Source of the DNA: Hyphomicrobiales bacterium
GTDB taxonomy: Bacteria; Pseudomonadota; Alphaproteobacteria; Rhizobiales; Rhizobiaceae
Direction: 5' to 3'
Assembly: GCA_900473795.1 (NCBI GenBank)
Contig: UCMT01000044.1
Coordinates: 1-64,000 of the forward strand
Length of the DNA stretch: 64,000 nucleotides
The stretch's first letter is position 1; each line of letters begins with the position of its first letter. A model generated the notes under the pieces. The model saw nothing but the letters and a program-made list of their open reading frames with translations, did not search any database and was not told the DNA's origin. The position numbers and the translations under genes were made by a program. Shown piece after piece: positions 1-64,000 of the stretch.

Positions 1-30
1 ACTGCTCTTGTTCCGACCCCAAGAAGGCCG

Positions 31-240
31 CTATCGCATCGCGATCATGGTCAGCGCGACAGCGACAAATGCCAGTGCGGCCGAGATCGCACCGAACGCG
101 CACGTGCCGGTCCAATCCCATAGGGAATAGGCCGCGCCGCCGAGCAGCATGGTCGCCATGAAGGCGGCATTGAGAGGCGCGCGCATCGTGTGCATAGACC
201 GCACTTGGCTGGCGACCCGAGACGGCGTTTCCAACGACAC
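31..240 (-). pseudogene. C-terminal fragment of an MFS-like transporter
   Basis: The frame encodes 69 residues with two hydrophobic stretches (about residues 22-40 and 46-68), separated by a short loop containing WDWTG. This resembles the last two membrane helices of a major facilitator transporter. A complete MFS protein has about 400 residues and 12 helices, so if the match is right the front is missing. No good ribosome binding site precedes the ATG. It could instead be a small two-helix membrane protein. The family assignment is by pattern only and is weak. Confidence 0.35.
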
Positions 241-365
241 CTAAATCCTTGCCGCGCGCCGTGGAGGATGGGCTCCCTGCCCCCCATCCCTGATTTTCCG
301 ACTATCGTGCCGCCGCAAATCAGTTATTCTGAATTCCCGAGATTAATCGACATTTCGGGGGTTCC

Positions 366-980
366 ATGGACATTTCGACCTTACTCGCCTTCGCGGCGGC
401 ATTCTTCGTCTTCGCCGCCAGTCCCGGCCCGGACAACATGACCATTGTCGCACGCACGATTTCCAACGGCGCGGCGTCTGGCATCGCCTATGGCGCGGGA
501 ACTGTCGTCGGTATCCTGATCTTTCTTACACTCGCCGCCTTCGGCCTTTCGTTTCTCGCGGCCGAGATGGGCATCGTCATGATCGTCCTGCGCTATGCAG
601 GGGCTGCCTATCTGATCTGGATGGGCGTGAAACTCTGGACGGCCGAGCCTGTTGTCCCCGAATTGCAGCCTGTCAGCGGCCGGCGTGGGTTGACCACGGT
701 TTTTGCGACCGGCGTTGCTCTTAACCTCGGCAATCCAAAAATGCCGCTGTTTTATGTAGCGCTGTTGCCGAATGTCGTAGGCGCTTCATTGACGCTCGGC
801 CATCTCGGAGCGCTGGCAGCGGTGATCCTCGTCGTTGAAGTGCTGGTCATCGGCGGGCATGTGATCCTTGCCACCCGAGCTCGCAGGCTTCTGCGCAGCG
901 CATGCATCGTGCGGAGGGTGAACCGAGCCGCCGGTGGCGTCATGATTGGCGCTGGCGTGGCGGTCGTTGCTAGCCGCTGA
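366..980 (+). CDS. LysE/RhtB family amino-acid exporter
   Basis: The 204-residue protein belongs to the LysE translocator family, inner-membrane exporters of amino acids or related metabolites. The N-terminal motif SPGPDNM (about residues 19-25), typical of LysE/RhtB proteins, is present. So are about six hydrophobic segments and a central GVALNLGNPK motif after the cytoplasmic loop. Length is normal for the family (about 205). The gene stands alone; a divergent fragment lies upstream and about 280 bases without a convincing gene separate it from the recombinase downstream. Substrate is unknown. The C-terminal end is richer in arginine than usual but appears intact. Confidence 0.85.
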   Translation: MDISTLLAFAAAFFVFAASPGPDNMTIVARTISNGAASGIAYGAGTVVGILIFLTLAAFGLSFLAAEMGIVMIVLRYAGAAYLIWMGVKLWTAEPVVPELQPVSGRRGLTTVFATGVALNLGNPKMPLFYVALLPNVVGASLTLGHLGALAAVILVVEVLVIGGHVILATRARRLLRSACIVRRVNRAAGGVMIGAGVAVVASR

Positions 981-1211
981 CCACGCGTCACAACAGACTG
1001 GTCCCGTGCCTTCGGCGACGAAGGCGGCGTCCGCCTCGCTCAAATCGTAGCGCGCCCGGTCGCCCAAGCCGGCAAGGGAGGCACGGGCCGCCGGCGGGAC
1101 TGGGGTGGTGAGCGGTGAGCGGAGGCGCGAATCCATGCCGAGAGCTTAATCGCGGCGCGCGGTTTATACCAACAGATTTCGCCTAAACCGCACCGCCCGT
1201 CGCCTCCATTT

Positions 1212-1242
1212 TATGTCCGGTAACCTTCCATTACCGGACATA
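1212..1242. repeat. Perfect 12-7-12 inverted repeat before a recombinase gene
   Basis: TATGTCCGGTAA and its exact complement TTACCGGACATA are separated by seven bases (CCTTCCA). The dyad ends 19 bases before the recombinase start codon. Arms of 11-13 bp around a 6-8 bp spacer are the usual geometry of a tyrosine recombinase core site, but an operator for the recombinase promoter is equally possible. Confidence 0.6.
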
Positions 1243-1261
1243 TTCTGATAGCCTCCCAATC

Positions 1262-2431
1262 ATGCAACAGCCCCCGACAAACACGCCCAAAATCGACGAT
1301 TTTGCCGATCGCGATCCTTCCGACGATGTCGATCTCGTCATGGAAATGGGGGCACCACCCCCCGCCCCGCCGGCGACGCTCGCCCCGCAGCCGACACCTG
1401 GTGTCCCGACACCCCACGTCCCGGCGCGGCTGGAGGCCCTGGTCGCGACCGCCACCGCCTACGCCAACGCCGCCAGTTCCGAAAACACCCGCCACGCCTA
1501 CGCCAAGGACTGGCGCCACTTCACCGCCTGGTGCCGTCGCGAAGGTTTTGATCCGCTGCCGCCGTCGAGCCAGGTCATCGGCCTCTACATTGGCGCCTGT
1601 GCATCAGGCACTGCCTCGGGCACCGCTGCCGGCGATCCAAAGCGCGGAGTCCCTCGCCTTTCGGTCGCGACGATCGAGCGGCGTCTCTCCGGCCTGGGCT
1701 GGAACTTTACCCAGCGCGGCGCGCCGATGGATCGCTCCGATCGGCATATTGCGACGGTACTCGCCGGCATTCGCCGCAAGCACGCAACGCCGCCACGGCA
1801 GAAAGAGGCCGTGCTGGGCGACGACATCAAGGCGATGGTCAACACCCTTGGCCATGATCTGAGGGGTCTGCGCGACCGGGCCATCCTGCTGCTGGGCTTC
1901 GCCGGCGGCCTACGGCGCTCCGAGATCATCGGGCTCGATGTTGTCCGCGACGACGATAGCGACGGCCATGGCTGGATCGAGATTTTTCCCAACCAGGGCG
2001 TTCTGGTAACGCTGCGCGGCAAGACCGGATGGCGCGAGGTCGAGGTCGGTCGCGGCGCTTCCGACCAGACCTGCCCCGTTGCTGCCCTCGAAAGCTGGAT
2101 TCGCTTCGGCCGGATCGCCAGAGGCCCGCTGTTCCGGCGCATCTTCAAGGATAACAAGACCGTCGACGTCGAGCGGCTCTCCGACAAGCATGTCGCCCGC
2201 CTGGTCAAGCGGACCGCACTCGCCGCCGGCGTCCGTTCCGACCTGCCGGAAGGGGAACGTGAGTTGCTGTTCTCAGGGCACTCGCTGCGCGCCGGCCTTG
2301 CCTCCTCGGCCGACATCGAGGAGCGCTACGTTCAGAAACAACTCGGCCACGCCTCGGCCGAGATGACCCGCAAATATCAGCGGCGGCGCGACCGCTTCCG
2401 CACCAATCTCACCAAGGCGTCCGGGCTCTGA
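1262..2431 (+). CDS. Tyrosine recombinase/integrase (first copy)
   Basis: The 389-residue protein is a phage-type site-specific recombinase. A SAM-like N-terminal domain (about residues 55-175) contains NTRHAYAKDWRHFTAWC. The catalytic domain follows (about 185-389) with the first arginine in GGLRRSEI, then HSLRAG (His and second Arg), the H in QLGHAS and the tyrosine in MTRKYQRR. All catalytic residues are therefore present. The first 50 residues are rich in proline and acidic residues and are probably disordered. A perfect inverted repeat lies just upstream. The last 45 residues closely match a truncated copy about 950 bp downstream. Confidence 0.9.
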   Translation: MQQPPTNTPKIDDFADRDPSDDVDLVMEMGAPPPAPPATLAPQPTPGVPTPHVPARLEALVATATAYANAASSENTRHAYAKDWRHFTAWCRREGFDPLPPSSQVIGLYIGACASGTASGTAAGDPKRGVPRLSVATIERRLSGLGWNFTQRGAPMDRSDRHIATVLAGIRRKHATPPRQKEAVLGDDIKAMVNTLGHDLRGLRDRAILLLGFAGGLRRSEIIGLDVVRDDDSDGHGWIEIFPNQGVLVTLRGKTGWREVEVGRGASDQTCPVAALESWIRFGRIARGPLFRRIFKDNKTVDVERLSDKHVARLVKRTALAAGVRSDLPEGERELLFSGHSLRAGLASSADIEERYVQKQLGHASAEMTRKYQRRRDRFRTNLTKASGL

Positions 2432-2575
2432 ATCACGCCCAATATGAGCCAATTTCTCGGCAGGCTGCTCTCAGTTTCGTAGATAACGGGCGCGGACGGC
2501 GCCAGCGGGCATCAACTGCTCCGACCGACGCATTCGGACCTTCCGACCTGGAACATGCTATCGACCGCGAAGGTG

Positions 2576-3103
2576 TCAGCCGCGGGTTTTGCTCGCATTC
2601 GGCTTGAAGTTGACCAGCAGGGATTTCAGCTCAATTTCGCGAACGCGCCTCGCCGCCTCGCTCGGGCTCACCCAGTCCAAAACGCGTTGCCCGCGCTCTT
2701 TGAAATCGGTCTTGATCTCCGTCACTTCAATCTGAAACATCGCCACGATGCAGGGGGCCACATTGCCGTCATCGAGTTCTTTCAGGTAGGTATAGTGGCC
2801 TACTGGCCTCTTTTCTGCCTTACCGCGCACGCCGGCTTCCTCCCATGCTTCAATAGCGGCTGCCTCGTAGGGCTTCTTGCCCTTCATTGGCCATCCTTTG
2901 GGAATGATCCATCGCCGACTTTCGCGCGAGGTGATGACCAGGATCTCGATCTCGGGACCACCCTCCTTGTAGCGAAAGCAGAGAGCACCGTATTGCTGGC
3001 CAAACGCTTTTCCGAACAGCTTGTTCGGAGTTCGAGCAAGCTGCTGGAGCAGCGTCGGTGATTTGCCCGCCGCGGGCGGGCTGCCTGGTTTCTCTGACGT
3101 CAT
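2576..3103 (-). CDS. NUDIX hydrolase
   Basis: The 175-residue protein has the NUDIX fold seen in nucleotide and polyphosphate pyrophosphatases. The Nudix box lies around residues 70-95, with RWIIPKGWPMKG followed by AAIEAWEEAGV. The EExG end is conserved, while the usual RE before it reads IE, as in the DIPP/RppH-like branch; I infer hydrolysis of a nucleoside polyphosphate or similar substrate. The start at MTSEKPG was chosen over a TTG 18 bases upstream. The gene sits between an intact recombinase and a recombinase fragment, and is read opposite to both, so it may have arrived by insertion or rearrangement. Confidence 0.8.
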   Translation of the reverse strand: MTSEKPGSPPAAGKSPTLLQQLARTPNKLFGKAFGQQYGALCFRYKEGGPEIEILVITSRESRRWIIPKGWPMKGKKPYEAAAIEAWEEAGVRGKAEKRPVGHYTYLKELDDGNVAPCIVAMFQIEVTEIKTDFKERGQRVLDWVSPSEAARRVREIELKSLLVNFKPNASKTRG

Positions 3104-3105
3104 GA

Positions 3106-3143
3106 CAATTGAGCGTGTCAAATTTTCTTTTCTATCTCAATTG
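3106..3143. promoter_or_regulatory. 8-bp inverted repeat at the NUDIX 5' end
   Basis: CAATTGAG (3106-3113) and CTCAATTG (3136-3143) form an inverted repeat just upstream of the NUDIX start codon. It could be an operator or a hairpin in the leader. No regulator can be assigned. Confidence 0.3.
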
Positions 3144-3160
3144 CCTGCGATGTTTTATGA

Positions 3161-3187
3161 CAGTGATCCACACCGGAGTGATCACTG
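3161..3187. repeat. 8-bp inverted repeat with 11-bp spacer
   Basis: CAGTGATC (3161-3168) and GATCACTG (3180-3187) flank 11 bases. The dyad lies in front of the recombinase fragment and could be a remnant operator or recombination arm. Function is unknown. Confidence 0.35.
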
Positions 3188-3231
3188 CTTCTTCGGGACC
3201 GAGGACCAACCGAGTGAAGCTGAAAGCGCAG

Positions 3232-3396
3232 GAAAAAATCTCAGCATCCGCTGCACGCGGTCTTGCCTCCACGGCCGAGGTCGATGAGCGCTATGCCCAG
3301 AAGCAGTTCGGGCTCGCCAGCACGGAGATAACGCGGAAATATCAGCGGCGACGCGACCGCTTTCTCGTCAATCTGGTAATGGCCTCCGGGCTTTGA
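3232..3396 (+). pseudogene. C-terminal remnant of a tyrosine recombinase
   Basis: About 50 residues ending in KYQRRRDRF...MASGL align with the last 50 residues of the recombinase ending at 2431. The block includes the region of the catalytic tyrosine (ITRKYQRR). The core His/Arg motif and everything before it are missing. The usual QLGHAS reads QFGLAS, so the second catalytic histidine is also lost. It is a dead fragment, probably left by an earlier duplication or replacement of the recombinase gene. Confidence 0.75.
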
Positions 3397-3582
3397 AGCG
3401 CGCCCTCCCCTACCGACGTGAAGCCGTTAAGTCAAAATTGGGTGCCAGATTTTCAGCTTGCCGCTTCAATTGAAATCGGGAAGTAAAAGCCACAGTCGCG
3501 TCGGAAATCGGCCGCAGCAGGCTCTGGATGGGCAATCTGGCAAGATCGTAACGCATTGAAATCATGGTAAATGATTTGTTAA

Positions 3583-3693
3583 AGGAACTCTATCTTAAAA
3601 TTAAGGTTCCTCACTGCGTATGATTGATAGTCGAGACTATAACAATCGATAGGTATAGGTTATCGGAGGTTATATGTACATCTGGATTGTACA
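3583..3693. promoter_or_regulatory. Cluster of three dyads upstream of the TA-recombinase operon
   Basis: In the 348 bases between the recombinase fragment and the antitoxin there are three separate dyads. One is AGGAAC...CTTAA-AA-TTAAG-GTTCCT (3583-3611), a nested hairpin with one bulge. The second is ATAGTC-GA-GACTAT (3627-3640). The third is TGTACA-TCTGGAT-TGTACA (3675-3693). The surrounding DNA is richer in A and T than its neighbours. Phd-type antitoxins usually repress their own promoter by binding short palindromes, so the last two are plausible operators. No other gene was seen in this gap. Confidence 0.5.
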
Positions 3694-3744
3694 CGCACAA
3701 AGGCTGTGATAGTGTCTGTCTACAGCCAAAATCCGGAGGTTCCG

Positions 3745-4038
3745 ATGCCCCAGACCAGCTACAAGATCAGCGAAGCCCGCAAGAATTTCGCAGAAGTCCT
3801 CGAACGCGCCAACCAGGGCGAGGAAATCGTCATCATGCGCGGCAACGAAGTTTATGCCCGTATTGGTCCAGCGGCCGACGGCGGCAAGCGTCCCTTTGGC
3901 CTGCTTCGTCACCGTGGTCTGCCCGACACCCTGTTTGATACAGTTGATGCAGAACAGGCTGCGATCGACGCTGGCGACTGGAATGATGATACAGGCGTTT
4001 GGCAAGGCAAATCCAGCGATCACGAAAGCACGCAATGA
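3745..4038 (+). CDS. Phd/YefM-type antitoxin
   Basis: The 97-residue protein starts with SYKISEARKNFAEVLERAN, the DNA-binding beginning of Phd/YefM antitoxins. This is followed by the EEIVIMRGNEVYARIGP strand region and a C-terminal tail that would wrap around the toxin. An upstream in-frame start at 3706 exists, but the ATG at 3745 follows a good CCGGAGGTTCCG ribosome site and matches the family start. The stop overlaps the toxin start (ATGA), typical of a coupled pair. The protein should neutralise the PIN toxin and repress the operon, possibly through the dyads just upstream. Confidence 0.85.
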   Translation: MPQTSYKISEARKNFAEVLERANQGEEIVIMRGNEVYARIGPAADGGKRPFGLLRHRGLPDTLFDTVDAEQAAIDAGDWNDDTGVWQGKSSDHESTQ

Positions 4039-4412
4039 AAGTCCTGCTCGACAGCCACGCAGTCTACTGGTGGACAATCGGCAGTGATCGCCTGTCCACA
4101 AAGGCACGATCGCTGATCGAGGACAAGGCAAACGCCATCCTCGTCAGCGCGGTCACCTTCTATGAGCTGGACAACAAGATGCGCCTGAACAAGCTTGATC
4201 TCAAGCCACAGGAACTGCGGGCAGCCGTGACAGAAAGCGGTCTGCAGACCTTGGCGATCACTGATCTGCATGCCGAACTCGCGGCGGCTTTTGACTGGGA
4301 CCATCGCGATCCGTGGGACCGCATTCTCGCAGCTCAAGCGCGACTTGAGCATTGCACTTTCGTCTCAACCGATGTGATGTTCGACGCAATTCTCCATGAG
4401 CGGGTCTGGTAG
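4035..4412 (+). CDS. PIN-domain toxin (VapC-like)
   Basis: The 125-residue protein is a PIN-domain ribonuclease. It opens with KVLLDSHAVYWW (first acidic residue of the active site), has a conserved E in SAVTFYELDNK, the DPWDRILAAQA motif with the central aspartates, and STDVMF near the end. These make up the usual metal-binding acidic cluster. PIN toxins cleave RNA, often tRNA or rRNA. It starts inside the last codon of the antitoxin gene, so translation is coupled. The true target is unknown. In this setting it may stabilise the accessory region or plasmid by post-segregational killing. Confidence 0.85.
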   Translation: MKVLLDSHAVYWWTIGSDRLSTKARSLIEDKANAILVSAVTFYELDNKMRLNKLDLKPQELRAAVTESGLQTLAITDLHAELAAAFDWDHRDPWDRILAAQARLEHCTFVSTDVMFDAILHERVW

Positions 4413-4418
4413 AGGGCA

Positions 4419-4673
4419 ATGGCGGTGAAGGTGTTTGTGGAAATTGCCGCGGCAGTGGAGCAACTTGAAGAACTGATTGACCTTGTTTCGCGCGAGAATC
4501 AGGTTGTCATCTGTCGAGCAGGCGATCCCATTGCGGCCCTCGAGCCCGTGGCGCAGAAAGGCCAGGGAACAATGGATGATCTCTGGGCGCCGATGGCCGA
4601 GGGAAGACCTGCGACCAATGGCCAGACTTCGAACCCCGATGAATTTTATGACGGGAATGGACTGCCGAAATGA
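4419..4673 (+). CDS. Second antitoxin-like protein, coupled to a recombinase
   Basis: The 84-residue product resembles Phd/RelB-type antitoxins: a short beta-alpha start (KVFVEIAAAVEQLEELI), then VSRENQVVICRAGDPIAALEPV, which parallels the 'gEeivItr.gkpvA.l.p' core of Phd proteins. It starts six bases after the toxin stop. Its own stop overlaps the start of the recombinase gene (ATGA at 4670). No second toxin follows, so it is an orphan antitoxin, a duplicated regulator, or a protein that acts with the recombinase. Family assignment is by pattern and moderate. Confidence 0.6.
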   Translation: MAVKVFVEIAAAVEQLEELIDLVSRENQVVICRAGDPIAALEPVAQKGQGTMDDLWAPMAEGRPATNGQTSNPDEFYDGNGLPK

Positions 4674-5815
4674 GCAGCTCGTCGTCACGTTCGATCGAGA
4701 AACGCACCGAGACCTTGGACACGATCGCCGCGGTCCTGCCGATCGACCGCCGCGACGAACTGGCGGAACTTCTTACCGACCAGGATGTCGAGACCTTACG
4801 CCACCTGGTCAACGAAGGGATGGGCACCAACACGCTTCGAGCACTGACGTCGGACCTCGCCTATCTGCAGGCATGGTCGCTGGCCGCAACTGGTGCCTCT
4901 CTCCCCTGGCCGGCGCCCGAAGCCTTGGCTCTGAAATTCGTCGCGCACCATCTGTGGCAGCCCGAACAGCGCGAGATCGATCCACACCACGGCATGCCCG
5001 ATATCGTCGAGCAAAGCCTGCGGGACCAGCGGTTCCTTCGATCCACCGGGCCACACGCGCCCGATACGGTGCGCCGTCGGCTTGCGAGTTGGTCGACTCT
5101 GACGAAATGGCGGGGGCTGACCGGTTCTTTCTCCTCCCCTGCCCTGAAGTCTGCCATCCGCCTTGCCGTGCGGGCAACGCCGCGGCAACGCCGCCGCAAA
5201 AGCGCCGAAGCTGTCACCGGTGACGTGCTGGCAAAACTGCTGGCGACATGCGCAGGCGAAAGCTTGCGGGATCTGCGCGATCGGGCCATTTTGATGGTTG
5301 GCTTTGCATCCGGTGGCCGTCGGCGCAGTGAGATTGCTGGCCTTCGCAAGGACCAGCTGACGATCGAGGCGCCGATCACCGTTGAAGACGGCCCTCCCCT
5401 CCCCTCGCTGTCGATCCATCTGGGCCGTACCAAGACCAGCGGCACGGAGCATGATGAAGTGGTCTATCTGACCGGCCGTCCCGTCGATGCGCTGAACGCG
5501 TGGCTTGCTGCGGCAAGGATCGACAGTGGAAGCGTGTTTCGGGCGATCGATCGTTGGGGCAATGTTTCCAAGCGCGCCATCGATCCGAAAGCGATCAACG
5601 ATATTGTCAAGCAGCGTGCGGCCCTCGCCGGGCTTGAGGCTGGGCAGTTTTCCGCGCATGGGCTACGGTCGGGATATCTCACTGAGGCCGCCAACCGAGG
5701 GGTGCCGCTACCCGAGGCGATGGAGCAATCGCGTCATCGCTCGGTGCAACAAGCCTCAAGCTATTACAACAACGCCACAAGGCGCACCGGCAAAGCCGCA
5801 CGGCTTCTACCGTAG
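4670..5815 (+). CDS. Tyrosine recombinase/integrase (second copy)
   Basis: This 381-residue site-specific recombinase is distinct in sequence from the copy at 1.3 kb. The catalytic domain (about residues 175-375) shows GGRRRSEIAGL (first Arg), HGLRSGY (His and second Arg), the His in SRHRS and a tyrosine in ASSYYNNA. All catalytic positions are present, so it should be active. It is translated with the antitoxin-like gene before it (4-base overlap), so toxin, two antitoxins and recombinase form one operon. The N-terminal 100 residues form the arm/core binding domain. Confidence 0.88.
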   Translation: MSSSSSRSIEKRTETLDTIAAVLPIDRRDELAELLTDQDVETLRHLVNEGMGTNTLRALTSDLAYLQAWSLAATGASLPWPAPEALALKFVAHHLWQPEQREIDPHHGMPDIVEQSLRDQRFLRSTGPHAPDTVRRRLASWSTLTKWRGLTGSFSSPALKSAIRLAVRATPRQRRRKSAEAVTGDVLAKLLATCAGESLRDLRDRAILMVGFASGGRRRSEIAGLRKDQLTIEAPITVEDGPPLPSLSIHLGRTKTSGTEHDEVVYLTGRPVDALNAWLAAARIDSGSVFRAIDRWGNVSKRAIDPKAINDIVKQRAALAGLEAGQFSAHGLRSGYLTEAANRGVPLPEAMEQSRHRSVQQASSYYNNATRRTGKAARLLP

Positions 5816-5886
5816 TCGCCGCTGAAGGCATCGGGTTCAAATCAATGATCAGCTTCTGCCGTTTGATGCGAAAACCCTCACTTTCG

Positions 5887-6366
5887 CTATAACGGTGGCA
5901 AGCGCCGTTTGACAGACGTTCCCTTGATGACGGCCGTGCTGGTGACGGCGTGCTCGGAGAGCGCTTCGAGAACATCGTCCATTTGTTCGATCGAATGGAC
6001 GACCAGCCGGGCAAGGAAAGGATCATCACCGGTGATCTTGTCGCATTCGATAAATTCCGGCCGCTCCTGTATGAGCCGTTCCACCAGGTGAAGCTTGCCG
6101 GGTAGCGGCCGGATTCTCACCATCGCCCGTATCTGATAGCCGATGGCGCGCGTATCCACATCGACGGTGAAGCCCCGGATAATGCCGGCAGCTTCGAGCC
6201 TGCGAACTCGCTCCGATATACTCGGAGCGGACATGCCGGCTAGGCGGGCAAGCTCGCTCATCGACAGGCGGGCATCGGAATCGAGCGCCGCAAGAATACG
6301 TGCGTCCGTCTCGTCCAGCGTCGATTTTCCAATTTGAAGGTTCTGAGGTGCTTTTGCCTTCGACAT
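5887..6366 (-). CDS. Lrp/AsnC-family regulator of a divergent exporter
   Basis: The 159-residue protein has an N-terminal winged helix (about residues 17-75, LDETDARILAALDSDARLS then APSISERVRRLEAAGII) and a C-terminal ligand-binding domain (about 80-155). This is the full Lrp/AsnC architecture. The start at MSKAKAPQ was chosen because the longer frame upstream runs into the intergenic region and has no family similarity. It is divergent from the EamA exporter gene with 85 bases between starts, so it probably senses an amino acid and controls that exporter. Confidence 0.88.
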   Translation of the reverse strand: MSKAKAPQNLQIGKSTLDETDARILAALDSDARLSMSELARLAGMSAPSISERVRRLEAAGIIRGFTVDVDTRAIGYQIRAMVRIRPLPGKLHLVERLIQERPEFIECDKITGDDPFLARLVVHSIEQMDDVLEALSEHAVTSTAVIKGTSVKRRLPPL

Positions 6367-6451
6367 GGCAAGTAATCTATGCGAACCGCTCTTACTATTC
6401 CATATAAATCGGTCGGATCGCACTGCATGATGGCTCCAATAGGAGAACATC

Positions 6452-7381
6452 ATGCTGCTTGGGATCATAGCCGGTCTGACCACTTGCGCCTTATGGGGGC
6501 TGACCTTCGTCGCCCCGCGCGCCGTCGCACCATTCACCGCATGGGATTTGACCATTGCCCGCTATGGTATCTTCGGTTTGGCCTGCCTTCTCCTGATGGC
6601 CGATAGACGGTTCCGGCCCGCCGGCATCGCCTCCTCACGGCTTCTGATCGGGCTAATACTCGGTGGGGCGGGATATGTCGGGTATTTCGTCAGTGCTGCC
6701 TTTGCCGTCCAGTTCGCAGGTGCAGCCGTTCCGCCCGTTATTATAGGTACTATGCCCGTGTTTCTGGCGATCATCGCCAATATGCGAGACCATTCCGCAC
6801 CATGGCGAACATTCGCCTTACCGTTGGTGTTGATTGCGATCGGCGTTGGGATCGTCAACGTCGCGGCGATCGGCGCGGCAGAGGTGACGGACATGCCGTC
6901 GATTTTGCTCGGCGTTCTCGCCAGTTCGACAGCGCTAGCGATCTGGATCGCTTACGGGTTGGCGAATGCGGCTGTGATGCGGTCGGCCAACGCGCCGGAT
7001 GGTCTGCAATGGACAGGGGTGCAAGGTGTCGGGGCGGCGATCGGAAGCCTGCTCCTGCTGCCGTTGGCTTCTTTCGATCTGGCCGGTACGACATCCGCTT
7101 CGGAAACCTTGCGCTTTGTCGCGTGGGCGTTGGTGATGGGACTGGTCGGCTCGTGGTTCGCGACGTGGTGTTGGGTGGTTGCCTCTCGTCGCTTGCCCTT
7201 GGCACTCTGCGCCCAGCTCATCGTTGCCGAAACGGTCTTCGGCCTCGCCTACGGCTTCATCTTCGAGGGCCGGTTTCCATCTCCCACCGAGGCGATCGGA
7301 GCGACTTTGCAGTTCGCCGGCGTCTGTTCCGCCATTGCAGTTTTCAGTAAGCCTCAATCAATAGTGACGCAGATTTCCTGA
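6452..7381 (+). CDS. EamA/DMT family transporter
   Basis: The 309-residue protein has about ten hydrophobic segments arranged as two EamA repeats (about residues 5-140 and 155-300). It fits the drug/metabolite transporter superfamily of inner-membrane exporters. Motifs include LWGLTFVAPRAVAPFTAWDL near the start and PLALCAQLIVAETVFGL in the second repeat. A GGAGAAC ribosome site lies a few bases before the ATG. The divergent Lrp-type regulator suggests that the substrate is an amino acid or derivative. Substrate is not identifiable. Confidence 0.85.
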   Translation: MLLGIIAGLTTCALWGLTFVAPRAVAPFTAWDLTIARYGIFGLACLLLMADRRFRPAGIASSRLLIGLILGGAGYVGYFVSAAFAVQFAGAAVPPVIIGTMPVFLAIIANMRDHSAPWRTFALPLVLIAIGVGIVNVAAIGAAEVTDMPSILLGVLASSTALAIWIAYGLANAAVMRSANAPDGLQWTGVQGVGAAIGSLLLLPLASFDLAGTTSASETLRFVAWALVMGLVGSWFATWCWVVASRRLPLALCAQLIVAETVFGLAYGFIFEGRFPSPTEAIGATLQFAGVCSAIAVFSKPQSIVTQIS

Positions 7382-7413
7382 AAACCGCGCTGGGAGCCTT
7401 CGGGCTGCCGGTA

Positions 7414-7608
7414 TCAGATTTTTCTGAAATCGATGGTTAGGGACAACGAATTTCTCCTGACACCCTCAGGCACCCAAAGGGTATCCTCAAAGGAGCCAGC
7501 TAGCCTCCATCCTTCCCGCTCGTAGAACCTTTCAGCTCGGGTATTGCCGGCCGTGCAAAGCAGTTTGGCCGCCGATATTCGTGGCGCGGTCGTTGCCCAC
7601 TGCACCAT
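7414..7608 (-). pseudogene. C-terminal fragment of a GNAT acetyltransferase
   Basis: The 64-residue frame contains AGNTRAERFYEREGWRLAG, the motif that closes the acetyl-CoA-binding fold of GNAT acetyltransferases. The preceding beta strands and the R/Q-x-x-G-x-G/A pantetheine loop are absent, so about 100 residues are missing. The gene just beyond the truncation point on the same strand is unrelated. It is a decayed remnant. Confidence 0.7.
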
Positions 7609-7644
7609 CCATTTCGTCAGGAGAACGCATGCTCCCTACCCCAC

Positions 7645-8160
7645 TCACTTCCATTCATGGGACTTTGCTGTGTAGTACGGTCGTTGCGTTACGAATGTCG
7701 GCTCATCCGTCATTGAAATGAATTCCAATGCATCGGTTTCGTCATTGAATCCAACGAAGACCATCAGCATGGAGCGAGCGACTGCCTGACCGTTTTTGCG
7801 AAAGGAAAAATTGACCGCGCAGTGCGGGTATTGCGCATTCACCGATCGGGCCTGGGAGGCCCTACCGGCTTCCGCCTGGTCGGCTAATGCCACAAACTGG
7901 CCAAGCGCGAAAAACCGATCGATCGATGAAAACGCAGCCGCCTGTGAAATCTGTTGGTTCTGGCCAGTGGCTGCGGAGCGACCGTAATACAAACTGTCCG
8001 TCTGGCCTTTGCGTCGCTTAGTCTCGTACACGACAAGGCTGCCGGCTGCGACCAGTTCCAGCCGCACATCGAATGTTTGGAATCGTTCGGACCTCCGGTC
8101 CAGTTCAGCAAAAAGTGCCCTCAGGTCCCCGATGTAGTCGGCGTAGCGTGCAACGTTCAT
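7645..8160 (-). CDS. Hypothetical protein, 171 residues
   Basis: I do not recognise this family. The protein is soluble, mixed alpha/beta, without signal peptide or membrane segments. Visible features are an N-terminal helix with ARYADYIGDLRALFAEL, a charged patch ETKRRKGQTDSLYYGR, and a beta-rich second half (CAVNFSFRKNG, MLMVFVGFNDETDALEFISM). A compact alpha+beta ligand-binding fold is possible but cannot be shown here. It is divergent from the S10 peptidase gene, with about 190 bases between starts. It may be a free-standing accessory gene. Confidence 0.5.
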   Translation of the reverse strand: MNVARYADYIGDLRALFAELDRRSERFQTFDVRLELVAAGSLVVYETKRRKGQTDSLYYGRSAATGQNQQISQAAAFSSIDRFFALGQFVALADQAEAGRASQARSVNAQYPHCAVNFSFRKNGQAVARSMLMVFVGFNDETDALEFISMTDEPTFVTQRPYYTAKSHEWK

Positions 8161-8352
8161 GGAATTTCTGTCCAGTGTTTTTGGTGACAGTCGCGGCTTT
8201 TAGCACCGGAACATTGAAGGGGACACCGCCTTTAGCTTCAATCGCGCCGGCGCGCTTCCCATCACGGCGGTGATCAAGAGGAGTTGAGTTCTCTGAACGA
8301 GGCCGATCGCACTACACTTCTCAAAGCGAAGTTACCGAGGAGGAGTGATATC

Positions 8353-9855
8353 TTGCGAGCGTTCCACATCACACGCATAGTCGCAGTGCTGTTTGTTCTT
8401 TTCGGCACGTCCGCATTGGCTCAGGATCAGCACGGGCGCCCGCCGGAACAAGGCGTACAGGGCGGGATTTTCAGTCTCATCCCGCCGGACTCGATCACCG
8501 AGCATCGCCTGAAGCTCGGTACTGACATGCTGCCCTATAAGGCGGCTGCAGGTACGCTCGACCTGTTCGGCCAGAACGGCCAACGCTCCGCGAAAATCTT
8601 CTACACGGCCTATGTCGCGAAGGACCGGCCGATCGATCGCCCTCTCACATTCGTATTTAACGGCGGACCTGGCGCCGCCTCGGCCTATCTTCACCTCGGG
8701 CTGGTCGGTCCCCGTGTCCTTGAGTTCGGCGAACGGCAGGATGATGGTACTCGCCCCTCGCTGATCGACAACCCGGACAGTTGGCTTTCCTTCACAGACC
8801 TCGTCTTGATCGATCCCGTTGGGACCGGCTGGAGCCGCCCCACCAACAATGAGGATACCAAAAGTTTCTATGGGGTCAGGCAAGACGCCGAGAGCCTTGC
8901 TAAGGTCATCGCCCTGTACACGCAGAAGAACGGGCGCTTGCCTTCTCCAAAATATCTTCTGGGCGAAAGCTACGGTGGTTTTCGCGCCGCCAAAGTTGCT
9001 TCAGCCTTGAAGGAAACCCAAGGCATTCTTGTCTCAGGCATCGTCATGATTTCGCCGATGATCGAGGGCCGGTTTCTGTGGCGCGCTGATGACGATCCGC
9101 TGACTGCGGCCCTGCGCCTGCCCTCACTCGCCGCTGCAGAACTTGAGCGGAAAAATGCGTTCGACCCGAGCCTTATGGAGGACGCTGAACGTTTCGCAAT
9201 GTCCGACTATCTTGTCTCGCTTGCGGGGCCGCCTTCGCACGGATCTTCTGCGGATGCGTTCTATGCCCGCGTCTCGGCGCTTACGGGCATCCCGCAGCAG
9301 CAGGTCTCGCGAACGCGCGGTTTCGTCGGCGACATCTATACGAAGCAGTCGGCGGGTGAGGGCAGGGTTGTCAGCCCCTATGATGCTGCCCATTCGGTTG
9401 CCGATGCCTATCCCGAGGCGGCCACTCGCCAAAATGACGATCCCATCCTCGACGGCTTCACCCGGGCCTACGGCGCTGCCTTTGCCACTTACGCCCGCGA
9501 CGAACTCGGCTTCAAAACCGATATGACATACACACTCTTGAACGAGGATGTGAACCGCCGCTGGGAATGGAACGGTGGGAGGGGCGGCGATAGCCGCGTG
9601 ACCGCAACCGCGGCAACCGATATCCGCGACCTCCTATCGGTGATCCCTCAGTTTCGGATGATGGTGGCGCATGGATACAGCGACGCGCTGACGCCCTACG
9701 GTTTCAGCAAATATGTCCTCGACCATCTACCGCCGGCGCTTGGCGCGGGACGGCTGAAGCTCGGGCTCTATCGAGGTGGACATATGTTCTATACGTCGCC
9801 GGCATCACGGGCGGCATTTTCGCACGATGTCACGGGATTCTACGCAGACCCTTGA
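8353..9855 (+). CDS. Exported S10-family serine carboxypeptidase
   Basis: The 500-residue enzyme is a serine carboxypeptidase-like hydrolase (family S10). It shows the oxyanion segment TFVFNGGPGAAS, the nucleophile motif LLGESYGG (Ser about residue 206), the Asp in HGYSDALTPY and the His in RGGHMFYT near the end. I chose a TTG start at 8353. It follows a strong GAGGAGGAG ribosome site at 7-base spacing and gives a clean signal peptide (RAFHITRIVAVLFVLFGTSA, then ALAQDQ as a cleavage site), whereas the longer frame starting at 8284 puts about 23 extra residues in front. The enzyme should act in the periplasm on C-terminal residues of peptides. No neighbour points to a substrate. Confidence 0.88.
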   Translation: MRAFHITRIVAVLFVLFGTSALAQDQHGRPPEQGVQGGIFSLIPPDSITEHRLKLGTDMLPYKAAAGTLDLFGQNGQRSAKIFYTAYVAKDRPIDRPLTFVFNGGPGAASAYLHLGLVGPRVLEFGERQDDGTRPSLIDNPDSWLSFTDLVLIDPVGTGWSRPTNNEDTKSFYGVRQDAESLAKVIALYTQKNGRLPSPKYLLGESYGGFRAAKVASALKETQGILVSGIVMISPMIEGRFLWRADDDPLTAALRLPSLAAAELERKNAFDPSLMEDAERFAMSDYLVSLAGPPSHGSSADAFYARVSALTGIPQQQVSRTRGFVGDIYTKQSAGEGRVVSPYDAAHSVADAYPEAATRQNDDPILDGFTRAYGAAFATYARDELGFKTDMTYTLLNEDVNRRWEWNGGRGGDSRVTATAATDIRDLLSVIPQFRMMVAHGYSDALTPYGFSKYVLDHLPPALGAGRLKLGLYRGGHMFYTSPASRAAFSHDVTGFYADP

Positions 9856-10032
9856 AGTCAGGTTTTGGAAATGCCAGCACCTAGTTGGTCAGGGACCAAA
9901 AAGCGGCCTAGATCGCGTTCAATCCGTCGTGGCACGTGAAGTTATGCCGGGCCATAATGCTTCCGCTGCTTTCGGTGCCTGCTGCATGGAGTGGCTGAAG
10001 ACAAATCGCTGACAAGGCGATATTTCCCGCAA

Positions 10033-10048
10033 ATTGTCAGCTGACAAT
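10033..10048. other. parS: parS-like centromere palindrome upstream of repA
   Basis: ATTGTCAGCTGACAAT is a perfect 16-bp palindrome about 140 bases before repA. An 18-bp version with the same core lies between repB and repC. Paired sites of this type within a repABC cassette are typical RepB-binding centromeres. The 333-base gap between the S10 peptidase and repA holds this site and, at 9885-9899, a small TTGGTC-AGG-GACCAA hairpin; no gene was seen. Confidence 0.8.
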
Positions 10049-10188
10049 CGAGTTAAGTTACCGGTATTGCTTAGACATTTCCGAGCGAGTCGCAATGTTA
10101 AGGTTGCGTTAACTAAAAAGAGCTTGACGGCCACCCCAGACTCGCGGTCATTTGCGGTAATTCTTCCTATTCATCAGGATTTGCGTGA

Positions 10189-11406
10189 ATGTCGATCAAG
10201 GCCGCGATTGTCGAGAAAGCTAAGAAAACGAACGAGCATTCGATTGATGAGACGATCGCACATGACGCCGGCATTTTGAGTGGCCAACTTCAAATTCTTT
10301 TTGAAAAACTCTTCTCTCCGAATGCCCAGAAAGAGCTTCGGCGCTTTAGCAGCGCCGAAGCTGCAAGGCTCTTGGGGGTAACCGATAGCTACGTTCGACA
10401 TTTGGCAACGCAAGGCGAGGGCGTGACATCGGAAAAGACATCGGGAGGCCGGCGCACATTCTCCTTGGAGGAAGTCAATACGATCCGACATCACCTAGGC
10501 CGCACGAAGCCGAGCTATTTGCCGGGGAGGCGCGAAGGCGATCATCTTCAGGTTATTGCGGTCACAAATTTCAAAGGAGGGTCGGGCAAGACGACATCGT
10601 CGGTCCACCTCGCGCAGTACTTGGCTCTGCGGGGCTACCGGGTGTTGGCGGTTGATCTCGATCCCCAAGCGTCGATGTCGGCCATGCTCGGCTTCCAGCC
10701 TGAGTTCGACGTAGGAGAGAACGAAACGCTATACGGTGCCATTCGCTACGATGGTAATCGGCGCGACGTCTCTGAGGTGGTCCGCAAAACGTATTTTGCC
10801 GGGCTTGATCTGATTCCCGGAAACTTGGAACTCCACGAGTTTGAGCATGACACTCCGACGGCGCTCGCCGACACATCGCGCAACGAGAACGAAATGTTCT
10901 TCATGCGTGTTGGCAACGCGCTGCAGTCGCTTGAAAGTGCCTATGACGTCGTCGTCATTGACTGCCCGCCAACACTCGGCTTCCTGACCTTGTCCGCCTT
11001 GTGCGCGGCAACCTCGGTCTTGATCACCGTTCATCCGCAAATGCTGGACGTCGCATCGATGAACCAGTTTCTGGCTATGACCTCCGACCTTCTCTCGGTG
11101 GTCAAGGCTGCGGGCGGAAATCTTCAATACGACTGGATGCGTTATCTGATCACGCGCTATGAGCCCAACGACGGTCCGCAGGCGCAGATCGTCGCTTTCC
11201 TGCGCAGCCTGTTCGGAGAACGTGTCCTGACCTCGATGATGGTGAAATCGACGGCTGTCTCCGACGCGGGCTTGTCCAAGCAAACCATCTATGAGGCTGG
11301 TCGCGACACGATGCATCGACAGACCTACGACCGGGGTGTCGAATCCATGGATAGCGTCAACGGCGAGGTCGACCAACTTATTCGAAGCGCATGGAGCAGA
11401 ACATGA
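10189..11406 (+). CDS. repA: Plasmid partition ATPase RepA
   Basis: The 405-residue protein is the ParA-type ATPase of a repABC plasmid. An N-terminal helix-turn-helix region (about residues 52-105, FSSAEAARLLGVTDSYVRH) precedes the ATPase domain. The deviant Walker A box FKGGSGKTTSSVH is at about 128-140, DLDPQASMSAMLG follows, and VVVIDCPPTLGFLTL is the Walker B region. With RepB and parS it segregates plasmid copies, and with RepB it represses the repABC promoter. Length is normal for RepA. Its stop overlaps the repB start. Confidence 0.95.
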   Translation: MSIKAAIVEKAKKTNEHSIDETIAHDAGILSGQLQILFEKLFSPNAQKELRRFSSAEAARLLGVTDSYVRHLATQGEGVTSEKTSGGRRTFSLEEVNTIRHHLGRTKPSYLPGRREGDHLQVIAVTNFKGGSGKTTSSVHLAQYLALRGYRVLAVDLDPQASMSAMLGFQPEFDVGENETLYGAIRYDGNRRDVSEVVRKTYFAGLDLIPGNLELHEFEHDTPTALADTSRNENEMFFMRVGNALQSLESAYDVVVIDCPPTLGFLTLSALCAATSVLITVHPQMLDVASMNQFLAMTSDLLSVVKAAGGNLQYDWMRYLITRYEPNDGPQAQIVAFLRSLFGERVLTSMMVKSTAVSDAGLSKQTIYEAGRDTMHRQTYDRGVESMDSVNGEVDQLIRSAWSRT

Positions 11407-12398
11407 AGGGCCGGGATATCCTCAAAGGCATGCTCGGCGCGGCAGATCAAGCCAAGACTGAAGCGCCAACCAGCGGCCATGCCCATCGTCCGACAGGCGC
11501 AGTCAGGGCGATGAACTTGTCACTGGGGAAGTTGGGCGAGGAAGCGGCCGCTGCCAAATCCCTTCGCGAATCCCTGGCATCCGGACAGACGGTTGTGGAG
11601 CTAGAGCCTGGACTGGTAGAGATGTCGTTCATTCGAGATCGCATCCCGATCGACAATGATGCCGACTTCGACACCTTAAAACTCTCTATTCAGGAGAGTG
11701 GCCAGCAAGTGCCGATCCTCGTGCGGCCTCATCCAACAAAGACAAACACGTACCAGGCAGCTTATGGCCATCGTCGCCTCAAGGCAGCATTGGATCTGGC
11801 GATCCCGGTCAAGGCCATTGTCCGAAACCTTACTGATGAGGAACTGGTCCTCGCACAGGGGCAGGAGAATGGCCCACGCCTTGATCTCAGCTTCATCGAA
11901 CGCGCTTTGTTTGCACACCGCATGCAGCAGCATGGTTTCGATCGGGACACGATTGCTAAGGCCCTGGCAACGGATAAGCCCGAGATATCCCGTCTCCTTC
12001 AGGTGGCTCAAACCGTTGACCCCGAGATAATCCTAGCGATTGGTCCAGCCCCCAAGGTTGGGCGGCCACGTTGGCTCGCGCTGGCTGAGAAGCTCAAGGA
12101 TGAGACACTGCGCCGAAAGGCTCAAAGTGAGACCTGCAGCTCAACATTCTCTGCCGCGGAAACAAACAAGCGTTTTGAGAACCTTTGGAAATCCTTGGAG
12201 CCGACGAAGACCAGGACAAGAGATACCGTCGAAACCGTTCGAACGAAAAAAGGCTTGCCGGTCGCATCGATGATTCACTCGAGGAACGCCGTGAGGATCA
12301 CTGTCACGTCGCCGGCCTTTGCCGACTTCCTCGTTAAAAAGATGGCAGCTCTGGTCGTGGATTTCGAAACGGGAAACGACGGTGGTGCAACGGATTAG
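11403..12398 (+). CDS. repB: Plasmid partition protein RepB (ParB-like)
   Basis: The 331-residue protein is the centromere-binding partner of RepA. The ParB/Srx nuclease-like domain (about residues 60-150) includes YGHRRLKAALDL, followed by the QGQENGPRLDLSFIERALFAHRM segment and a helix-turn-helix around KALATDKPEISRLLQV. The ATG at 11403 was chosen because it forms the usual ATGA overlap with repA and starts with MKGRDILKGML, like other RepB proteins; an ATG four codons earlier is possible. It should bind the two parS-like palindromes flanking the repA-repB pair. Confidence 0.95.
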   Translation: MKGRDILKGMLGAADQAKTEAPTSGHAHRPTGAVRAMNLSLGKLGEEAAAAKSLRESLASGQTVVELEPGLVEMSFIRDRIPIDNDADFDTLKLSIQESGQQVPILVRPHPTKTNTYQAAYGHRRLKAALDLAIPVKAIVRNLTDEELVLAQGQENGPRLDLSFIERALFAHRMQQHGFDRDTIAKALATDKPEISRLLQVAQTVDPEIILAIGPAPKVGRPRWLALAEKLKDETLRRKAQSETCSSTFSAAETNKRFENLWKSLEPTKTRTRDTVETVRTKKGLPVASMIHSRNAVRITVTSPAFADFLVKKMAALVVDFETGNDGGATD

Positions 12399-12401
12399 CG
12401 T

Positions 12402-12419
12402 GATTGTCAGCTGACAATC
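12402..12419. other. parS: parS-like centromere palindrome between repB and repC
   Basis: GATTGTCAGCTGACAATC is a perfect 18-bp palindrome four bases after the repB stop. It shares its 16-bp core with the copy upstream of repA, which argues that both are RepB-binding sites and not chance dyads. Confidence 0.8.
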
Positions 12420-12446
12420 GGCGCACAAATTAGGAGTCGAAACCGC

Positions 12447-12500
12447 AAAAGAAAAAGGCCCCCAAACGTTTCCGTCGTGGAAGCCTTCCTCATATCTAGC
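12447..12500 (-). ncRNA. Countertranscript RNA of the repABC cassette
   Basis: repABC plasmids carry a small antisense RNA in the repB-repC gap that limits RepC synthesis and sets incompatibility. Read on the minus strand, this gap has a hairpin with outer arms AAGGC/GCCTT and inner arms TTCC/GGAA, followed by a T-rich run (12447-12456), as expected for the terminator. A TTGACT box (12530-12535) and a weak GATTCT box (12507-12512), 17 bases apart, would start a transcript near 12500, giving about 50 nt. Position and terminator are clear; the exact start is inferred. Confidence 0.6.
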
Positions 12501-12594
12501 AATCTGAGAATCGCACTTCCTCGAATCACAGTCAAGAGTCTTTGGCATCGTTTTGGTGAGCAGATTTCTTTTGCCTTTTGAAAGGTGAAAGAAG

Positions 12595-13809
12595 ATGCAG
12601 GTTGGAAGTGTGACGACGCCCTTCGGGCGGCGGCCGATGACCCTTGCCTTGGTGAAAGGCCAACTGGCAACGGCCGAAACAAAGACGGGTCGATCGGTCG
12701 ACAAGTGGAAAGTGTTTCGCGACGCCTGTGAGGCTCGAGCTGTACTCGGTGTCACGGATCGGGCGCTGTCTGTACTCAACGCGCTCCTGTCGTTTTATCC
12801 TGATCAGCAACTGGGGGAGAAGAGTGGATTGGTCGTCTTCCCCTCGAACAACCAGCTGACGGTGCGCGCGCACGGTATCACCGGCACGACCCTGCGCCGG
12901 CACCTGGCCGCTCTTGTCGATGCCGGCCTGATTATCCGCAAGGACAGCCCCAACGGCAAGCGCTACGCTCACAAGGACAAGGCCGGTACGGTCGAAGACG
13001 CTTTCGGCTTTAGCCTGGCGCCGATGCTTTCCCGCGCCGAGGAACTCGCTCACATGGCCCAGCAGGTCGCTGCCGATCGCAAGGCATTCCGCCTCTTGAA
13101 GGAACGTCTGTCGATCTGCCGTCGTGATGTCCGCAAGCTCATCTCCGCTGCCATGGAGGAGGGGGCGTCGGGGGATTGGGGAATGATTGAGGAGCATTTC
13201 ATCGGGCTTCTCGCACGGCTGCCACGCACGCCGCAGATTGGTGATCTGGAACCAATTATCGAAGAAATGGAGATGCTTCGCGACGAAATCGTCAATCTGC
13301 TGGAAATGCAAGTAAATTCAGAAAAAACAGACAGCAATGATGTTCAAATTGAACGCCACATACAGAATTCAAATACCGATTCCATCCATGAATCTGAACC
13401 TAGCTCCGAAACGAAGCAGGGCGCAAACCCGAGCCAGGCGATCAGACCTGCCAGTGAGCCGATAAAAGCATTCCCGCTTGGCATGGTGTTGAGGGCGTGC
13501 CCCGAGATCGCGATGTATGGGCCAAGCGGATCGGTGGGGAACTGGCGAGACCTGATGGCGGCGGCCGTTGTTGTGCGGTCGATGCTCGGCGTCAGTCCGT
13601 CGGCGTACCAGGATGCCTGCGAAATCATGGGGCCGGAAAACGCGGCCGCGGCGATGGCTTGCATCCTGGAGAGGGGAGGGCAGATCAATTCCGCCGGCGG
13701 ATATCTGCGTGATCTCACCCGACGAGCGGAGAACGGCGAATTCTCGCTTGGTCCGATGTTGATGGCCTTGTTACGGGCGAATGGTTCGGCGGTCTCAAAG
13801 GCGGGTTAG
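12595..13809 (+). CDS. repC: Replication initiator RepC
   Basis: The 404-residue protein is the replication initiator of the repABC family. The N-terminal DNA-binding part (about residues 1-265) has VFRDACEARAVLGVTDRALSVLNALLSFYP and the GTTLRRHLAALVDAGLI winged-helix region. A low-complexity linker (about 240-285) follows, then the C-terminal domain with LMAAAVVVRSMLGVSPSAY and NAAAAMACILERGG. Length matches family members. An AT-rich stretch inside the gene probably holds the origin. Translation is expected to be limited by the antisense RNA encoded just upstream. No frameshift is seen, so the replicon should be functional. Confidence 0.95.
   Translation: MQVGSVTTPFGRRPMTLALVKGQLATAETKTGRSVDKWKVFRDACEARAVLGVTDRALSVLNALLSFYPDQQLGEKSGLVVFPSNNQLTVRAHGITGTTLRRHLAALVDAGLIIRKDSPNGKRYAHKDKAGTVEDAFGFSLAPMLSRAEELAHMAQQVAADRKAFRLLKERLSICRRDVRKLISAAMEEGASGDWGMIEEHFIGLLARLPRTPQIGDLEPIIEEMEMLRDEIVNLLEMQVNSEKTDSNDVQIERHIQNSNTDSIHESEPSSETKQGANPSQAIRPASEPIKAFPLGMVLRACPEIAMYGPSGSVGNWRDLMAAAVVVRSMLGVSPSAYQDACEIMGPENAAAAMACILERGGQINSAGGYLRDLTRRAENGEFSLGPMLMALLRANGSAVSKAG
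13305..13400. other. oriV: Probable replication origin inside repC
   Basis: A stretch of about 95 bases in repC is much richer in A and T than the rest of the gene and encodes a low-complexity linker (NSEKTDSNDVQIERH). In studied repABC plasmids the origin lies within repC in such an AT-rich segment. Assigned by analogy and base composition only. Confidence 0.5.
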
Positions 13810-13905
13810 TCGACCGGGTGGCTGTTGTCGATGTCCGGCCGGGGAATTGCTGCGGCGCTTTAGGCGAGGTGTCGACCGGGTTTTAACTATTTCGGTTTAC
13901 GAAAA

Positions 13906-13949
13906 CTGCATGAGCTACGACTGGGACGGGAAGCGCGCGAAACGGATGA
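13906..13949. repeat. 44-bp imperfect direct repeat, copy 1
   Basis: This block, which contains the first codons of a small membrane protein gene, recurs at 14881-14924 with 40 of 44 bases identical. The two copies bracket the HigBA toxin-antitoxin genes. Confidence 0.8.
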
Positions 13950-14029
13950 GTATCCTTCAAAGCATCACTTTCGGGATGGTGATCGTGCTCGCGTGCGGTT
14001 TCGTCGCCTTACTTCTCGGACGGCCTTGA
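13910..14029 (+). CDS. Small membrane protein, 39 residues
   Basis: The frame starts at MSYDWDGKRAKRMS and has one hydrophobic segment (about residues 18-37, ITFGMVIVLACGFVALLLG) after a basic N-terminus. This suggests a single-pass inner-membrane protein. No strong ribosome site is visible. That the first 13 codons are duplicated about 975 bp away, on the far side of HigBA, supports a real conserved gene start. I cannot name a family. Function unknown. Confidence 0.45.
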   Translation: MSYDWDGKRAKRMSILQSITFGMVIVLACGFVALLLGRP

Positions 14030-14083
14030 AGCACTTCCTGTTCGCATCAGTGGTTCATTTCCCCGAGGTCATCTGATGAATAG

Positions 14084-14120
14084 ATCAACTTCATGTTGAT
14101 TTATTCCCATATTGGGAATA
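14084..14120. promoter_or_regulatory. Two dyads in the higBA promoter region
   Basis: ATCAAC-TTCAT-GTTGAT (14084-14100) and TATTCCCA-TAT-TGGGAATA (14102-14120) lie end to end just upstream of higB. HigA-type antitoxins repress their own operon by binding palindromes over the promoter, so these are good operator candidates. The second ends nine bases before the chosen higB start. Confidence 0.6.
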
Positions 14121-14129
14121 TATAAAGCC

Positions 14130-14426
14130 ATGCAGGTTGTCGCGAAGTCCACGTTGAAGAAGTTTTGGGAGGTCCATGACCAAGCCGAAACGCCTTTGAA
14201 AATTTGGTATGCGACAGTCAACGGCGCTGATTGGGTAGGGCCATCAGATGTTAAGGCGATGTTTGGTTCCAATGTCGATTTTGTGAGTGATAATCGCCTC
14301 ATCTTCGACATTTCCGGCAACAAATACCGCCTCATTGTTCATGTTTCCTACCGTTTCAAGCGTGTTCTTATCAAGTTCATAGGCACCCATGCCGCTTATG
14401 ACGCGATTGATCCGGAGACAGTGTAA
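14130..14426 (+). CDS. higB: HigB-type mRNA interferase toxin
   Basis: The 98-residue protein fits the HigB toxin family of RelE-like ribonucleases that cut mRNA on the ribosome. It shows STLKKFWEVHDQAETPLKIW at the start, then ADWVGPSDVKAMFG, NRLIFDISGNKYRL and KRVLIKFIGTHAAYD at the end, where the conserved H and Y near the C-terminus are part of the family signature. The ATG at 14130 was chosen over a TTG at 14112 that would lie within the promoter palindrome. It overlaps higA by one base; toxin before antitoxin is the usual HigBA order. Confidence 0.88.
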   Translation: MQVVAKSTLKKFWEVHDQAETPLKIWYATVNGADWVGPSDVKAMFGSNVDFVSDNRLIFDISGNKYRLIVHVSYRFKRVLIKFIGTHAAYDAIDPETV

Positions 14427-14821
14427 TGGAAAACATTAGAGCCATCCGAAACGATGACGACCTCGCATGGGCCATTGCCGAGGTCGAACAGTATTTTGTC
14501 AATGAGCCGGATCCGGGAACTGCGGAAGCCGATCGCTTTGACGTTCTCTCCGTCCTGATTGAAGCTTACGAAGATGAGCACTACCCCATCGACGCGCCGG
14601 AGCCCATTGAATTCCTGAAGGCCCACATGGCAATGCTCGGTCGAAAACAGAGCGATCTGGCGAAACTTTTTGGTTCGACCCCGCGCGCCTCCGAGGTGCT
14701 TAATAAGAAGCGAGCCCTCACCGTCGATATGATCCATAGACTCCACAAAGAGTGGGGCATCCCTTCCGACCGCTTGGTTGAACCTTACCATTTAGCAGAG
14801 CCTGAGCGGGCCTACGCCTAA
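14426..14821 (+). CDS. higA: HigA-type antitoxin
   Basis: The 131-residue protein has an acidic N-terminal half that would bind the toxin (ENIRAIRNDDDLAWAIAEVE) and a C-terminal helix-turn-helix (about residues 70-115) with LGRKQSDLAKLFGSTPRASE and VLNKKRALTVDMIHRL. This is the layout of long HigA antitoxins. It should block HigB and repress the operon through the two upstream dyads. The pair probably supports plasmid maintenance, given its place beside repABC. Confidence 0.88.
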   Translation: MENIRAIRNDDDLAWAIAEVEQYFVNEPDPGTAEADRFDVLSVLIEAYEDEHYPIDAPEPIEFLKAHMAMLGRKQSDLAKLFGSTPRASEVLNKKRALTVDMIHRLHKEWGIPSDRLVEPYHLAEPERAYA

Positions 14822-14880
14822 GGAGCGCACTGTTACCTCGTTGCGGCACTAATCCGTACCGTCACCAAGGTCTAGGAAAT

Positions 14881-14924
14881 CTGCATGAGCTACGACGGGG
14901 ACGGGAAGCGCGCAAAGCAGATGA
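14881..14924. repeat. 44-bp imperfect direct repeat, copy 2 (truncated gene start)
   Basis: Matches 13906-13949 at 40 of 44 positions, including the start codon and the first 13 codons (MSYDGDGKRAKQM). After that the frame diverges from the 39-residue membrane protein, so this copy is a broken gene start. Confidence 0.8.
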
Positions 14925-14961
14925 TGCGCTGTCTGTCTTGTACATCACTAGACCATATTGG

Positions 14962-15600
14962 TCATGCGGGATGTTCAATGCGGACGAGGTCGGCAAGGAT
15001 TATCCGCAACTGCGGCCATGGCCTTTCCTTGAAGTGAGAGCCGGGGTCCTCTGTTTCAATGATCGAATGAAGCTTGGCAATGATGTCCGAGGTTGTAAGA
15101 GCGGGCGCCTCCCAAAGGGAGTTTGCCGAAGCTTCTTCAATGCCCGCGATTTGGGTTTCCGCATGACGGGTCCTGCTATAGCCGAACTGTTCATCAGCTG
15201 CGTTCCATTTCTTGATCCTGGCCGCCAATTCGGTTTTCGCCGTCTTCCTTGCTTCCGCCATTGCGTCCCCCGGTAACCAGCTGTCGATTTCCTGGCAGGT
15301 GCGGACGACGACGGGTTTGTCTTCGCCCGGTATCTCCAGCTTTAGGACTGGAAAACCGCCGGCGGATTTCAGGACTTCCGTTTCCAGTCTCTGTTGCTGG
15401 TGGCACAGCCTCTTTCCTTCTTCATGCGCGTCGTACCAGGCGCGCCAAAGTGCCAACCCGTTTCCTGGGGCGATGCTTTCTTGATCGCTGGAGGGGTGGG
15501 ATGCACCGGGGGCCAGGGCGCTCAGATAGGCCGTTGTGGCAAAAAGCATTTTTCTGCGGGTTACTGCCGGCAAAATTCTGTCACTCTCAGAATCAGTCAT
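14962..15600 (-). CDS. Hypothetical protein with Tat-like N-terminus (paralog A)
   Basis: The 212-residue protein starts MTDSESDRILPAVTRRK and continues with MLFATTAYLSALAPGASH, which looks like a twin-arginine signal (RR followed by a moderately hydrophobic stretch). The rest is soluble and helical, with KPVVVRTCQEIDSWL and a C-terminal LHSIIETEDPGSHFKERPWP segment. It is a paralog of the next gene on the same strand: both share the start, the FGYS/LGYS block and the PWP(Q/E)LR end. The start at 15600 was chosen from the paralog's start and its GGAG ribosome site. Family not recognised. Confidence 0.55.
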   Translation of the reverse strand: MTDSESDRILPAVTRRKMLFATTAYLSALAPGASHPSSDQESIAPGNGLALWRAWYDAHEEGKRLCHQQQRLETEVLKSAGGFPVLKLEIPGEDKPVVVRTCQEIDSWLPGDAMAEARKTAKTELAARIKKWNAADEQFGYSRTRHAETQIAGIEEASANSLWEAPALTTSDIIAKLHSIIETEDPGSHFKERPWPQLRIILADLVRIEHPA

Positions 15601-15612
15601 GATCCGAGCTCC
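15541..15612 (-). repeat. Duplicated 5' region, copy A
   Basis: The stretch spanning the start codon and ribosome site of paralog A recurs around 16321-16392 with most bases identical (for example CTCAGAATCAG.CATGATCCGAGCTCC on the plus strand, read in two shorter blocks). The conservation of start region and leader is stronger than that of the genes behind them. Confidence 0.65.
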
Positions 15613-15696
15613 CTGCAACTCGATTTCGGTTAAAGGGCCAATAGCGAGCCCTGAAATGTGCTGGAACCTTATTCAGATTCGGTTCGGTGACGTTGC

Positions 15697-16380
15697 TCAG
15701 CATCCTGTTAGCTCCATGAGGATGAGATCCTTCAACATGGTCCGCAGTTCCGGCCAAGGGGTCGTTTTGAGTTTCAGGGCGGGATCTTGCGTGACGATCA
15801 GGCAATGGAGCTTCGCGGTCACTTCGATCAGGGAAGACGGCTTTGTAAGCCCCATAACACGACCTGTTATCCCCGCCTCTTGGGCAAGGTCTTGCTCCAG
15901 CGCAACAGCGGCACTGTACCCCAACCGTCGGTCGGCATTTTTCCATGATCTTCGACGTTGCCGAAGTTCGGCGCGTGCCTGGGTGATCTGTTCGGCGTCC
16001 AGTTGGAAGGACAGTCGTTGGATGTCGGCAAAGGAGTGAACGATAACCGGCCGGTCGGCTCCCTCAATTTGCAGCGCCACGGACAAACAGGGGGAATTTT
16101 TCAACAGCTCGGCTTCAAGCTTTTTTCTGAAGTGATAAGCCCGCATTTGGTGCTGATAGAGTGCGTACCATTGGGGCCACAACTCTCTCACAGGCGTTGG
16201 ACCGGGCGCTCTTCGCTGACCACCAGGTTCTACGACACCTGCACTGAGCAGACGTGCGGCAACGGGGAGAAGATTTCGCCGGTCGATTATGCGCGGCAAT
16301 TTTTCTGCCGCGCATCCCTTTGGATTAGTTTTTCTGCGGGTAATTGCGGGCAGAGTTCTGCTATTCTCAGAATCAGCCAT
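15697..16380 (-). CDS. Hypothetical protein with Tat-like N-terminus (paralog B)
   Basis: The 227-residue protein starts MADSENSRTLPAITRRK like paralog A. It then has an extra segment of about 18 residues before a second basic motif (IIDRRNLLPVAARLLSAGVV) that could itself serve as a twin-arginine signal. The remainder matches paralog A in outline: RPVIVHSFADIQRLSF, DRRLGYSAAVALEQ, and LHCLIVTQDPALKLKTTPWP followed by ELR. The gene lies about 97 bases upstream of paralog A on the same strand. Tandem duplication followed by divergence is the simplest explanation. Function unknown. Confidence 0.55.
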   Translation of the reverse strand: MADSENSRTLPAITRRKTNPKGCAAEKLPRIIDRRNLLPVAARLLSAGVVEPGGQRRAPGPTPVRELWPQWYALYQHQMRAYHFRKKLEAELLKNSPCLSVALQIEGADRPVIVHSFADIQRLSFQLDAEQITQARAELRQRRRSWKNADRRLGYSAAVALEQDLAQEAGITGRVMGLTKPSSLIEVTAKLHCLIVTQDPALKLKTTPWPELRTMLKDLILMELTGC

Positions 16381-16392
16381 GATCCGAGCTCC
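16321..16392 (-). repeat. Duplicated 5' region, copy B
   Basis: Partner of the repeat at 15541-15612, spanning the start codon and ribosome site of paralog B at the same relative position. The two are 780 bp apart. Confidence 0.65.
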
Positions 16393-16495
16393 AGCTAGCT
16401 TGGGTGTGGTTAGGCTGGCCCTAGTGCTACGAACACGAAAGCCAGCCGATTAAGATCTGGAGGGTACAATTGCGGACGCAGATTAGCAAGACAAA

Positions 16496-16512
16496 TCACA
16501 ACAGTGTTGTGA
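16496..16512. promoter_or_regulatory. 17-bp perfect palindrome abutting an XRE regulator gene
   Basis: TCACAACA-G-TGTTGTGA ends one base before the ATG of the XRE gene, where a ribosome site would normally be. It is a likely autoregulatory operator. No Shine-Dalgarno sequence is visible. Confidence 0.65.
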
Positions 16513-16513
16513 A

Positions 16514-16762
16514 ATGAACGCCGTTCAGTGCAAACTTGCTCGTGTTGCACTGGGCTGGGGAGTGCGGGAGCTCGCACAAGCGGCAAATGTTTCAACCCAG
16601 ACAGTAAGCCGGTTGGAGAGGGGTGAGCAGCTTCGGGGCGGCACTGTCGATAGCTTAAGACATGTCCTTGAAGCAGCAGGCATAGAGTTCATTCCAGAAA
16701 ACAGAGACGGCTACGGGATCTGGGTCAAAAAAGCTGCGATTTCCGTGTTGGCTGGTGACTAG
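16514..16762 (+). CDS. Small XRE-family transcriptional regulator
   Basis: The 82-residue protein is essentially one Cro/C1-type helix-turn-helix domain (about residues 4-60: LARVALGWGVRELAQAANVS, TQTVSRLERGEQL, LRHVLEAAGIEF), with a short tail. No ligand or toxin-binding domain is present. The gene stands alone between the Tat-like paralogs and the transfer genes. A perfect palindrome touches its start codon and suggests self-repression; absence of a ribosome site suggests a leaderless or weakly translated message. Targets beyond itself are unknown. Confidence 0.8.
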   Translation: MNAVQCKLARVALGWGVRELAQAANVSTQTVSRLERGEQLRGGTVDSLRHVLEAAGIEFIPENRDGYGIWVKKAAISVLAGD

Positions 16763-16845
16763 AGCTTGATGGGGCTCTCGCTCATATGACTTGTAACGGA
16801 GGCGGAGACCGCCACCGTACGATATTACCAAGCAGGTTTGCTCCT

Positions 16846-17193
16846 TCAGTGGCGAGTAGGAGTCGCGAGGGGTAAAAGCGTGCTCGCCTGGTCGATGACC
16901 TTTCGCAGCTTTCTCCATCCGGGCAGATTTTGCTCGTTGACGCGTTCTTCAACGGCTTTCAGCATCCATCCGGCGCAGGCAACGTCTCCAGCCGCTTTGT
17001 ATCTATCAACGCGCTTGAAGCAGGCGTCGATGCGGGGGCGGGCGTCGCCATTGTCCAACGGGATCGTTGCGACGAGGAGCTCGGCTTCCTGATAGGCCAA
17101 CGCTATACGCTGCCGTTTCTCCGCATCGCTGTCGATGATGACGCTGAGGGTGAAGACCAGCGTTTGAGATAAATGTTTGGTCTCGTCGCTCAT
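16846..17193 (-). CDS. Hypothetical protein at the end of the tra operon
   Basis: The 115-residue soluble, helical protein starts at MSDETKHLSQT. Its start codon overlaps the traG stop (4 bases), so it is the last gene of the traD-traG transcript. The visible sequence is mostly amphipathic helix (RIDACFKRVDRYKAAGDVAC, LKAVEERVNEQNLPGWRK). I do not recognise a family. Context suggests a transfer-related accessory protein. Confidence 0.6.
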   Translation of the reverse strand: MSDETKHLSQTLVFTLSVIIDSDAEKRQRIALAYQEAELLVATIPLDNGDARPRIDACFKRVDRYKAAGDVACAGWMLKAVEERVNEQNLPGWRKLRKVIDQASTLLPLATPTRH

Positions 17194-18764
17194 GCTGGAT
17201 CGAAGGCCCCTTTGAATTCCGGATCGGTATAATATTTGAGCTTTCGGACCCACGCCGGCCGTTTCCCTTGTCTGAGCAGGATCATCCTGTCTTCCGGTAG
17301 TCGCATGATTTCATCGGCATTGATGAGATCACGCGCCGAGATGTGTTCGGAAGCAGAACTTTTGCCCTCGCCCCATGACCGGGTGACGTATTGCGCATCC
17401 GTCTTGCCGATCGAGCGCGCGATGAGTTCGGCCGTTTCGATATCGTTCACCCCGAAGACCTGAAGGACGGCGGCATTCGACAGGAAGGTGCCGGCGCGTT
17501 GGCCATAGGTGGCGCGCAGTTGATGGGTATCCTGGAGGATCGGCCAGAGCTGAACGCCATAGCCGGCCATCAGGCCCATGGCGCGTTCGACCGGCGCCAG
17601 GTGGCCGAGAGCAGCAAACTCGTCGAGCAGGTAAAGCACGGGCCGGGCAGGGGAGGCGGGCTCGCGCGCCATGTCGGTGAGGCTTTGGGTGATCAGCAGC
17701 CGCAACCACCTGGAATAGGTGGACAGCCGATCGGGCGGCAGGACCAGAAACACCGTCACATTGTTGCGCTTGAGATCGGTGAAGCGGCAATCCGATCGAC
17801 CGAGCACGGCGGTCATGCGCGGACTGTCGAGGAAATGGGTATGGCGTTGTGCGGCCGATAGAACACCGGCTCCTTCACGATCCGACTTGCCAAGGTGACG
17901 ATTGGCGGCGCGTGCGATCAGCCCGTTTGCCTCGTCCATGTCCTGCATTCGGGCCAGGAGACCGGAGAAACGATCCGGAGCAAGCGTCAGGTATTCACGC
18001 AGCGTTCCGAGGTGTCGGCGACCCGGAGATTCCGCCACCGCAATCTTGAGGATCAGCCCGGCAATGAGCGCCTTGGCTTCTTCATTCCAGTGCGCGTCAC
18101 CCGCCATGCCCGGCTCATCGAATACGAGGGCGTCGGCCAGCGTGTTGGCGTCCTCCGCCACATCGAGGCCATCGGGATCAAGCATGTCGAGCGGATTGAA
18201 GGCAGCGGAGCGTTTGCCCGTCACCCCGAATGGATCGAGGATATGAACCGGCCCGAATTGTTCTCGCGCGCGCCCCGTCACCCGGGCATTTTCTCCCTTC
18301 GGATCGATGCAGATCACCGAGCGATTGGCGGTGAGCAGATTGGGAATGATGGTGCCAACACCCTTGCCGGTTCGCGTCGGCGCAATGGTCAACAGATGCG
18401 CCGGTCCGTTATACCGCAGCATCTTGTCTGTCTCCGGATCGCGACCGATCATAAGGCCGTCATCGGTTGTCGAGAGTTTCTGCAGTTCCTTGGGCGTCGC
18501 CCAGCGGGCGGAGCCGAACACGGAAGAAATCGGGACATCCGTGATGAAGGCCGAGAAGAAACCTCCCACGCCGAACACAAGCGGCAGATATTTGGCGACG
18601 ATATGGACGAGCTGGCCGATCTGCCCGTGCTCAAAGCCGCCGATCAGTTGAATGAGAAAGTTCGCCGACAGCAGCAGCGCCGAAAACAGGATGCCGACGA
18701 TAACGCATAGGACGGCAAGGACCGGAGCCTTGACGATCGATTTGAGGAGCAGCGAAACCGTCAT
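17190..18764 (-). CDS. traG: Type IV coupling protein TraG (VirD4-like)
   Basis: The 524-residue protein couples the relaxosome to a type IV secretion channel. Two N-terminal membrane segments (about residues 10-38 and 50-75) precede a large ATPase domain with Walker A IAPTRTGKGVGTIIP (about 125-140), Walker B VLYLLDEFAALGH, and the conserved WPILQDTHQLRATYG region. Length is slightly shorter than Ti-plasmid TraG (about 640). It is translationally coupled to the traD-like gene upstream and to a small unknown gene downstream. No secretion-channel genes are present here, so the partner channel must be encoded elsewhere or supplied in trans. Confidence 0.92.
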   Translation of the reverse strand: MTVSLLLKSIVKAPVLAVLCVIVGILFSALLLSANFLIQLIGGFEHGQIGQLVHIVAKYLPLVFGVGGFFSAFITDVPISSVFGSARWATPKELQKLSTTDDGLMIGRDPETDKMLRYNGPAHLLTIAPTRTGKGVGTIIPNLLTANRSVICIDPKGENARVTGRAREQFGPVHILDPFGVTGKRSAAFNPLDMLDPDGLDVAEDANTLADALVFDEPGMAGDAHWNEEAKALIAGLILKIAVAESPGRRHLGTLREYLTLAPDRFSGLLARMQDMDEANGLIARAANRHLGKSDREGAGVLSAAQRHTHFLDSPRMTAVLGRSDCRFTDLKRNNVTVFLVLPPDRLSTYSRWLRLLITQSLTDMAREPASPARPVLYLLDEFAALGHLAPVERAMGLMAGYGVQLWPILQDTHQLRATYGQRAGTFLSNAAVLQVFGVNDIETAELIARSIGKTDAQYVTRSWGEGKSSASEHISARDLINADEIMRLPEDRMILLRQGKRPAWVRKLKYYTDPEFKGAFDPA

Positions 18765-19060
18765 TCCGGATTTCCGCGGCTGATCCCTTCAGGCGATGAT
18801 GCCGGCAGGAGGATATCGTCGAACAGGGCCTTGTCACCATCACGGGTGAGGAACCCGGGCAGCTCCTTGCGCAGCCAGTCGCCCAGGCGCCGGGTGAAGT
18901 CGGCATCGTTGGAATTCTCCAACCGATGCAACACGAGCGCACCGAGCAGAACCTTGCGCCTGGTGTCCTGAGCACGCTCCTGTTTTCCCAACCGTGCCTT
19001 GAGCATCTTCTTGCGTTCTTCCAATTCGGAGATGCGCTGTTCGATCGTCTTGCGCGCCAT
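18761..19060 (-). CDS. TraD-like relaxosome accessory protein
   Basis: The 99-residue basic protein starts MARKTIEQRISELEERKKML, a coiled-coil-like helix, and contains RRKVLLGALVLHRLE, the motif of the small TraD/TraC proteins that accompany Ti-type TraA and TraG. The start at MARKTIE was chosen; the longer frame overlaps the gene upstream. Its stop overlaps the traG start. It probably helps assemble the relaxase or coupling protein at oriT. Whether it is best called TraC or TraD is uncertain. Confidence 0.75.
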   Translation of the reverse strand: MARKTIEQRISELEERKKMLKARLGKQERAQDTRRKVLLGALVLHRLENSNDADFTRRLGDWLRKELPGFLTRDGDKALFDDILLPASSPEGISRGNPE

Positions 19061-19070
19061 CTTTATCCCT

Positions 19071-19862
19071 TCATTTCGCATTGCCGGACGAGGACTTCTT
19101 GAGACGAACCAGGATTGTTTTGGGATTTTCCGCGGCCCGCTCGACATCGACGATGCCGGACGCTTTGACGAGATCGCTCAGCCTCGGGAAGCCGTAGTTG
19201 CGTGCATCAAAGTCGGGTGCTTGCTTTGCCAGGTGCCCGCCCACTTGAGCCAGATTGGCCCGGCCGTCTTCCTCAGCGGTGGCGATTACAGCTTTGGTCA
19301 GCATGTCCCGTGCCGCCTTGTCCAGGCCCGCCTTCCTGGGCGCGGCTTTAGTGACGGCAGGCTTTGCCTCTGCCTGCTTTTGGGGGGCAGGGACCGCTGC
19401 TTCTTCGATCTCTTCGGCCGTAGCATTGAGCACGTCGAAATAGACGAACTTGTCGCAAGCAGTGATGAACGGACGAGGGGTCTTGCGCTCACCGAACCCA
19501 TAGACCGTGACGGCCTGTTCACGGATGCGGGCAGCGAGCCTGGCAAAGTCGCTGTCACTGGAGACAATGCAGAAACCGGAGAAGCGGCCTGTGTAAAGCA
19601 AATCCATGGCGTCGATGATCATCGCGCCGTCTGTGGCGTTCTTTCCGGTCGTATAGGCGAACTGCTGAATGGGCTGAATCGAATGTTCGAGCAGGCATTC
19701 CTTCCAACCTTTGAGGTTGGGGCCTGTCCAGTCGCCATAGATGCGTTTGACGCTGGCCGTCCCGTAGTTGGCGATCTCTGCCATGAGACCAACGACGATC
19801 TTTGGCGAAGCGTTGTCGCCGTCGATCAGCAGTGCCAGTGTCCCGGAATTGTCGGTTGCCAT
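19071..19862 (-). CDS. NYN-domain nuclease with C-terminal OST-HTH/LOTUS-like domain
   Basis: The 263-residue protein has an N-terminal NYN (LabA-like, PIN-fold) domain at about residues 5-150. Acidic metal-binding positions are visible in LALLIDGDNASP, KNATDGAMIIDAMDLLY and CIVSSDSDFARLA. An Ala/Lys-rich linker (about 155-185) leads to a C-terminal module (about 190-260) resembling OST-HTH/LOTUS, with NYGFPRLSDLVKASGIVDV. NYN proteins are RNA-processing nucleases, and LOTUS modules bind RNA. The gene is first in the minus-strand tra transcript, ten bases before the traD-like gene and facing oriT. A role in transfer is suggested by position only. Confidence 0.85.
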   Translation of the reverse strand: MATDNSGTLALLIDGDNASPKIVVGLMAEIANYGTASVKRIYGDWTGPNLKGWKECLLEHSIQPIQQFAYTTGKNATDGAMIIDAMDLLYTGRFSGFCIVSSDSDFARLAARIREQAVTVYGFGERKTPRPFITACDKFVYFDVLNATAEEIEEAAVPAPQKQAEAKPAVTKAAPRKAGLDKAARDMLTKAVIATAEEDGRANLAQVGGHLAKQAPDFDARNYGFPRLSDLVKASGIVDVERAAENPKTILVRLKKSSSGNAK

Positions 19863-19899
19863 TTTCTCCTCCCGATGAGGCAACGAGACTACACAGCGG

Positions 19900-20050
19900 T
19901 TCGTCTACAACAACCCTAAATATGTACTGGTGTTGTTGCGTCTAGCATAATCCCGACGGAGGGAGCGAAGCGAGTGAAGTTACAAGGGCGCACTTACGAG
20001 TTGCATAGCAACTCAGTGCTTGATATCCTCATTTACAATTCGGAGAACGG
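19900..20050. other. oriT: Origin of transfer (MOBQ-type)
   Basis: Between the divergent NYN and traA genes lies AAGGGCGCACTTA (19984-19996), whose complement is TAAGTGCGCCCTT, the nick-region core of RSF1010/Ti-type (MOBQ) origins. It is followed by AGTTGC-ATA-GCAACT (19999-20013) and preceded by CAACAAC...GTTGTTG (19908-19938). Position next to a matching TraA relaxase supports the call. The likely nick is inside the core; the exact phosphodiester was not determined. Confidence 0.85.
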
Positions 20051-20053
20051 CGT

Positions 20054-23000
20054 TTGGCGATTTATCATTGCAGCATGAAGCCGATAGCCCGCAGCGGCGG
20101 CCGTAGTGCCGTGGCGGCTGCCGCCTATCGGACTGCGACGATGATGCTGAATGAGCGCGACGGCCTGGTGCACGACTTCACCCGCAAGAAGGGCGTCGAG
20201 CATGCCGAGATCGTTCTTCCGGAAGGTGTGGAAGCGGATTGGGCGCTTGATCGTTCTCGCCTGTGGAATGCGGTCGAACATGCCGAGAAACGCAAGGATG
20301 CGCGGGTGGCCCGCGAGTTCGAAATTGCGCTTCCGCATGAGTTGACTTCAGAGCAACGGCTGGAGCTAACCCGGGACTTTGCCCGCGATCTGGCGAACCG
20401 GTATGGCGCTGCGGTGGACTTCGCCATTCACCAGCCACATACGGAAGGCGATGTCCGCAACTTCCATGCCCATGTGCTGATGACGACGCGGACGGTCGGT
20501 CCCGACGGTCTTGGCGAAAAGACGCTGATCGAGCGGGAGAACAAGTGGCTGCTGAACCACGATCAGCCGACCTCGCATATGCAGCTTCGGGATATCCGCC
20601 AGGCTTGGGAGAACCACGCCAACCGTCATCTGGCGCGGGCTGGTCTTGATGTCCGGATCGATCATCGCTCGCATCTGGAGCGCGGACTTGAGATCGAGCC
20701 AACCGAACATATGGGTGTCTTTGCCTCGCAGATGGATCGGCGTGGGCTGGAGGTGTCGCGCACCCGGATCGACGATAAGGCGGCACGCCGCAACGCCGAG
20801 CTGATCCGGGAAAAGCCGGAGCAGGTGCTGTCGATCCTGACCAGCGAGAAGAGCGTGTTCGATCGGTATGATGTTGCTCGGGCGCTGCATCGCTATATCG
20901 ACGATAGCCAGGGTTTCCAGAATGCCTTTGCCGCCGTCATGGCGTCGTGGGCACTGGTGGAATTGCGTCCGGAGCAGAATGGCGAGCTGGCGCGATACTC
21001 GACGAGGGAGATGCTGGAGATCGAGCACGCCATGGCTGCGAGTGCTGAGCGAATGGGACAGTCCTCCAGCCATGGCGTTCATCGACATCATGTCGATCGG
21101 GCATTGAGCCGAGAGGACGATGCGATCAGGGCAAGAACCGCGGCCTCACTTTCTGGAAAAGTTGAACGCGGTGAAATGCTGCTCATCGATCGGGAGCGGG
21201 CGATCGAGCGATCCGGTTTGAGTGAGGAACAGCGCGTGGCCGTTCAGCACATCACCGGGCCGGAGCAAGTGGCAGCGGTGATCGGCTTTGCCGGCGCTGG
21301 CAAGTCCACCATGCTTGCGGCCGCCCGTGATGCTTGGGAGCGGCAGGGGTATCGGGTTCATGGTGCAGCACTTGCCGGCAAGGCTGCCGAGGGGCTGGAA
21401 GAGTCCTCTGGTATTGCATCCCGCACATTGGCGTCGTGGGAATATGGTTGGCAGGCCGGAAGGGGACAGCTCGGCAAGGGTGATGTTCTCGTCATCGACG
21501 AGGCCGGCATGGTCGGAAGTCGGCAGCTGGCCCGGTTCGTAATCGAGGCCGAGGCGCGTGGCGCCAAACTTGTTCTGGTCGGCGATCACGAGCAGCTTCA
21601 GGCGATCGGGGCGGGATCTCCGTTCCGTGCGATTGCCGAGCGTGTAGGTGCGGTCGAGCTTTCCGAAATCCGCCGGCAGAGTGAAGGCTGGCAGCGGGAG
21701 GCGTCGATTGCGTTTGCCACCCATCGCACAGACGAGGGTCTTGCCGCCTATGCCGATCGGGGTGCTGTAAACTTCTCGGACAACCGGGATGAGGCGCGAG
21801 CAGGTCTGGTCCGCGATTATCTCTCTGATCTGGAGGAGCGCGCGTCGGGATCCCGGATTGCATTGGCGCATCGTCGGGTCGATGTCCGGGCGATCAATGC
21901 CGATATTCGCGCCTCGCTTCAGGACAGCGGTCGGCTGGGCCGCGGTGAAGAGGGTGGCGAGCTCTCATTCCAGACCAACGACGGCAAGCGGTCATTCGCG
22001 CCAGGCGACCGGATCGTGCTTCTGGAAAACAACCGCGACCTCAGTGTGAAAAACGGCATGCTGGGAACGGTTGAAGCCGTCGAGCCGGACGCACTACAAA
22101 TACGTCTCGACGGCGCAGGGCAGAACAATGCCCGTGCCGTATCCATACCTGTGAATAGTTACCAAGCCTTTGACCACGGCTACGCGACGACCATTCATAA
22201 ATCCCAAGGAGCAACGGTTGATCGCGCCTTCGTCATGGCCTCCGGCACCATGGATCGGCATCTGACCTATGTGGCGATGACGCGCCATCGTGACAGTGTG
22301 CAGCTCTATGCCGGCCGCGACGAGTTGAAGGATATGAAGGGGCTCAGCGCCAGCATGGGCCGATCGGGGGCGAAGGAAACGACGCTGGATTATACCCGGG
22401 CCTTTGCCGAGCGGCGCGGGCTTGCGGAGGAGTTTGGCGTTCGCAGCGAGATTGCCATTCAGCCCTTAGGCGCCGTTGAGGCGCCGCCGACCGGGCCAGC
22501 CGAGAAGGTCGAGCCGCTTGTGCCGGCGCTGACGAAGCATTCGCTCGGCATTGAGGCCGTGGCTCGCGACAAGGCGCGGCCGGACTTCGAGCGGGCCATG
22601 GAGACGGTGCGTTCCGTTGGTCGTAATGTTTATGCCGATGCAGATGGTGTGGCCGGCAAGCTCAGCGTTGCCATCGTGGACAAGGGCATCGAGGGACAGG
22701 CGCTTGCCAGGTCTGTTGTCGAGTGGCCGGAGCAGTTCGGGGAGTTGCGCGGCAAGTCCGGGCTCCTGGGCGAGAACAAGGAGCGCAAGGCCGCGCGTCA
22801 CTACGCCAAGGCACTCAGCAATCACGTTGCGTCGGCCGGTCGGACTTGGGAGCGTCGGCTCGAGGCAGAGCGCCAGTCGGAGACGTGGAACCGCGAGAAG
22901 CGGGATGTGATCGAGGTTCCAGGACTCACCCAGCGCAGCGAGGCTATCCTGAAGCAGTTTGATGGGCTGCCCCAGGCCGACAAGCCGAAATTCCTTGAGA

Positions 23001-23257
23001 AGATGTCCGGCACGCCGGAAGGAAAGCAGGCGCTCGATGAGGCGAGACAAGTCGCGCAGGCGCTGGAACAGCGGTTCGGCAGCGCTGATCCGCGCGACCT
23101 GAAGACGGAAAACCTGCGGTTTGGGCCAGAGGTCATCGCCAAGCTTGATCGGATCAAGGATGTTGCCCGCATTGCCGATCGAGCGCAGCGGGCTGAGCTG
23201 TCGCGTCAGTACGAACTGAAGCGCAGTCTCAACAAGGGGTTGGGATTGGGGATGTAA
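20054..23257 (+). CDS. traA: Ti-type conjugative relaxase TraA
   Basis: The 1067-residue protein joins a MobA/MobL relaxase (about residues 1-240) to a RecD-like helicase (about 380-760). It begins AIYHCSMKPIARSGGRSAV with the catalytic tyrosine in AAAAYRTA (about Tyr25), and the metal-binding histidines lie in HQPHTEG and NFHAHVLM. The helicase has Walker A GFAGAGKSTML (about 411-421), Walker B VLVIDEAGMV, and later TTIHKSQGATVD and YVAMTRHRD. The start is a TTG eight bases after a GGAG ribosome site and fits family N-termini. It nicks oriT and unwinds the strand for transfer. The end is helical and family-specific. Confidence 0.94.
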   Translation: MAIYHCSMKPIARSGGRSAVAAAAYRTATMMLNERDGLVHDFTRKKGVEHAEIVLPEGVEADWALDRSRLWNAVEHAEKRKDARVAREFEIALPHELTSEQRLELTRDFARDLANRYGAAVDFAIHQPHTEGDVRNFHAHVLMTTRTVGPDGLGEKTLIERENKWLLNHDQPTSHMQLRDIRQAWENHANRHLARAGLDVRIDHRSHLERGLEIEPTEHMGVFASQMDRRGLEVSRTRIDDKAARRNAELIREKPEQVLSILTSEKSVFDRYDVARALHRYIDDSQGFQNAFAAVMASWALVELRPEQNGELARYSTREMLEIEHAMAASAERMGQSSSHGVHRHHVDRALSREDDAIRARTAASLSGKVERGEMLLIDRERAIERSGLSEEQRVAVQHITGPEQVAAVIGFAGAGKSTMLAAARDAWERQGYRVHGAALAGKAAEGLEESSGIASRTLASWEYGWQAGRGQLGKGDVLVIDEAGMVGSRQLARFVIEAEARGAKLVLVGDHEQLQAIGAGSPFRAIAERVGAVELSEIRRQSEGWQREASIAFATHRTDEGLAAYADRGAVNFSDNRDEARAGLVRDYLSDLEERASGSRIALAHRRVDVRAINADIRASLQDSGRLGRGEEGGELSFQTNDGKRSFAPGDRIVLLENNRDLSVKNGMLGTVEAVEPDALQIRLDGAGQNNARAVSIPVNSYQAFDHGYATTIHKSQGATVDRAFVMASGTMDRHLTYVAMTRHRDSVQLYAGRDELKDMKGLSASMGRSGAKETTLDYTRAFAERRGLAEEFGVRSEIAIQPLGAVEAPPTGPAEKVEPLVPALTKHSLGIEAVARDKARPDFERAMETVRSVGRNVYADADGVAGKLSVAIVDKGIEGQALARSVVEWPEQFGELRGKSGLLGENKERKAARHYAKALSNHVASAGRTWERRLEAERQSETWNREKRDVIEVPGLTQRSEAILKQFDGLPQADKPKFLEKMSGTPEGKQALDEARQVAQALEQRFGSADPRDLKTENLRFGPEVIAKLDRIKDVARIADRAQRAELSRQYELKRSLNKGLGLGM

Positions 23258-23260
23258 ACT

Positions 23261-23398
23261 ATGGCTCGCCCTGAATTGCCCCGAGTTCCGCTCTCGAAGC
23301 GGAACGACATTCGCGTGTGGATCACATCGCTAGAAAGCGAAAGTAGGCCGATAGCACAGCAAAATGACCGCGATAGGCAGGGTGGAGCGAACGCTTAA
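23261..23398 (+). CDS. Short ORF after traA, possibly a truncated DNA-binding protein
   Basis: Four bases after traA an ATG opens a 45-codon frame starting ARPELPRVPLSKRNDIRVWI and continuing TSLESESRP before it stops. The segment KRNDIRVWITSLE recalls the beta-strand start of ribbon-helix-helix proteins such as MobC, which often sit beside relaxases, but the helices are missing. It may be a broken accessory gene. The rest of the gap to 23551 contains nothing I can support. Confidence 0.3.
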   Translation: MARPELPRVPLSKRNDIRVWITSLESESRPIAQQNDRDRQGGANA

Positions 23399-23551
23399 AG
23401 CCAACGCATCGTACCACTTGATGCGGGCGACTTTACTGCCAACCTTGACTCCGCGACAGTGTTTTTGGGAACAGGAGAGGGGGACGGTTTCGACACTCTT
23501 TATCAAATTTATCAATGCTTTAGCAAAAATCAGGTAACCATATTTATGGAA

Positions 23552-24028
23552 TTATCTTTCGCCTCGATAATTGAAGCTTTCCAGGAAGGACTGAATGACA
23601 GATAGGCCGTCGTGTCCGGCGATCTCAAGATCAACGTAGTACAACAACATGCGCTCGTGATCGCGCAGTAAACGCAATTGCACTAAATCTGATGACGGGC
23701 CGTGAATGTACAGGTCGTCAAATTCCTGCACAAATGGTTTTAGAACTTCGCGAAACTGATGTAGCCAGCCGTTCCAATCGTCCGGCTGTATGTCTGCGAG
23801 AAGGTGCCTGGTAAGTTCAATAACACGCGCATTCTCCACCGGTCGCACTTGGTATCGCTCCAGGAGTTCACCAAGGGCATTTCCGACGAGTTGCTCTACT
23901 ATTGAGAGCGTCTGAAAATCTTGTGCCTTATCGGGGAAGAGAATTGCCATCTCTCTATACAATATTTCACCGACGAGTTCCCCAAAATGAGCCTCTCGCA
24001 GCTTCTCGGTATATTCTTCAATTTTCAT
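23552..24028 (-). CDS. Hypothetical 158-residue helical protein, linked to ETF-QO
   Basis: I do not recognise the family. The protein looks all-helical with no signal or membrane segment. Acid-rich helices such as GELVGEILYREMAILFPD and LLRDHERMLLYYVDLEIAG contain E/H patterns that recall a four-helix (ferritin-like) bundle, which is a guess. It begins five bases after the ETF-QO stop on the same strand, so it is almost certainly the last gene of the demethylation operon. Base composition is lower in GC than its neighbours, which may mark recent recruitment. Its presence in the operon hints at an accessory role in the pathway. Confidence 0.6.
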   Translation of the reverse strand: MKIEEYTEKLREAHFGELVGEILYREMAILFPDKAQDFQTLSIVEQLVGNALGELLERYQVRPVENARVIELTRHLLADIQPDDWNGWLHQFREVLKPFVQEFDDLYIHGPSSDLVQLRLLRDHERMLLYYVDLEIAGHDGLSVIQSFLESFNYRGER

Positions 24029-24033
24029 CGTCC

Positions 24034-25686
24034 CTACATCTCCGAGTAAACCGGCCCTTCGCCGCCTTGCGGCGGAGCCCAGGTGATGTTCTGGTTGGGG
24101 TCCTTGATGTCACAGGTCTTGCAGTGGACGCAGTTCTGGGCGTTGATGACGAAGACTTGCCTGCCATCCTTTTCCACCCATTCGTAGACGCCCGCCGGAC
24201 AGTAGCGCGACGACGGGCCGGCATAGATATCGTGCTCGGACCGTTTCTGCAGGTCCATGTCCTTCACCTTCAGATGGACCGGCTGGTCCTCCTCATGATT
24301 GGTGTTGGACAGGAACACCGACGACAGGCGGTCGAAGGTCAGCACGCCGTCGGGCTTGGGATAGTCGATCTTCTTGTGCTTGGTCGCAGGCTCCAGCGAA
24401 GCGGCGTCGGTCTTGCCGTGCTTCAGCGTGAACGGCGAGCTGCCGAAGATCTGGTTGATCCACATGTCGAGACCGCCCAGCGCCACGCCCAGCGCCGTGC
24501 CGAACTTCGACCACAGCGGCTTGACGTTGCGCACCCGCTTCAGGTCCTTGCCGATGTCGGAGGCGCGCCAGCTATTTTCGATCTCGATCACCTCGTCATG
24601 GGCGCGACCGCTCGCGATCGCTTCCGCCAGCTTGTCGGCCGCCAGCATCCCCGACAGCACCGCATTGTGGCTGCCCTTGATGCGCGGCACGTTGACGAAG
24701 CCGGCCGAACAGCCAATCAGCGCGCCGCCGGGGAAGGTCAGCTTCGGCACAGACTGCCAGCCGCCTTCGGTGATGGCGCGGGCGCCATAGGAGATCCGCT
24801 TGCCGCCCTCGAACGTGCCACGAATGGCCGGATGCGTCTTGAAGCGCTGAAACTCCTCGAATGGGTAGAGATAGGGATTCTTGTAGTTCAGGTGAACCAC
24901 GAAGCCGACGGCGACGGTGTTGTCTTCGAGGTGATAAAGGAACGAGCCACCGCCGGTCTTCATGCCGAGCGGCCAGCCGAACGAATGCTGGACGAGGCCC
25001 TGTTTGTGGTTCTCGGGCTTGACCTGCCAGAGTTCCTTGATGCCGATGCCGAATTTTTGCGGTTCGCGATCCTTCTGGAGATCGTACTTCGCGATCAGCT
25101 GCTTGGCGAGCGAGCCGCGCACGCCCTCGCCGATCAGCGTGTACTTGCCGAGAAGCTCCATGCCGCGGGCAAAGCTCGGGCCGGGCTCGCCGTTCTTCTC
25201 GATGCCCATGTCGCCGGTGGCCACGCCGATGACCGAACCGGCCTCGTTGTAGAGAACCTCGGTCGCGGCAAAGCCGGGGTAGATCTCGACGCCGAGTTCC
25301 TCCGCCTTGGTGGCCAGCCACCGACAGACATTGCCGAGCGAAACGATGTAATTGCCGTGATTGCTCATCAGGCCAGGCATGGCGGCATTGGGGAGACGCA
25401 GGGAGCCGGCCGGACCGAGCAGCAGGAACTGGTCGTCGGTCACCAGCGTCTTGAAGGGATGATCCGTCTCCTCGCGCCAGCCCGGCAAAAGTCGGTCAAT
25501 GCCAATAGGGTCGACCACAGCGCCGGACAGAATATGCGCGCCGACTTCGGCGCCCTTTTCCAGCACGACGACGGACAGCTCCGGATTGACCTGCTTTAGC
25601 CGGATCGCAGCCGAGAGACCGGCCGGTCCGGCACCGACGATCACCACGTCGAATTCCATGCTTTCGCGTTCAGGCATCTCTCTCAT
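24034..25686 (-). CDS. Electron transfer flavoprotein-ubiquinone oxidoreductase
   Basis: The 550-residue protein takes electrons from reduced ETF and gives them to ubiquinone at the inner membrane. It shows the FAD-binding start FDVVIVGAGPAGLSAAI (about residues 12-28), the central GWPLGMKTGGGSFLYHLED region, and at the end the 4Fe-4S ligands: a cysteine in SRYCPAGVYEWV and CVHCKTCDIKDP. Length is typical (about 550). The gene closes a chain EtfB-EtfA-PurU-FolD-ETF-QO, so it should serve flavoprotein demethylases in the same operon. Most rhizobia also have a chromosomal copy, so this is likely a dedicated second one. An ATG three codons downstream is an alternative start. Confidence 0.94.
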   Translation of the reverse strand: MREMPERESMEFDVVIVGAGPAGLSAAIRLKQVNPELSVVVLEKGAEVGAHILSGAVVDPIGIDRLLPGWREETDHPFKTLVTDDQFLLLGPAGSLRLPNAAMPGLMSNHGNYIVSLGNVCRWLATKAEELGVEIYPGFAATEVLYNEAGSVIGVATGDMGIEKNGEPGPSFARGMELLGKYTLIGEGVRGSLAKQLIAKYDLQKDREPQKFGIGIKELWQVKPENHKQGLVQHSFGWPLGMKTGGGSFLYHLEDNTVAVGFVVHLNYKNPYLYPFEEFQRFKTHPAIRGTFEGGKRISYGARAITEGGWQSVPKLTFPGGALIGCSAGFVNVPRIKGSHNAVLSGMLAADKLAEAIASGRAHDEVIEIENSWRASDIGKDLKRVRNVKPLWSKFGTALGVALGGLDMWINQIFGSSPFTLKHGKTDAASLEPATKHKKIDYPKPDGVLTFDRLSSVFLSNTNHEEDQPVHLKVKDMDLQKRSEHDIYAGPSSRYCPAGVYEWVEKDGRQVFVINAQNCVHCKTCDIKDPNQNITWAPPQGGEGPVYSEM

Positions 25687-25705
25687 TTAGCACGGGCCTC
25701 ATTAC

Positions 25706-26608
25706 CTACGAGAATTTTGGTGGCGTCTTGCCGGCCTTACGGTGGGCGGCGATAACGGTGTTTGCCATCAACATGGCGATTGTCATCGGACCGACGCCAC
25801 CGGGAACAGGGGTGATGGCACTGGCGACCTTGGCGCATTCCTCGAATGCGACGTCACCGACGAGGCGGGACTTACCCTCACCCTTTTCCGGAGCATCAAC
25901 GCGGTTGATGCCAACATCGATGACTGTCGCGCCGGGCTTTACCCAGTCGGCCTTTACCATCTCCGCACGGCCTACTGCGGCAACAAGGATATCCGCGTTT
26001 CGGCAGACACTGGCGAGTTCTTTCGTGCGTGAATGCGCCGTCGTGACCGTGGCATTGGCGGCGAGCAGCAGGGCCGACATTGGTTTACCGAAAAGGTTGG
26101 ACCGGCCGATCACGACCGCGTTGAGGCCTGAGAGGTCTTGACCGTGGACACGGCGAACGAACACCATCGCGCCAGCGGGCGTGCAGGAGAGGAGCCCGCC
26201 ATCCAGATCGCCCGTCGCGACCTTGCCGGCGTTGACAATATGCAAGCCATCGACATCCTTCTCCGGGCTGATCGACTGAATGACTGGCTCGGAGCTGAGA
26301 TGCTTAGGCAGCGGCAGTTGCACAAGGATGCCGTGGATGGCTTCATCGCCATTCAGTGTCTCGATCAGACGCGCAAGCTCTTCTTGCGTCGTCTCTTCCG
26401 GTAGCGTGTGCTGAACGGAAAGGAAGCCGCACTCCTTCGCCATCTTGCTTTTGGACGCAACATAGGCGCGGCTCGCTGGATCATTGCCGACAATCACAAC
26501 GGCAAGACCAGGTGTGACGCCCGCCTCCTTTTCCAGGACCTCAGTGGAGGTCTTCACCGAGTCAATCACAGACCCAGCAATCTGCTTGCCGTCGATAATA
26601 TTCCCCAT
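25706..26608 (-). CDS. folD: Methylene-THF dehydrogenase/methenyl-THF cyclohydrolase FolD
   Basis: The 300-residue bifunctional enzyme oxidises 5,10-methylene-THF to 10-formyl-THF in the cytoplasm. Key features are the [13 protein letters not shown] segment with the catalytic Lys (about residues 50-62), [11 protein letters not shown], the PEKDVDGLH signature and the Rossmann motif [13 protein letters not shown]. The end has [15 protein letters not shown]. It lies between purU and the ETF-QO gene in the demethylation operon. It would convert methylene-THF made by the folate-linked demethylases into formyl-THF for PurU. Likely a second, pathway-specific copy. Confidence 0.95.
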
Positions 26609-26611
26609 CAG

Positions 26612-27496
26612 TCAGCCCATCCGTTCCGAAACGTAGGAGCCTGGGCTCGCCGGGAATACGACCGTGCGGTTCCCGTTGATGAAGGTGCGGTGATGGATGT
26701 GCGCGTGGATGGCGCGGGCCAGCACCTGGCTTTCGACATCACGACCAATCGAGATATAATCCTCGGCTGACTGCGCATGAGTGATGCGGGCGACGTCCTG
26801 TTCAATGATCGGTCCTTCGTCAAGATCGGCCGTAACGTAATGCGCCGTCGCTCCAATCAGCTTCACACCGCGCTCGAAGGCCTGCTTGTAGGGGTTAGCG
26901 CCCTTGAAGCTCGGCAAGAAGGAATGATGGATGTTGATAATCTTGCCCGACATCTTCTGGCACATCTGATCAGACAGGATCTGCATGTAGCGAGCGAGCA
27001 CAATGAGTTCGGTGCCGGTCTGCTCAACCACGTCCATGATACGGGCTTCCGCCTGCGGCTTGTTGGCCTTAGTCACCGGGATATGGTGGAACGGGATGTC
27101 GTGGTTCACGACGACCTTCTGGTAGTCGAAATGATTGGAGACGACGCCGACGATCTCGATCGGCAGCGCGCCGATCTTCCAGCGGTAGAGCAGATCGTTG
27201 AGGCAATGGCCGAAACGCGACACCATCAGCAACACCTTCATTTTTGTGTCGCCGCTATGGAAGTCGCTGATCATGCCAAACTTCTTTTGGACGGGCTCAA
27301 AAGCCTCTGTGATCTCCTGGATGCTTACACCTTGTTCACTGGTGAAGGTAAGTCTCATAAAGAACATACCCGTGTTGAGATCGTCGAACTGCGAGGAGTC
27401 AACGATGTTGCAGCCTTTGTCCGCCAGCAACCCGGTAATAGCGGCCACAATTCCGCGGGTGGATACGCATGATACGTTGAGGATGTACGTGTTCAT
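26612..27496 (-). CDS. purU: Formyltetrahydrofolate deformylase PurU
   Basis: The 294-residue enzyme hydrolyses 10-formyl-THF to formate and THF. An N-terminal ACT domain (about residues 1-80, NTYILNVSCVSTRGIVAAIT) precedes the formyltransferase-like catalytic domain, which has INIHHSFLPSFKGANPY, IGATAHYVTADLDEGPIIEQ and the catalytic N/H/D set within these. I chose the ATG at 27496, which matches family starts and has GGA upstream; 27508 is possible. Together with FolD it regenerates free THF for the demethylases and ends the one-carbon flow at formate. folD follows three bases downstream. Confidence 0.93.
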   Translation of the reverse strand: MNTYILNVSCVSTRGIVAAITGLLADKGCNIVDSSQFDDLNTGMFFMRLTFTSEQGVSIQEITEAFEPVQKKFGMISDFHSGDTKMKVLLMVSRFGHCLNDLLYRWKIGALPIEIVGVVSNHFDYQKVVVNHDIPFHHIPVTKANKPQAEARIMDVVEQTGTELIVLARYMQILSDQMCQKMSGKIINIHHSFLPSFKGANPYKQAFERGVKLIGATAHYVTADLDEGPIIEQDVARITHAQSAEDYISIGRDVESQVLARAIHAHIHHRTFINGNRTVVFPASPGSYVSERMG

Positions 27497-27523
27497 TTTC
27501 AGGTCCATTTGATGTTGTGTTGA

Positions 27524-28453
27524 TTAGATGGCCTGCTCAAGATCAGGTAGTGCCTCGAAGAGATCAGCCACGAGACCGTAGTCCGCCACCTGGAAGATTG
27601 GGGCTTCCTCGTCCTTGTTGATGGCGACGATGACCTTCGAGTCCTTCATGCCGGCCAGATGCTGGATAGCGCCGGAGATGCCGCAGGCGATATAGAGTTG
27701 CGGCGCGACCACCTTGCCGGTCTGGCCGACCTGCCAGTCATTGGGTGCATAACCGGCGTCGACAGCGGCGCGCGATGCGCCGACGGCGGCGCCGAGCTTA
27801 TCGGCAACAGGAAGGATGACCTCCTGGAACTTTTCCGACGAGCCGAGTGCGCGGCCACCCGAGATGATGATCTTTGCCGAGGTCAGTTCCGGACGGTCCG
27901 ACGAGGACAAAGCATCGCCAACGAAGGAGGACAGGCCGGGATTGGCGGCAGCCGCGATGGCTTCAACCGCAGCCGAACCGCCGTCACCGTTCGAGGCGAA
28001 GCTGGCCGTGCGCACGGTGATGACCTTCTTGGCATCGCCCGACTGGACGGTCTGGATGGCATTGCCGGCATAGATCGGCCGCTTGAAGGTGTCGGCCGAA
28101 ACAACCTCGGTGATTTCCGAGATCTGGGCGACGTCGAGCAGGGCGGCAACGCGCGGCAGCACGTTCTTGCCCACCGATGTCGCCGCCGTGATGATGGTGT
28201 CATAGGCCGGCGCCAGCGAGACGATCAGGGCTGCCAGCGGCTCGGCCAGATTGTTGGCCAGATCGTCGCTATCGGCCAGTAGCACCTTGGCGACGCCCGA
28301 CAGCTTGGCGGCTGCGTCGGCTGCGGCCTGCGCGCCCTTGCCGGCGACCAGCACATGCACGTCGCCACCGATCTTTGCGGCTGCGGTCAGCGTCTTGGTC
28401 GTCTGGTCCGAAAGCGTTGCATTGTCGTGGTCAGCCAGAAGAAGAATGGTCAT
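27524..28453 (-). CDS. etfA: Electron transfer flavoprotein alpha subunit
   Basis: The 309-residue FAD-binding subunit has the C-terminal FAD domain with [48 protein letters not shown] (plus [12 protein letters not shown]) and [16 protein letters not shown], which are family signatures. It pairs with EtfB encoded just upstream and accepts electrons from flavin dehydrogenases. The neighbouring TMADH-like and DMGDH-like proteins are known types of ETF donors. Length is standard. Confidence 0.95.
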
Positions 28454-28477
28454 GATCGTATATTCCTTTCCTGAACC

Positions 28478-29227
28478 TTACAGAACGCCGGCTTCGTTTT
28501 TCAGCTTGTCGACAAGCTCGGCGACGGACTTGACCTTGATGCCGGCCTTGCGGCCACCCGGCTCTTCGGTCTTGAGGACCTTGAGGCGCGGCGTCGTGTC
28601 GACGCCGAAATCGGCGGGCGTCTTCTTGTCGAGCGGCTTCTTCTTGGCCTTCATGATGTTCGGCAGCGAGGCGTAGCGCGGCTCGTTCAGGCGAAGATCC
28701 GTGGTGACCACGGCCGGAAGCTTGATCTCGATGGTCTGCAGACCGCCATCGACTTCGCGCGTCACTTGCGCCTTGCCGTCGCCGATCTCGACCTTGGAGG
28801 CAAATGTGCCCTGTGCCCAGCCAAGAAGGGCGGACAGCATCTGGCCGGTCTGGTTGCTGTCGTCGTCGATCGCCTGCTTGCCGACGATGACGAGGCCGGG
28901 CTGTTCGGCCTCGACGACGCCCTTGACGATCTTGGCCACTGCCAGCGGTTCGATAACGTCATCGGTCTCGACCAGAATGGCGCGATCCGCGCCCATGGCG
29001 AGTGCCGTGCGCAGCGTTTCTTCCGCCTTGGCCGGGCCGATGGAGACGACAACGACTTCGGACGCCTTGCCGGCTTCCTTCAGGCGCAGGGCTTCTTCGA
29101 CCGAAATTTCGTCGAACGGGTTCATCGACATCTTGACGTTGGCAAGCTCGACGCCCGAACCGTCCGCCTTGACGCGGATCTTCACGTTGTAGTCGACAAC
29201 GCGCTTGACTGTGACCAGAATTTTCAT
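28478..29227 (-). CDS. etfB: Electron transfer flavoprotein beta subunit
   Basis: The 249-residue subunit binds AMP and forms the ETF dimer with EtfA. It begins [20 protein letters not shown], followed by [20 protein letters not shown] (family signature) and [18 protein letters not shown]. The end [17 protein letters not shown] is also typical. It lies between the GcvT-like gene and etfA with gaps of 15 and 24 bases, within one operon, so ETF is co-expressed with the demethylases. Confidence 0.95.
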
Positions 29228-29242
29228 GAACGATCCTCCTGC

Positions 29243-30355
29243 TCAAGCACGCGAACGGATGGACTTTGGGTCGTAGACGGCGGTCCTGCGAACCGTGACA
29301 CCTGTTCCATCTTCCAGTGTGAGAACTTGTCCGTCGCCTGCGCAGGCGATCTGGACGTAAGCCAAGGCAAGTCCGTGCCCGACAGTGTGTCCATGCGCAG
29401 CCGAGGTGACTTTTCCGATGGCGTCACCACCGAGCTTCACCACCGTTCCAATCGCGGGAAGAACAGAACCCACAGGAAGTTCGAGAAGAACGAGCATGCG
29501 CTCCACTCCGTCCTGCTTCTGTCGTTCGACAACCGCCTTGCCAGGATAGGATGCGTCCTTCGGTTTCACGGTCCAACCCAATCCCGCTTCAACGGGTGTG
29601 GTGTCCTCACCGATATCCCGGCCCCAGATCGGATAACGCTTCTCGATACGAAGCGAGCCCATCGACCCGGCCCCGCACGGCACGAGCCCGAGCGGCTTGC
29701 CAGCTTCCAGGAGGGCGTCATAGAAACTCTCGATGTGCTCGGTCGGCACCCAAAGTTCGTAGCCAAGTTCGCCGGTGAAACCCGTTCGCGTGACGATGAC
29801 GTCGTCCACGCCGGCTACCGTTGTCTTGACCATCCCGAAACCAGGAAGCGCTTGGCCGGAAACATCCCCACTTGTAACGCGCTCCAGGCAGGCACGCGAC
29901 TGCGGCCCCTGAAGGGAAAGCGACACGTATCGATATCCGAGCGAAACGACGTGCACGCCGTAAGGCTTTCCGCACTCCTTGAGGTAGGCTTCGACCTTTT
30001 CGACACGATGGGGCGCAGGAACGACCCAGAACGTGTCCGGCGCCGGACGATAGGTGATAACATCGTCGATGAAGCCGCCATTTTCGTTCAGGATGCCGCC
30101 ATAGATGCCCCTTCCCGGAGCGACCTTTGACATATCCGCCACGAACGTCTCGTTCAGAAATGTCTCGGCTTTTGCGCCTGCGACTTCGACAAGAAACTGC
30201 CCGAAAATCTCGAACAGGCCTGCCGCGTTTCGCACGGCCTCATGTTCTGATTTCGCATCCGTAAAGACGTTGGCGGTGAGAAAATGGGCCTTCTCGGCCA
30301 TCTCTGCATTGCGCGCCTTGAAGGCGTGATAAAGCGGCGTCCGTTTTGCGGTCAT
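29243..30355 (-). CDS. Free-standing GcvT-like tetrahydrofolate methyl/aminomethyltransferase
   Basis: The 370-residue protein is a single GcvT-family unit: an N-terminal folate-binding domain and C-terminal barrel. It has LNENGGFIDDVITYR with the folate-contacting Asp, VSLSLQGPQSRACLERV, TRTGFTGELGYELWVP and EAGLGWTVKP. The family moves one-carbon units to THF (glycine cleavage T protein, DMSP demethylase DmdA, folate parts of DMGDH). No glycine-cleavage P or H gene is nearby, so glycine cleavage is unlikely. It sits between the StcD-like demethylase and etfB, which suggests capture of the methyl carbon as methylene-THF. Start chosen at MTAKRTP; a longer frame runs into the gene before it. 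Confidence 0.85.
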   Translation of the reverse strand: MTAKRTPLYHAFKARNAEMAEKAHFLTANVFTDAKSEHEAVRNAAGLFEIFGQFLVEVAGAKAETFLNETFVADMSKVAPGRGIYGGILNENGGFIDDVITYRPAPDTFWVVPAPHRVEKVEAYLKECGKPYGVHVVSLGYRYVSLSLQGPQSRACLERVTSGDVSGQALPGFGMVKTTVAGVDDVIVTRTGFTGELGYELWVPTEHIESFYDALLEAGKPLGLVPCGAGSMGSLRIEKRYPIWGRDIGEDTTPVEAGLGWTVKPKDASYPGKAVVERQKQDGVERMLVLLELPVGSVLPAIGTVVKLGGDAIGKVTSAAHGHTVGHGLALAYVQIACAGDGQVLTLEDGTGVTVRRTAVYDPKSIRSRA

Positions 30356-30375
30356 GATTGTCGATTCCTTCGATC

Positions 30376-32415
30376 TCAGAGAAAAAGTGTTGGGCGCTCG
30401 CGCTTGAAAACGCGGTCGTCGGGCTCCGTGCCGAGCAGTTCGCGCGCATGACGATGGCCGGAATAGACTGCGCCCTGGATGATGCCCGGACACTCTGCAT
30501 CGCCGATTGTGCGGTAAGGCAAGCCTCGCGCGATGAGCGCTTCCCCAAGACGCGTGTCGGGCAGACGTGTGCCCACGGCGATCAACGTTGCAGCCGCAAT
30601 TGCCGGCAGCGCCTCCCCCGTGTCACCTCGGCTGACAGCAAGCCCCTCCCCGCTCCAGCCGGTTGCGACGCTGTTCGGATACATACGCACACCGGCGGCT
30701 TTCATCTCGGCCAGCATGCGGGGTTGCTCGAGCGTATGGCCCATCCAGGCCGAAAGCGATGGCATGGGAGTTACCAGATGCACGGCGTGTCCCCTCGCAG
30801 CCAGATCAGCCGCCAGCGCATTGGCCATGTAATAGTGATCATCGTCGTAGATGACGACTGAATGGCCTACGGCAGCCCCGTCCATGACATCGTCGGGTGT
30901 CAGAGCTGCACCCGCGAAACCAGGTATTGGAGTGAGGCGCGTTCGCCCAGCCCCATCGCCGCGCCATGGAGCACCGGTTGCGAGGAGGACATGGTCAGCC
31001 CCGAACTCAGCAATGCCGTCGGCATCCAGCTCGCTACCGGGATAGAGATTGACGTTTGGCATCTGCTGAAGCTGGTAGAGTCGATAGTCCTTGACCCGCC
31101 CCCAGGAAGCAAGACCCTTAATCCGAGCCTCGCGCGCTGAGCGACCACCCATTTCCTCGGCGCGTTCGGCCACCGTCACCTCGTGGCCCGCCTTGGCAAG
31201 CACCAGCGCCGCCTCAAGGCCCGCGGGTCCGGAGCCCACGATCAGTACGGTCTTTGCATTGCCGGCCGCGGGGATCTTCTCAGGGTGCCAACCGCGACGC
31301 CATTCCTCGGAAATCGTCGGATTTTGCGTGCATCGCAGTTCCACCCCGATCGTCTCGACCGCGACGCAAATGTTGCAGCCAATGCACTCTCGGATGTCTT
31401 CGATCCGGCCCTCACGGACTTTTGCAGGCAGGAATGGATCCGCAATAGACGGACGGGCTGCACCGATGAGATCGAGGACACCACGCCTGATCTGGCTGAC
31501 CATCGCATCCGGAGAGGTGAAGCGCCCGACGCCCAGGACCGGTTTGCCGGTTACCTGCTTCACAAAGCTGGTAAATTCCTCCTGGAAACCTTCGGCATCA
31601 TAGCGAGCCGTGCCGCTGTCTCGGCTCCAGGACGAGACATTCACATCCCAAAGGTCAGGTAGGTCGGCGAGCGCCTCAATGACATCCTTGCCCTCGCCGC
31701 TATTCAGGATACGCTTCGGGCCGGAAAGCTCATGCACTGCAAAGCGCACCGCAACCGCCATGTCGTCACCCGCTTCCTCCTTGGTTTCCTCCAACACCTC
31801 GCGGAAAAGTCGCAGCCGGTTTTCAAAGCTGCCGCCATACTCGTCTGTGCGGAAGTTGTAAGCAGGAGACAGGAAGTGCCACAAAATCGAGGCTTCGTGC
31901 GAGGCGTAGACATAGACGATATCATAACCGGCGGCCTTTGCCCGTCGCGTTGCCGCGCGGTACATCTGTCGCAGATTGCGGATATCGTCTTTGTCCATAG
32001 CCTTCGCCATGAAGGGCATGTCCGGCTTCAGGATAGGGACGACGGATGGCCCCATCGCCGGATATCCTGTCGATATCCCCCGCGAACGAATTCCCGTATG
32101 CGCAAGTTCAATCGAGGCGAGCGCTCCATGAGAATGGATTCGCTCGACAGATCGCGCATGCGCGGCGACATCGCCCTCGTCCCAAAGCCGCTCATATGGC
32201 AAACCGGCGAGATCAGAGGTGGGATCGATTTCGCTCAGTTGCATTGCCACAATGCCCCAACCGCCTTCCGCGCGGGTTTCGCGGATGCCAATGGCTCCGT
32301 TCGGCATCAGATAGCTGTGGCCGATCGCATGCGGCATCGACACGAACCGGTTTGGTGCGGTGACTGGCCCGATCTTCAGCGGCTCGAAAAGAATTGAATA
32401 GCGCGGATCCATCAC
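30376..32415 (-). CDS. TMADH/StcD-like Fe-S flavoprotein N-demethylase
   Basis: The 679-residue protein has the three-part layout of trimethylamine dehydrogenase and the N-methylproline demethylase StcD: an old-yellow-enzyme FMN barrel (about residues 5-340), a 4Fe-4S cluster (CIGCNICV...LRCTQNPT, about 343-366) and a dinucleotide-binding half (VLIVGSGPAGLEAALVLAKA from about 390). TMADH links FMN to Cys30 in a PHC motif; here that position is Ala (PHAIG), so FMN would be bound without the covalent link. The etfBA genes follow in the same operon. I infer oxidation of a secondary or tertiary N-methyl amine, releasing formaldehyde or methylene-THF. Substrate unknown. Confidence 0.85.
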   Translation of the reverse strand: MMDPRYSILFEPLKIGPVTAPNRFVSMPHAIGHSYLMPNGAIGIRETRAEGGWGIVAMQLSEIDPTSDLAGLPYERLWDEGDVAAHARSVERIHSHGALASIELAHTGIRSRGISTGYPAMGPSVVPILKPDMPFMAKAMDKDDIRNLRQMYRAATRRAKAAGYDIVYVYASHEASILWHFLSPAYNFRTDEYGGSFENRLRLFREVLEETKEEAGDDMAVAVRFAVHELSGPKRILNSGEGKDVIEALADLPDLWDVNVSSWSRDSGTARYDAEGFQEEFTSFVKQVTGKPVLGVGRFTSPDAMVSQIRRGVLDLIGAARPSIADPFLPAKVREGRIEDIRECIGCNICVAVETIGVELRCTQNPTISEEWRRGWHPEKIPAAGNAKTVLIVGSGPAGLEAALVLAKAGHEVTVAERAEEMGGRSAREARIKGLASWGRVKDYRLYQLQQMPNVNLYPGSELDADGIAEFGADHVLLATGAPWRGDGAGRTRLTPIPGFAGAALTPDDVMDGAAVGHSVVIYDDDHYYMANALAADLAARGHAVHLVTPMPSLSAWMGHTLEQPRMLAEMKAAGVRMYPNSVATGWSGEGLAVSRGDTGEALPAIAAATLIAVGTRLPDTRLGEALIARGLPYRTIGDAECPGIIQGAVYSGHRHARELLGTEPDDRVFKRERPTLFL

Positions 32416-32419
32416 ATCG

Positions 32420-33661
32420 TTACCGCGTCATCTTGATGGTGCCGTCGGCGATCCACCGATCGATGATCTCGAGCACCTTTTCCGAAAAGGCCAAGTCGTT
32501 TATGTGGCAATCGAGCACCGAAAGCTCGATCGGATCGACCATCACCTTCCGATATTCGTCTACCATTTCGCCAAGTGCTTCCGGATCATGCGCGGGCATG
32601 CCCTCGACGTCCCAGGCATGAATGCCCTGCGTGGGAAGCACGAAATGAACCGGTCCCTTGGACTGCTGCAGCCGGTGAGCCACCTCACGAGCAAGTTCGC
32701 GGCGTTCGTCCGCGCTCAGTGAGGCGGAGGCGAGCAGGCGGTTGTGAGCATGATAGGGCCGATCCCGGAACCGTTCGGGTACGGGCTGCCATGTCGCGAA
32801 GTCGATCATGTCGCCAAAGGCGGGTGCGGCAATGATCGGTGTGCCCAGGCGACCGGCGGCCGTCATGCGGCTGGCGCCGGCGTTCACGACAGAGCCCACC
32901 ATGAGATTGCCGATCTCGGCGACGGCAAGCTCCAGGACGGCCGCGAAGTAGCCTTGCTCCGCAAGGCATTCCAAAGCCATGCCGCCCATGCCCGTTCCAT
33001 GAAAGACTGCGACCGAAAAGCCGCGGTCGATCAACGGCTGACGCAGATGAACCATATAGTGAAGAGCGGAAGAGCCGAAGCTCACCATACCGATGACTGG
33101 CCGGTCCGGGTCCGGCGGCTCCACTGCGAGCGCTGCACCATAGATGGCGCCGGCCGCCTGGCTGAGCGTCGCCTTGCAGATGTCGTTGAGGCCGTAGAGA
33201 CCGCCAGCCCACAGGATCATCTGGATATCCGCGGAAAGCCTGTCCGGCGCTATCAGCGGCGAAAACGCGATCGTCGAGACAACATATTTCGGAACGCCGA
33301 TCGGCAGCGCGCGGGCGCAATCCAATGCGAGGTCGGTACCCATGGTGCCACCAAGGGCAATCATGCCGTCTATGCGACCTTCGGCATAGAGTTTGGCGCA
33401 GAGCGTGGACGCACCAGAAGCCATGATCTGCATGGCCAGATTCTCGTCACCGGCGTTGGCCGCCTCATCGATCGTCTTGCCGATGGCGGCCGTGACCTCG
33501 TGTTTAGAAATGTCCGTCGGTTGCGACGGATCCCCAAGCACGCTGACGTCCATCGAGATCACGTTCCCGCCGAGCTTCTTGATGCAGTCCGCGACGTAAT
33601 TGAGCTCTTGATCCTTCGTATCGTAGGTGCCGATCACGAGAATTGTTTTTATTGCGCTCAT
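32420..33661 (-). CDS. UPF0261/Tm-1-like ATP-binding protein
   Basis: The 413-residue protein belongs to the UPF0261 family, related to the N-terminal part of the plant virus-resistance protein Tm-1. It begins with KTILVIGTYDTKDQELNYVA (GTxDTK motif). It has MIALGGTMGTDLALDCARAL, VSTIAFSPLIAPDRL and FHGTGMGGMALECLAEQGYF. Some members bind ATP, but no reaction is established. It usually pairs with a TIM-barrel partner; none is present here. The position between two N-demethylase genes suggests a role in the same catabolic pathway. This operon is a useful clue to its function. Confidence 0.85.
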   Translation of the reverse strand: MSAIKTILVIGTYDTKDQELNYVADCIKKLGGNVISMDVSVLGDPSQPTDISKHEVTAAIGKTIDEAANAGDENLAMQIMASGASTLCAKLYAEGRIDGMIALGGTMGTDLALDCARALPIGVPKYVVSTIAFSPLIAPDRLSADIQMILWAGGLYGLNDICKATLSQAAGAIYGAALAVEPPDPDRPVIGMVSFGSSALHYMVHLRQPLIDRGFSVAVFHGTGMGGMALECLAEQGYFAAVLELAVAEIGNLMVGSVVNAGASRMTAAGRLGTPIIAAPAFGDMIDFATWQPVPERFRDRPYHAHNRLLASASLSADERRELAREVAHRLQQSKGPVHFVLPTQGIHAWDVEGMPAHDPEALGEMVDEYRKVMVDPIELSVLDCHINDLAFSEKVLEIIDRWIADGTIKMTR

Positions 33662-33685
33662 CTTCAGTTCCCCTTTTTTAGTGTA

Positions 33686-36169
33686 TCAGCCTCGCATGAT
33701 CGCCCCGGCGGGGTCATAAAAAGCGCCGAGTTGGACACGGATCGGATAAAGCTTACCTGCCACCTGCACCTCGAAACGGCCTTCATCGATCCAATCCTTG
33801 GTGACGCCATTCTCGCGGTTGAGGGAAGCAAGTCCAATCATGGCGTTCAGCCTCCAACCCCAGCCGCCGGACGTGACATGACCAACGAGTGCGCCATCCT
33901 TGAAGACCGGCTCGTTGTGAATGAGATATGGACCTGTCTCAGCGGACGCACCCTCTACCAACACGGAAACGCTGCGATGCGGCGTGGCGGCACCATACGA
34001 CTGCTTCTGGCGCATCAGCGCCTCGCGACCGACAAAACCTTCCTTAGCGAGCTTCACAGCAAAGCCGAGGCCGGTTTCGATTGGCGTGTCTTCCTCACCG
34101 ATATCGTGGCCGAAGTGCCGGAAGCCCTTTTCGAGGCGGCAAGCACCGAGTGCAAACATGCCGGCGTGGCGCAGACTTAGTGGAGCGCCGGCACGCATGA
34201 TTTCGTCGTATACGTGCGCCGTGAACTCGCTCGAAATCATCAACTCATAACCGAGCTCGCCCAGGAACGAGCGGCGGATGGCCCAGACGCGCGCGAAGCC
34301 AAGGTCAATCTCGCGCGCCGCGCCGAACGGGAATGCCTCATTGGACAGGTCGTCCGCCGAAAGCTGCTGGAGGATCGCACGGGACTGCGGGCCATGTATG
34401 GTCAAAAGACCATAGGCCGAGGTCGCGTCGAAAATCTCGAAGCGCCAGGCGGGTTCTGCATGGGCGCGAATGTGGGTTTGGTCGCGGATCTGGCTTGGAT
34501 GACCGGTCACGACCATAAACTGTTCCGCGGCGATGCGGGTCACGGTGACATCCGCCTCGATCCCGCCCTTCTCGTTGAGAAACTGCGTGTAGACCGAGGT
34601 GCCGACCGCAACATCGATTTCGGCGCCGGAGACACGGTTCAGAGCCTTGACGGCATCCGGTCCCTGCACGAGGATCTTTCCGTACATCGACTGGTCAATG
34701 AGCACCGCATGATCGCGTGCTGCAAAACACTCTGCCTTGACCCGTTCCGACCAGTCCTGCCAACCCAGACTTGCACGCTCAGTCCAGCTCGGGTTTTCGA
34801 GGTCGAAGTACATCGGCACTTCCCAGCCGATACGCTCGGCCATAACGGCCCCGGCCGCAAGTAGACGGTCATGCAGCGGTACCCGGCGAACGCCGCGCGC
34901 TGTCTCGATCTGCCGGCCCGGCCAATGCAAGCCCCAATGAAGACCGACGCCTTCGGTCACACGCTCGGCATTGTAGGCCATGTTCTTCTGGAAAGGATGC
35001 GCTCGTGCGGCCAGCATCGAGGCGACAGCGCGCGGTGGTTGGCCCTCGGTCATCCAGGCTGCCATGGTGAGACCGACACCGCCAGAATTGAGGATGCCGT
35101 TCGAGTTCATGCCGGCGGCGATGAAAAGACCGGGCATTTCCGGAGCGGGACCAATGTAGGGCCGTCCGTCCGGTGTGAAGCTCTCCGGTCCATTGAAGAA
35201 GGTTTGGATACCCATCGTTTCAAGAGCCGGGAAACGGGTAAAGAACTTCTCCAGTACCGGCTCCACATGATCCATGTCGAAGGGTAGCTCGTCGAACTCG
35301 AAACTCTCCGGGATGCCCCGACGCCCCCAGGCCTTGCCGCGCGCTTCGAAGCCACCTATCAGAAGCTTGCCGGCATCCTCCTTGGTGTAAAGCCGTTCCT
35401 CAAGCACGACGAGACCAGGCAATGTGCGCGGCAGGTCGGGAATGGCTTCGGTGAGGATGTAGAAATGTTCGGCCGCGTGGAGCGGAACCGTCACGCCATG
35501 CTCGGCGGCAAAACGCAGCGACCACATGCCCGCCGCCAGAAGAACCTTCTCCGTTGCAATAACGCCCTGGTCTGTCTCGACGCCCGCCACCTTGCCGTTC
35601 CGTGTCAGGATACGAATGGCCTTCGTGTTCTCGAAGATTTGCGCGCCCCGTGCCTTGGCGCCTTTTGCCAAAGCCTGGGTCACGTCAAGTGGATTAACCT
35701 GCCCGTTCGAGGGAACAAGGAAGCCGCAATGCACATCGGACGTATCGACGAGTGGCCAAAGCTCGTTTATGTCCTCGACCGAGAGAATGCGACTTTCGAT
35801 CTTCATGCGGGCCGCATGATCCTGATTCCGGAGCAGTTGCTCGGCGCGGATATCCGACAAGGCCAGATGCAGGGTTCCGTTCTGCTTGTAACCGGTTGCC
35901 TGCCCTGTTTCGATTTCCAGTTCTGTAAAGAGGCGCGCAGTATATTTCGAAAGCTCGGTCTGCGCTGAGCTCTCACGCAACTGGCCCACAATGCCGGCCG
36001 CATGCCACGTAGTGCCGGACGCAAGCTGCTTGCGTTCCAAAAGGACGGCTCCTTCCATCCCCTTCTTCGCAAGGTGATAAAGTGTCGAGACACCGATGAT
36101 GCCGCCGCCAATAATGACGGCCGGTGCGGATGGCGGAAGAGCTTTGGTCACGTTCACAGCTGTATCCAT
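33686..36169 (-). CDS. Dimethylglycine/sarcosine dehydrogenase-like flavoprotein with folate domain
   Basis: The 827-residue protein has the full DMGDH/SARDH layout: FAD oxidoreductase (about residues 15-385, VIIGGGIIGVSTLYHLA), a short bridging domain (about 388-440), then GcvT (about 445-720) and GcvT C-terminal domains. The motif SGTTWHAAGIV contains the histidine (about 56) that carries covalent FAD in DMGDH. The folate half shows FLNEKGGIEADVTVTR and ELGYELMIS. The FAD half would oxidise an N-methyl group and the folate half convert it to methylene-THF, with electrons going to ETF. Substrate is not certain: dimethylglycine, sarcosine or another N-methyl amino acid. It overlaps the aldehyde dehydrogenase gene by 16 bases. 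Confidence 0.88.
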   Translation of the reverse strand: MDTAVNVTKALPPSAPAVIIGGGIIGVSTLYHLAKKGMEGAVLLERKQLASGTTWHAAGIVGQLRESSAQTELSKYTARLFTELEIETGQATGYKQNGTLHLALSDIRAEQLLRNQDHAARMKIESRILSVEDINELWPLVDTSDVHCGFLVPSNGQVNPLDVTQALAKGAKARGAQIFENTKAIRILTRNGKVAGVETDQGVIATEKVLLAAGMWSLRFAAEHGVTVPLHAAEHFYILTEAIPDLPRTLPGLVVLEERLYTKEDAGKLLIGGFEARGKAWGRRGIPESFEFDELPFDMDHVEPVLEKFFTRFPALETMGIQTFFNGPESFTPDGRPYIGPAPEMPGLFIAAGMNSNGILNSGGVGLTMAAWMTEGQPPRAVASMLAARAHPFQKNMAYNAERVTEGVGLHWGLHWPGRQIETARGVRRVPLHDRLLAAGAVMAERIGWEVPMYFDLENPSWTERASLGWQDWSERVKAECFAARDHAVLIDQSMYGKILVQGPDAVKALNRVSGAEIDVAVGTSVYTQFLNEKGGIEADVTVTRIAAEQFMVVTGHPSQIRDQTHIRAHAEPAWRFEIFDATSAYGLLTIHGPQSRAILQQLSADDLSNEAFPFGAAREIDLGFARVWAIRRSFLGELGYELMISSEFTAHVYDEIMRAGAPLSLRHAGMFALGACRLEKGFRHFGHDIGEEDTPIETGLGFAVKLAKEGFVGREALMRQKQSYGAATPHRSVSVLVEGASAETGPYLIHNEPVFKDGALVGHVTSGGWGWRLNAMIGLASLNRENGVTKDWIDEGRFEVQVAGKLYPIRVQLGAFYDPAGAIMRG

Positions 36170-37635
36170 GCAGTCTTGAGGTCGAGATATTTATCGAGTG
36201 CGTGCGGAGACTTGTCATGGCCATTGCCAGACTGCTTGACACCACCAAGCGGCACGGTGAGGTCCGAGCCGCCATAGGTGTTGACGTGTACCAAGCCAGC
36301 GCGAAGGCTCTCCACCATTCGATGTGCCCGCGAAAGATTGGAGGTCCAAACCGCAGACGCCAGGCCGAAATCAGTGCCATTTGCCACGCGGATAGCATCC
36401 GCTTCGTCGGTAAAGGGCGTGATGGCGAGGACAGGGCCAAAGACCTCGTTCCGCGAAACTTCCATTTCCGGACGAACCTTTGACAGGACGGTAGGCGCCA
36501 TGAACCACCCTCCCGTCTCCTGCAGGACGCGGCCGCCGCCGGTTAAAAGCTCAGCACCTTCCATTTGAGCCCGCGCGGCAAAGCCGAGACTACGGTCCAG
36601 ATGTGTCTCAGAGTTGAGGGCGCCGGCTTCGGTCGTGAGATCAAGCGGATCTCCAACCTTCATGGACGCAGCGATCTTTGCCACCTTGTCTGCGAACTGG
36701 TCGGCAATTGACGCCTCGACCAGGAGACGCGACCCTGCAATGCAGACCTGACCGGAATTACGGAAGATGCCGTAAGCAGCGACTTTCGCTGCCTTGTCCA
36801 GGTCGGGCGCGTCGGCAAAGACAATGTTCGGGCTCTTGCCACCAAGTTCGAGATAGACCCGCTTCAGGTTGGAACGGGCGGAATATTCGAGAAGTTTTCG
36901 CCCGACGCCACCGGAGCCGGTGAAGGCCATCACGTCGACGTCCATCGACAACCCAAGTGCTTCGCCGGCAACAGCACCCTGTCCCGTTACCACATTGAAG
37001 ACGCCAGGCGGAACGCCGGCTTCAAGCGCCAACTCGGCAATCCGCAGCAAAGTGAGCGAAGCGGTCTCCGCAGGCTTCAGCACGACACTGTTGCCGGCTG
37101 CGAGTGCGGGCGCAATTTTCCAGGCGCCGATCATCAGCGGGAAGTTCCAGGGCACAATGACAGCCACCACACCAATCGGCTGCCTGTGCACCAGCGCGAG
37201 CACATCGCTCTGGGTCGGCGCAATCTCGCCGTATGTCTTATCGATCAGCTCCGCATAGTACCGGAAGGTCGAAGCCGCACTCATGGGTTCGGCCTTCAAC
37301 GCCATGGCGATTTCGGTGCCGTTGTCGCGCACGCCAAGGACCGCGATCTTCAGGGCTTCTTTCTCGATGAGGTCGGCCAGCTTCAGCAGCACCTTCTTCC
37401 GGTGGCTAGGCGCCGTCCGCGACCAGACTCCCGCCTCAAACGCGGCGCGGGCCGACTGGCAGGCGAGATTGACATCCTCCCGGCCCGCATCGGCAAGGGT
37501 TGTTAGACGCGTTCCGTCGAGCGGCGAGAGAACCTCGAGATCGTGACCGGATAGGGCGGAGCGCAACTTGCCGTCAATAAGTAGGCCTTGCGGCGGGATG
37601 TGATCCCCCCGCATCGCATTGATCTGGTCCTGCAT
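36154..37635 (-). CDS. NAD(P)-dependent aldehyde dehydrogenase (PuuC/betaine-aldehyde type)
   Basis: The 493-residue enzyme oxidises an aldehyde to a carboxylate. It shows PWNFPLMIGAWKIAPALAAG, the glycine motif FTGSGGVGRKL, the general base Glu in LELGGKSPNIVF and the nucleophile Cys in NSGQVCIAGSRLLV, plus NEVFGPVLAITPF. Nearest known types are gamma-glutamyl-aminoaldehyde, aminobutyraldehyde and betaine aldehyde dehydrogenases. It lies between the TctA gene (1-base overlap) and the DMGDH-like gene. With the aminotransferase at 42.3 kb it could oxidise a semialdehyde from the deaminated amine; formaldehyde is a less likely substrate. Confidence 0.88.
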   Translation of the reverse strand: MQDQINAMRGDHIPPQGLLIDGKLRSALSGHDLEVLSPLDGTRLTTLADAGREDVNLACQSARAAFEAGVWSRTAPSHRKKVLLKLADLIEKEALKIAVLGVRDNGTEIAMALKAEPMSAASTFRYYAELIDKTYGEIAPTQSDVLALVHRQPIGVVAVIVPWNFPLMIGAWKIAPALAAGNSVVLKPAETASLTLLRIAELALEAGVPPGVFNVVTGQGAVAGEALGLSMDVDVMAFTGSGGVGRKLLEYSARSNLKRVYLELGGKSPNIVFADAPDLDKAAKVAAYGIFRNSGQVCIAGSRLLVEASIADQFADKVAKIAASMKVGDPLDLTTEAGALNSETHLDRSLGFAARAQMEGAELLTGGGRVLQETGGWFMAPTVLSKVRPEMEVSRNEVFGPVLAITPFTDEADAIRVANGTDFGLASAVWTSNLSRAHRMVESLRAGLVHVNTYGGSDLTVPLGGVKQSGNGHDKSPHALDKYLDLKTAWIQL

Positions 37636-39125
37636 CAGCTTGCCTCCACAGTCTTATTCCTGAAGTGGTTCCAGGTAAAAGTCGCGACGGCGACGACAGC
37701 AAGCGTGAGAAACGCCGCAGCGAGAGGACGCGTCAGGAAAATCGTCGGATCTCCGTCTGAGATGCTGAAGGCCTGCTTGATCCTGCCTTCCATCATTGGT
37801 CCGAGCACAAGCCCGACTACCATCGGGAAAGCCGGCACTCCGTTCTTCAACATGAAGCGGCCCACAATGGCGAATGCCAGTGCGACCAAACCGTCCGTAA
37901 TGCGGAAGTTCTGCGTATATGTGCCGATAAAGCCCAGAATCATGATCGCAGCGCCGATAACGCGCGGCGAGATTGACGACAGGCGCACAACATATTTGGT
38001 GAAGATCAGCAGGAAGATCATCACGAAGATGTTGAGCAGGAACAGTGAAATGTAGAGGCCAGAAATGAAGTCCGCATGCTCAATGAAAAGCTGCGGCCCG
38101 GGCACGATGTTGTGGATCATGAACACCGCTAGCAGCATAGCCATCAGCGGATCGGCCGGAATGCCCAACGAAAGCAGCGGCACGAGAACGGTCGAGGTGC
38201 AGGCGTTGATAGAGACTTCGGACGCCACCAGACCTTCAGGCGAACCCTTGCCGAACTCCTCCGGCTTCTTCGAGAAGCGGCGGGCAAGCGAATAGGATAG
38301 GAACTGCGCCCCGAATTCGCCGACGCCCGGAAGCAGCCCCATAACGAGCCCGATGAGCGATGACCGGATCACGGTTGCACGGTACTTGAAAACTTCGAAC
38401 AGACCAACAAACCGTCCGGTCGACGAGAGGTTCTCCGGTACTTTTGGCGGCGACTTAGTTTCGAGCAAGATGAAGGCCTGGCTCAGCGCAAAGAGGCCGA
38501 TGACCATTGGCACCATTGGAATACCGCCCAGCAGCCAAGTCTGATCGAAGGTGTAGCGCAGCGTATGGTGCGGGCTCTCGAAGCCGACGGTTCCGAGGAA
38601 CATTCCGATGCCGAACGTCAAGATCGCGCCACGGATGTTCTGGTGATGAGCAAGAACGACCGAAACCGATGCGAGGATCATGACCGCCGCGAATTCCGGC
38701 GGGCCGAATTTTGCAGCAATCTTGGCCATGAAGGGGGCCAGAAAGATTAGTGCGAGAATCGAGATTATGCCGCCGACGAAGGACGATGAATAGGCCAGCG
38801 ACAGGGCCCGCATCGGCTGGCCCTTTTGCGCCAGCGGATAGCCGTCATATGTCGTCAGCACGTTGACCGGCGTTCCGGGTACTCTAATCAGGATCGCCGG
38901 AATGGCTCCACCATACCATGCACCACCATAGCATCCGAGCAGAAGGATAATGCCTGGAAGCGGCTCCATAGTCAGCGTGAACGGCAGGGCGATGGCCATC
39001 GCGCCGGCGGGCTCCATGCCTGGAATTGCGCCAACCAGGATCCCGGCGATGGCACCGATCAGGAGCGCGGCGATCACCTGCCATTGTGCGACCTCCTGGA
39101 AGCCGAGGATGATCGAATCCATCAT
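37635..39125 (-). CDS. tctA: Tripartite tricarboxylate-type transporter, large membrane subunit
   Basis: The 496-residue protein is the large membrane subunit (about 12 hydrophobic segments) of a TctABC transporter, a secondary carrier using a periplasmic binding protein. Motifs include GAIAGILVGAIPGMEPAGAM, GGAIPAILIRVPGTP, LIGLVMGLLPGVGEFGAQFL and LGIPADPLMAMLL. The start was set where ATGATG overlaps the tctB stop. The family imports carboxylates widely, not only citrate, so the pathway substrate, a zwitterionic amino acid derivative, is a plausible cargo. Confidence 0.9.
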   Translation of the reverse strand: MMDSIILGFQEVAQWQVIAALLIGAIAGILVGAIPGMEPAGAMAIALPFTLTMEPLPGIILLLGCYGGAWYGGAIPAILIRVPGTPVNVLTTYDGYPLAQKGQPMRALSLAYSSSFVGGIISILALIFLAPFMAKIAAKFGPPEFAAVMILASVSVVLAHHQNIRGAILTFGIGMFLGTVGFESPHHTLRYTFDQTWLLGGIPMVPMVIGLFALSQAFILLETKSPPKVPENLSSTGRFVGLFEVFKYRATVIRSSLIGLVMGLLPGVGEFGAQFLSYSLARRFSKKPEEFGKGSPEGLVASEVSINACTSTVLVPLLSLGIPADPLMAMLLAVFMIHNIVPGPQLFIEHADFISGLYISLFLLNIFVMIFLLIFTKYVVRLSSISPRVIGAAIMILGFIGTYTQNFRITDGLVALAFAIVGRFMLKNGVPAFPMVVGLVLGPMMEGRIKQAFSISDGDPTIFLTRPLAAAFLTLAVVAVATFTWNHFRNKTVEAS

Positions 39126-39703
39126 AGATATTCTCCAAGCGCGTTGCCTACCCAATCAGGGAAGACAAGCATGATAGGGGGGAGTGGGAACCAGATGCCG
39201 AGGCCGACGCGGAAGGCGAGAACGATTGCCACGGTGACAGCGAGCCCGGTAAGGCTCCACTTCGCACCCCGAAGACCTGACATGAAATATAGGACCTGCA
39301 TGAAGAGGATGGAGGCCAACGTGAACCCAATCAGCCATACCCCGCCGATGAAGGCCAAGAAGGTGGCTGCATAGGCGAGACACCTCCCCATCCCTGCAAA
39401 GGCTTCCTTTGCCTTCGCAGAAAATCCCGGGTTCCGGCGCAGCCTGAGACAATCTAAGGCCAGTCCGCCGCCGCCGAGAAGGGCGACTATCAGCACGATG
39501 AAAGGCCAGGACCACGGCTCCTGGATCCAGCCGAGTGGACGCTTGCCTGCGACCGTCGCAAAGGGCAGAAGAATGAGCGCGAACGCTGCAAAAATCCAGA
39601 ATAGGGTCCCTGCCGTGGATGCGGCTTCGGGTGTGACTTCATCCTCAAACTGCGGCGTTTCCGCATCCGCAGCCGTTGGGATGTGATCGACATGGGCAGT
39701 CAT
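39122..39703 (-). CDS. tctB: Tripartite tricarboxylate-type transporter, small membrane subunit
   Basis: The 193-residue protein has about four to five hydrophobic helices (for example LFWIFAAFALILLPFATVAG and PWSWPFIVLIVALLGGGGLA) after a polar N-terminus. This fits the poorly conserved TctB subunit. I chose the ATG at 39703, preceded by AGGATATC, over a GTG at 39721. Its stop overlaps the tctA start. It belongs with the tctC and tctA genes on either side. Confidence 0.82.
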   Translation of the reverse strand: MTAHVDHIPTAADAETPQFEDEVTPEAASTAGTLFWIFAAFALILLPFATVAGKRPLGWIQEPWSWPFIVLIVALLGGGGLALDCLRLRRNPGFSAKAKEAFAGMGRCLAYAATFLAFIGGVWLIGFTLASILFMQVLYFMSGLRGAKWSLTGLAVTVAIVLAFRVGLGIWFPLPPIMLVFPDWVGNALGEYL

Positions 39704-39742
39704 GGCGCGATATCCTGACACGTTATAGACCGATGCGAAGAC

Positions 39743-40681
39743 TTATTTCTTCATCTTCGAGAAGAGGTCTTTGACCGCTTCAAAATCCTTGTCGATGCGT
39801 GCCTGCGCCTCGGCTGGGCCCTGCCAATAGACTTCTGCGCCGGTTGTGGCCGAGATTTGCTTAACCTGCTCTGACATCATCGCCTTTTCCGCGATTGATC
39901 CGAGCAAATCCTTCACCTCCTGGGGCGTGCCCTTCGGGACAAAGAGACCAGACCACAGAGCAAAGGTGGGACCCGTGATCTGGTCCCGCAGCAGAGGCGC
40001 CTCAGGGAAGACAGAAATCGGCTTTTCGGTGTAGGCGGCGAGAACCTTGATGTCGTCTTTACAAGCTAGAACCAGCCCAACCGTAGAGTTCATCACGTCC
40101 GCATCGCCGTTGGCTAGCGTCGTACAGTCCGTCACGTCATAGCCGGTTTCAGTTGAGAACTTAAACCCGAGCTGACGCGCAGCCTCAAACGTTTGTTGTG
40201 CGGGGATGGTCTCGAAGCCGAAATGCGCCAGCTTGACCGGGTTCTTCTTCGCATATTCAGCCAGTTCAGCAAGATTATTGTAGGGCGCATCCTTCTTTGC
40301 GGCCAGGATAAAGGGGAAGTTCATATTGAGGCCGACGACTTCCATGTCTTCGCGCCCGAAGGGCGTGATGCCTTGAACGATGTAGCTCGTCGGTATGTCG
40401 ATCAGAAAGTTGCCAACCGTGTAGCCGTCGGCGGCGGAGGTCAGCACAGATTGGGCACCTTCGACACCGTATCCGCCGGGTCGATTGACAACCTTCGCGG
40501 GGACGCCTGTCTGCTTCGTAAATTCTTCCGCTATCAGGCGCACTAGCTGATCATCGACGTCCCCCGGCGGCCAGGGTTCGATGATCGTGATAGGCCGCTC
40601 CGGGTATTCGGCGAGAGCGTTTCCGACCATTCCGGTTGTCGCCATGAGCGCAACAAGAGCGCCGTTCAGGAAATTTTTCAT
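39743..40681 (-). CDS. tctC: Tripartite tricarboxylate-type transporter, periplasmic binding protein
   Basis: The 312-residue protein has a signal peptide (KNFLNGALVALMATTGMVGN then ALAEYPE) and a TctC/Bug-type binding domain: YPERPITIIEPWPPGDVDDQ, VVNRPGGYGVEGAQSVLTSA and SGLFVPKGTPQEVKDLL. Bug proteins capture carboxylate solutes. In the common motif the strand reads 'PWPPGG'; here the second Gly is Asp, in the ligand-facing loop, so specificity may be unusual. As first gene of the minus-strand operon it marks the promoter, facing the iclR gene across 112 bases. Confidence 0.9.
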   Translation of the reverse strand: MKNFLNGALVALMATTGMVGNALAEYPERPITIIEPWPPGDVDDQLVRLIAEEFTKQTGVPAKVVNRPGGYGVEGAQSVLTSAADGYTVGNFLIDIPTSYIVQGITPFGREDMEVVGLNMNFPFILAAKKDAPYNNLAELAEYAKKNPVKLAHFGFETIPAQQTFEAARQLGFKFSTETGYDVTDCTTLANGDADVMNSTVGLVLACKDDIKVLAAYTEKPISVFPEAPLLRDQITGPTFALWSGLFVPKGTPQEVKDLLGSIAEKAMMSEQVKQISATTGAEVYWQGPAEAQARIDKDFEAVKDLFSKMKK

Positions 40682-40793
40682 TCGATTCCTCCAGTTGGGT
40701 TGCGTGCTGTTCCATTATTATCTACGCTGTTTCAAACATGTTGCATCCGCGACTAGTTTCTGTCAAGTATCTAAAGATTGCGGGGATTAGAAA
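40682..40793. promoter_or_regulatory. Divergent promoter region tctC/iclR
   Basis: This 112-base gap separates the starts of the 14-gene minus-strand operon and the plus-strand iclR operon, so both promoters and any IclR site must lie here. A short GTTT-C-AAAC dyad (40729-40737) is the only symmetric element I saw. On the minus strand a TAGATAATAAT stretch (about 40713-40723 on the plus coordinate scale) is a possible -10 region, without a convincing -35. Confidence 0.45.
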
Positions 40794-41618
40794 ATGATCG
40801 AGAGCAAAGACAAGCGCCCTGGTTCCACCATGAAAACGATCGACAAAGCCATGTTTTTACTTGGCTTTTTCGCGCCTGAAACGCCTGAATATCGACTTAG
40901 CGATCTTGCGCGCGCAGCTGACATGGACAAGGTCACAACGATGCGGATCCTCGCTTCGCTTGTTGCCAGTGGTTTTGTGGAACAGCACCCGGAGACCCGG
41001 CGCTACCGTCTGGGCACCGCAGTCCTGCGGCTCGCCCGCATCCGTGAGGCGAGTTTTCCGGTGATTGCGGTACTACAGCCGATACTTGAGACCCTAACGG
41101 GAGAGGTCGGGGAATCGACGCATGCATGCTTATTCTCCGGCAAGGGCATGACGACAATCGCTATTGCCGAGCCGCACCGATCTACGAGAGTATTTATTGA
41201 TCCGGCGCAGCCTCTTCCCATCCACGCCACAGCTTCCGGCCTGGTGTTTCTGGCCTACGCAGACGATGCGATCGTCAATGAAGCTCTGCGGCGCCTCAAT
41301 GTCCCGACAACCTATACCGATAGCACCGTCAAGTCTGAGACTGAGCTTCGACAGCGGCTTGAGGAGATACGGAAGAACGGCTGCGCCATCTCCAGCAGGA
41401 GTTTTGAAAATGACGTCACTGGTATCGCCGCTCCAATTTTCAATTGGCACGGCAAGATCCAGGCGACGATCTCAGCGGCATGCATCTCCACGCGCATGAC
41501 ACCAGAGCTGGAACGCGAAATTGAGGGCGTCGTGCTGCGGGCATCGGTCACGGCAACCCGGGCGATGGGTGGAGAGCCGCCGAATACCTTTCTCATGAAG
41601 ATCAAGGAGAACGCATAA
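40794..41618 (+). CDS. IclR-family regulator
   Basis: The 274-residue protein has an N-terminal winged helix (about residues 12-75, TIDKAMFLLGFFAPETPEYRL and DKVTTMRILASLVASGFVE) and a C-terminal IclR effector domain (about 90-260) with FIDPAQPLPIHATASGLVFL, NGCAISSRSFENDVTGIAAP and ATISAACISTRM. It is divergent from the tct-demethylase operon and directly followed by the HAD and aminotransferase genes, so it probably controls both sets in response to the substrate or an intermediate. Start at 40794; MKTIDKAM (40830) is an alternative. Confidence 0.9.
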   Translation: MIESKDKRPGSTMKTIDKAMFLLGFFAPETPEYRLSDLARAADMDKVTTMRILASLVASGFVEQHPETRRYRLGTAVLRLARIREASFPVIAVLQPILETLTGEVGESTHACLFSGKGMTTIAIAEPHRSTRVFIDPAQPLPIHATASGLVFLAYADDAIVNEALRRLNVPTTYTDSTVKSETELRQRLEEIRKNGCAISSRSFENDVTGIAAPIFNWHGKIQATISAACISTRMTPELEREIEGVVLRASVTATRAMGGEPPNTFLMKIKENA

Positions 41619-42266
41619 ATGACGCGAAGAGCACTGGTGCTGGACTTTGGAGGAGTGATATCGAAGACCCTCTTCGAGACGCACGACCTGAGCGAAAGGG
41701 CGCTCGACCTTGCCGCTGGTGCTTTGACTTGGCGTGGCCCTTTTGACGTCGAGACGGATCCGCTCTGGCGCGACATGCAAGCCGGCGTCATCACCGAACG
41801 AGACTATTGGACGACGCGGGCGCGCGAGACCGGACGGCTTGTGGGCAAGGATTGGGACACCCTACCGCCGTTCCTGACCGCCGTTCGCGGCAACGATCCA
41901 TCGGAGGTCATCCGTCCCGAAGCGCTTGAAGCGATCGGCGCAGCAAAGCGTGCGGGCCATCGATTGGCCATTTTGTCCAATGAACTCGATCTCTTCTATG
42001 GCAAGGAGTTCCGCGCCAAGCTGCCGTTCCTCGCCGATTTCGATGTGATCGTCGATGCCACCTATACCGAGATCCTGAAGCCCGACCCACGCGCTTTCGC
42101 CTTTATTACCAACGGCCTTTCCATAGCCGCCGGCGACTGCGTTTTTGTCGATGATCAGTTGAAGAACATTCGTGGTGGTGAGGCCGTTGGGATGTCCTGC
42201 GTGCATTTCGATGTAACCCGCCCAGGCGCTAGCTATGAGCGCGCCCTCTCGCTTCTTTCCGCCTGA
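41619..42266 (+). CDS. HAD-superfamily hydrolase
   Basis: The 215-residue protein is a subfamily IA haloacid dehalogenase-like hydrolase. Motif I is LVLDFGGVIS (nucleophile Asp about residue 9), motif II AILSNELD, motif III the Lys in ILKPDPRAF and motif IV CVFVDDQLKNI. An alpha-helical cap lies between motifs I and II. It starts on the base after the iclR stop and is followed by the aminotransferase gene after 29 bases, so it is co-transcribed. Such enzymes hydrolyse phosphate esters or C-halogen bonds. Its role in this pathway is unclear. Confidence 0.85.
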   Translation: MTRRALVLDFGGVISKTLFETHDLSERALDLAAGALTWRGPFDVETDPLWRDMQAGVITERDYWTTRARETGRLVGKDWDTLPPFLTAVRGNDPSEVIRPEALEAIGAAKRAGHRLAILSNELDLFYGKEFRAKLPFLADFDVIVDATYTEILKPDPRAFAFITNGLSIAAGDCVFVDDQLKNIRGGEAVGMSCVHFDVTRPGASYERALSLLSA

Positions 42267-42295
42267 ACAAAACCGATTCCAAGGAGTACGATACG

Positions 42296-43651
42296 ATGGC
42301 CGATAGCAACTTCCTGACCGAGCACAACGCCCGCCATGTCTGGCATCCAATGGCACATCCAGCAGAAATGCGGGCCAATCCTCCGACGATCATAACTGGT
42401 GGGGAAGGGGCGGAAATCATTGATATAGACGGCAAACGGTTGCTCGATGCGGTGGGAGGCCTTTGGAATGTCAACCTCGGCTATTCCTGCGATGCGGTCA
42501 AACATGCGATCACGACGCAACTGAACGAGTTGCCGTATTACTCAGCTTTCCGCGGCACCACCAACGGGCCTTTAATAGAACTATCCGTAGCTCTTGCCGA
42601 ATTTTTCGGCCCCGATGGCATGGTACGCAGCTTCTTTACATCGGGTGGATCCGACAGCGTTGAAACAGCACTTCGCCTTGCCCGGCAGTTCCACAAAATC
42701 AATGGCCAACCGGAGCGGACGAAATTTGTGTCGCTTAAGAAAGGTTATCACGGCACACATTTCGGCGGGGCGAGTGTCAACGGGAATCAGAATTTCCGTC
42801 GCGCCTATGAGCCGCTTCTACCAGGCACTATCCATCTGGCAGCACCGTATGCCTATCGCAACCCATTCAATACCGATGACCCGAAGCTGATCGCAGACGC
42901 AATCATCCGGCAGTTCGCCGACGAGATTGTCTTCAATGGCGCGGACACAATTGCCGCCCTCATCATGGAGCCCGTACTTGGCGCTGGGGGCGTCATCGTT
43001 CCACATGAGAGCCTTATGCCCGGGTTGCGCACGCTCTGTGACAAAAACGGGATCCTGCTGATCGCCGATGAGGTCATCACCGCCTTCGGCCGCACCGGTG
43101 CGTGGTCAGGAAGCCGACTCTGGGGCGTTCAACCGGACATGATGTGCACTGCAAAGGCCATCACCAATGGCTACTTCCCTTTCGGCGCTGTGATGATCGG
43201 CAGTCGCATCGCGGAGGCTTTCGAAGCAGACCGTACAGCTATGGGGAGCATCGGCCATGGCTACACCTACTCCGGTCACCCTGTTGGTGCCGCGGCGGCC
43301 CTCGCCTGCCTTGCCGAGACGATCAAACAGGATCTTCCCTCGAATGCCGCTGCGCGCGGTGTGGAACTGCTTGATGGCCTGAAGGATTTGCAGGCCGGTC
43401 ACCCGATCATCGGCGATGTACGCGGCAAGGGTCTTATGTGCGCACTTGAACTGGTCGCCAACAGGGACGATAAGACGCCGGCCGGGAAAGATGTCGTGGG
43501 CAAGGTCTACCAGGGCGCCTATGACGCCGGCGTGATGATCCGCACTTCGGGCAACAACATCATTTTGTCGCCGACGCTGATCATTTCGAAGGCCGATGTC
43601 ACGCGTATTCTTGATGCTCTCGATGCAGGGCTGAAGTCCACGCAGAACTGA
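42296..43651 (+). CDS. Class III PLP-dependent aminotransferase (omega-amino acid type)
   Basis: The 451-residue enzyme is a class III aminotransferase. It shows HVWHPMAHPAEM, FTSGGSDSVETALRLARQFH (cofactor phosphate site), YHGTHFGGASVNG, LLIADEVITAFGRTG (Asp binding the pyridine N) and MCTAKAITNGYFPFGAV (PLP lysine). It groups by look with beta-alanine/omega-amino acid:pyruvate transaminases. It is co-transcribed with iclR and the HAD gene, and faces the operon containing the aldehyde dehydrogenase. That pairing suggests that a fully or partly demethylated amine is transaminated to an aldehyde and oxidised to an acid. Substrate unproven. Confidence 0.88.
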   Translation: MADSNFLTEHNARHVWHPMAHPAEMRANPPTIITGGEGAEIIDIDGKRLLDAVGGLWNVNLGYSCDAVKHAITTQLNELPYYSAFRGTTNGPLIELSVALAEFFGPDGMVRSFFTSGGSDSVETALRLARQFHKINGQPERTKFVSLKKGYHGTHFGGASVNGNQNFRRAYEPLLPGTIHLAAPYAYRNPFNTDDPKLIADAIIRQFADEIVFNGADTIAALIMEPVLGAGGVIVPHESLMPGLRTLCDKNGILLIADEVITAFGRTGAWSGSRLWGVQPDMMCTAKAITNGYFPFGAVMIGSRIAEAFEADRTAMGSIGHGYTYSGHPVGAAAALACLAETIKQDLPSNAAARGVELLDGLKDLQAGHPIIGDVRGKGLMCALELVANRDDKTPAGKDVVGKVYQGAYDAGVMIRTSGNNIILSPTLIISKADVTRILDALDAGLKSTQN

Positions 43652-43662
43652 CCATTTTCGGC

Positions 43663-43687
43663 GACCGGGAGGCTGGACCTCCCGGTC
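43663..43687. terminator. Stem-loop between convergent genes
   Basis: GACCGGGAGG-CTGGA-CCTCCCGGTC is a perfect 10-bp stem with a five-base loop, 11 bases after the aminotransferase stop and before the convergent acetoacetate-CoA ligase gene ends. It lacks a clear U-tract, but position and stability favour a two-way terminator. Confidence 0.65.
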
Positions 43688-43765
43688 ACCAGTCTATGGA
43701 AGACGTTCTGTGGGCACGCGTGTTACAAAGGCAACGCAAGCCGCAGCAGGCGACCACCTTTGGGC

Positions 43766-45709
43766 TCAGCCTGCCAGCTCTGCTAGACCGGCTAAGAGGA
43801 GAAGGGCCTGCGGATTGGCCAGCGCTTCCTGATTCTTGACTGGCCGCCCATGCACAACCTCACGCACCGCAAGCTCGACCACCTTGCCGGTCTTGGTCAT
43901 CGGAATATCGGCAACGGCGATAATCTTTGCTGGCACGTGCCGTGGTGAGGCCCCGGTTCGGATCTTCTGCTTGATTTTTTGCGTCAGGGCCGCGTCGAGC
44001 GTCACGCCGCTGCGGAGCTTGACGAAGAGGACGACGCGAACGTCGTTGTCCCAATCCTGGCCGATGCAGACGGCGCTTTCGATCTCGGTGATCCGCTCAA
44101 CCTGGTTGTAAATCTCGGCCGTGCCAATCCGGACACCGCCGGGGTTCAGCGTTGCATCCGAGCGACCATGGATCACGATGCCGCCATGGCCGGTCCATTC
44201 CGCAAAATCCCCATGGCACCAGTTATCTTCGAAGCGCTCGAAATATGCAGAGCGGAAGCGCGAGCGGTCCGGGTCGTTCCAGAAGCCGATTGGCATCGCA
44301 GGGAATGCACAGGTGCAAACCAGTTCGCCCTTGCCGCTCGCCAGCGGCTGGCCGAGGTCGTCGAAAACCTCGACTGCCATGCCCAATCCCGGCCCCTGGA
44401 TTTCGCCGGACCAAACCGGCTTCACCGGATTGCCAAGCACGAAGCAGGAAACGATATCGGTGCCGCCTGACATCGAGGCGAGGCTCACGTCGGGCTTTAT
44501 GTCTCGGTATACATAGCCGAAACTGGCGGGCGACAAGGGCGAGCCGGTTGACAGTACAGCTGTCAGATGGTCCAGCCGATGACTTTCGCGCGGTTTTAGT
44601 TCTGCCTTGGCAAGGGCATCGAGATACTTAGCCGAGGTGCCGAAGATGGAAAACTGCTCCTCTTCGGCATAATCCCATAAGACCTTTGCATCGGGCGAAA
44701 AGGGAGAGCCATCGTAGAGGCAAAGCGTGGCCCCGCTCGCCAGACCGGAAACCAGCCAGTTCCACATCATCCAGCCACAGGTCGTATAATAGAAGAGTCG
44801 GTCTCCGACCCCGATATTGCAATGGAATCGGTGTTCCTTCAGATGCTGGAGCAGCGTTCCCCCGGCTGAGTGGACAATGCATTTCGGCACGCCCGTCGTC
44901 CCCGATGAAAACAGGATGATCAGCGGATGGGAAAATGGCAATTGCTCGAACACGGGTTCGCGCGCGTCATGGGAGGACATGAAAGCCTCAAGTGTACGCC
45001 CATTCGACAGCGTAGCGGCAAGGCTTTCCGCTCCGCCACAATACTCCACGATAACGACCGGAACGCCGAGCCGTGGCTCCAGCGCCGTCACCTTCTCGCC
45101 GACATCGATGCGTTTGCCGTTATACCAGTAGCCGTCGCAGGCTAGGAATAGTTTTGGCTCGATCTGGCCGAAACGGTCCATCACACCCTGTTCGCCAAAA
45201 TCAGGAGAACAGGACGACCAGATGGCCCCAATCGACGCTGCCGCGAGCATGCAGGCTACCGTTTCTGGCACGTTTGGTAACATGGCGGCGATGCGGTCGC
45301 CCGGTCCAATGCCGAGTGAACGGTAGGCCTGCTGAACACGCGAGACGGTCTCAGTGAGCCTGTCCCAGCTCCAACGGCTTGCCACTTTATCTTCACCGCG
45401 AAAGATCAACGCATCGTCGACGCCGCGCTTTGCGAGCAGGTTTTCCGCGAAGTTCAGTCTGGCCTCTGGGAAAAACCTGTCCTCCAGTATTTTGCCTGTT
45501 TCAAGTAACGCCGTCCCACCCTTATTGCCCTGCACGCCGCAATAGTCCCAGAGCCCCGACCAAAAAGAGCCACGCTGGAGGACGGACCATTGGTGAAATG
45601 CGTCATGGGATGGCAGGGAAACGCCGAACCTTTCTGCGCACCAAGTGCGAAAGCGGGTGATCTCCGCCTCTTCAATGCGCGTTTTACTCGGCGTAAAATG
45701 CAGCGCCAT
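43766..45709 (-). CDS. Acetoacetate-CoA ligase
   Basis: The 647-residue enzyme activates acetoacetate with ATP and CoA. It belongs to the adenylate-forming family, with LIILFSSGTTGVPKCIVH (P-loop), YYTTCGWMMWNW, LASMSGGTDIVSCFV and the C-terminal hinge HGRSDATLNPGGVRIGTAEI, plus TKTGKVVELAVREVV. I placed the start at MALHFTPSK, which follows GGAGGG by four bases and gives the usual length; the open frame continues 74 codons upstream without family features. Acetoacetate is an end product of homogentisate breakdown, so the enzyme finishes the pathway encoded next to it. Confidence 0.92.
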   Translation of the reverse strand: MALHFTPSKTRIEEAEITRFRTWCAERFGVSLPSHDAFHQWSVLQRGSFWSGLWDYCGVQGNKGGTALLETGKILEDRFFPEARLNFAENLLAKRGVDDALIFRGEDKVASRWSWDRLTETVSRVQQAYRSLGIGPGDRIAAMLPNVPETVACMLAAASIGAIWSSCSPDFGEQGVMDRFGQIEPKLFLACDGYWYNGKRIDVGEKVTALEPRLGVPVVIVEYCGGAESLAATLSNGRTLEAFMSSHDAREPVFEQLPFSHPLIILFSSGTTGVPKCIVHSAGGTLLQHLKEHRFHCNIGVGDRLFYYTTCGWMMWNWLVSGLASGATLCLYDGSPFSPDAKVLWDYAEEEQFSIFGTSAKYLDALAKAELKPRESHRLDHLTAVLSTGSPLSPASFGYVYRDIKPDVSLASMSGGTDIVSCFVLGNPVKPVWSGEIQGPGLGMAVEVFDDLGQPLASGKGELVCTCAFPAMPIGFWNDPDRSRFRSAYFERFEDNWCHGDFAEWTGHGGIVIHGRSDATLNPGGVRIGTAEIYNQVERITEIESAVCIGQDWDNDVRVVLFVKLRSGVTLDAALTQKIKQKIRTGASPRHVPAKIIAVADIPMTKTGKVVELAVREVVHGRPVKNQEALANPQALLLLAGLAELAG

Positions 45710-45964
45710 GTTTCCCTCCATCACACGATCCTCTCCAAAAAACGGCCGCGGCCTTGGGGGCCACCAGCCTATCATTTCCGCTTTGTTCGCCGGCATCACG
45801 CCGCCATGCCAGGGGTGGCAGTGCCAAACGATAGTGCGAATGACGGGCCGGATAGTAGCCAACTCACTTCGACCGAACGCACCCTGTTGGTGTGGTCGCT
45901 TCCTCGCAAAGCCACCACGCCCCTGCTTCATGTGCCGATCCGACAGATAAGGCCGGTAACACCG

Positions 45965-46162
45965 TCAGGTCGCGGCACGCACGTTTCGTGCAAGGGCGAG
46001 TGCCTCGGCGATGACGGCATGATCACCGATCTGGTTCATCAGGATGAGGATCAGACGGGCGTTCATGGCGTGGCTCTCGGCTTCCGAAAGGCCCTCATGC
46101 GCCTTGATCAAAAGCGCATAGGATTCGTCGGGCCGGTCGAAATTGGGCCTAGTCTCAAGCAT
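45965..46162 (-). CDS. DUF2783 small protein (MhaB-like coupling subunit)
   Basis: The 65-residue protein fits DUF2783: ETRPNFDRPDESYALLIKAH followed by EGLSEAESHAMNARLILILM. Its start overlaps the end of the flavoprotein hydroxylase gene by eight bases. In the Pseudomonas 3-hydroxyphenylacetate 6-hydroxylase a small protein of about 6 kDa (MhaB) couples NADH use to hydroxylation by the large flavoprotein; size and adjacency here suggest the same. About 255 bases between this gene and the acetoacetate-CoA ligase start hold nothing else that I can support. Confidence 0.75.
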   Translation of the reverse strand: MLETRPNFDRPDESYALLIKAHEGLSEAESHAMNARLILILMNQIGDHAVIAEALALARNVRAAT

Positions 46163-47789
46163 CCACGACATCCTTTGCAACGGCGCGGCCAACGGCGGCG
46201 GCGACGACCTCTTCATCGAAATGCTCGAAGCGCGCGGCCACATGCTGATCCGGGCGTATAAGGTAAACAGCGCTCGTCGCATTCCCGAGATAGCGTTCGC
46301 CAAGGGCCTTGTTGTCACGGCCTGAGACCGAGAGTACGCTCAACGGGATGCCACAGGCGGAAAATGTCGTCGGAACATCGGCATCGATAGCAAGAAGGGT
46401 GAAATTGCCGCCAAGGAGGCGAAGCAACCAGTCAGCGCCGATAGGCGCGTCCGGGCAGGGGCTCCCGGGTCGCGTTCGCGCAGGAAAGCTCGCCACGTCA
46501 GGACCATTTAGTGGAGAACCATCGTAGGTACAAGGCATGGACAGACGACCGGAGTTGACGACCGTTCGCGCGAAGGGAACGGTCTCGGCGAGTTGGAGCA
46601 CGGCGTCGCGGAAAAGCTTTGAAATGGCTGATTTCGGGGTAATGAAATCCGTCGCCCGCGTCGAGTTCGCGATATTCTCGTCCGCTCCGTAGACCCGCTC
46701 GCTGTCGTAGCTATCGAGCAGCGTATCAGGCGCAAGTCCCTGCACCACGAGGGCAAGCTTCCAGCCGAGATTGTCGGCGTCCTGCACGCCTGAATTCGCG
46801 CCGCGTGCGCCAAAGGGCGAGACCTGATGCGCCGAGTCCCCAGCAAAGAGAACCGGCCCGTGGCGGAACTTCTCCATGCGGCGACACTGGAATGTATAGA
46901 TCGAGCACCAGTCCAGCTCGTAGTCCACATCTGGCCCGAGCATTGCGCTCACGCGCGCTCTAATATTATCCGGCTTGAGTTCCTTTTGCCGATCGATATT
47001 CCAGCCAAGCTGGAAATCGATGCGCCAGATGTCATCGGGTTGCTTGTGAAGAAGGGCGCTGTCGCCCGACTTGAAATGCGGCTCGAACCAGAACCAGCGC
47101 TCGGTCGGAAAATCCGCCTTCATCTTTACGTCGGCAATCAGGAAGTTGTCCTCGAACACGCGTCCGTCAAAGCCAAGACCCAGCATGGAACGTATGGGAG
47201 AGCGAGCGCCATCACATGCGACCAGCCAATCCGCCTCCAACACATAAGGACCGTCCGGTGTCATAACATCGATCGTTACGTGATCCTCATGCCGCACCAC
47301 GGCGTCGATACGGTTGCTGCCGCGAATCTCAATTGGCGCGCCCTGGCTCTGCGCCTTGACGATGGCCTCATGGAGGAACTTCTCAAACAGCGGCTGCTGG
47401 AGATTGATAAAGGCGGGAAAGGCATGAGCGTCTTCCGGCAACAAATTGAACTCATAGAGCAGCCTGTTGTCGTGAAAGACCTTTCCAATGTTCCATTGCA
47501 CGCCTTTCGCCAGCATAGACCCACCCGCGCCAAGGCGATCGCATATTTCCAGCGTTCGCTTGGCAAAGCAGATGGCCCGGCTCCCGAGCCCCACTCCCTC
47601 CTGGTCGTCACAAACGAGAACCGGAATGCCGCGCAGGCCAAGATCGAGTGCGGTTGCAAGCCCAACTGGCCCGCCGCCAGCGACGACCACCTTGTGCCTG
47701 ATCGGCGTTACGGCGGTCTGGTCCGGTGACTTGACGTAAGGATACAGGCGGAACGCTAGCGGGTAGCGCTCCGTGACGGGAGTTCTCAT
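46155..47789 (-). CDS. FAD-dependent aromatic hydroxylase (MhaA/MhpA-like)
   Basis: The 544-residue flavoprotein monooxygenase has the GxGxxG motif VVVAGGGPVGLATALDL (about residues 30-46), the DG motif in WLVACDGARSPIRSMLGL, and the GD motif VLFAGDSAHQVSPFGARGAN, followed by a C-terminal thioredoxin-like domain. This is the phenol hydroxylase/MhpA group using NAD(P)H and O2. Overlap with a DUF2783 gene and linkage to hmgA, fahA and maiA suggest 3-hydroxyphenylacetate 6-hydroxylase activity giving homogentisate. Other hydroxylated aryl acids remain possible. Confidence 0.85.
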   Translation of the reverse strand: MRTPVTERYPLAFRLYPYVKSPDQTAVTPIRHKVVVAGGGPVGLATALDLGLRGIPVLVCDDQEGVGLGSRAICFAKRTLEICDRLGAGGSMLAKGVQWNIGKVFHDNRLLYEFNLLPEDAHAFPAFINLQQPLFEKFLHEAIVKAQSQGAPIEIRGSNRIDAVVRHEDHVTIDVMTPDGPYVLEADWLVACDGARSPIRSMLGLGFDGRVFEDNFLIADVKMKADFPTERWFWFEPHFKSGDSALLHKQPDDIWRIDFQLGWNIDRQKELKPDNIRARVSAMLGPDVDYELDWCSIYTFQCRRMEKFRHGPVLFAGDSAHQVSPFGARGANSGVQDADNLGWKLALVVQGLAPDTLLDSYDSERVYGADENIANSTRATDFITPKSAISKLFRDAVLQLAETVPFARTVVNSGRLSMPCTYDGSPLNGPDVASFPARTRPGSPCPDAPIGADWLLRLLGGNFTLLAIDADVPTTFSACGIPLSVLSVSGRDNKALGERYLGNATSAVYLIRPDQHVAARFEHFDEEVVAAAVGRAVAKDVVDA

Positions 47790-47810
47790 GATCCCTCCTC
47801 CGGGAAACGG

Positions 47811-48761
47811 TTAGCCTTGAAGGTCTGCCCACATCTGCATGTCGCGCTCGGCTGTCCAGATACGTGGATGGTCGATACCGCGCGCCTCGTCATAGGCCCG
47901 CGCCACATTGAACGGCAGGCAATGTTCGTAGATGGCATAATCCTTGAACTTCGGATCGCACTCGGAACGAACAGCGTCCCATGCCTCGCGGAGCGAGCCC
48001 CCACGTGCGGCAATGCGCACCACCGGCTTGTAGGTTGAGTCCACGAAATCCCTGGTTCGGTCGAGCGCGCCATTCACCGCATCACGGCCGATCACTGCAT
48101 CGCCACGGCCCGGTGCGATGGCCGCGAGGTCATAGGCGCGGATTGCCTCCAGGGTCGCACCCCATTCGGCAAAATGCCCGTCGCCGCAATAGCAGGCCGA
48201 ATGCGCCTCGACGATATCGCCGGTGAACATGACATTCTGGTCCGGCACGTGAATGACGGCGTCGCCGGCAGTGTGAGCGCGGCCGACTTGCATGATATCG
48301 ACGCGGCGCTTACCCAGAAAAACAGACATCTTGCCGTTGAAGGTCGTTGTAGGCCAAGTCAGACCCGGAATGGACTCATGTCCCTGGAACAGGCGTGGAA
48401 AGCGCTGAAATTCGCTTTCCCAATCTTCCTGACCGCGCTCGACCACCATCTGACGCGCAGCGTCCGACATGATCACCTGGCCGGCGTTGAAGGCACTGGC
48501 CCCGAGCACCCGCACCGCATGATAGTGCGTCAGTACGACATGGCTGATCGGTTTGTCGGTGACGGTGCGGACGCAGTCGATCACCTTCTGCGCCAGACGC
48601 GGAGTGGCCTGAGCTTCCACGATCATCACGCTGTCATCACCGATGATGACGCCCGAATTAGGATCGCCTTCGGCGGTAAAGGCATAGAGCCCCTCCCCGA
48701 CTTCTGTGAAGCTGATCGTCTTGTCGGCGAGGTCGCCTTGCGAAGCAAATGCTTTGGCCAT
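47811..48761 (-). CDS. Metallo-beta-lactamase-fold protein lacking the standard metal motif
   Basis: The 316-residue protein has an MBL fold, with SGVIIGDDSVMIVEAQATPR near the start, VVLTHYHAVRVLGAS, RAHTAGDAVIHVPDQNVMFT followed by GDIVEAHSACY. The canonical HxHxDH motif reads HYHAVRV: both the Asp and the third His are replaced, so the second metal site is probably lost, while the later H and D positions (AHTAGD, TGDIV) remain. It sits between the hydroxylase and fahA genes in the homogentisate operon, so it may act on a pathway ester, lactone or thioester. Start chosen at MAKAFASQ; an ATG 66 bases upstream would overlap fahA. Confidence 0.8.
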   Translation of the reverse strand: MAKAFASQGDLADKTISFTEVGEGLYAFTAEGDPNSGVIIGDDSVMIVEAQATPRLAQKVIDCVRTVTDKPISHVVLTHYHAVRVLGASAFNAGQVIMSDAARQMVVERGQEDWESEFQRFPRLFQGHESIPGLTWPTTTFNGKMSVFLGKRRVDIMQVGRAHTAGDAVIHVPDQNVMFTGDIVEAHSACYCGDGHFAEWGATLEAIRAYDLAAIAPGRGDAVIGRDAVNGALDRTRDFVDSTYKPVVRIAARGGSLREAWDAVRSECDPKFKDYAIYEHCLPFNVARAYDEARGIDHPRIWTAERDMQMWADLQG

Positions 48762-48765
48762 GGAA

Positions 48766-50034
48766 CTATCCTTGTCGTGAGTAAGGGTCGGCGAGTGCCG
48801 GAAGAATGCGTCCCGTACAATCGCCAAAACCGATGATGTAGCCGTCTCCCTTCGCTACTCCGCGCAGGGTGACGATGTCGTTGTCGTGAAGGAAGCTGCG
48901 CGTCTCTCCGTTCTCAAGCGTGAGCGGCTCCTTGCCACCCCAACTCAGCTCAAGCAGGGAGCCGCGATTTTCCTTCAGCGGTCCGGAAATCGTACCGGAG
49001 CCGAGAAGATCGCCGGTGTTCATCGGGCAGCCGGCGGTTGTATGATGGGCGAGCTGCTGGGCTGCCGAGTAATACATTTCCCGGTAATTGGTGCGGCTGA
49101 GGATCGTTTCGGCAGCGTCTTCAGGCGTAAGACCGACTTCGAGCGCGATATCGTAGAGCAGCGGCCCCGGTTCCGCCAAATGTGGCAGAAGCGGAACTTC
49201 GCGTGCCGGTGTCGACACCCGGAATGTCTCAAGCGCCGCCTTCATCACGATCCAGGGCGAAATTGTCGTGGCGGTCGCCTTCGATTGGAATGGTCCGAGC
49301 GGTTGATATTCCCATGCCTGGATGTCACGCGCCGACCAATCGTTCAGCAGCACGTATCCAAAAATCATCGCATCCGCTTCGGCCACGGTGACGGGTTGCC
49401 CACTTTTAGAGGGCAGGCCAACCACCGCGCCAATTTCCAGTTCGATATCGAACCGCTGAGACGGAGCAAATCGCGGCACTACATCATCGGGGCCTTTTAA
49501 CTGTCCCCAAGGACGACGCACGTCAGTGCCAGAGACCACCACCGACGAGGCGCGGCCATTATAGCCGATCGGAATATGCAGCCAGTTGGGCGGCAGCGCG
49601 TTTTCCGCCCCTCGAAACATAGTGCCCACGTTGATGGCATGATGGCGGCCCGCATAGAAATCGGTGTACTCGACGACCTGGAATGGCAGATGCAACTGGG
49701 CCCCTGCAAGCGGCGCCAAATGGTCCTCGACCGCGCCGTGACGCGCGGCGCCCTCTTGGAGAAGTTCCGTCAGTTGCAACCGCAGTGCGTCCCAGACTGC
49801 GGGACCGGCCGCCATCACGCTATTCCACCGGGGCTGATCGAGAAGCGGCCCCCCGTCCAGGCTGATCAAGCCCATCTTCTCCAGTGCCGTCACATCAAGA
49901 ATACGATTGCCTATGGCTACGCCGCAACGTCTTGCACCGTCCGCGGTGGAAAAGACGCCGCACGGCAGATTGTTGAGCGGGAAAGGACATCCGGCATCGT
50001 TGGCGCCTTCGACCCAGCTGCGTTTCAGCGGCAT
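48766..50034 (-). CDS. fahA: Fumarylacetoacetase
   Basis: The 422-residue enzyme splits fumarylacetoacetate into fumarate and acetoacetate, the last step of homogentisate breakdown. It shows the N-terminal FAH domain (about residues 15-125), then EYTDFYAGRHHAINVGTMFR with metal-binding Asp and catalytic His, RFDIELEIGAVVG, LLNDWSARDIQAWEYQPLGP and GTISGPLKENRGSLLELSW. Length is normal. It lies between hmgA and the MBL-fold gene. Confidence 0.94.
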   Translation of the reverse strand: MPLKRSWVEGANDAGCPFPLNNLPCGVFSTADGARRCGVAIGNRILDVTALEKMGLISLDGGPLLDQPRWNSVMAAGPAVWDALRLQLTELLQEGAARHGAVEDHLAPLAGAQLHLPFQVVEYTDFYAGRHHAINVGTMFRGAENALPPNWLHIPIGYNGRASSVVVSGTDVRRPWGQLKGPDDVVPRFAPSQRFDIELEIGAVVGLPSKSGQPVTVAEADAMIFGYVLLNDWSARDIQAWEYQPLGPFQSKATATTISPWIVMKAALETFRVSTPAREVPLLPHLAEPGPLLYDIALEVGLTPEDAAETILSRTNYREMYYSAAQQLAHHTTAGCPMNTGDLLGSGTISGPLKENRGSLLELSWGGKEPLTLENGETRSFLHDNDIVTLRGVAKGDGYIIGFGDCTGRILPALADPYSRQG

Positions 50035-50080
50035 TTTAAAAATCCATTTCTAAGGAGGTGTACGTCAACCTGTGGGCTGC

Positions 50081-51445
50081 TTACGGCTTTACGCCCGGCG
50101 TGCCGTCGAACTTCTTCTCCAAACTGTCCCAGCAGTCGATGTAATCGTCCTGCATCGGCGCGTCCTTGGCCGCCCATTCCGTAAGGTGCTGAGGGAAGCG
50201 TGTTTCAAACATGAAGCTCATGGTCTCCGACTGGAAATGCGGAACCATCGGCTCGTTCGAACCATGCTCGAACGCGTTGCGGTCGGGTCCGTGCGGGAGC
50301 ATGCAATTGTGGAGGCTCATGCCACCAGGCGCAAAGCCCTGTGGCTTGGCATCGTACACCCCGTAGATGTTGCCCATCAGCTCGGACATGATGTTTTTAT
50401 GGTACCACGGCGGGCGGAAGGAATGCTCGGCCACCATCCAGCGTTCGCGAAACAGAACGAAATCGATGTTGGCGGTTCCCTCCTGCCCGGATGGCGCCGT
50501 CAGCACCGTGAAAATGGATGGGTCGGGATGGTCAAACAGGATCGCGCCGACGGGCGAATAGGTGCGCAGATCGTATTTGTAGGCGCAGTAATTGCCGTGC
50601 CATGCGACGATATCGAGCGGGGAGTGACCGATGTTGGTCTCATGAAACTGACCGCACCATTTCAGGATAACGCGTGAAGCCGCCTCGCGATCCTCGAATG
50701 CGGCGACCGGGCACTTGAAATCCCGTGGATTGGCCAGGCAGTTGGCTCCGATCGGTCCGCGATTGGGCAGGTCGAACTTCTGGCCATAATTCTCGCAGAC
50801 GAACCCGCGGCAAGGCCCTTCCAGAACTTCGACTCGATAGACCAGACCGCGTGGCAGGATCGCGATTTCCTTCGGCTCAAGATCGATCACCCCCAGCTCC
50901 GTGTAGAAGCGAAGCCTGCCTTCCTGCGGTACGACGAGGAGTTCGCCATCGGCGGAGTAGAAATACTCGTCGATCATCGAGTCCGTCACGAGATAGACAT
51001 GGCTCGCCATACCGGTCTGCGTGTTCACATCGCCGGCGGTCGTCACCGTTTTCATGCCAGTCACCCAGGTCAGCCTTTCAGCGGCATGCGGGATTGGATC
51101 CCAACGATACTGACCCAATGAGACCACGTCAGGCAGAACATGTGGAGCAGACTTCCAATGTGGGATGTCGATCTTCGCAAAGCGCCCGGTGTGCTTGACC
51201 GAGGGGCGTATGCGGTAGCACCAGGTACGCTCGTTCTGCCCTCGCGGAGCGGTGAAGGCAGTCCCGGACAGCTGCTCTGCATAGAGGCCGTAGCTGCATT
51301 TTTGCGGCGAATTCTGCCCCTGAGGGAGCGCGCCGGGCAACGCTTCGGTCTCAAAATCATTTCCGAACCCGGGCATGTAACCATCATGGGGGCCCGTGTT
51401 TGTGAGTGCTCTGGTCATGCCTGGGGCAAGCGGATGGTGGTGCAT
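50081..51445 (-). CDS. hmgA: Homogentisate 1,2-dioxygenase
   Basis: The 454-residue non-heme iron enzyme opens the homogentisate ring to maleylacetoacetate. Motifs are [19 protein letters not shown] and [20 protein letters not shown] near the start, and later [20 protein letters not shown] and [20 protein letters not shown], which carry the iron-binding His and Glu residues. The start at MHHHPLAPG follows AGGAGG by five bases. It is the first gene of the minus-strand homogentisate operon and divergent from maiA. Confidence 0.95.
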
Positions 51446-51489
51446 CGTTTCCTCCTGAAGGAGCATGTCTTCTGATCGATCGAATAACT

Positions 51490-51505
51490 AGTTGCATTCA
51501 CAACT
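51490..51505. promoter_or_regulatory. Possible MarR operator between hmgA and maiA
   Basis: AGTTG-CATTCA-CAACT lies in the 102-base divergent promoter region of hmgA and maiA. MarR proteins bind short dyads of this size, and a marR gene follows maiA. The call rests on symmetry and position. Confidence 0.4.
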
Positions 51506-51547
51506 TTGTCAAGATAAAGTTTGATGGATGGTAAGGCAGGAACGGTG

Positions 51548-52180
51548 ATGCAGACGATTCTTCATGACTATTGGCGGTCTTCAGCGTCCTACAGGGTGCG
51601 GATAGGCCTAAATTTGCTTGGATTGCCCTATCGAAGCGTATCCGTTGATTTGCTTGGGGGGGGGCAGCGCAGTGCCGATTACCTCGCTTGCAACCCTCAG
51701 GGGCTTGTACCCGCCCTCGAAATTGACGGCGTCATACTGACGCAATCACTTGCCATCCTTGAGTATCTCAACGAGACGCATGCCGCCGGTTGGCTTGGCT
51801 CGGCCTTACTGGAGAAGGCCCGTATCCGGGCGCTGGCATATGCGATAGCAATGGAGGTTCACCCGGTCTGCAATCTCCGCGTCGCGCGTTATGCAGTTTC
51901 GCTTGGCGGAACGACGCTTGAAGACTGGATGAAGCATTTTATCCGTGATGGTCTTGCCGATTTCGAAGCCATGCTCGCCCAGAACAAACGCCCAAGCCAA
52001 TACTGCCACGGCGGCGTGGTTAGCCTTGCCGATATCTGCCTTGTTCCGCAGGTCTACAACGCGACGCGCTGGAACGTGGATATGGCAGAGTTTCCAAAAA
52101 CTGCGGCTATCGCCGCGCGGCTAGAAAAGCTAGAGGCATTTGCCGACGCCCACCCAGACAGGGCAAGTCCCCAATCGTGA
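51548..52180 (+). CDS. maiA: Maleylacetoacetate isomerase
   Basis: The 210-residue protein is a zeta-class glutathione S-transferase-like isomerase turning maleylacetoacetate into fumarylacetoacetate. The N-terminal thioredoxin-like domain has YWRSSASYRVRIGLNLLGLP (the SSxSxRVRI zeta motif) and QSLAILEYLNE. The C-terminal helical domain has SLADICLVPQVYNA and RWNVDMAEFPKT. I chose the ATG at 51548, which matches family starts; 51521 is also in frame. It is divergent from hmgA and upstream of the MarR gene. Confidence 0.92.
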   Translation: MQTILHDYWRSSASYRVRIGLNLLGLPYRSVSVDLLGGGQRSADYLACNPQGLVPALEIDGVILTQSLAILEYLNETHAAGWLGSALLEKARIRALAYAIAMEVHPVCNLRVARYAVSLGGTTLEDWMKHFIRDGLADFEAMLAQNKRPSQYCHGGVVSLADICLVPQVYNATRWNVDMAEFPKTAAIAARLEKLEAFADAHPDRASPQS

Positions 52181-52231
52181 CTTGTTCCGAATCCTGTGGC
52201 ACGTTAGGGCGGCAGGATATTGGAAGTCGGA

Positions 52232-52675
52232 ATGGCAGAGCACGATACGGACCCGGAATTCGATCTAGAGCAGTTTCTCCCCTATCTGCTCAATCAGGCG
52301 GCAGAAGCAACCTCCCGCTCATTTCAGGCGGTCTATGTTGATCTTTACGGGATGACACGCACGCAGTGGCGCGTCATGGCCAACCTTGGCAAGTTCGGCG
52401 CGATGACGGCAAAGGACATCTGCGACATCTCTCATATTGAAAAGAGCAAAGTTAGCCGAGCCGTTTCCACGCTTGAGTCGGCAGGTCTTCTCCTGCGAAC
52501 GCCAAGCAAGGATGACCGACGGGCAGAATTTCTCAGTCTTACTGAGCAGGGAATGACTGTGTTCCGCGATCTTGGCCATCGCGCAAACGAGTATGATAGA
52601 AAATTGCGGGCAGACCTTGGGGAGCAGATTTCTGCCGAACTTATCCATTTGCTGGGGATGCTGATGAAGCGTTGA
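52232..52675 (+). CDS. MarR-family regulator of the homogentisate genes
   Basis: The 147-residue protein has a MarR winged helix-turn-helix: MTRTQWRVMANLGKFG, MTAKDICDISHIEKSKVSRA, VSTLESAGLLLRTPSKDDRR with the DxR wing. N- and C-terminal helices form the dimer. The ATG at 52232 has GGAAGTCGGA just upstream. It follows maiA by 51 bases on the same strand and likely represses the maiA and hmgA promoters, with an aromatic acid as inducer (inferred). Confidence 0.85.
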   Translation: MAEHDTDPEFDLEQFLPYLLNQAAEATSRSFQAVYVDLYGMTRTQWRVMANLGKFGAMTAKDICDISHIEKSKVSRAVSTLESAGLLLRTPSKDDRRAEFLSLTEQGMTVFRDLGHRANEYDRKLRADLGEQISAELIHLLGMLMKR

Positions 52676-52721
52676 CGGCTACCCAACGCCCTCACAAAGG
52701 GCCATACGTTAGCACGCGACT

Positions 52722-53270
52722 TCAGGTGCCTTCACCATTGTCGGCTGCCGCAATAGCTTTCAAACGGGAGAAAAAGGCGTCCTTTGTGGTTTGATCAAAC
52801 CGATGTAGTCCCAGAAGCTCAAGCAGGACCAGACCTTCACATGCCATCCAGGCCACCAACGCGTCGGTGGCGATAGGCCCGTCAAGTTGCATGAGATTTC
52901 CATAGCGTTGGTAGGCCTGCCTCACTGGCTCAAGCAACTTGGGATCTTCCGCCCTCGCCACGGCAACAGCCTCGAGATATGATGGCGCTTGCGGGTCGCT
53001 CTGCTCCCAGGTCTCAATGTAGGCAGACAAGGCATCACCGGTCGTCTTAGACTGGATCTCGTCAAAACGACGATCCCATTCCTGGCACATTGAACGTAGC
53101 AGCTCTTCCAAAAGCGTTAGCTTGTTGGGAAAGGTGTGGAGCACGGCGCCCTTTGTCGATCCGATGACCTCTGCAACCGCCTCCAATGTCACACGGCCGG
53201 CGCCACGGTGCAGGGCAATGTCTCGTGCTGCTGCAATCATCTGCTCACGAGTAAACTTTCTTCTTGCCAA
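52722..53270 (-). CDS. TetR-family regulator of the Rieske oxygenase genes
   Basis: The 182-residue protein starts at a TTG: ARRKFTREQMIAAARDIALH, with helix-turn-helix VTLEAVAEVIGSTKGAVLHTFPNKLTL (about residues 25-52), followed by a helical ligand domain. The longer frame begins with an ATG inside a 26-bp palindrome. The TTG follows AAGGGAG at seven bases and gives the standard TetR start, so I prefer it. It is divergent from the Rieske oxygenase with the palindrome between them and should repress both genes. Confidence 0.88.
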   Translation of the reverse strand: MARRKFTREQMIAAARDIALHRGAGRVTLEAVAEVIGSTKGAVLHTFPNKLTLLEELLRSMCQEWDRRFDEIQSKTTGDALSAYIETWEQSDPQAPSYLEAVAVARAEDPKLLEPVRQAYQRYGNLMQLDGPIATDALVAWMACEGLVLLELLGLHRFDQTTKDAFFSRLKAIAAADNGEGT

Positions 53271-53285
53271 AATGTAGCTCCCTTG

Positions 53286-53311
53286 ATACATACCTTCCAG
53301 AAGGTATGTAT
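53286..53311. promoter_or_regulatory. 26-bp perfect palindromic TetR operator
   Basis: ATACATACCTTC-CA-GAAGGTATGTAT has 12-bp perfect arms around two bases. It lies directly upstream of the tetR ribosome site and 132 bases before the Rieske oxygenase start. Size and symmetry fit a TetR dimer-pair site. Binding here would block tetR transcription. Confidence 0.8.
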
Positions 53312-53442
53312 TTTTCTTACCAGCTATTGGACTTCTGATCTAGCGTCGCGTCCCTGTAATGTCACCAGTTCAAGTCCAATTTCACCTGCGGTCGCGTAGC
53401 GCACCAACGGATGAAACCACTATAAAACAAATGGAGGGGTTC

Positions 53443-54684
53443 ATGGCATCTGCAAAGACAGGAGTTGCGGAATGGAGAGAGGGGCACTCGCTTCCCCAGT
53501 CTTTTTACACATCCGGAATGACATTTAACGCTGACATGGAAATGCTCTCGACCAGCCAATGGCTGCTTGTCGACCACGAGAGCCGGATTACGAAACCTGG
53601 CGACTATTTTCTTTTCGAATTTGGCGCCGAAAGCGTGATCGTCATCCGCAATCGCAGCGGCGACGTCAATGCGTTCTTTAATGTCTGCCGCCATCGCGGA
53701 TCGCGGATCTGTCTGGAGAATGAAGGCAATAAGCGCGTTTTGACATGCCCCTATCATTCATGGAGTTACGACCTGAACGGCAAGCTTCGCGGTGCTCATC
53801 TCATGCCGTCGGATTTCGACCCGACAAATATCGCTTTGGCGCCTGCTCATGTTCGAGTGTTCGAGGGCCTTATCTTCCTGAACTTCATGAAGGGGACGCC
53901 TCCCGACTTTCACGCCTTCAGCGCTCCCTTCGAAGCACTTTTGCGCGGACAAGGTCTCGCGTCCGCGAAGATAGCGGCGCGAAAGCTATATCCGACAGCT
54001 GCCAACTGGAAGCTCGTCGTCGAGAATTTCTTTGAATGCTACCACTGCAACTCCGCACACCCGACCTACTGCTCGGTCCATGACAAGATGAAAATGCTAG
54101 CATTCGGCGCAGGTGCGGGATCAGGAGACGATCAGGACACAATTCTCTACCAAGAAAAGCTGAAGCGCTGGGAGGAGCATTCCGAGGGTCTGGGCTATCC
54201 GGTCGGCATGTTCGCAGACAAGGCGGAGAGCGTCTACTTCCGGTCCGGCAATCGTCTGCCAATCGCGGATGATGCCAAAACTGAAAGCGTGGATGGAAAG
54301 CCTCTTGCTCCCTTAATGACCGAATTTGGTGTTTTCGACGGCGGTCAAACAGGATGCGTTTTCAATCCAATAGGCACCGTCCTCGTCAACAACGATCACG
54401 CAGTGCTCTTTCACTTCATCCCGAAGTCGGCTCACCAGACCGATGTCGAGGCAATATGGCTGGTCGCTCCGCACGCGGTGGAAGGACAGGACTATCAGCC
54501 AGCCGATCTGATGAGGGTCTGGGACGTAACACTTGGCGAAGACAAGACGATCACCGAAAACAATCAGCTGGGGGTGAACTCCGCGCGATACCAGCCCGGC
54601 CGCTACTCCACCCAGGAACGCCGGATCGCTGAGTTTGCAAAGTGGTACATGGAAGCGGTGTCGGCCAGGCCGCAGGCACTCTGA
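53443..54684 (+). CDS. Rieske oxygenase alpha subunit, betaine-demethylase type
   Basis: The 413-residue protein has a Rieske 2Fe-2S domain (about residues 25-140) with CRHRG and CPYHSWSYDLNGKLRGA, and a catalytic domain with the mononuclear iron motif ENFFECYHCNSAHP (Glu, two His). Length and layout fit the GbcA/Stc2 group, which removes one methyl from glycine betaine or stachydrine as formaldehyde using O2. Ring dioxygenases have similar motifs but normally a beta subunit gene; none is here. I set the start at MASAKTG, six bases after GGAGGG. The reductase gene follows. Substrate is inferred only at class level. Confidence 0.85.
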   Translation: MASAKTGVAEWREGHSLPQSFYTSGMTFNADMEMLSTSQWLLVDHESRITKPGDYFLFEFGAESVIVIRNRSGDVNAFFNVCRHRGSRICLENEGNKRVLTCPYHSWSYDLNGKLRGAHLMPSDFDPTNIALAPAHVRVFEGLIFLNFMKGTPPDFHAFSAPFEALLRGQGLASAKIAARKLYPTAANWKLVVENFFECYHCNSAHPTYCSVHDKMKMLAFGAGAGSGDDQDTILYQEKLKRWEEHSEGLGYPVGMFADKAESVYFRSGNRLPIADDAKTESVDGKPLAPLMTEFGVFDGGQTGCVFNPIGTVLVNNDHAVLFHFIPKSAHQTDVEAIWLVAPHAVEGQDYQPADLMRVWDVTLGEDKTITENNQLGVNSARYQPGRYSTQERRIAEFAKWYMEAVSARPQAL

Positions 54685-54794
54685 TTAATGTGCGAGAGAG
54701 TGATCGTGATGAGTCCTTTCCAGAACCCGTTACGATCCCTTCGCTATACCACGATAGACGATCGCTGGCTGTCGGGCTTACGAGGAGGAAACGT

Positions 54795-55763
54795 ATGAAC
54801 GAGCATTGGATCGAGGTAGTCGTTGTCGGTGTTCGACAGGAGACAGAGCGCGTGAAAACTTTCACGCTTACCTCGAAGGAGTGGACTCTTCCCACCTGGA
54901 GCGCAGGAGCGCATATTCAGGTTCGCTTGCCATCCGGCACGGTCCGGCAGTACTCCCTGATGCGGTCGCGGACTCCAAACTCGTACGACATCGCCGTTCT
55001 CCATGAGGCCTCCGGACGTGGAGGCTCGAAAGAAATGCATGCGCTCACCGAGGGCGCTAGGCTATTTATCTCAAAGCCTGCCAACCATTTTTCTCTGGTG
55101 GAAGATGGGGCCTCGCATGTACTTATCGCAGGCGGCATCGGTATCACCCCGATCATCTCAATGGCTCGGGAACTCCACCAGCAGGGAAGAGACTGGCGCC
55201 TGATCTACTGCTCCCGGACGCGCGAACAGGCTGCACTGGTTGAAGAAGTCGAACAACTCGGTGACGGGAACACAACGTTCATCTTTGATAATGGCGACCC
55301 GAGCCAAGGACTGGACATACAATCTCTATTCAACAGCTTGGAAGCCGACGCACATGTGTATGTTTGCGGGCCGCGCGGCCTAATCGATGCTATCTCCGCA
55401 ACCGGCACGGCGCGCGGATGGGCGCAGGCTAATCTTCATTGGGAGGTTTTCGCCCCTTCGTCTCAGAACGACGACCGCGTCAGGGCGACGAACAGCTTGT
55501 TTCAAGTAGAGCTTCGTAGATCAGGCCTTCTCCTCGAAGTGCGGCCTTCGGAGTCGCTGCTGGACGTCGTTCGCAGAGCAGGCATACATGTTGAAAGCGC
55601 CTGTGAGAAAGGCTATTGCGGCACCTGCCTGACAGCTGTTCTGGAGGGTGTGCCCGACCACCAAGACGACGATCTGCTTTCCGACGACGAGCGGGCGAGC
55701 AATAGGATCATGACGATCTGCTGTTCACGTTCTTGTACGCCCAAACTCGTCCTCGATTTGTGA
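54795..55763 (+). CDS. Oxygenase reductase (FNR-like with C-terminal 2Fe-2S ferredoxin)
   Basis: The 322-residue protein passes electrons from NAD(P)H to the Rieske oxygenase. The flavin-binding barrel has RLPSGTVRQYSLMRS, the nucleotide-binding domain has VLIAGGIGITPIISMARELH and HVYVCGPRGLIDA. The C-terminal ferredoxin has CEKGYCGTCLT and a later Cys in ICCSRS. This is the phthalate-dioxygenase-reductase/GbcB order of domains. The start at MNEHWIE follows GAGGAGGAAACGT. It is 110 bases after the oxygenase gene and likely in the same operon. Confidence 0.9.
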   Translation: MNEHWIEVVVVGVRQETERVKTFTLTSKEWTLPTWSAGAHIQVRLPSGTVRQYSLMRSRTPNSYDIAVLHEASGRGGSKEMHALTEGARLFISKPANHFSLVEDGASHVLIAGGIGITPIISMARELHQQGRDWRLIYCSRTREQAALVEEVEQLGDGNTTFIFDNGDPSQGLDIQSLFNSLEADAHVYVCGPRGLIDAISATGTARGWAQANLHWEVFAPSSQNDDRVRATNSLFQVELRRSGLLLEVRPSESLLDVVRRAGIHVESACEKGYCGTCLTAVLEGVPDHQDDDLLSDDERASNRIMTICCSRSCTPKLVLDL

Positions 55764-56242
55764 CTGTGCTGGAATCCGCTATCGCCACCCTGCATAGCCT
55801 GACAATCATGACTAGAAGCACCAGCTATTTGAACCCACATTCAGCACTTGGTGCTTTTGTGGTTCCCGCACCTAAAGCAATACGTCTCTGAACGATTATC
55901 AGAGCCGATCATGTAGTAGGGCGAGCCTCCGGCAAAACCTTCGCCGGGTATCAGGTGGCAACATCACCGCCCGCCCGAGCCAGAATATCGCGCATGACGA
56001 TCTCCACCCCTGGCCTCGCCACCGGTTCGACTCGCGCGGACCTGACCTTGCTCCCTGTCGCTTCAGGCAAAAGCGTAGCCGCGGCCGACGAAAGGCCGAC
56101 AGCTATGAGTGACGATCGCGTTGACGCCATATTAGTATTTTCAGATTATACAGTAGTTGCGATAGCAACTTTACAGCCGGCGTCCGTCACTGATTTCTTG
56201 CGTGTTTCGCATATGCGACCTGCCGCTTCAAAGAGGAATCCC
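55764..56242. promoter_or_regulatory. 479-base intergenic region before the chemoreceptor
   Basis: An open frame continues upstream from the chemoreceptor but has no family features. The only structure I saw is the dyad AGTTGC-GATA-GCAACT (56155-56170) within an AT-rich patch about 75 bases before the chemoreceptor start, which may be part of its promoter. No gene is supported here. Confidence 0.4.
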
Positions 56243-58435
56243 ATGTTTCGATCTGCAACACTCAGAAACACCTTCTCCATTGTAGGGCTAGGTTTGGTAT
56301 CAACGCTTGCTGTAGCAGGTGCACTCTTCCTGACGTCCTATGAGCGCGCTTACAACCAAAGTATCGAGAAGGTCTCCACGGAGGCAATTACTGTGGCGTT
56401 TCAGGTCGAAGCTGACCTTCGCGACGCTTATAAAACTGTCTTCGACCTCAAGACGACACTCTCGCAACTGCAGAAGCATACAAATAATGAGAGCCGCGCC
56501 ACCGTCAACGACATTTTGTCCGAAACGGTAGGAAACAATCCTTTGGCCTTCGCGGCTTTCACTGTCTGGAATCCAGATGCTTTCGATGGACGAGACAAGG
56601 AATTCGCCGGAAAGCCACTCCACGACCAGACCGGTCGATTGGTGCCTTATTTCTTCCGTGATGGCGCCGGGGTGGGAAGCATGGTTACGCCAGGCTACGA
56701 TGACCCCCAACTAGCCGGCGTGGTAGGAGCGCTACCGCAAGGAAAAGCACTGCTTTTTGACCCCTATCTATACCCGATCGGCGACAAGAAGCTGCTAATG
56801 ACGACCATCGCAATGCCGCTCCATATCAATGGCAAAACTGCGGGCTCGTTGGGTATGGATTTCGACCTGAAGACAATTGCCGCCCGCCTGGCTTCGGCAA
56901 AGCCAATGGGTGTTGGCAGCGTCATGCTGATATCTGCTGGTAAGACGTTTATCGTCAATTCAGATGCGGCACTCCTGACAAAACCGCTGACCGATGACAC
57001 CAAAAATGGCCAATCCCTGGATGCTTTGGTATCAACAGAGAGCGGTTATGCCGAAACAATTGGACAGGGCGGCGCTCCAGACATTTCCGTTTCCAAGCGG
57101 ATCACCCCTTTCGAGGGCGCGACTATGTATGTCATCGTCTCAGTGCCAAAATCAGTGGTTCTGGCTGATCTGGATCGGATGATCATCACCTCTACTGCGA
57201 CAATCGTAGCGTGTGCGATTGTCATGTGCCTTGCCGGCTGGTTCGTCGCGAGCCGCTTCAGCAGGCGCATCGCTGGTGCCATCAGCCAGACTACTGAATT
57301 GGCGCGAGGCAATTTTGACGTGGCCTTGTCTGACACCGCAACGAACGATGAAATCGGCGACCTTGCGCGCGCACTGGAGATCCTGCGCAATGCCGGAAGG
57401 CGCAAGATCGAACTCGAACGCGAGACAGAACTGTCTCGTGAGCAACAGGAAGCCGAACGGATTGAACGTGCGCGCATTTCTGAAGCACAGGAAGCTGAGG
57501 TGGAGTTTGCAGTCCACGAACTCGCAGAGGGCCTGAAGAGACTGTCAGGCGGCGACATGACGGTTCGCTTGGGGCGACCCTTTACCGCTTCTCTCGACCC
57601 AATCCGCCTCAATTTTAATCACTCGGTTGAAACGCTCGAAGATGCCATGCTCGCATTCTCCGAGAACGCCAACACAATTCATGGCGGATCCGAAGAGATT
57701 CGAAATGCCGCCGACAATCTGGCCCGTCGAACTGAGCAGCAGGCGGCATCCGTTGAGGAAACTGCAGCGGCGCTCGCGGAAATCACGAGTTCGGTAAAGG
57801 ACTCCACGTCACGTGCCGAGACCGCTGGTAAGCGAGTTTCGCAAACCCGGGAAAGGGCGGAGCAGTCTGGTATTGTTGTCCGTCGCGCCGTCGATGCCAT
57901 GGGTGCCATCGAGCGATCCGCCGGCTCCATATCGAATATCATCGGCGTAATCGACGAAATCGCTTTCCAGACCAACCTTCTCGCCCTTAACGCTGGCGTA
58001 GAGGCCGCCCGTGCTGGTGAGGCTGGTAAGGGCTTCGCTGTCGTAGCGCAGGAAGTTCGAGAGCTGGCGCAGCGCTCTGCGCAGGCAGCAAAGGAGATCA
58101 AGGCTCTCATCAACACGTCCAGCAGTCAGGTTGCGGAAGGCGTTTCACTCGTTGGACAGACCGGTGAAGAGTTGGAGACGATCGTGCAAGAGGTCCAAGA
58201 GATTAATCGCCACGTGGAGGCCATTGTGGGTGCCGCGCGCGAACAGGCCAGCAGCCTTCAAGAGATCAATACCGCCGTTGGACAGATGGATCGGATGACC
58301 CAACAGAATGCTGCAATGGTCGAAGAATCCAATGCGGCGACCCACACACTTGCCAGCGAGGTCAGAGCCCTGACGAGCCGCCTGGAGCAGTTCCGCATCG
58401 GGCGCAACCAGGACGCGGGTCGCATGGCGGCGTAA
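56243..58435 (+). CDS. Methyl-accepting chemotaxis protein with Cache-type sensor
   Basis: The 730-residue receptor has a first membrane helix (about residues 10-31), a large periplasmic sensor domain (about 32-312) of dCache type with [20 protein letters not shown] and [19 protein letters not shown], a second helix (about 313-335), HAMP segments and a signalling domain. Its tip, [20 protein letters not shown] followed by [16 protein letters not shown], is canonical. The start at MFRSATL follows AAGAGGAATC. Cache domains bind small molecules such as amino acids, organic acids or quaternary amines. Linkage to the Rieske genes suggests sensing of a pathway compound, which is a guess. Confidence 0.92.
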
Positions 58436-58505
58436 AGGCATACAACATGCCCAAAAGGCGCCGGCTAAATTCAAACTTGGCATTTGACTTGTGACGTCGA
58501 CAGCA

Positions 58506-58539
58506 TCTCCAGCCGTGCCGTATTCGTCTCGGCTGGAGA
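58506..58539. terminator. Stem-loop between convergent genes
   Basis: TCTCCAGCCG and CGGCTGGAGA form a perfect 10-bp stem with a 14-base loop, between the chemoreceptor stop and the convergent Lrp gene. AAATAT follows. Probable terminator. Confidence 0.6.
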
Positions 58540-58604
58540 CAAATATGTGTAAAGAAAACAGTCCTTCAAGCGAAACCACCTTACCTGGGCAATGCTCCGG
58601 TTCT

Positions 58605-59069
58605 CTATCGACGTGCCTTCGCCCGGGTCACCAAGACATTGCGGATCGAAAAACTCGAGTGAATGCGAAGCACTCCCGGAAGCTTCGAAAGTATCTCCTT
58701 GTGTATTTGTTCGAACTCGCCGGCATTTTCCACTTCGACGCGTAACAGATAATCAGAGCCGCCGGTCATCAAAAAACATTCCTGGATCTCGGGATACCTC
58801 CGTACAGCGGCCTCAAAACGATCGAGACAATCCTCCGTCTGGCGTTCAAGGGTGATGTTGATAATGACGGCAATCGTAGACACCGCATTCATTGCATCGA
58901 TGAGCGCCGTGTAGCCTCTGATGACACCGCCTGCCTCCAACAGCTTGATCCGCCTGAGGCAAGCCGAGGGCGAGAGCCCAACTTCGGCGGCGAGGGCCGC
59001 GTTGCTCCTGCGCGCATTGAGCCGGAGAAGCCGCAAGATGTTGCGGTCAATCGTATCAAGAGAGGCCAT
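58605..59069 (-). CDS. Lrp/AsnC regulator of the alanine genes
   Basis: The 154-residue Lrp/AsnC protein has the N-terminal winged helix (SLDTIDRNILRLLRLNARRS, EVGLSPSACLRRIKLLEAGG) and the C-terminal RAM domain with FLMTGGSDYLLRVEVENAGE. The start at MASLDTID fits the family. It is divergent from the alanine racemase gene (126 bases between starts) and is the likely activator of the alr-dadA operon in response to alanine, as in other proteobacteria. Confidence 0.88.
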   Translation of the reverse strand: MASLDTIDRNILRLLRLNARRSNAALAAEVGLSPSACLRRIKLLEAGGVIRGYTALIDAMNAVSTIAVIINITLERQTEDCLDRFEAAVRRYPEIQECFLMTGGSDYLLRVEVENAGEFEQIHKEILSKLPGVLRIHSSFSIRNVLVTRAKARR

Positions 59070-59195
59070 TGCAGATTGCTCCAAAACATCAACGTTCCTT
59101 CCAACAATCATGCGGAATCGCAATAATCAAGCGCACATCGGCCGGAAATTCCACGATCGTTTCACTAGTCTTTGCATGACGGATAGGAGACGGGT

Positions 59196-60320
59196 ATGAA
59201 CGGCGCGACATCACGCAACATCAGAGAGGGGACCCACGCCGCTTCTGGCTATCTCACGATCGATCTGACGGCGCTCGCCCGCAATTATAAGCGACTTGTC
59301 AAGGAGGTTTCCCCGGCAGGCGCGGCCGCCGTGATCAAAGCCGATGCGTACGGGCTAGGCGCCGACCGGGTTGCGCCCCACCTTTACGCGCAGGGCTGCC
59401 GCAACTTCTTCGTCGCCCAGTTCGTCGAGGCGCTGCAGCTGCGCCCGCTTCTGGGCGACGATGCCCGCATCTTCGTGCTGAACGGCCTTCAGCCGGGCCA
59501 CGAAAGCGACTGCGCACGTCATGGCATCGTACCGGTCATCAATTCGCTCGACCAGTGGCGACGATGGGCAGGTGCTGCGAAGGCGGCCGGCCACGCCCTG
59601 TCCGCTGTGCTCCAGTTCGACACAGGCATGTCGCGCCTCGGCGTACCGCCAGAGGATCGCGACACCCTCGCCACGTTGGTGAAAGCCGAAACCAGCATCG
59701 CGGTGCTGTTCGTGATGAGCCACCTTGCCAGTGCGGACGATACCGGTAGTGGACAGAATGACAGCCAGCTTGCGGAGATGCAGCTGGTCGCAGCCGCCTT
59801 TCCGCAGTTCGACGTCTGCTTTGCCAATTCCGGCGGCATCTTCCTCGGTCGATCCTATCATGGCGTGCTCGCCCGCCCCGGCATCGCCCTCTATGGCGGC
59901 GCACCCAACGCCAGCGGTGTAAATCCCTTGGAGCCGGTCGTGAGCCTCGACATCAGCGTGGTGCAGACCCGCACGGTGCGGGCGGGCGCACGTGTCGGCT
60001 ACGGCGGCAGCCATGTTGTCACATGCGAAACGCGCCTTGCCACCATCGCCGCCGGCTATGCCGACGGCCTGCCGCGCAGCCTTTCGGGGCGTGGCGCGGT
60101 CTATTGCGACGGTCTTCGTCTGCCCATCATCGGACGCGTTTCCATGGACAGCATCACCATCGACATCTCCGCCTTGCCGGAAGGCCGCCTCACGCTCGGC
60201 AGCCGCGTCGAGATGTTAGGCCCGCACCAGACGCTGGAAGACGTGGCTCGCGACGCCAACACCATCTCCTACGAAATCCTGACCGGTCTCGGGAACCGCT
60301 ACCAGCGCACCTATCGCTGA
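59196..60320 (+). CDS. Alanine racemase (catabolic type)
   Basis: The 374-residue PLP enzyme interconverts L- and D-alanine. The PLP lysine is in [20 protein letters not shown] (about residue 50), and the C-terminal domain has the catalytic Tyr in [10 protein letters not shown] and the PLP-contacting [13 protein letters not shown]. The ATG at 59196 follows ATAGGAGACGG. dadA follows after 26 bases, the classical catabolic pairing, so the enzyme serves alanine breakdown, not wall synthesis. DadX would be the usual name. Confidence 0.92.
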
Positions 60321-60346
60321 CACCGTCTCTTTCAATCGAGGGCATC

Positions 60347-61597
60347 ATGAAAGTCATCGTTCTCGGCGCCGGCATCGTCGGCGTCACATCCGCCTACCAG
60401 CTTGCGCGAGTAGGCCATGAGGTCACGGTCATCGACCGCCAGCCCGGTCCGTCGCTGGAAACCAGCTTTGCCAATGCGGGCGAGGTTTCCTTCGGCTATT
60501 GCTCGCCCTGGGCAGCGCCCGGCATTCCGATGAAGGCGATGAAATGGCTGTTCATGGAGCATGCTCCGCTCATCCTGCGCCCCAAGATCGACATGGCGAT
60601 GCTGAGCTGGATGGCGCAGATGCTGCGCAACTGCACCTCCGTCCGCTATGCGCTTAACAAAAGCCGCATGCTGCGGCTCGCCGACTACAGCCGCGTTGCG
60701 CTTGCCGCCATGCGCGAGGAGACCGGCATCTCCTATGACGAGCGCATGCAGGGCACGTTGCAGCTCTTCCGCACGCAGGCCCAACTCGACGCGTCCGCCA
60801 AGGACGTCAAGGCGCTCGCCGCCGATGGCATTCCCTATGAAGTGCTCGACCCGGAAGGCTGCATCCGCGTCGAGCCGGCGTTGAAGCACGTGCGCGAAAA
60901 GATCGTCGGGGGACTGCTGACATCGAAAGACGAGACCGGCGACTGCTTCAAGTTCTCCAGTGCGCTTGCCGCCAAAGCCGCAGCCCTCGGTGTTCGCTTC
61001 ACCTACGGCAGCATTATCCGCGGGCTCGACGTGGAGGGCGGACGTGTCACCGGCGTTGTCACCGCCCATGGCCGACTTGAGGCCGATGCTGTCGTCGTGG
61101 CGCTTGGCAGCTTCTCTCCGCTTCTCGTTCGCCCGCACGGTATCCGTCTGCCGGTTTATCCGGTCAAGGGCTATTCGCTCACCATCCCGATCACCGACGA
61201 GAGCCGCGCTCCGGTCTCCACCGTTATGGACGAGACCTACAAGATTGCCATCACGCGTCTTGGCGACCGGATCCGTGTCGGAGGCATGGCGGAAATCTCC
61301 GGCTACACCAACGATCTGGGCGAACCGCGTCGCCTGACGCTCCAGCATTCCGTGACCGATCTCTTCCCGGGCGGTGACGTGTCGAGGGCCAGCTTCTGGT
61401 CGGGCCTGCGCCCGATGACGCCGGATGGGACTCCGGTCATTGGGCCGACGAAGGTTGCCGGCCTCTTCCTCAACACTGGCCACGGCACACTCGGCTGGAC
61501 GATGAGCTCCGGTTCCGCGAGGGTGGTCGCCGACCTCGTTTCAGGCAGGCAACCCGAGATCGACGCTACTGACCTCGCAGTCACACGCTACGGGTAA
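60347..61597 (+). CDS. dadA: D-amino acid dehydrogenase small subunit
   Basis: The 416-residue flavoprotein oxidises D-alanine and other D-amino acids to keto acids and ammonia, feeding electrons to the membrane chain. It begins [20 protein letters not shown], with [28 protein letters not shown] in two adjoining parts, and ends with [20 protein letters not shown] and [20 protein letters not shown]. Length is normal. With the racemase and Lrp regulator it forms an alanine utilisation module. Confidence 0.93.
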
Positions 61598-62131
61598 ATC
61601 GTCTTGAAGAGAATTTTGACGGCTACGCACGCACATTGCGCGCCGATGTAGGGCACCGCATGGCCACCCGTCGCCGCAGGTAATAGCCACGCAATAAACA
61701 AACGAGGTAATCAAAAGTCAGAATGAACTCCGCCTGCCAAGTCAACTCCGGGCAGTGGGGCTCGCCCAGCCGGACTTTTCGCCGCCGGAGGAGACACTAT
61801 AATCGTGACCGCCTTGAAAGGATCAAAACCTACGACCCCGCTGTTTCAGCTTCCATCGTTGCAAATTTTTCAATCCATTGAAAAACTCGGCCAGGTCGGT
61901 GAACTGGTCTGGGCTTTAAAGGCCCGTTGGCTCTTGGCCTGTTATTTGGAGATTGCGGATCACGAGCACAGCGTCGCCCCGTTGGCTCACACGAGGAAAC
62001 GAGATGCAGAGGTCGCCCCTTGCTTTACCGGGTCAGCCACAACTTGCTGTCCTGATGGCCGTTCGAGACTATTGCATTGTGCCAGCCAAGTCTCGGACTG
62101 TAGGTCAGCCCGGGCTGAAGTAGAGCAACGT
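61598..62131. other. Intergenic stretch without a supported gene
   Basis: A plus-strand open frame (61805-62224) has unusual composition, including many Cys and Arg residues in its second half, and no recognisable family. I see no promoter or repeat worth naming. This looks like decayed DNA between dadA and the remnant that follows. Confidence 0.4.
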
Positions 62132-62530
62132 CTAGCTCTCTTGCTCCGTGATGATGGTTCGGCGGTGCTTCCATTGCGGACGAACGTGTTGAAGCATGGC
62201 GTGTGCGAGCTGCACATCCGATAGGCCAAGGGTCCGGGCGACCACAGCATCCAGAGCATCGAGCGCGCCCGTGAGCTCGAGCTTGGCGGCTCCCTTTTGC
62301 AGCCGACGTACGATTGTCGCCGCCGCAGCGGGATCTTCGGGGATGGCGAGCGAACCCATCCATTGGCGGTCGGGCAGATTTCCCCGAGCAAGCAACGAGC
62401 GAGCTTCGGAGGCGATCCACTCGAGGAGATCGCTGTTATTGATGGTAATGATGCACGGTTTTCCAGTTTCCGTAGGAGCGGGTTCCTCCGCTCCTTCGTC
62501 GCCGGTTGTGAGGAAGCGGATAGCCGCAGC
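62132..62530 (-). pseudogene. C-terminal remnant of an unknown gene
   Basis: The minus-strand frame is open for 133 codons from a stop at 62531-62533 to one at 62132, with only a late TTG as possible start. The translation has gene-like composition: GKPCIITINNSDLLEWIASE, then ARSLLARGNLPDRQWMGSLA and KLELTGALDALDAVVARTLG. It looks like the tail of a longer protein whose front is lost. Family not recognised. Confidence 0.3.
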
Positions 62531-62703
62531 CTACGGGGAAGATATCTACATCTTAAACTCCACCGTGAATGACATCGTCGCGGTCGGCCGTTTAGAATCC
62601 TTCCACCGATGTTATCCGATCCGGAGAGTAGAGATCTGGAACCCAGATGGCTCGCAAAACTCGCTTGCTCGGCGATACAGACGTCAGAAATTGGCCAGTG
62701 TTT

Positions 62704-63870
62704 TCAACTCAGCGCCACCCCGTCTGCACTTTCGAAATCGAAGAATTTCTGGATCGCAAGGGCGGAAGCGCCACGCGACCAGATGTTGTTCTCCCAGTCG
62801 ATCTCGATCGGCGGCGGCACTTCAAAGCTGTATTGCTCGACTGCTTCGATCATCGGATCAATCAGAGCATTGCCAAATCGAATGGCTTCCCCGCCAACAA
62901 TGACCACTTCCGGGTCGACCAGGTCGATCATGCCGACGAGGCGGATGCCGATGTCGCGACCGATCGACCCCAGAAGTTCGACTGCCAGCGGGTCCTCGGA
63001 TTCGGCAGCTGCCTGCAATTTGACCGGTTTGCGCCCCGCATTCTTGGCACACAGTTCCAACCACTGCCTTTCGATGGCGGGCTCCGCAAACCGATGGCCC
63101 CAATTCGAAAAAGCGTCCGGTTTCACCCCGTCACCATCGACGGCAAAACCGATCTCACCGGCCGCAAAACGCGCGCCGCGATGGATTTGTCCATGGAAGA
63201 TCAGCGCCGACCCGACACCCGTGCCGATAATCAGCACAAGCGCCGAAGAACGCCTGCGTGCCGCGCCGAACAGTTGCTGGGCGATGGCGAACGCATTGAC
63301 ATCGTTGTCCACCCAAACAGGAACATGAACCTGCTCGGCAAGAAGGGAGGCAATCGGCACGTTGTGCCAGCCGAACCGGTGGGAGACCCGACAGACACCA
63401 TGCTCGACGTCTATCAATCCGGGCATTGCAAGCCCCACGCCGATCAGCTTTTCACTGCGCAGATCGCTGTCTGGGATCAGTTGTTGGACCGCCTGCTTGG
63501 ATGCTTCCGCCACGGTTTCAGGCTCCACGTTTGACAGTGCGATCACCGTGGTGGCCAGCGGTTCTGTGGAAAGATCCGTAAGCACCGCTTCAAGGCGATC
63601 AGACATCAGCTTGAGGCCGATCGAATATCGCGCGGCGTAGTCAAGCTCGACCAGCACCGGCTTTCGCCCCCCTGTGCTCTGGGTGCTCTCGCCCTCCTTC
63701 AGAAACCCTTCCTCGATCAACTCGGAGACCAGTCCCGTTATCGCGGCATTGCTAAGGCCGGTTTTTGCGGCCAGCTCCCCGCGGCTCAAGCCCCCTTCCC
63801 GGCGCAGGAGATTGAGGGCCAGCCTCCGGTTGAGTGCCTTTGCGGTGCCTTGATCGACTTTGAGTGCCAT
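62704..63870 (-). CDS. ROK-family transcriptional repressor
   Basis: The 388-residue protein joins an N-terminal winged helix (about residues 10-70, LNLLRREGGLSRGELAAKTG and LSNAAITGLVSELIEEGFL) to a ROK sugar-kinase-like domain (about 80-385) with VPVWVDNDVNAFAIAQ, VLIIGTGVGSALIFHG and GARFAAGEIGF. The usual zinc-binding GHxxxxxxxxxxCxCGxxGC motif is absent; its place holds NWGHRFAEPAIERQW, so it may be a sensor without the zinc-type kinase site. NagC/XylR relatives repress sugar transport operons. A dyad and a possible divergent promoter lie just upstream. Confidence 0.88.
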   Translation of the reverse strand: MALKVDQGTAKALNRRLALNLLRREGGLSRGELAAKTGLSNAAITGLVSELIEEGFLKEGESTQSTGGRKPVLVELDYAARYSIGLKLMSDRLEAVLTDLSTEPLATTVIALSNVEPETVAEASKQAVQQLIPDSDLRSEKLIGVGLAMPGLIDVEHGVCRVSHRFGWHNVPIASLLAEQVHVPVWVDNDVNAFAIAQQLFGAARRRSSALVLIIGTGVGSALIFHGQIHRGARFAAGEIGFAVDGDGVKPDAFSNWGHRFAEPAIERQWLELCAKNAGRKPVKLQAAAESEDPLAVELLGSIGRDIGIRLVGMIDLVDPEVVIVGGEAIRFGNALIDPMIEAVEQYSFEVPPPIEIDWENNIWSRGASALAIQKFFDFESADGVALS

Positions 63871-63882
63871 GCGCCCATCTTA

Positions 63883-63913
63883 TTTCATTAAGTGAAAAAA
63901 GTATTGCTATAAT
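63883..63913. promoter_or_regulatory. Dyad and -10-like box upstream of the ROK gene
   Basis: TTTCA-TTAAG-TGAAA (63883-63897) is followed on the plus strand by TATAAT (63908-63913). ROK repressors bind AT-rich dyads near divergent promoters. The arrangement suggests that a regulated operon, perhaps for sugar uptake, starts to the right of the window. Confidence 0.45.
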
Positions 63914-64000
63914 CCCCACGCTGAATTATAAGGCTTGCGAGGATCAATCACCTGTTGCTGTAGCACAGCCGATTGGCGTCTGGGAGGAGTCCAGACAGTC

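Follow-up and report, generated by a model that had tools for sequence, protein, structure and literature searches.

A rhizobial plasmid island that may degrade N-methylated hydroxyphenethylamines through homogentisate

The 14-gene operon at positions 23552 to 40681 of the window, the 64,000-nucleotide stretch of DNA analysed here, is part of a larger plasmid island that also carries an iclR-HAD-aminotransferase group, a homogentisate cluster, and a Rieske oxygenase. We put at roughly 0.57 the probability that the operon and its neighbours degrade a plant N-methylated hydroxyphenethylamine (hordenine, N-methyltyramine, or perhaps the quaternary candicine) via an arylacetaldehyde to homogentisate, a reading drawn from sequence.

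The open reading frame listing bore out the preliminary description of 14 genes on one strand, all contiguous on the minus strand, and the family assignments hold. With the GcvT-like start shifted to the ATG at 30355 and the other listed starts retained, the 13 junctions from the tctC end onward measure 21, -34, -1, -16, 24, 4, 17, 15, 24, 15, 3, 19, and 5 bases (range, -34 to +24). The gaps do stay within the 25 bases first described, but the genes do not mostly overlap: 3 of the 13 junctions do so, and the other 10 are 3 to 24 bases long. First comes a TTT-family transporter, comprising the substrate-binding protein TctC (39743 to 40681), the small permease TctB (39122 to 39721), and the large permease TctA (37635 to 39155), whose true start may be an ATG about 30 bases inside the listed frame. 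None of the three matched an NCBIfam model, and the calls rest on annotated NXT3 orthologues (56, 41, and 70%, respectively; that of tctC is annotated as a tripartite tricarboxylate transporter substrate binding protein). An aldehyde dehydrogenase (ALDH; 36154 to 37635) has PuuC as its best NCBIfam match (544 bits, below the cut-off of 850), with HpaE, BADH, and StyD at 449 to 463 bits. It is followed by a DMGDH-like N-demethylase with an FAD domain and a folate-binding GcvT domain (33686 to 36169; Pfam DAO, FAO_M, and GCV_T), a UPF0261 (Tm-1-like) protein (32420 to 33661; PF06792 and PF23189), a flavoprotein resembling OYE, TMADH, and histamine dehydrogenase in its PDB matches and proposed as the second N-demethylase (30376 to 32415), and a free GcvT-like folate-binding protein (29243 to 30357; PF01571 and PF08669; 245 bits against a GcvT model cut-off of 300). 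The genes etfB (28478 to 29227) and etfA (27524 to 28453) match NCBIfam models of their types and annotated NXT3 orthologues (93 and 82%); purU, for formyl-THF deformylase (26612 to 27508; TIGR00655, 335.6 bits, cut-off 286), folD (25706 to 26608; NF010785, 492.7 bits, cut-off 396), and the gene for ETF-QO (24034 to 25686; PF05187 and PF21162), the sole match found in the source genome, come next. The last gene (23552 to 24028) encodes a 158-residue protein, a predicted helical bundle of ferritin-like shape that matched nothing in Pfam or NCBIfam.

N-demethylation with local ETF, ETF-QO, and folate enzymes and release of formate, as proposed in the preliminary description, is supported as the activity of the operon by conserved residues and by gene order, the ETF, PurU, FolD, and ETF-QO genes lying directly after the demethylase genes. 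The best PDB matches of the DMGDH-like protein are dimethylglycine dehydrogenases (5l46 and 4p9s), and its covalent-FAD motif, TTWHAAG, is present in all 33 homologues. The OYE-like protein (best PDB match, 6l6j, 634 bits; histamine dehydrogenase, 610; TMADH, 490) aligns with the latter two over most of its length and retains the TMADH catalytic triad, Trp264, and the 4Fe-4S cysteines. Unlike them, it has no Cys30 for covalent FMN; all 37 OYE sequences have Ala at this site, Leu, Ile, or Met for Tyr60, and Asp or Glu for Trp355, with the triad retained. In a Rhizobium histamine dehydrogenase, Asp354 matches the 355 site, and no active substitution of it was found. The N-methylated carboxylate first suggested as the substrate fared less well, and TctABC is its main clue; an aromatic ethylamine is favoured because a class III aminotransferase, ALDH, and homogentisate or homoprotocatechuate genes recur and because an acid replaces Trp355. 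The pocket argument is weakened by two OYE paralogues at about 51% that likewise have Asp at 355.

The 14-gene boundary was drawn too early, for the divergent iclR-HAD-aminotransferase genes (40794 to 43651) and the homogentisate cluster (43766 to 52171) travel with the operon in other rhizobia. The IclR-family regulator (40794 to 41618, plus strand; PF09339 and PF01614), whose best NCBIfam match is PcaR/PcaU (131 bits, below the cut-off of 285), is likely the switch of the system; the 112-base intergenic region beside it is strongly conserved across five loci. On the same strand are a HAD-IA hydrolase (41619 to 42266; PF00702) and a class III (omega-type) aminotransferase (42296 to 43651; NF005683, 734.5 bits, cut-off 575) with best PDB matches 6s54, of the aspartate aminotransferase family, and 5lh9, an omega transaminase. 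The minus strand then carries an acetoacetyl-CoA synthetase (AACS; 43766 to 45931; TIGR01217, 983 bits, cut-off 521), which probably starts further in, as the match begins at residue 79; a small DUF2783 protein (45983 to 46162; 70% to an annotated Gemmobacter fulvus DUF2783 protein), a candidate MhaB-like coupling protein; an FAD_binding_3 hydroxylase (46155 to 47789; NF006002, 755 bits, cut-off 416), a candidate MhaA-like enzyme converting hydroxyphenylacetate to homogentisate; an MBL-fold metallohydrolase (47811 to 48827; PF00753), which adjoins the hydroxylase in L002, L004, L005, L014, L015, L046, L067, L082, L084, and L090; fumarylacetoacetase (FAH; 48766 to 50034; PF01557 and PF09298); and homogentisate 1,2-dioxygenase, HmgA (50081 to 51466; PF20510 and PF04209), whose gene has a second copy on contig C57 of the source genome. 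With maiA, for maleylacetoacetate isomerase (51551 to 52171, plus strand; 54% to annotated NXT3 MaiA), the window encodes, by gene family, a complete route from hydroxyphenylacetate to acetoacetyl-CoA.

About 13 kb from the operon, the Rieske oxygenase (53359 to 54684, plus strand) is, from its PDB and NCBIfam matches, a candidate first demethylase that may add the initial step for a quaternary amine. Its PDB ranking runs from 3n0q (putative) through 4qup/3vca, labelled demethylase or ring-hydroxylating dioxygenase and which we take to be Stc2, to carnitine monooxygenase; its best NCBIfam match, GbcA, scores 291 bits, far below the cut-off of 670. An orthologue (60%) adjoins the Yoonia operon, a partial copy ends the L013 contig, and at E 1e-110 a close orthologue is otherwise present in 2 of 50 genomes only. 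Downstream on the same strand are its reductase (54642 to 55763; Fer2 and NAD_binding_1, with weak BenC/GbcB similarity) and a methyl-accepting chemotaxis protein (55955 to 58435; MCPsignal, HAMP, and PDC), a possible substrate sensor with an R. hidalgonense homologue (45%) encoded some 2 kb from hmgA.

From the genes, families, conservation, and linkage, which were observed directly, we infer every reaction and the substrate. TctABC would take up the amine. From a quaternary amine the Rieske oxygenase would take off one methyl, and the OYE-like and DMGDH-like enzymes would strip the remaining methyls singly; these would be captured on tetrahydrofolate by the GcvT domains and exit as formate via FolD and PurU, while electrons would pass from ETF through ETF-QO to ubiquinone. 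The aminotransferase would turn the primary amine into an arylacetaldehyde, ALDH would yield hydroxyphenylacetate, and the MhaA/MhaB-like hydroxylase would form homogentisate, whose ring HmgA, MaiA, and FAH would cleave, with AACS activating acetoacetate. The aminotransferase and ALDH families do not by themselves specify the substrate. MhaAB of P. putida U has, according to PMC3053370, high specificity for 3-HPA, so meta-hydroxylated amines are also candidates.

The expectation that the whole set is conserved as a fixed unit was not borne out by a neighbourhood check. R. giardinii H152 (L009) and isolate R129_A (L010) have the same 14 genes in the same order at 88 to 99% protein identity, and L005 and L011 have 13 of the 14, the 158-residue gene being missing from the DNA examined. 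The NXT3 and Yoonia stretches showed no free GcvT-like gene, a search of the 30 kb surrounding the Yoonia genes did not turn up those for ETF, PurU, FolD, and ETF-QO, and in R. hidalgonense ALDH-DMGDH sits about 21 kb from the rest. In G. fulvus an APC permease occupies the Tct position.

The hydroxyphenethylamine reading is favoured by gene counts around UPF0261, by linkage to ring genes of two routes, and by DOPA-decarboxylase homologues, as well as by the OYE pocket and the complete hydroxyphenylacetate route in the window. Among the best 80 of 538 loci around UPF0261 relatives, the aminotransferase and ALDH each occur at 32 and both demethylases at 29. Because of these counts, UPF0261-aminotransferase-ALDH seems to form a core to which the demethylases are added, and because UPF0261, like the other two, recurs without demethylases, we place it with the amine-to-aldehyde part. 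In flanks of at most 10 kb, 9 of the 80 have at least two hydroxyphenylacetate ring-cleavage genes, a count without a matched background (homogentisate, 6; homoprotocatechuate, 4; L046 has both). The L019 decarboxylase, which matches DOPA decarboxylase best in the PDB, has homologues (56 to 100%) at 3 of the 80. Ring genes also occur at 5 of 8 further plasmid UPF0261 loci (NXT3, WSM1274, R. hidalgonense, G. fulvus, and Ruegeria AD91A) and were not found at the Yoonia, R. pomeroyi, and P. pseudonitzschiae loci. At 11 of the 80 loci and on contig C69 of the source genome, the aminotransferase is replaced or accompanied by a phospho-lyase-type class III enzyme (at L071, best PDB matches 5g4i and 6tor) together with an APH kinase. 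This pair, which recalls the ethanolamine-phosphate phospho-lyase (amino alcohol) route but is absent from the window operon, may handle beta-hydroxylated amines such as octopamine and synephrine.

Several observations weaken the reading. Ring genes are absent near most marine demethylase loci, Rieske orthologues are few, and 24 of the best 80 of 538 loci have none of four core features, namely an aminotransferase, ALDH, a kinase with a lyase, and DMGDH together with OYE. Both demethylases occur at 29 loci, and of these only L014 and L046 have at least two ring-cleavage genes in the flanks of at most 10 kb; L012 and L013 have the FAD_binding_3 and DUF2783 genes at the edge of the stretch, and hmgA, read from contig positions, lies about 14 to 17 kb off in L009 and L011 to L013.

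Genome co-occurrence, the C69 sister cluster, and the second hmgA in the island also favour the hydroxyphenethylamine reading. In 337 Alphaproteobacteria (Fisher tests, uncorrected for shared ancestry), UPF0261 is present in 9, which include every one of the 5 genomes that have HpaD (P = 4e-9; 1e-7 without the source genome); HmgA occurs in 6 of the 9 against 34 of 328 others (P = 1e-4) and the protocatechuate control PcaH in 4 of them against 61 of the 328 (P = 0.07). The HpaD test is weakened by the uncorrected ancestry (G366 and G470 belong to one genus), by a 54% UPF0261 limit chosen after the hits were seen (adding G442, at 48%, gives 5 of 10), by the source genome, where HpaD adjoins a 49% UPF0261 copy, and by G470 and G558, where the two genes lie on different contigs. 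The C69 cluster runs IclR-UPF0261-HAD-aminotransferase-phospho-lyase-kinase, its HAD-IA hydrolase 65% to that of the window, and continues directly into HpaR, HpaF, HpaE, HpaD, a DOPA-decarboxylase-like decarboxylase, HpaG, HpaH, and HpaI; HpaE, HpaD, HpaH, and HpaI exceed their model cut-offs.

TTT transporters usually carry carboxylates, so TctABC counts against tyramine and fits a betaine better. TctABC might instead import gamma-butyrobetaine, beta-alanine betaine, carnitine, or a relative, from which the Rieske, OYE-like, and DMGDH-like enzymes would strip methyls before the class III enzyme gave succinate or malonate semialdehyde and ALDH the acid, the homogentisate genes being unrelated cargo. 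Agreeing with this are 4-aminobutyrate and beta-alanine transaminases among the aminotransferase PDB matches, carnitine monooxygenase among the Rieske relatives, the lyase and kinase pair of some loci, which would suit demethylated carnitine too, and the missing marine ring genes. We nevertheless consider such an aliphatic substrate unlikely, as it leaves unexplained the linkage of UPF0261-aminotransferase-ALDH to two hydroxyphenylacetate pathways and to a homologue of DOPA decarboxylase, the co-occurrence of all five HpaD genomes, and the C69 cluster.

Tyrosine betaine or N-methyltyrosines, imported as carboxylates and converted through tyrosine and its keto acid to homogentisate, would square TctABC with the ring genes, and hppD adjoins the G. 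fulvus cluster. This route is improbable: a 4-hydroxyphenylpyruvate dioxygenase could not be recognised in the subset of window frames examined, a hydroxyphenylacetate-type hydroxylase and small partner are present instead, and ALDH would have no task. A role for the OYE-like enzyme in demethylating N-methylproline, as part of a stachydrine or hydroxyproline-betaine pathway of the kind weighed in the preliminary description, is very unlikely. Pointing to it are the OYE/TMADH family, the Stc2-like Rieske oxygenase, and, in Ruegeria AD91A, genes of the proline racemase family and for cis-3-hydroxy-L-proline dehydratase some 5 to 10 kb from UPF0261. Against it, the AD91A locus has neither DMGDH nor OYE, neither the operon nor the surroundings of the core in NXT3 or Yoonia yielded a recognisable proline-type gene, and the OYE pocket holds an acid.

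Glycine betaine demethylation uses GbcAB and DgcAB with ETF, FolD, and PurU, and stachydrine catabolism uses Stc2 and StcD. The island shares with these systems a Rieske oxygenase to act on the quaternary amine, an OYE-type flavoenzyme to act on the tertiary one, ETF, and folate-to-formate genes, but its Rieske protein is far from GbcA, and it adds a two-domain DMGDH-like enzyme, an aminotransferase, ALDH, UPF0261, and homogentisate genes. With the 3- and 4-hydroxyphenylacetate routes, as covered in PMC3053370, it shares hmgA, fumarylacetoacetase, maiA, and a flavoprotein and small DUF2783 partner whose sizes match the description of MhaAB, and sister loci have HpaD, -E, -F, -G, -H, and -R (plus HpaI on C69); here, in contrast, the route would be amine fed via the aminotransferase and ALDH, and UPF0261 is included.

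As for the novelty suggested for this gene combination, no paper on it was found among the matches listed, most subscription journals being outside the scope. UPF0261 matches PDB 9mpy and Tm-1 (3wry) nearly full-length over its domain but, compared with plant Tm-1 (PMC5028733), is here a free protein inside a catabolic operon. If the hydroxyphenethylamine reading is true, the UPF0261 family would gain its first biological, and metabolic, setting.

The fourteen open reading frames that the preliminary description had assigned to one operon were upheld, with their family names, on the minus strand between positions 23552 and 40681, the identities of tctC, tctB and tctA being taken from annotated orthologues. 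Their junctions range from -34 to +24 bases when the GcvT-like start is set to the ATG at 30355. The proposed limits of the unit did not hold: beyond tctC the island continues into genes for an IclR regulator, a HAD hydrolase and a class III aminotransferase (40794 to 43651), which run divergently from tctC. Past the aminotransferase lies a full homogentisate set (43766 to 52171) of AACS, DUF2783, FAD_binding_3 hydroxylase, MBL, fumarylacetoacetase, hmgA and maiA, and hmgA, maiA and fumarylacetoacetase, the genes by which a homogentisate pathway was recognized, are thus all present in the window. A Rieske oxygenase (53359 to 54684), its reductase and a chemoreceptor follow. Because the window also carries repABC-type genes (10189 to 13809) and a Ti-type traA (20054 to 23257), we place the island on a plasmid. 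The closest relative found was Rhizobium giardinii H152, with 95.6% DNA identity across 23512 to 43623. The 158-aa product of the last operon gene (23552 to 24028) is predicted to form a helical bundle, perhaps of ferritin-like shape, and ferritin-like proteins were among its matches. An alignment of five loci revealed no distinct conserved element between iclR and tctC that could be discerned as an operator, since the entire region is near-identical in the loci used. An alanine racemase gene followed by a DAO-type dehydrogenase gene (59196 to 61597) lies on the same plasmid, with no visible link to the operon.

From this gene content we propose, with a probability of about 0.57, that the island breaks down an N-methylated aromatic (hydroxyphenethyl) amine of the hordenine or N-methyltyramine class, by way of an arylacetaldehyde and homogentisate. 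The evidence for such a role begins with the three candidate demethylases. The OYE-like protein scored 610 bits against histamine dehydrogenase versus 490 against TMADH, and its nearest relative, 6l6j, has a domain name only. Among 37 sequences, including that of the window, with more than 600 aligned residues each (shorter rows were left out), Tyr, His and Asp at what we take to be the TMADH catalytic triad (Y169, H172 and D267) were kept in all 37. TMADH also has an aromatic bowl (Y60/W264/W355) and a 6-S-Cys-FMN at Cys30; of these features the Trp at 264 is constant, Cys30 is replaced by Ala and position 355 is Asp or Glu in 37 of 37 sequences, and at position 60 there is Leu in 31, Ile in 4 and Met in 2. 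The acid at position 355 would be easier to reconcile with a cationic or phenolic substrate than with a carboxylate; two OYE paralogues likewise have Asp there. The accessible text of PMC10180351 describes the pocket of Rhizobium histamine dehydrogenase as Gln60, Trp263 and Asp354 with a Cys30-FMN, and reports that in an Asp354 library of this enzyme the active clones carried no substitution; the OYE-like protein shares the Trp and the acid and is without Gln60 and Cys30. StcD is named an N-methylproline demethylase in the accessible part of PMC12239276. Paralogues from S. meliloti and Shinella (about 51% identity) were considered as StcD references, dropped because their gene surroundings are unlike stc, and kept as paralogues.

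The predicted DMGDH-like protein has the Pfam domains DAO, FAO_M, GCV_T and GCV_T_C above their cut-offs, and 5l46 as its best PDB match. The motif TTWHAAG, presumably that of the covalent-FAD histidine in the DMGDH family, is present in the window protein and 33/33 homologues (34/34 together) and in both of two paralogues. The UPF0261, aminotransferase and ring-gene queries had no match at two plasmid loci (L006 and L007) that carry a 51% DMGDH paralogue beside ETF-PurU-FolD-ETF-QO, and these loci were treated as paralogues only. The Rieske protein fell short of assignment as GbcA, scoring 291 bits against a curated cut-off of 670, though GbcA was its best NCBIfam model; its nearest solved relatives are, in order, 3n0q (unnamed), 4qup/3vca (which we take to be Stc2) and carnitine monooxygenase. 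Stc2, CntA and GbcA form a group of quaternary-amine Rieske demethylases, and it is in this group that the protein's closest solved and named relatives fall, making it a putative member. In Mesorhizobium 131-2-5, a 48% Rieske homologue, a reductase, an FAD oxidoreductase, an aminotransferase, an ALDH, an amidohydrolase and a mandelate racemase lie together (L103, 2456 to 17444), perhaps as another quaternary-amine route.

The operon's ETF-QO (24034 to 25686) is the only one found in its own genome (one match). At least one copy occurs in 40 of 41 genomes, this one counted, and two same-genus relatives with a 99% DMGDH orthologue have two and four copies. The plasmid gene may have replaced a chromosomal copy, or the chromosomal copy may be absent from the assembly.

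Entry into homogentisate would depend on the FAD_binding_3 hydroxylase. According to the accessible text of PMC3053370, MhaA (566 aa) and MhaB (60 aa) turn 3-HPA into homogentisate, and 1-hydroxylation of 4-HPA in other bacteria is cited there. In size and gene context, the 544-aa FAD protein (46155 to 47789) and its DUF2783 partner beside the hmg genes resemble MhaAB, and a substrate of either the 3-HPA or the 4-HPA type is possible. The MBL-fold protein (47811 to 48827), which accompanies an MhaA-like hydroxylase in many loci, has a below-cut-off likeness to SoxH-type "quinoprotein relay" hydrolases. Family scores of the ALDH did not separate aromatic from aliphatic substrates.

The preliminary description had asked whether the whole set is conserved elsewhere, and the answer was mixed. 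Rhizobium WSM1274 keeps the operon and the homogentisate genes at 78 to 99% for the genes compared with the window, the 158-aa gene and the Rieske gene not being found within the stretch examined, but the set is rearranged, split or reduced in others. In the stretch examined of S. fredii NXT3 it is kept, rearranged and without GcvT; in R. hidalgonense the portion from UPF0261 to ETF-QO adjoins the iclR-HAD-aminotransferase-homogentisate genes, with ALDH and DMGDH at a distance of about 21 kb; the genes conserved in Yoonia are Tct, aminotransferase, DMGDH, UPF0261, OYE, ALDH (matched as two pieces) and a Rieske orthologue. The R. hidalgonense ALDH and 72% DMGDH (L004, 12604 to 22472) are accompanied by an amino acid permease, a phospho-lyase-like enzyme, an APH kinase, an SDR and an IclR gene, and this group stands apart from the OYE-UPF0261 operon on the same plasmid.

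With the UPF0261 protein as marker (PF06792, 162.9 bits, and PF23189, 194.1 bits, against a cut-off of 27), we compared the best 80 of at least 538 loci from GTDB genomes, 47 of them longer than 21 kb and the remainder ending at contig ends. In these best 80, an aminotransferase was present in 32 loci, an ALDH in 32, a kinase with a phospho-lyase in 11, DMGDH in 32, OYE in 35 and both demethylases in 29; 24 loci had none of aminotransferase, ALDH, kinase plus lyase, or DMGDH plus OYE. These counts suggest a core of UPF0261, aminotransferase and ALDH, to which the demethylases would be an optional addition at the front. In the sister loci, the class III enzyme found as an alternative has phospho-lyases as its best solved relatives and an APH-type kinase as neighbor, a pair that we infer to be suited to amines with a beta-hydroxyl. 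Sulfatase, TPP enzyme, iolC-like kinases and diguanylate cyclase, the candidate extra partners in other loci, revealed no common thread. A sulfatase-family gene lies near UPF0261 in L053, L057 (Planktomarina), L016, L032, L048, L051 and L079 (families were scanned on the L057 copy alone), and sulfated amines or phenols are possible natural substrates.

Two or more homogentisate-type genes were found in six of the same best 80 loci (L014, L015, L046, L067, L082 and L084) and two or more homoprotocatechuate genes in four (L019, L029, L030 and L046), giving 9/80 by either route, a raw count without matched background for which a genome co-occurrence test stands in. HpaE and HpaH of L019 and HpaD of L046 passed curated cut-offs. 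L019 also encodes a decarboxylase whose best PDB matches are DOPA and aromatic amino acid decarboxylases, with homologues in 3 of the 80. L030, L082 and L084 have UPF0261 and ring genes, yet none of the four core components. On L046, a single Rhodobacteraceae contig, homoprotocatechuate genes and a decarboxylase, then DMGDH-UPF0261-OYE, then homogentisate genes adjoin one another. Ring genes were present at five of eight further plasmid-borne UPF0261 loci (NXT3, WSM1274, R. hidalgonense, Gemmobacter fulvus and Ruegeria AD91A) and absent at those of Yoonia, R. pomeroyi and P. pseudonitzschiae. The genomes of the first 50 UPF0261 loci contained HmgA in 43 cases and HpaD above cut-off in 38.

The strongest single argument that UPF0261, HAD and aminotransferase act on aromatic ethylamines comes from the same genome, where a second UPF0261 (49%) lies on another contig (C69; L095, 1843 to 15896) in the order IclR, UPF0261, HAD (65%), aminotransferase (72%), phospho-lyase, kinase, HpaR, HpaF, HpaE, HpaD, a DOPA-decarboxylase-like enzyme, HpaG, HpaH and HpaI. 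HpaE, HpaD, HpaH and HpaI exceed their cut-offs, and the cluster has the appearance of a locus for catecholamines or L-DOPA. An RND efflux pair follows its HpaI end.

In a sample of 337 Alphaproteobacteria drawn evenly, UPF0261 of the operon kind (at least 54% identity, a line set after the hits were known) occurred in 9 genomes and HpaD (E of 1e-85 or below) in 5, all 5 within those 9; counting G442, at 48%, makes this 5/10. Fisher's test gave P = 3.6e-9, or 1.3e-7 excluding the island's own genome, values that ignore shared ancestry, as do those that follow. HmgA occurred in 40 of the 337, 6 of them among the 9 (P = 1.3e-4), and protocatechuate dioxygenase, the control for versatile genomes, in 65, 4 of them among the 9 (P = 0.07). 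Within one family (f74), UPF0261 and HpaD occur together in G579, and G272, G403 and G500 have neither. The distance between HpaD and UPF0261 is 3 to 6 kb in G366 and G579; in the island's own genome HpaD is 7 kb away from the 49% copy, and in G470 and G558 the two are on separate contigs. Of the remaining UPF0261 genomes, G251 combines Tct-ALDH-UPF0261 with an aminotransferase and lacks HpaD and HmgA, G535 has DMGDH and a phospho-lyase, and in G434 and G527 UPF0261 stood alone among the query genes in the stretch taken, HmgA being elsewhere in the genome.

Several observations count against an N-methylated aromatic amine as the substrate. A carboxylate is suggested above all by TctABC. Of the 29 two-demethylase loci among the best 80, two (L014 and L046) have at least two ring genes within the DNA examined, and the other 27 do not. 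The Rieske protein is rare (at E 1e-110, a close orthologue was present in 2 of the 50 genomes searched), the rhizobial examples are of common descent, and DMGDH orthologues occur sporadically (7 of 201 genomes at 67% or more, this one counted). An aliphatic betaine is an unlikely substrate, if the least unlikely of the alternatives.

Tyrosine betaine as the substrate we consider improbable, and proline betaine, for which hydroxyproline-type genes near the UPF0261 core in Ruegeria AD91A would speak, more improbable still. The homarine pathway was set aside, since it reportedly leads to N-methylglutamate and glutamate without aromatic dioxygenases. The N-methylated hydroxyphenethylamine remains our preferred substrate. 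Among the literature matches listed, with most subscription journals outside coverage, no published account of this gene combination or of its link to UPF0261 was found; the enzymes are of known kinds, and the combination and the UPF0261 link are new so far as those matches show.

More tentatively, and at somewhat below even odds, UPF0261 may belong specifically to a module, widespread in proteobacteria and made of exchangeable parts, for biogenic aromatic amines (tyramine, dopamine and octopamine, with or without N-methyl groups). Such a module would range from rhizobia to marine Rhodobacteraceae, including Planktomarina, with a reduced form in Granulosicoccaceae. Its aldehyde would come from the aminotransferase or from the kinase and phospho-lyase, and the add-ons would be N-demethylases, an enzyme resembling DOPA decarboxylase, and either of two routes of ring cleavage.

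If our reading of the island is right, a single plasmid island, equipped with its own enzymes for electron transfer, one-carbon metabolism and ring cleavage, would carry an N-methylated plant amine to central metabolites, illustrating how allelochemicals of the hordenine type might be used or removed by rhizosphere bacteria. The occurrence of the same UPF0261 core next to HpaD and a homologue of DOPA decarboxylase would likewise give a family of unknown function a testable role. Tm-1, a plant relative of UPF0261, blocks a virus; were the module reading true, it would provide the first metabolic setting for UPF0261/Tm-1, and rhizobia could eat the neuro-active amines of plants.
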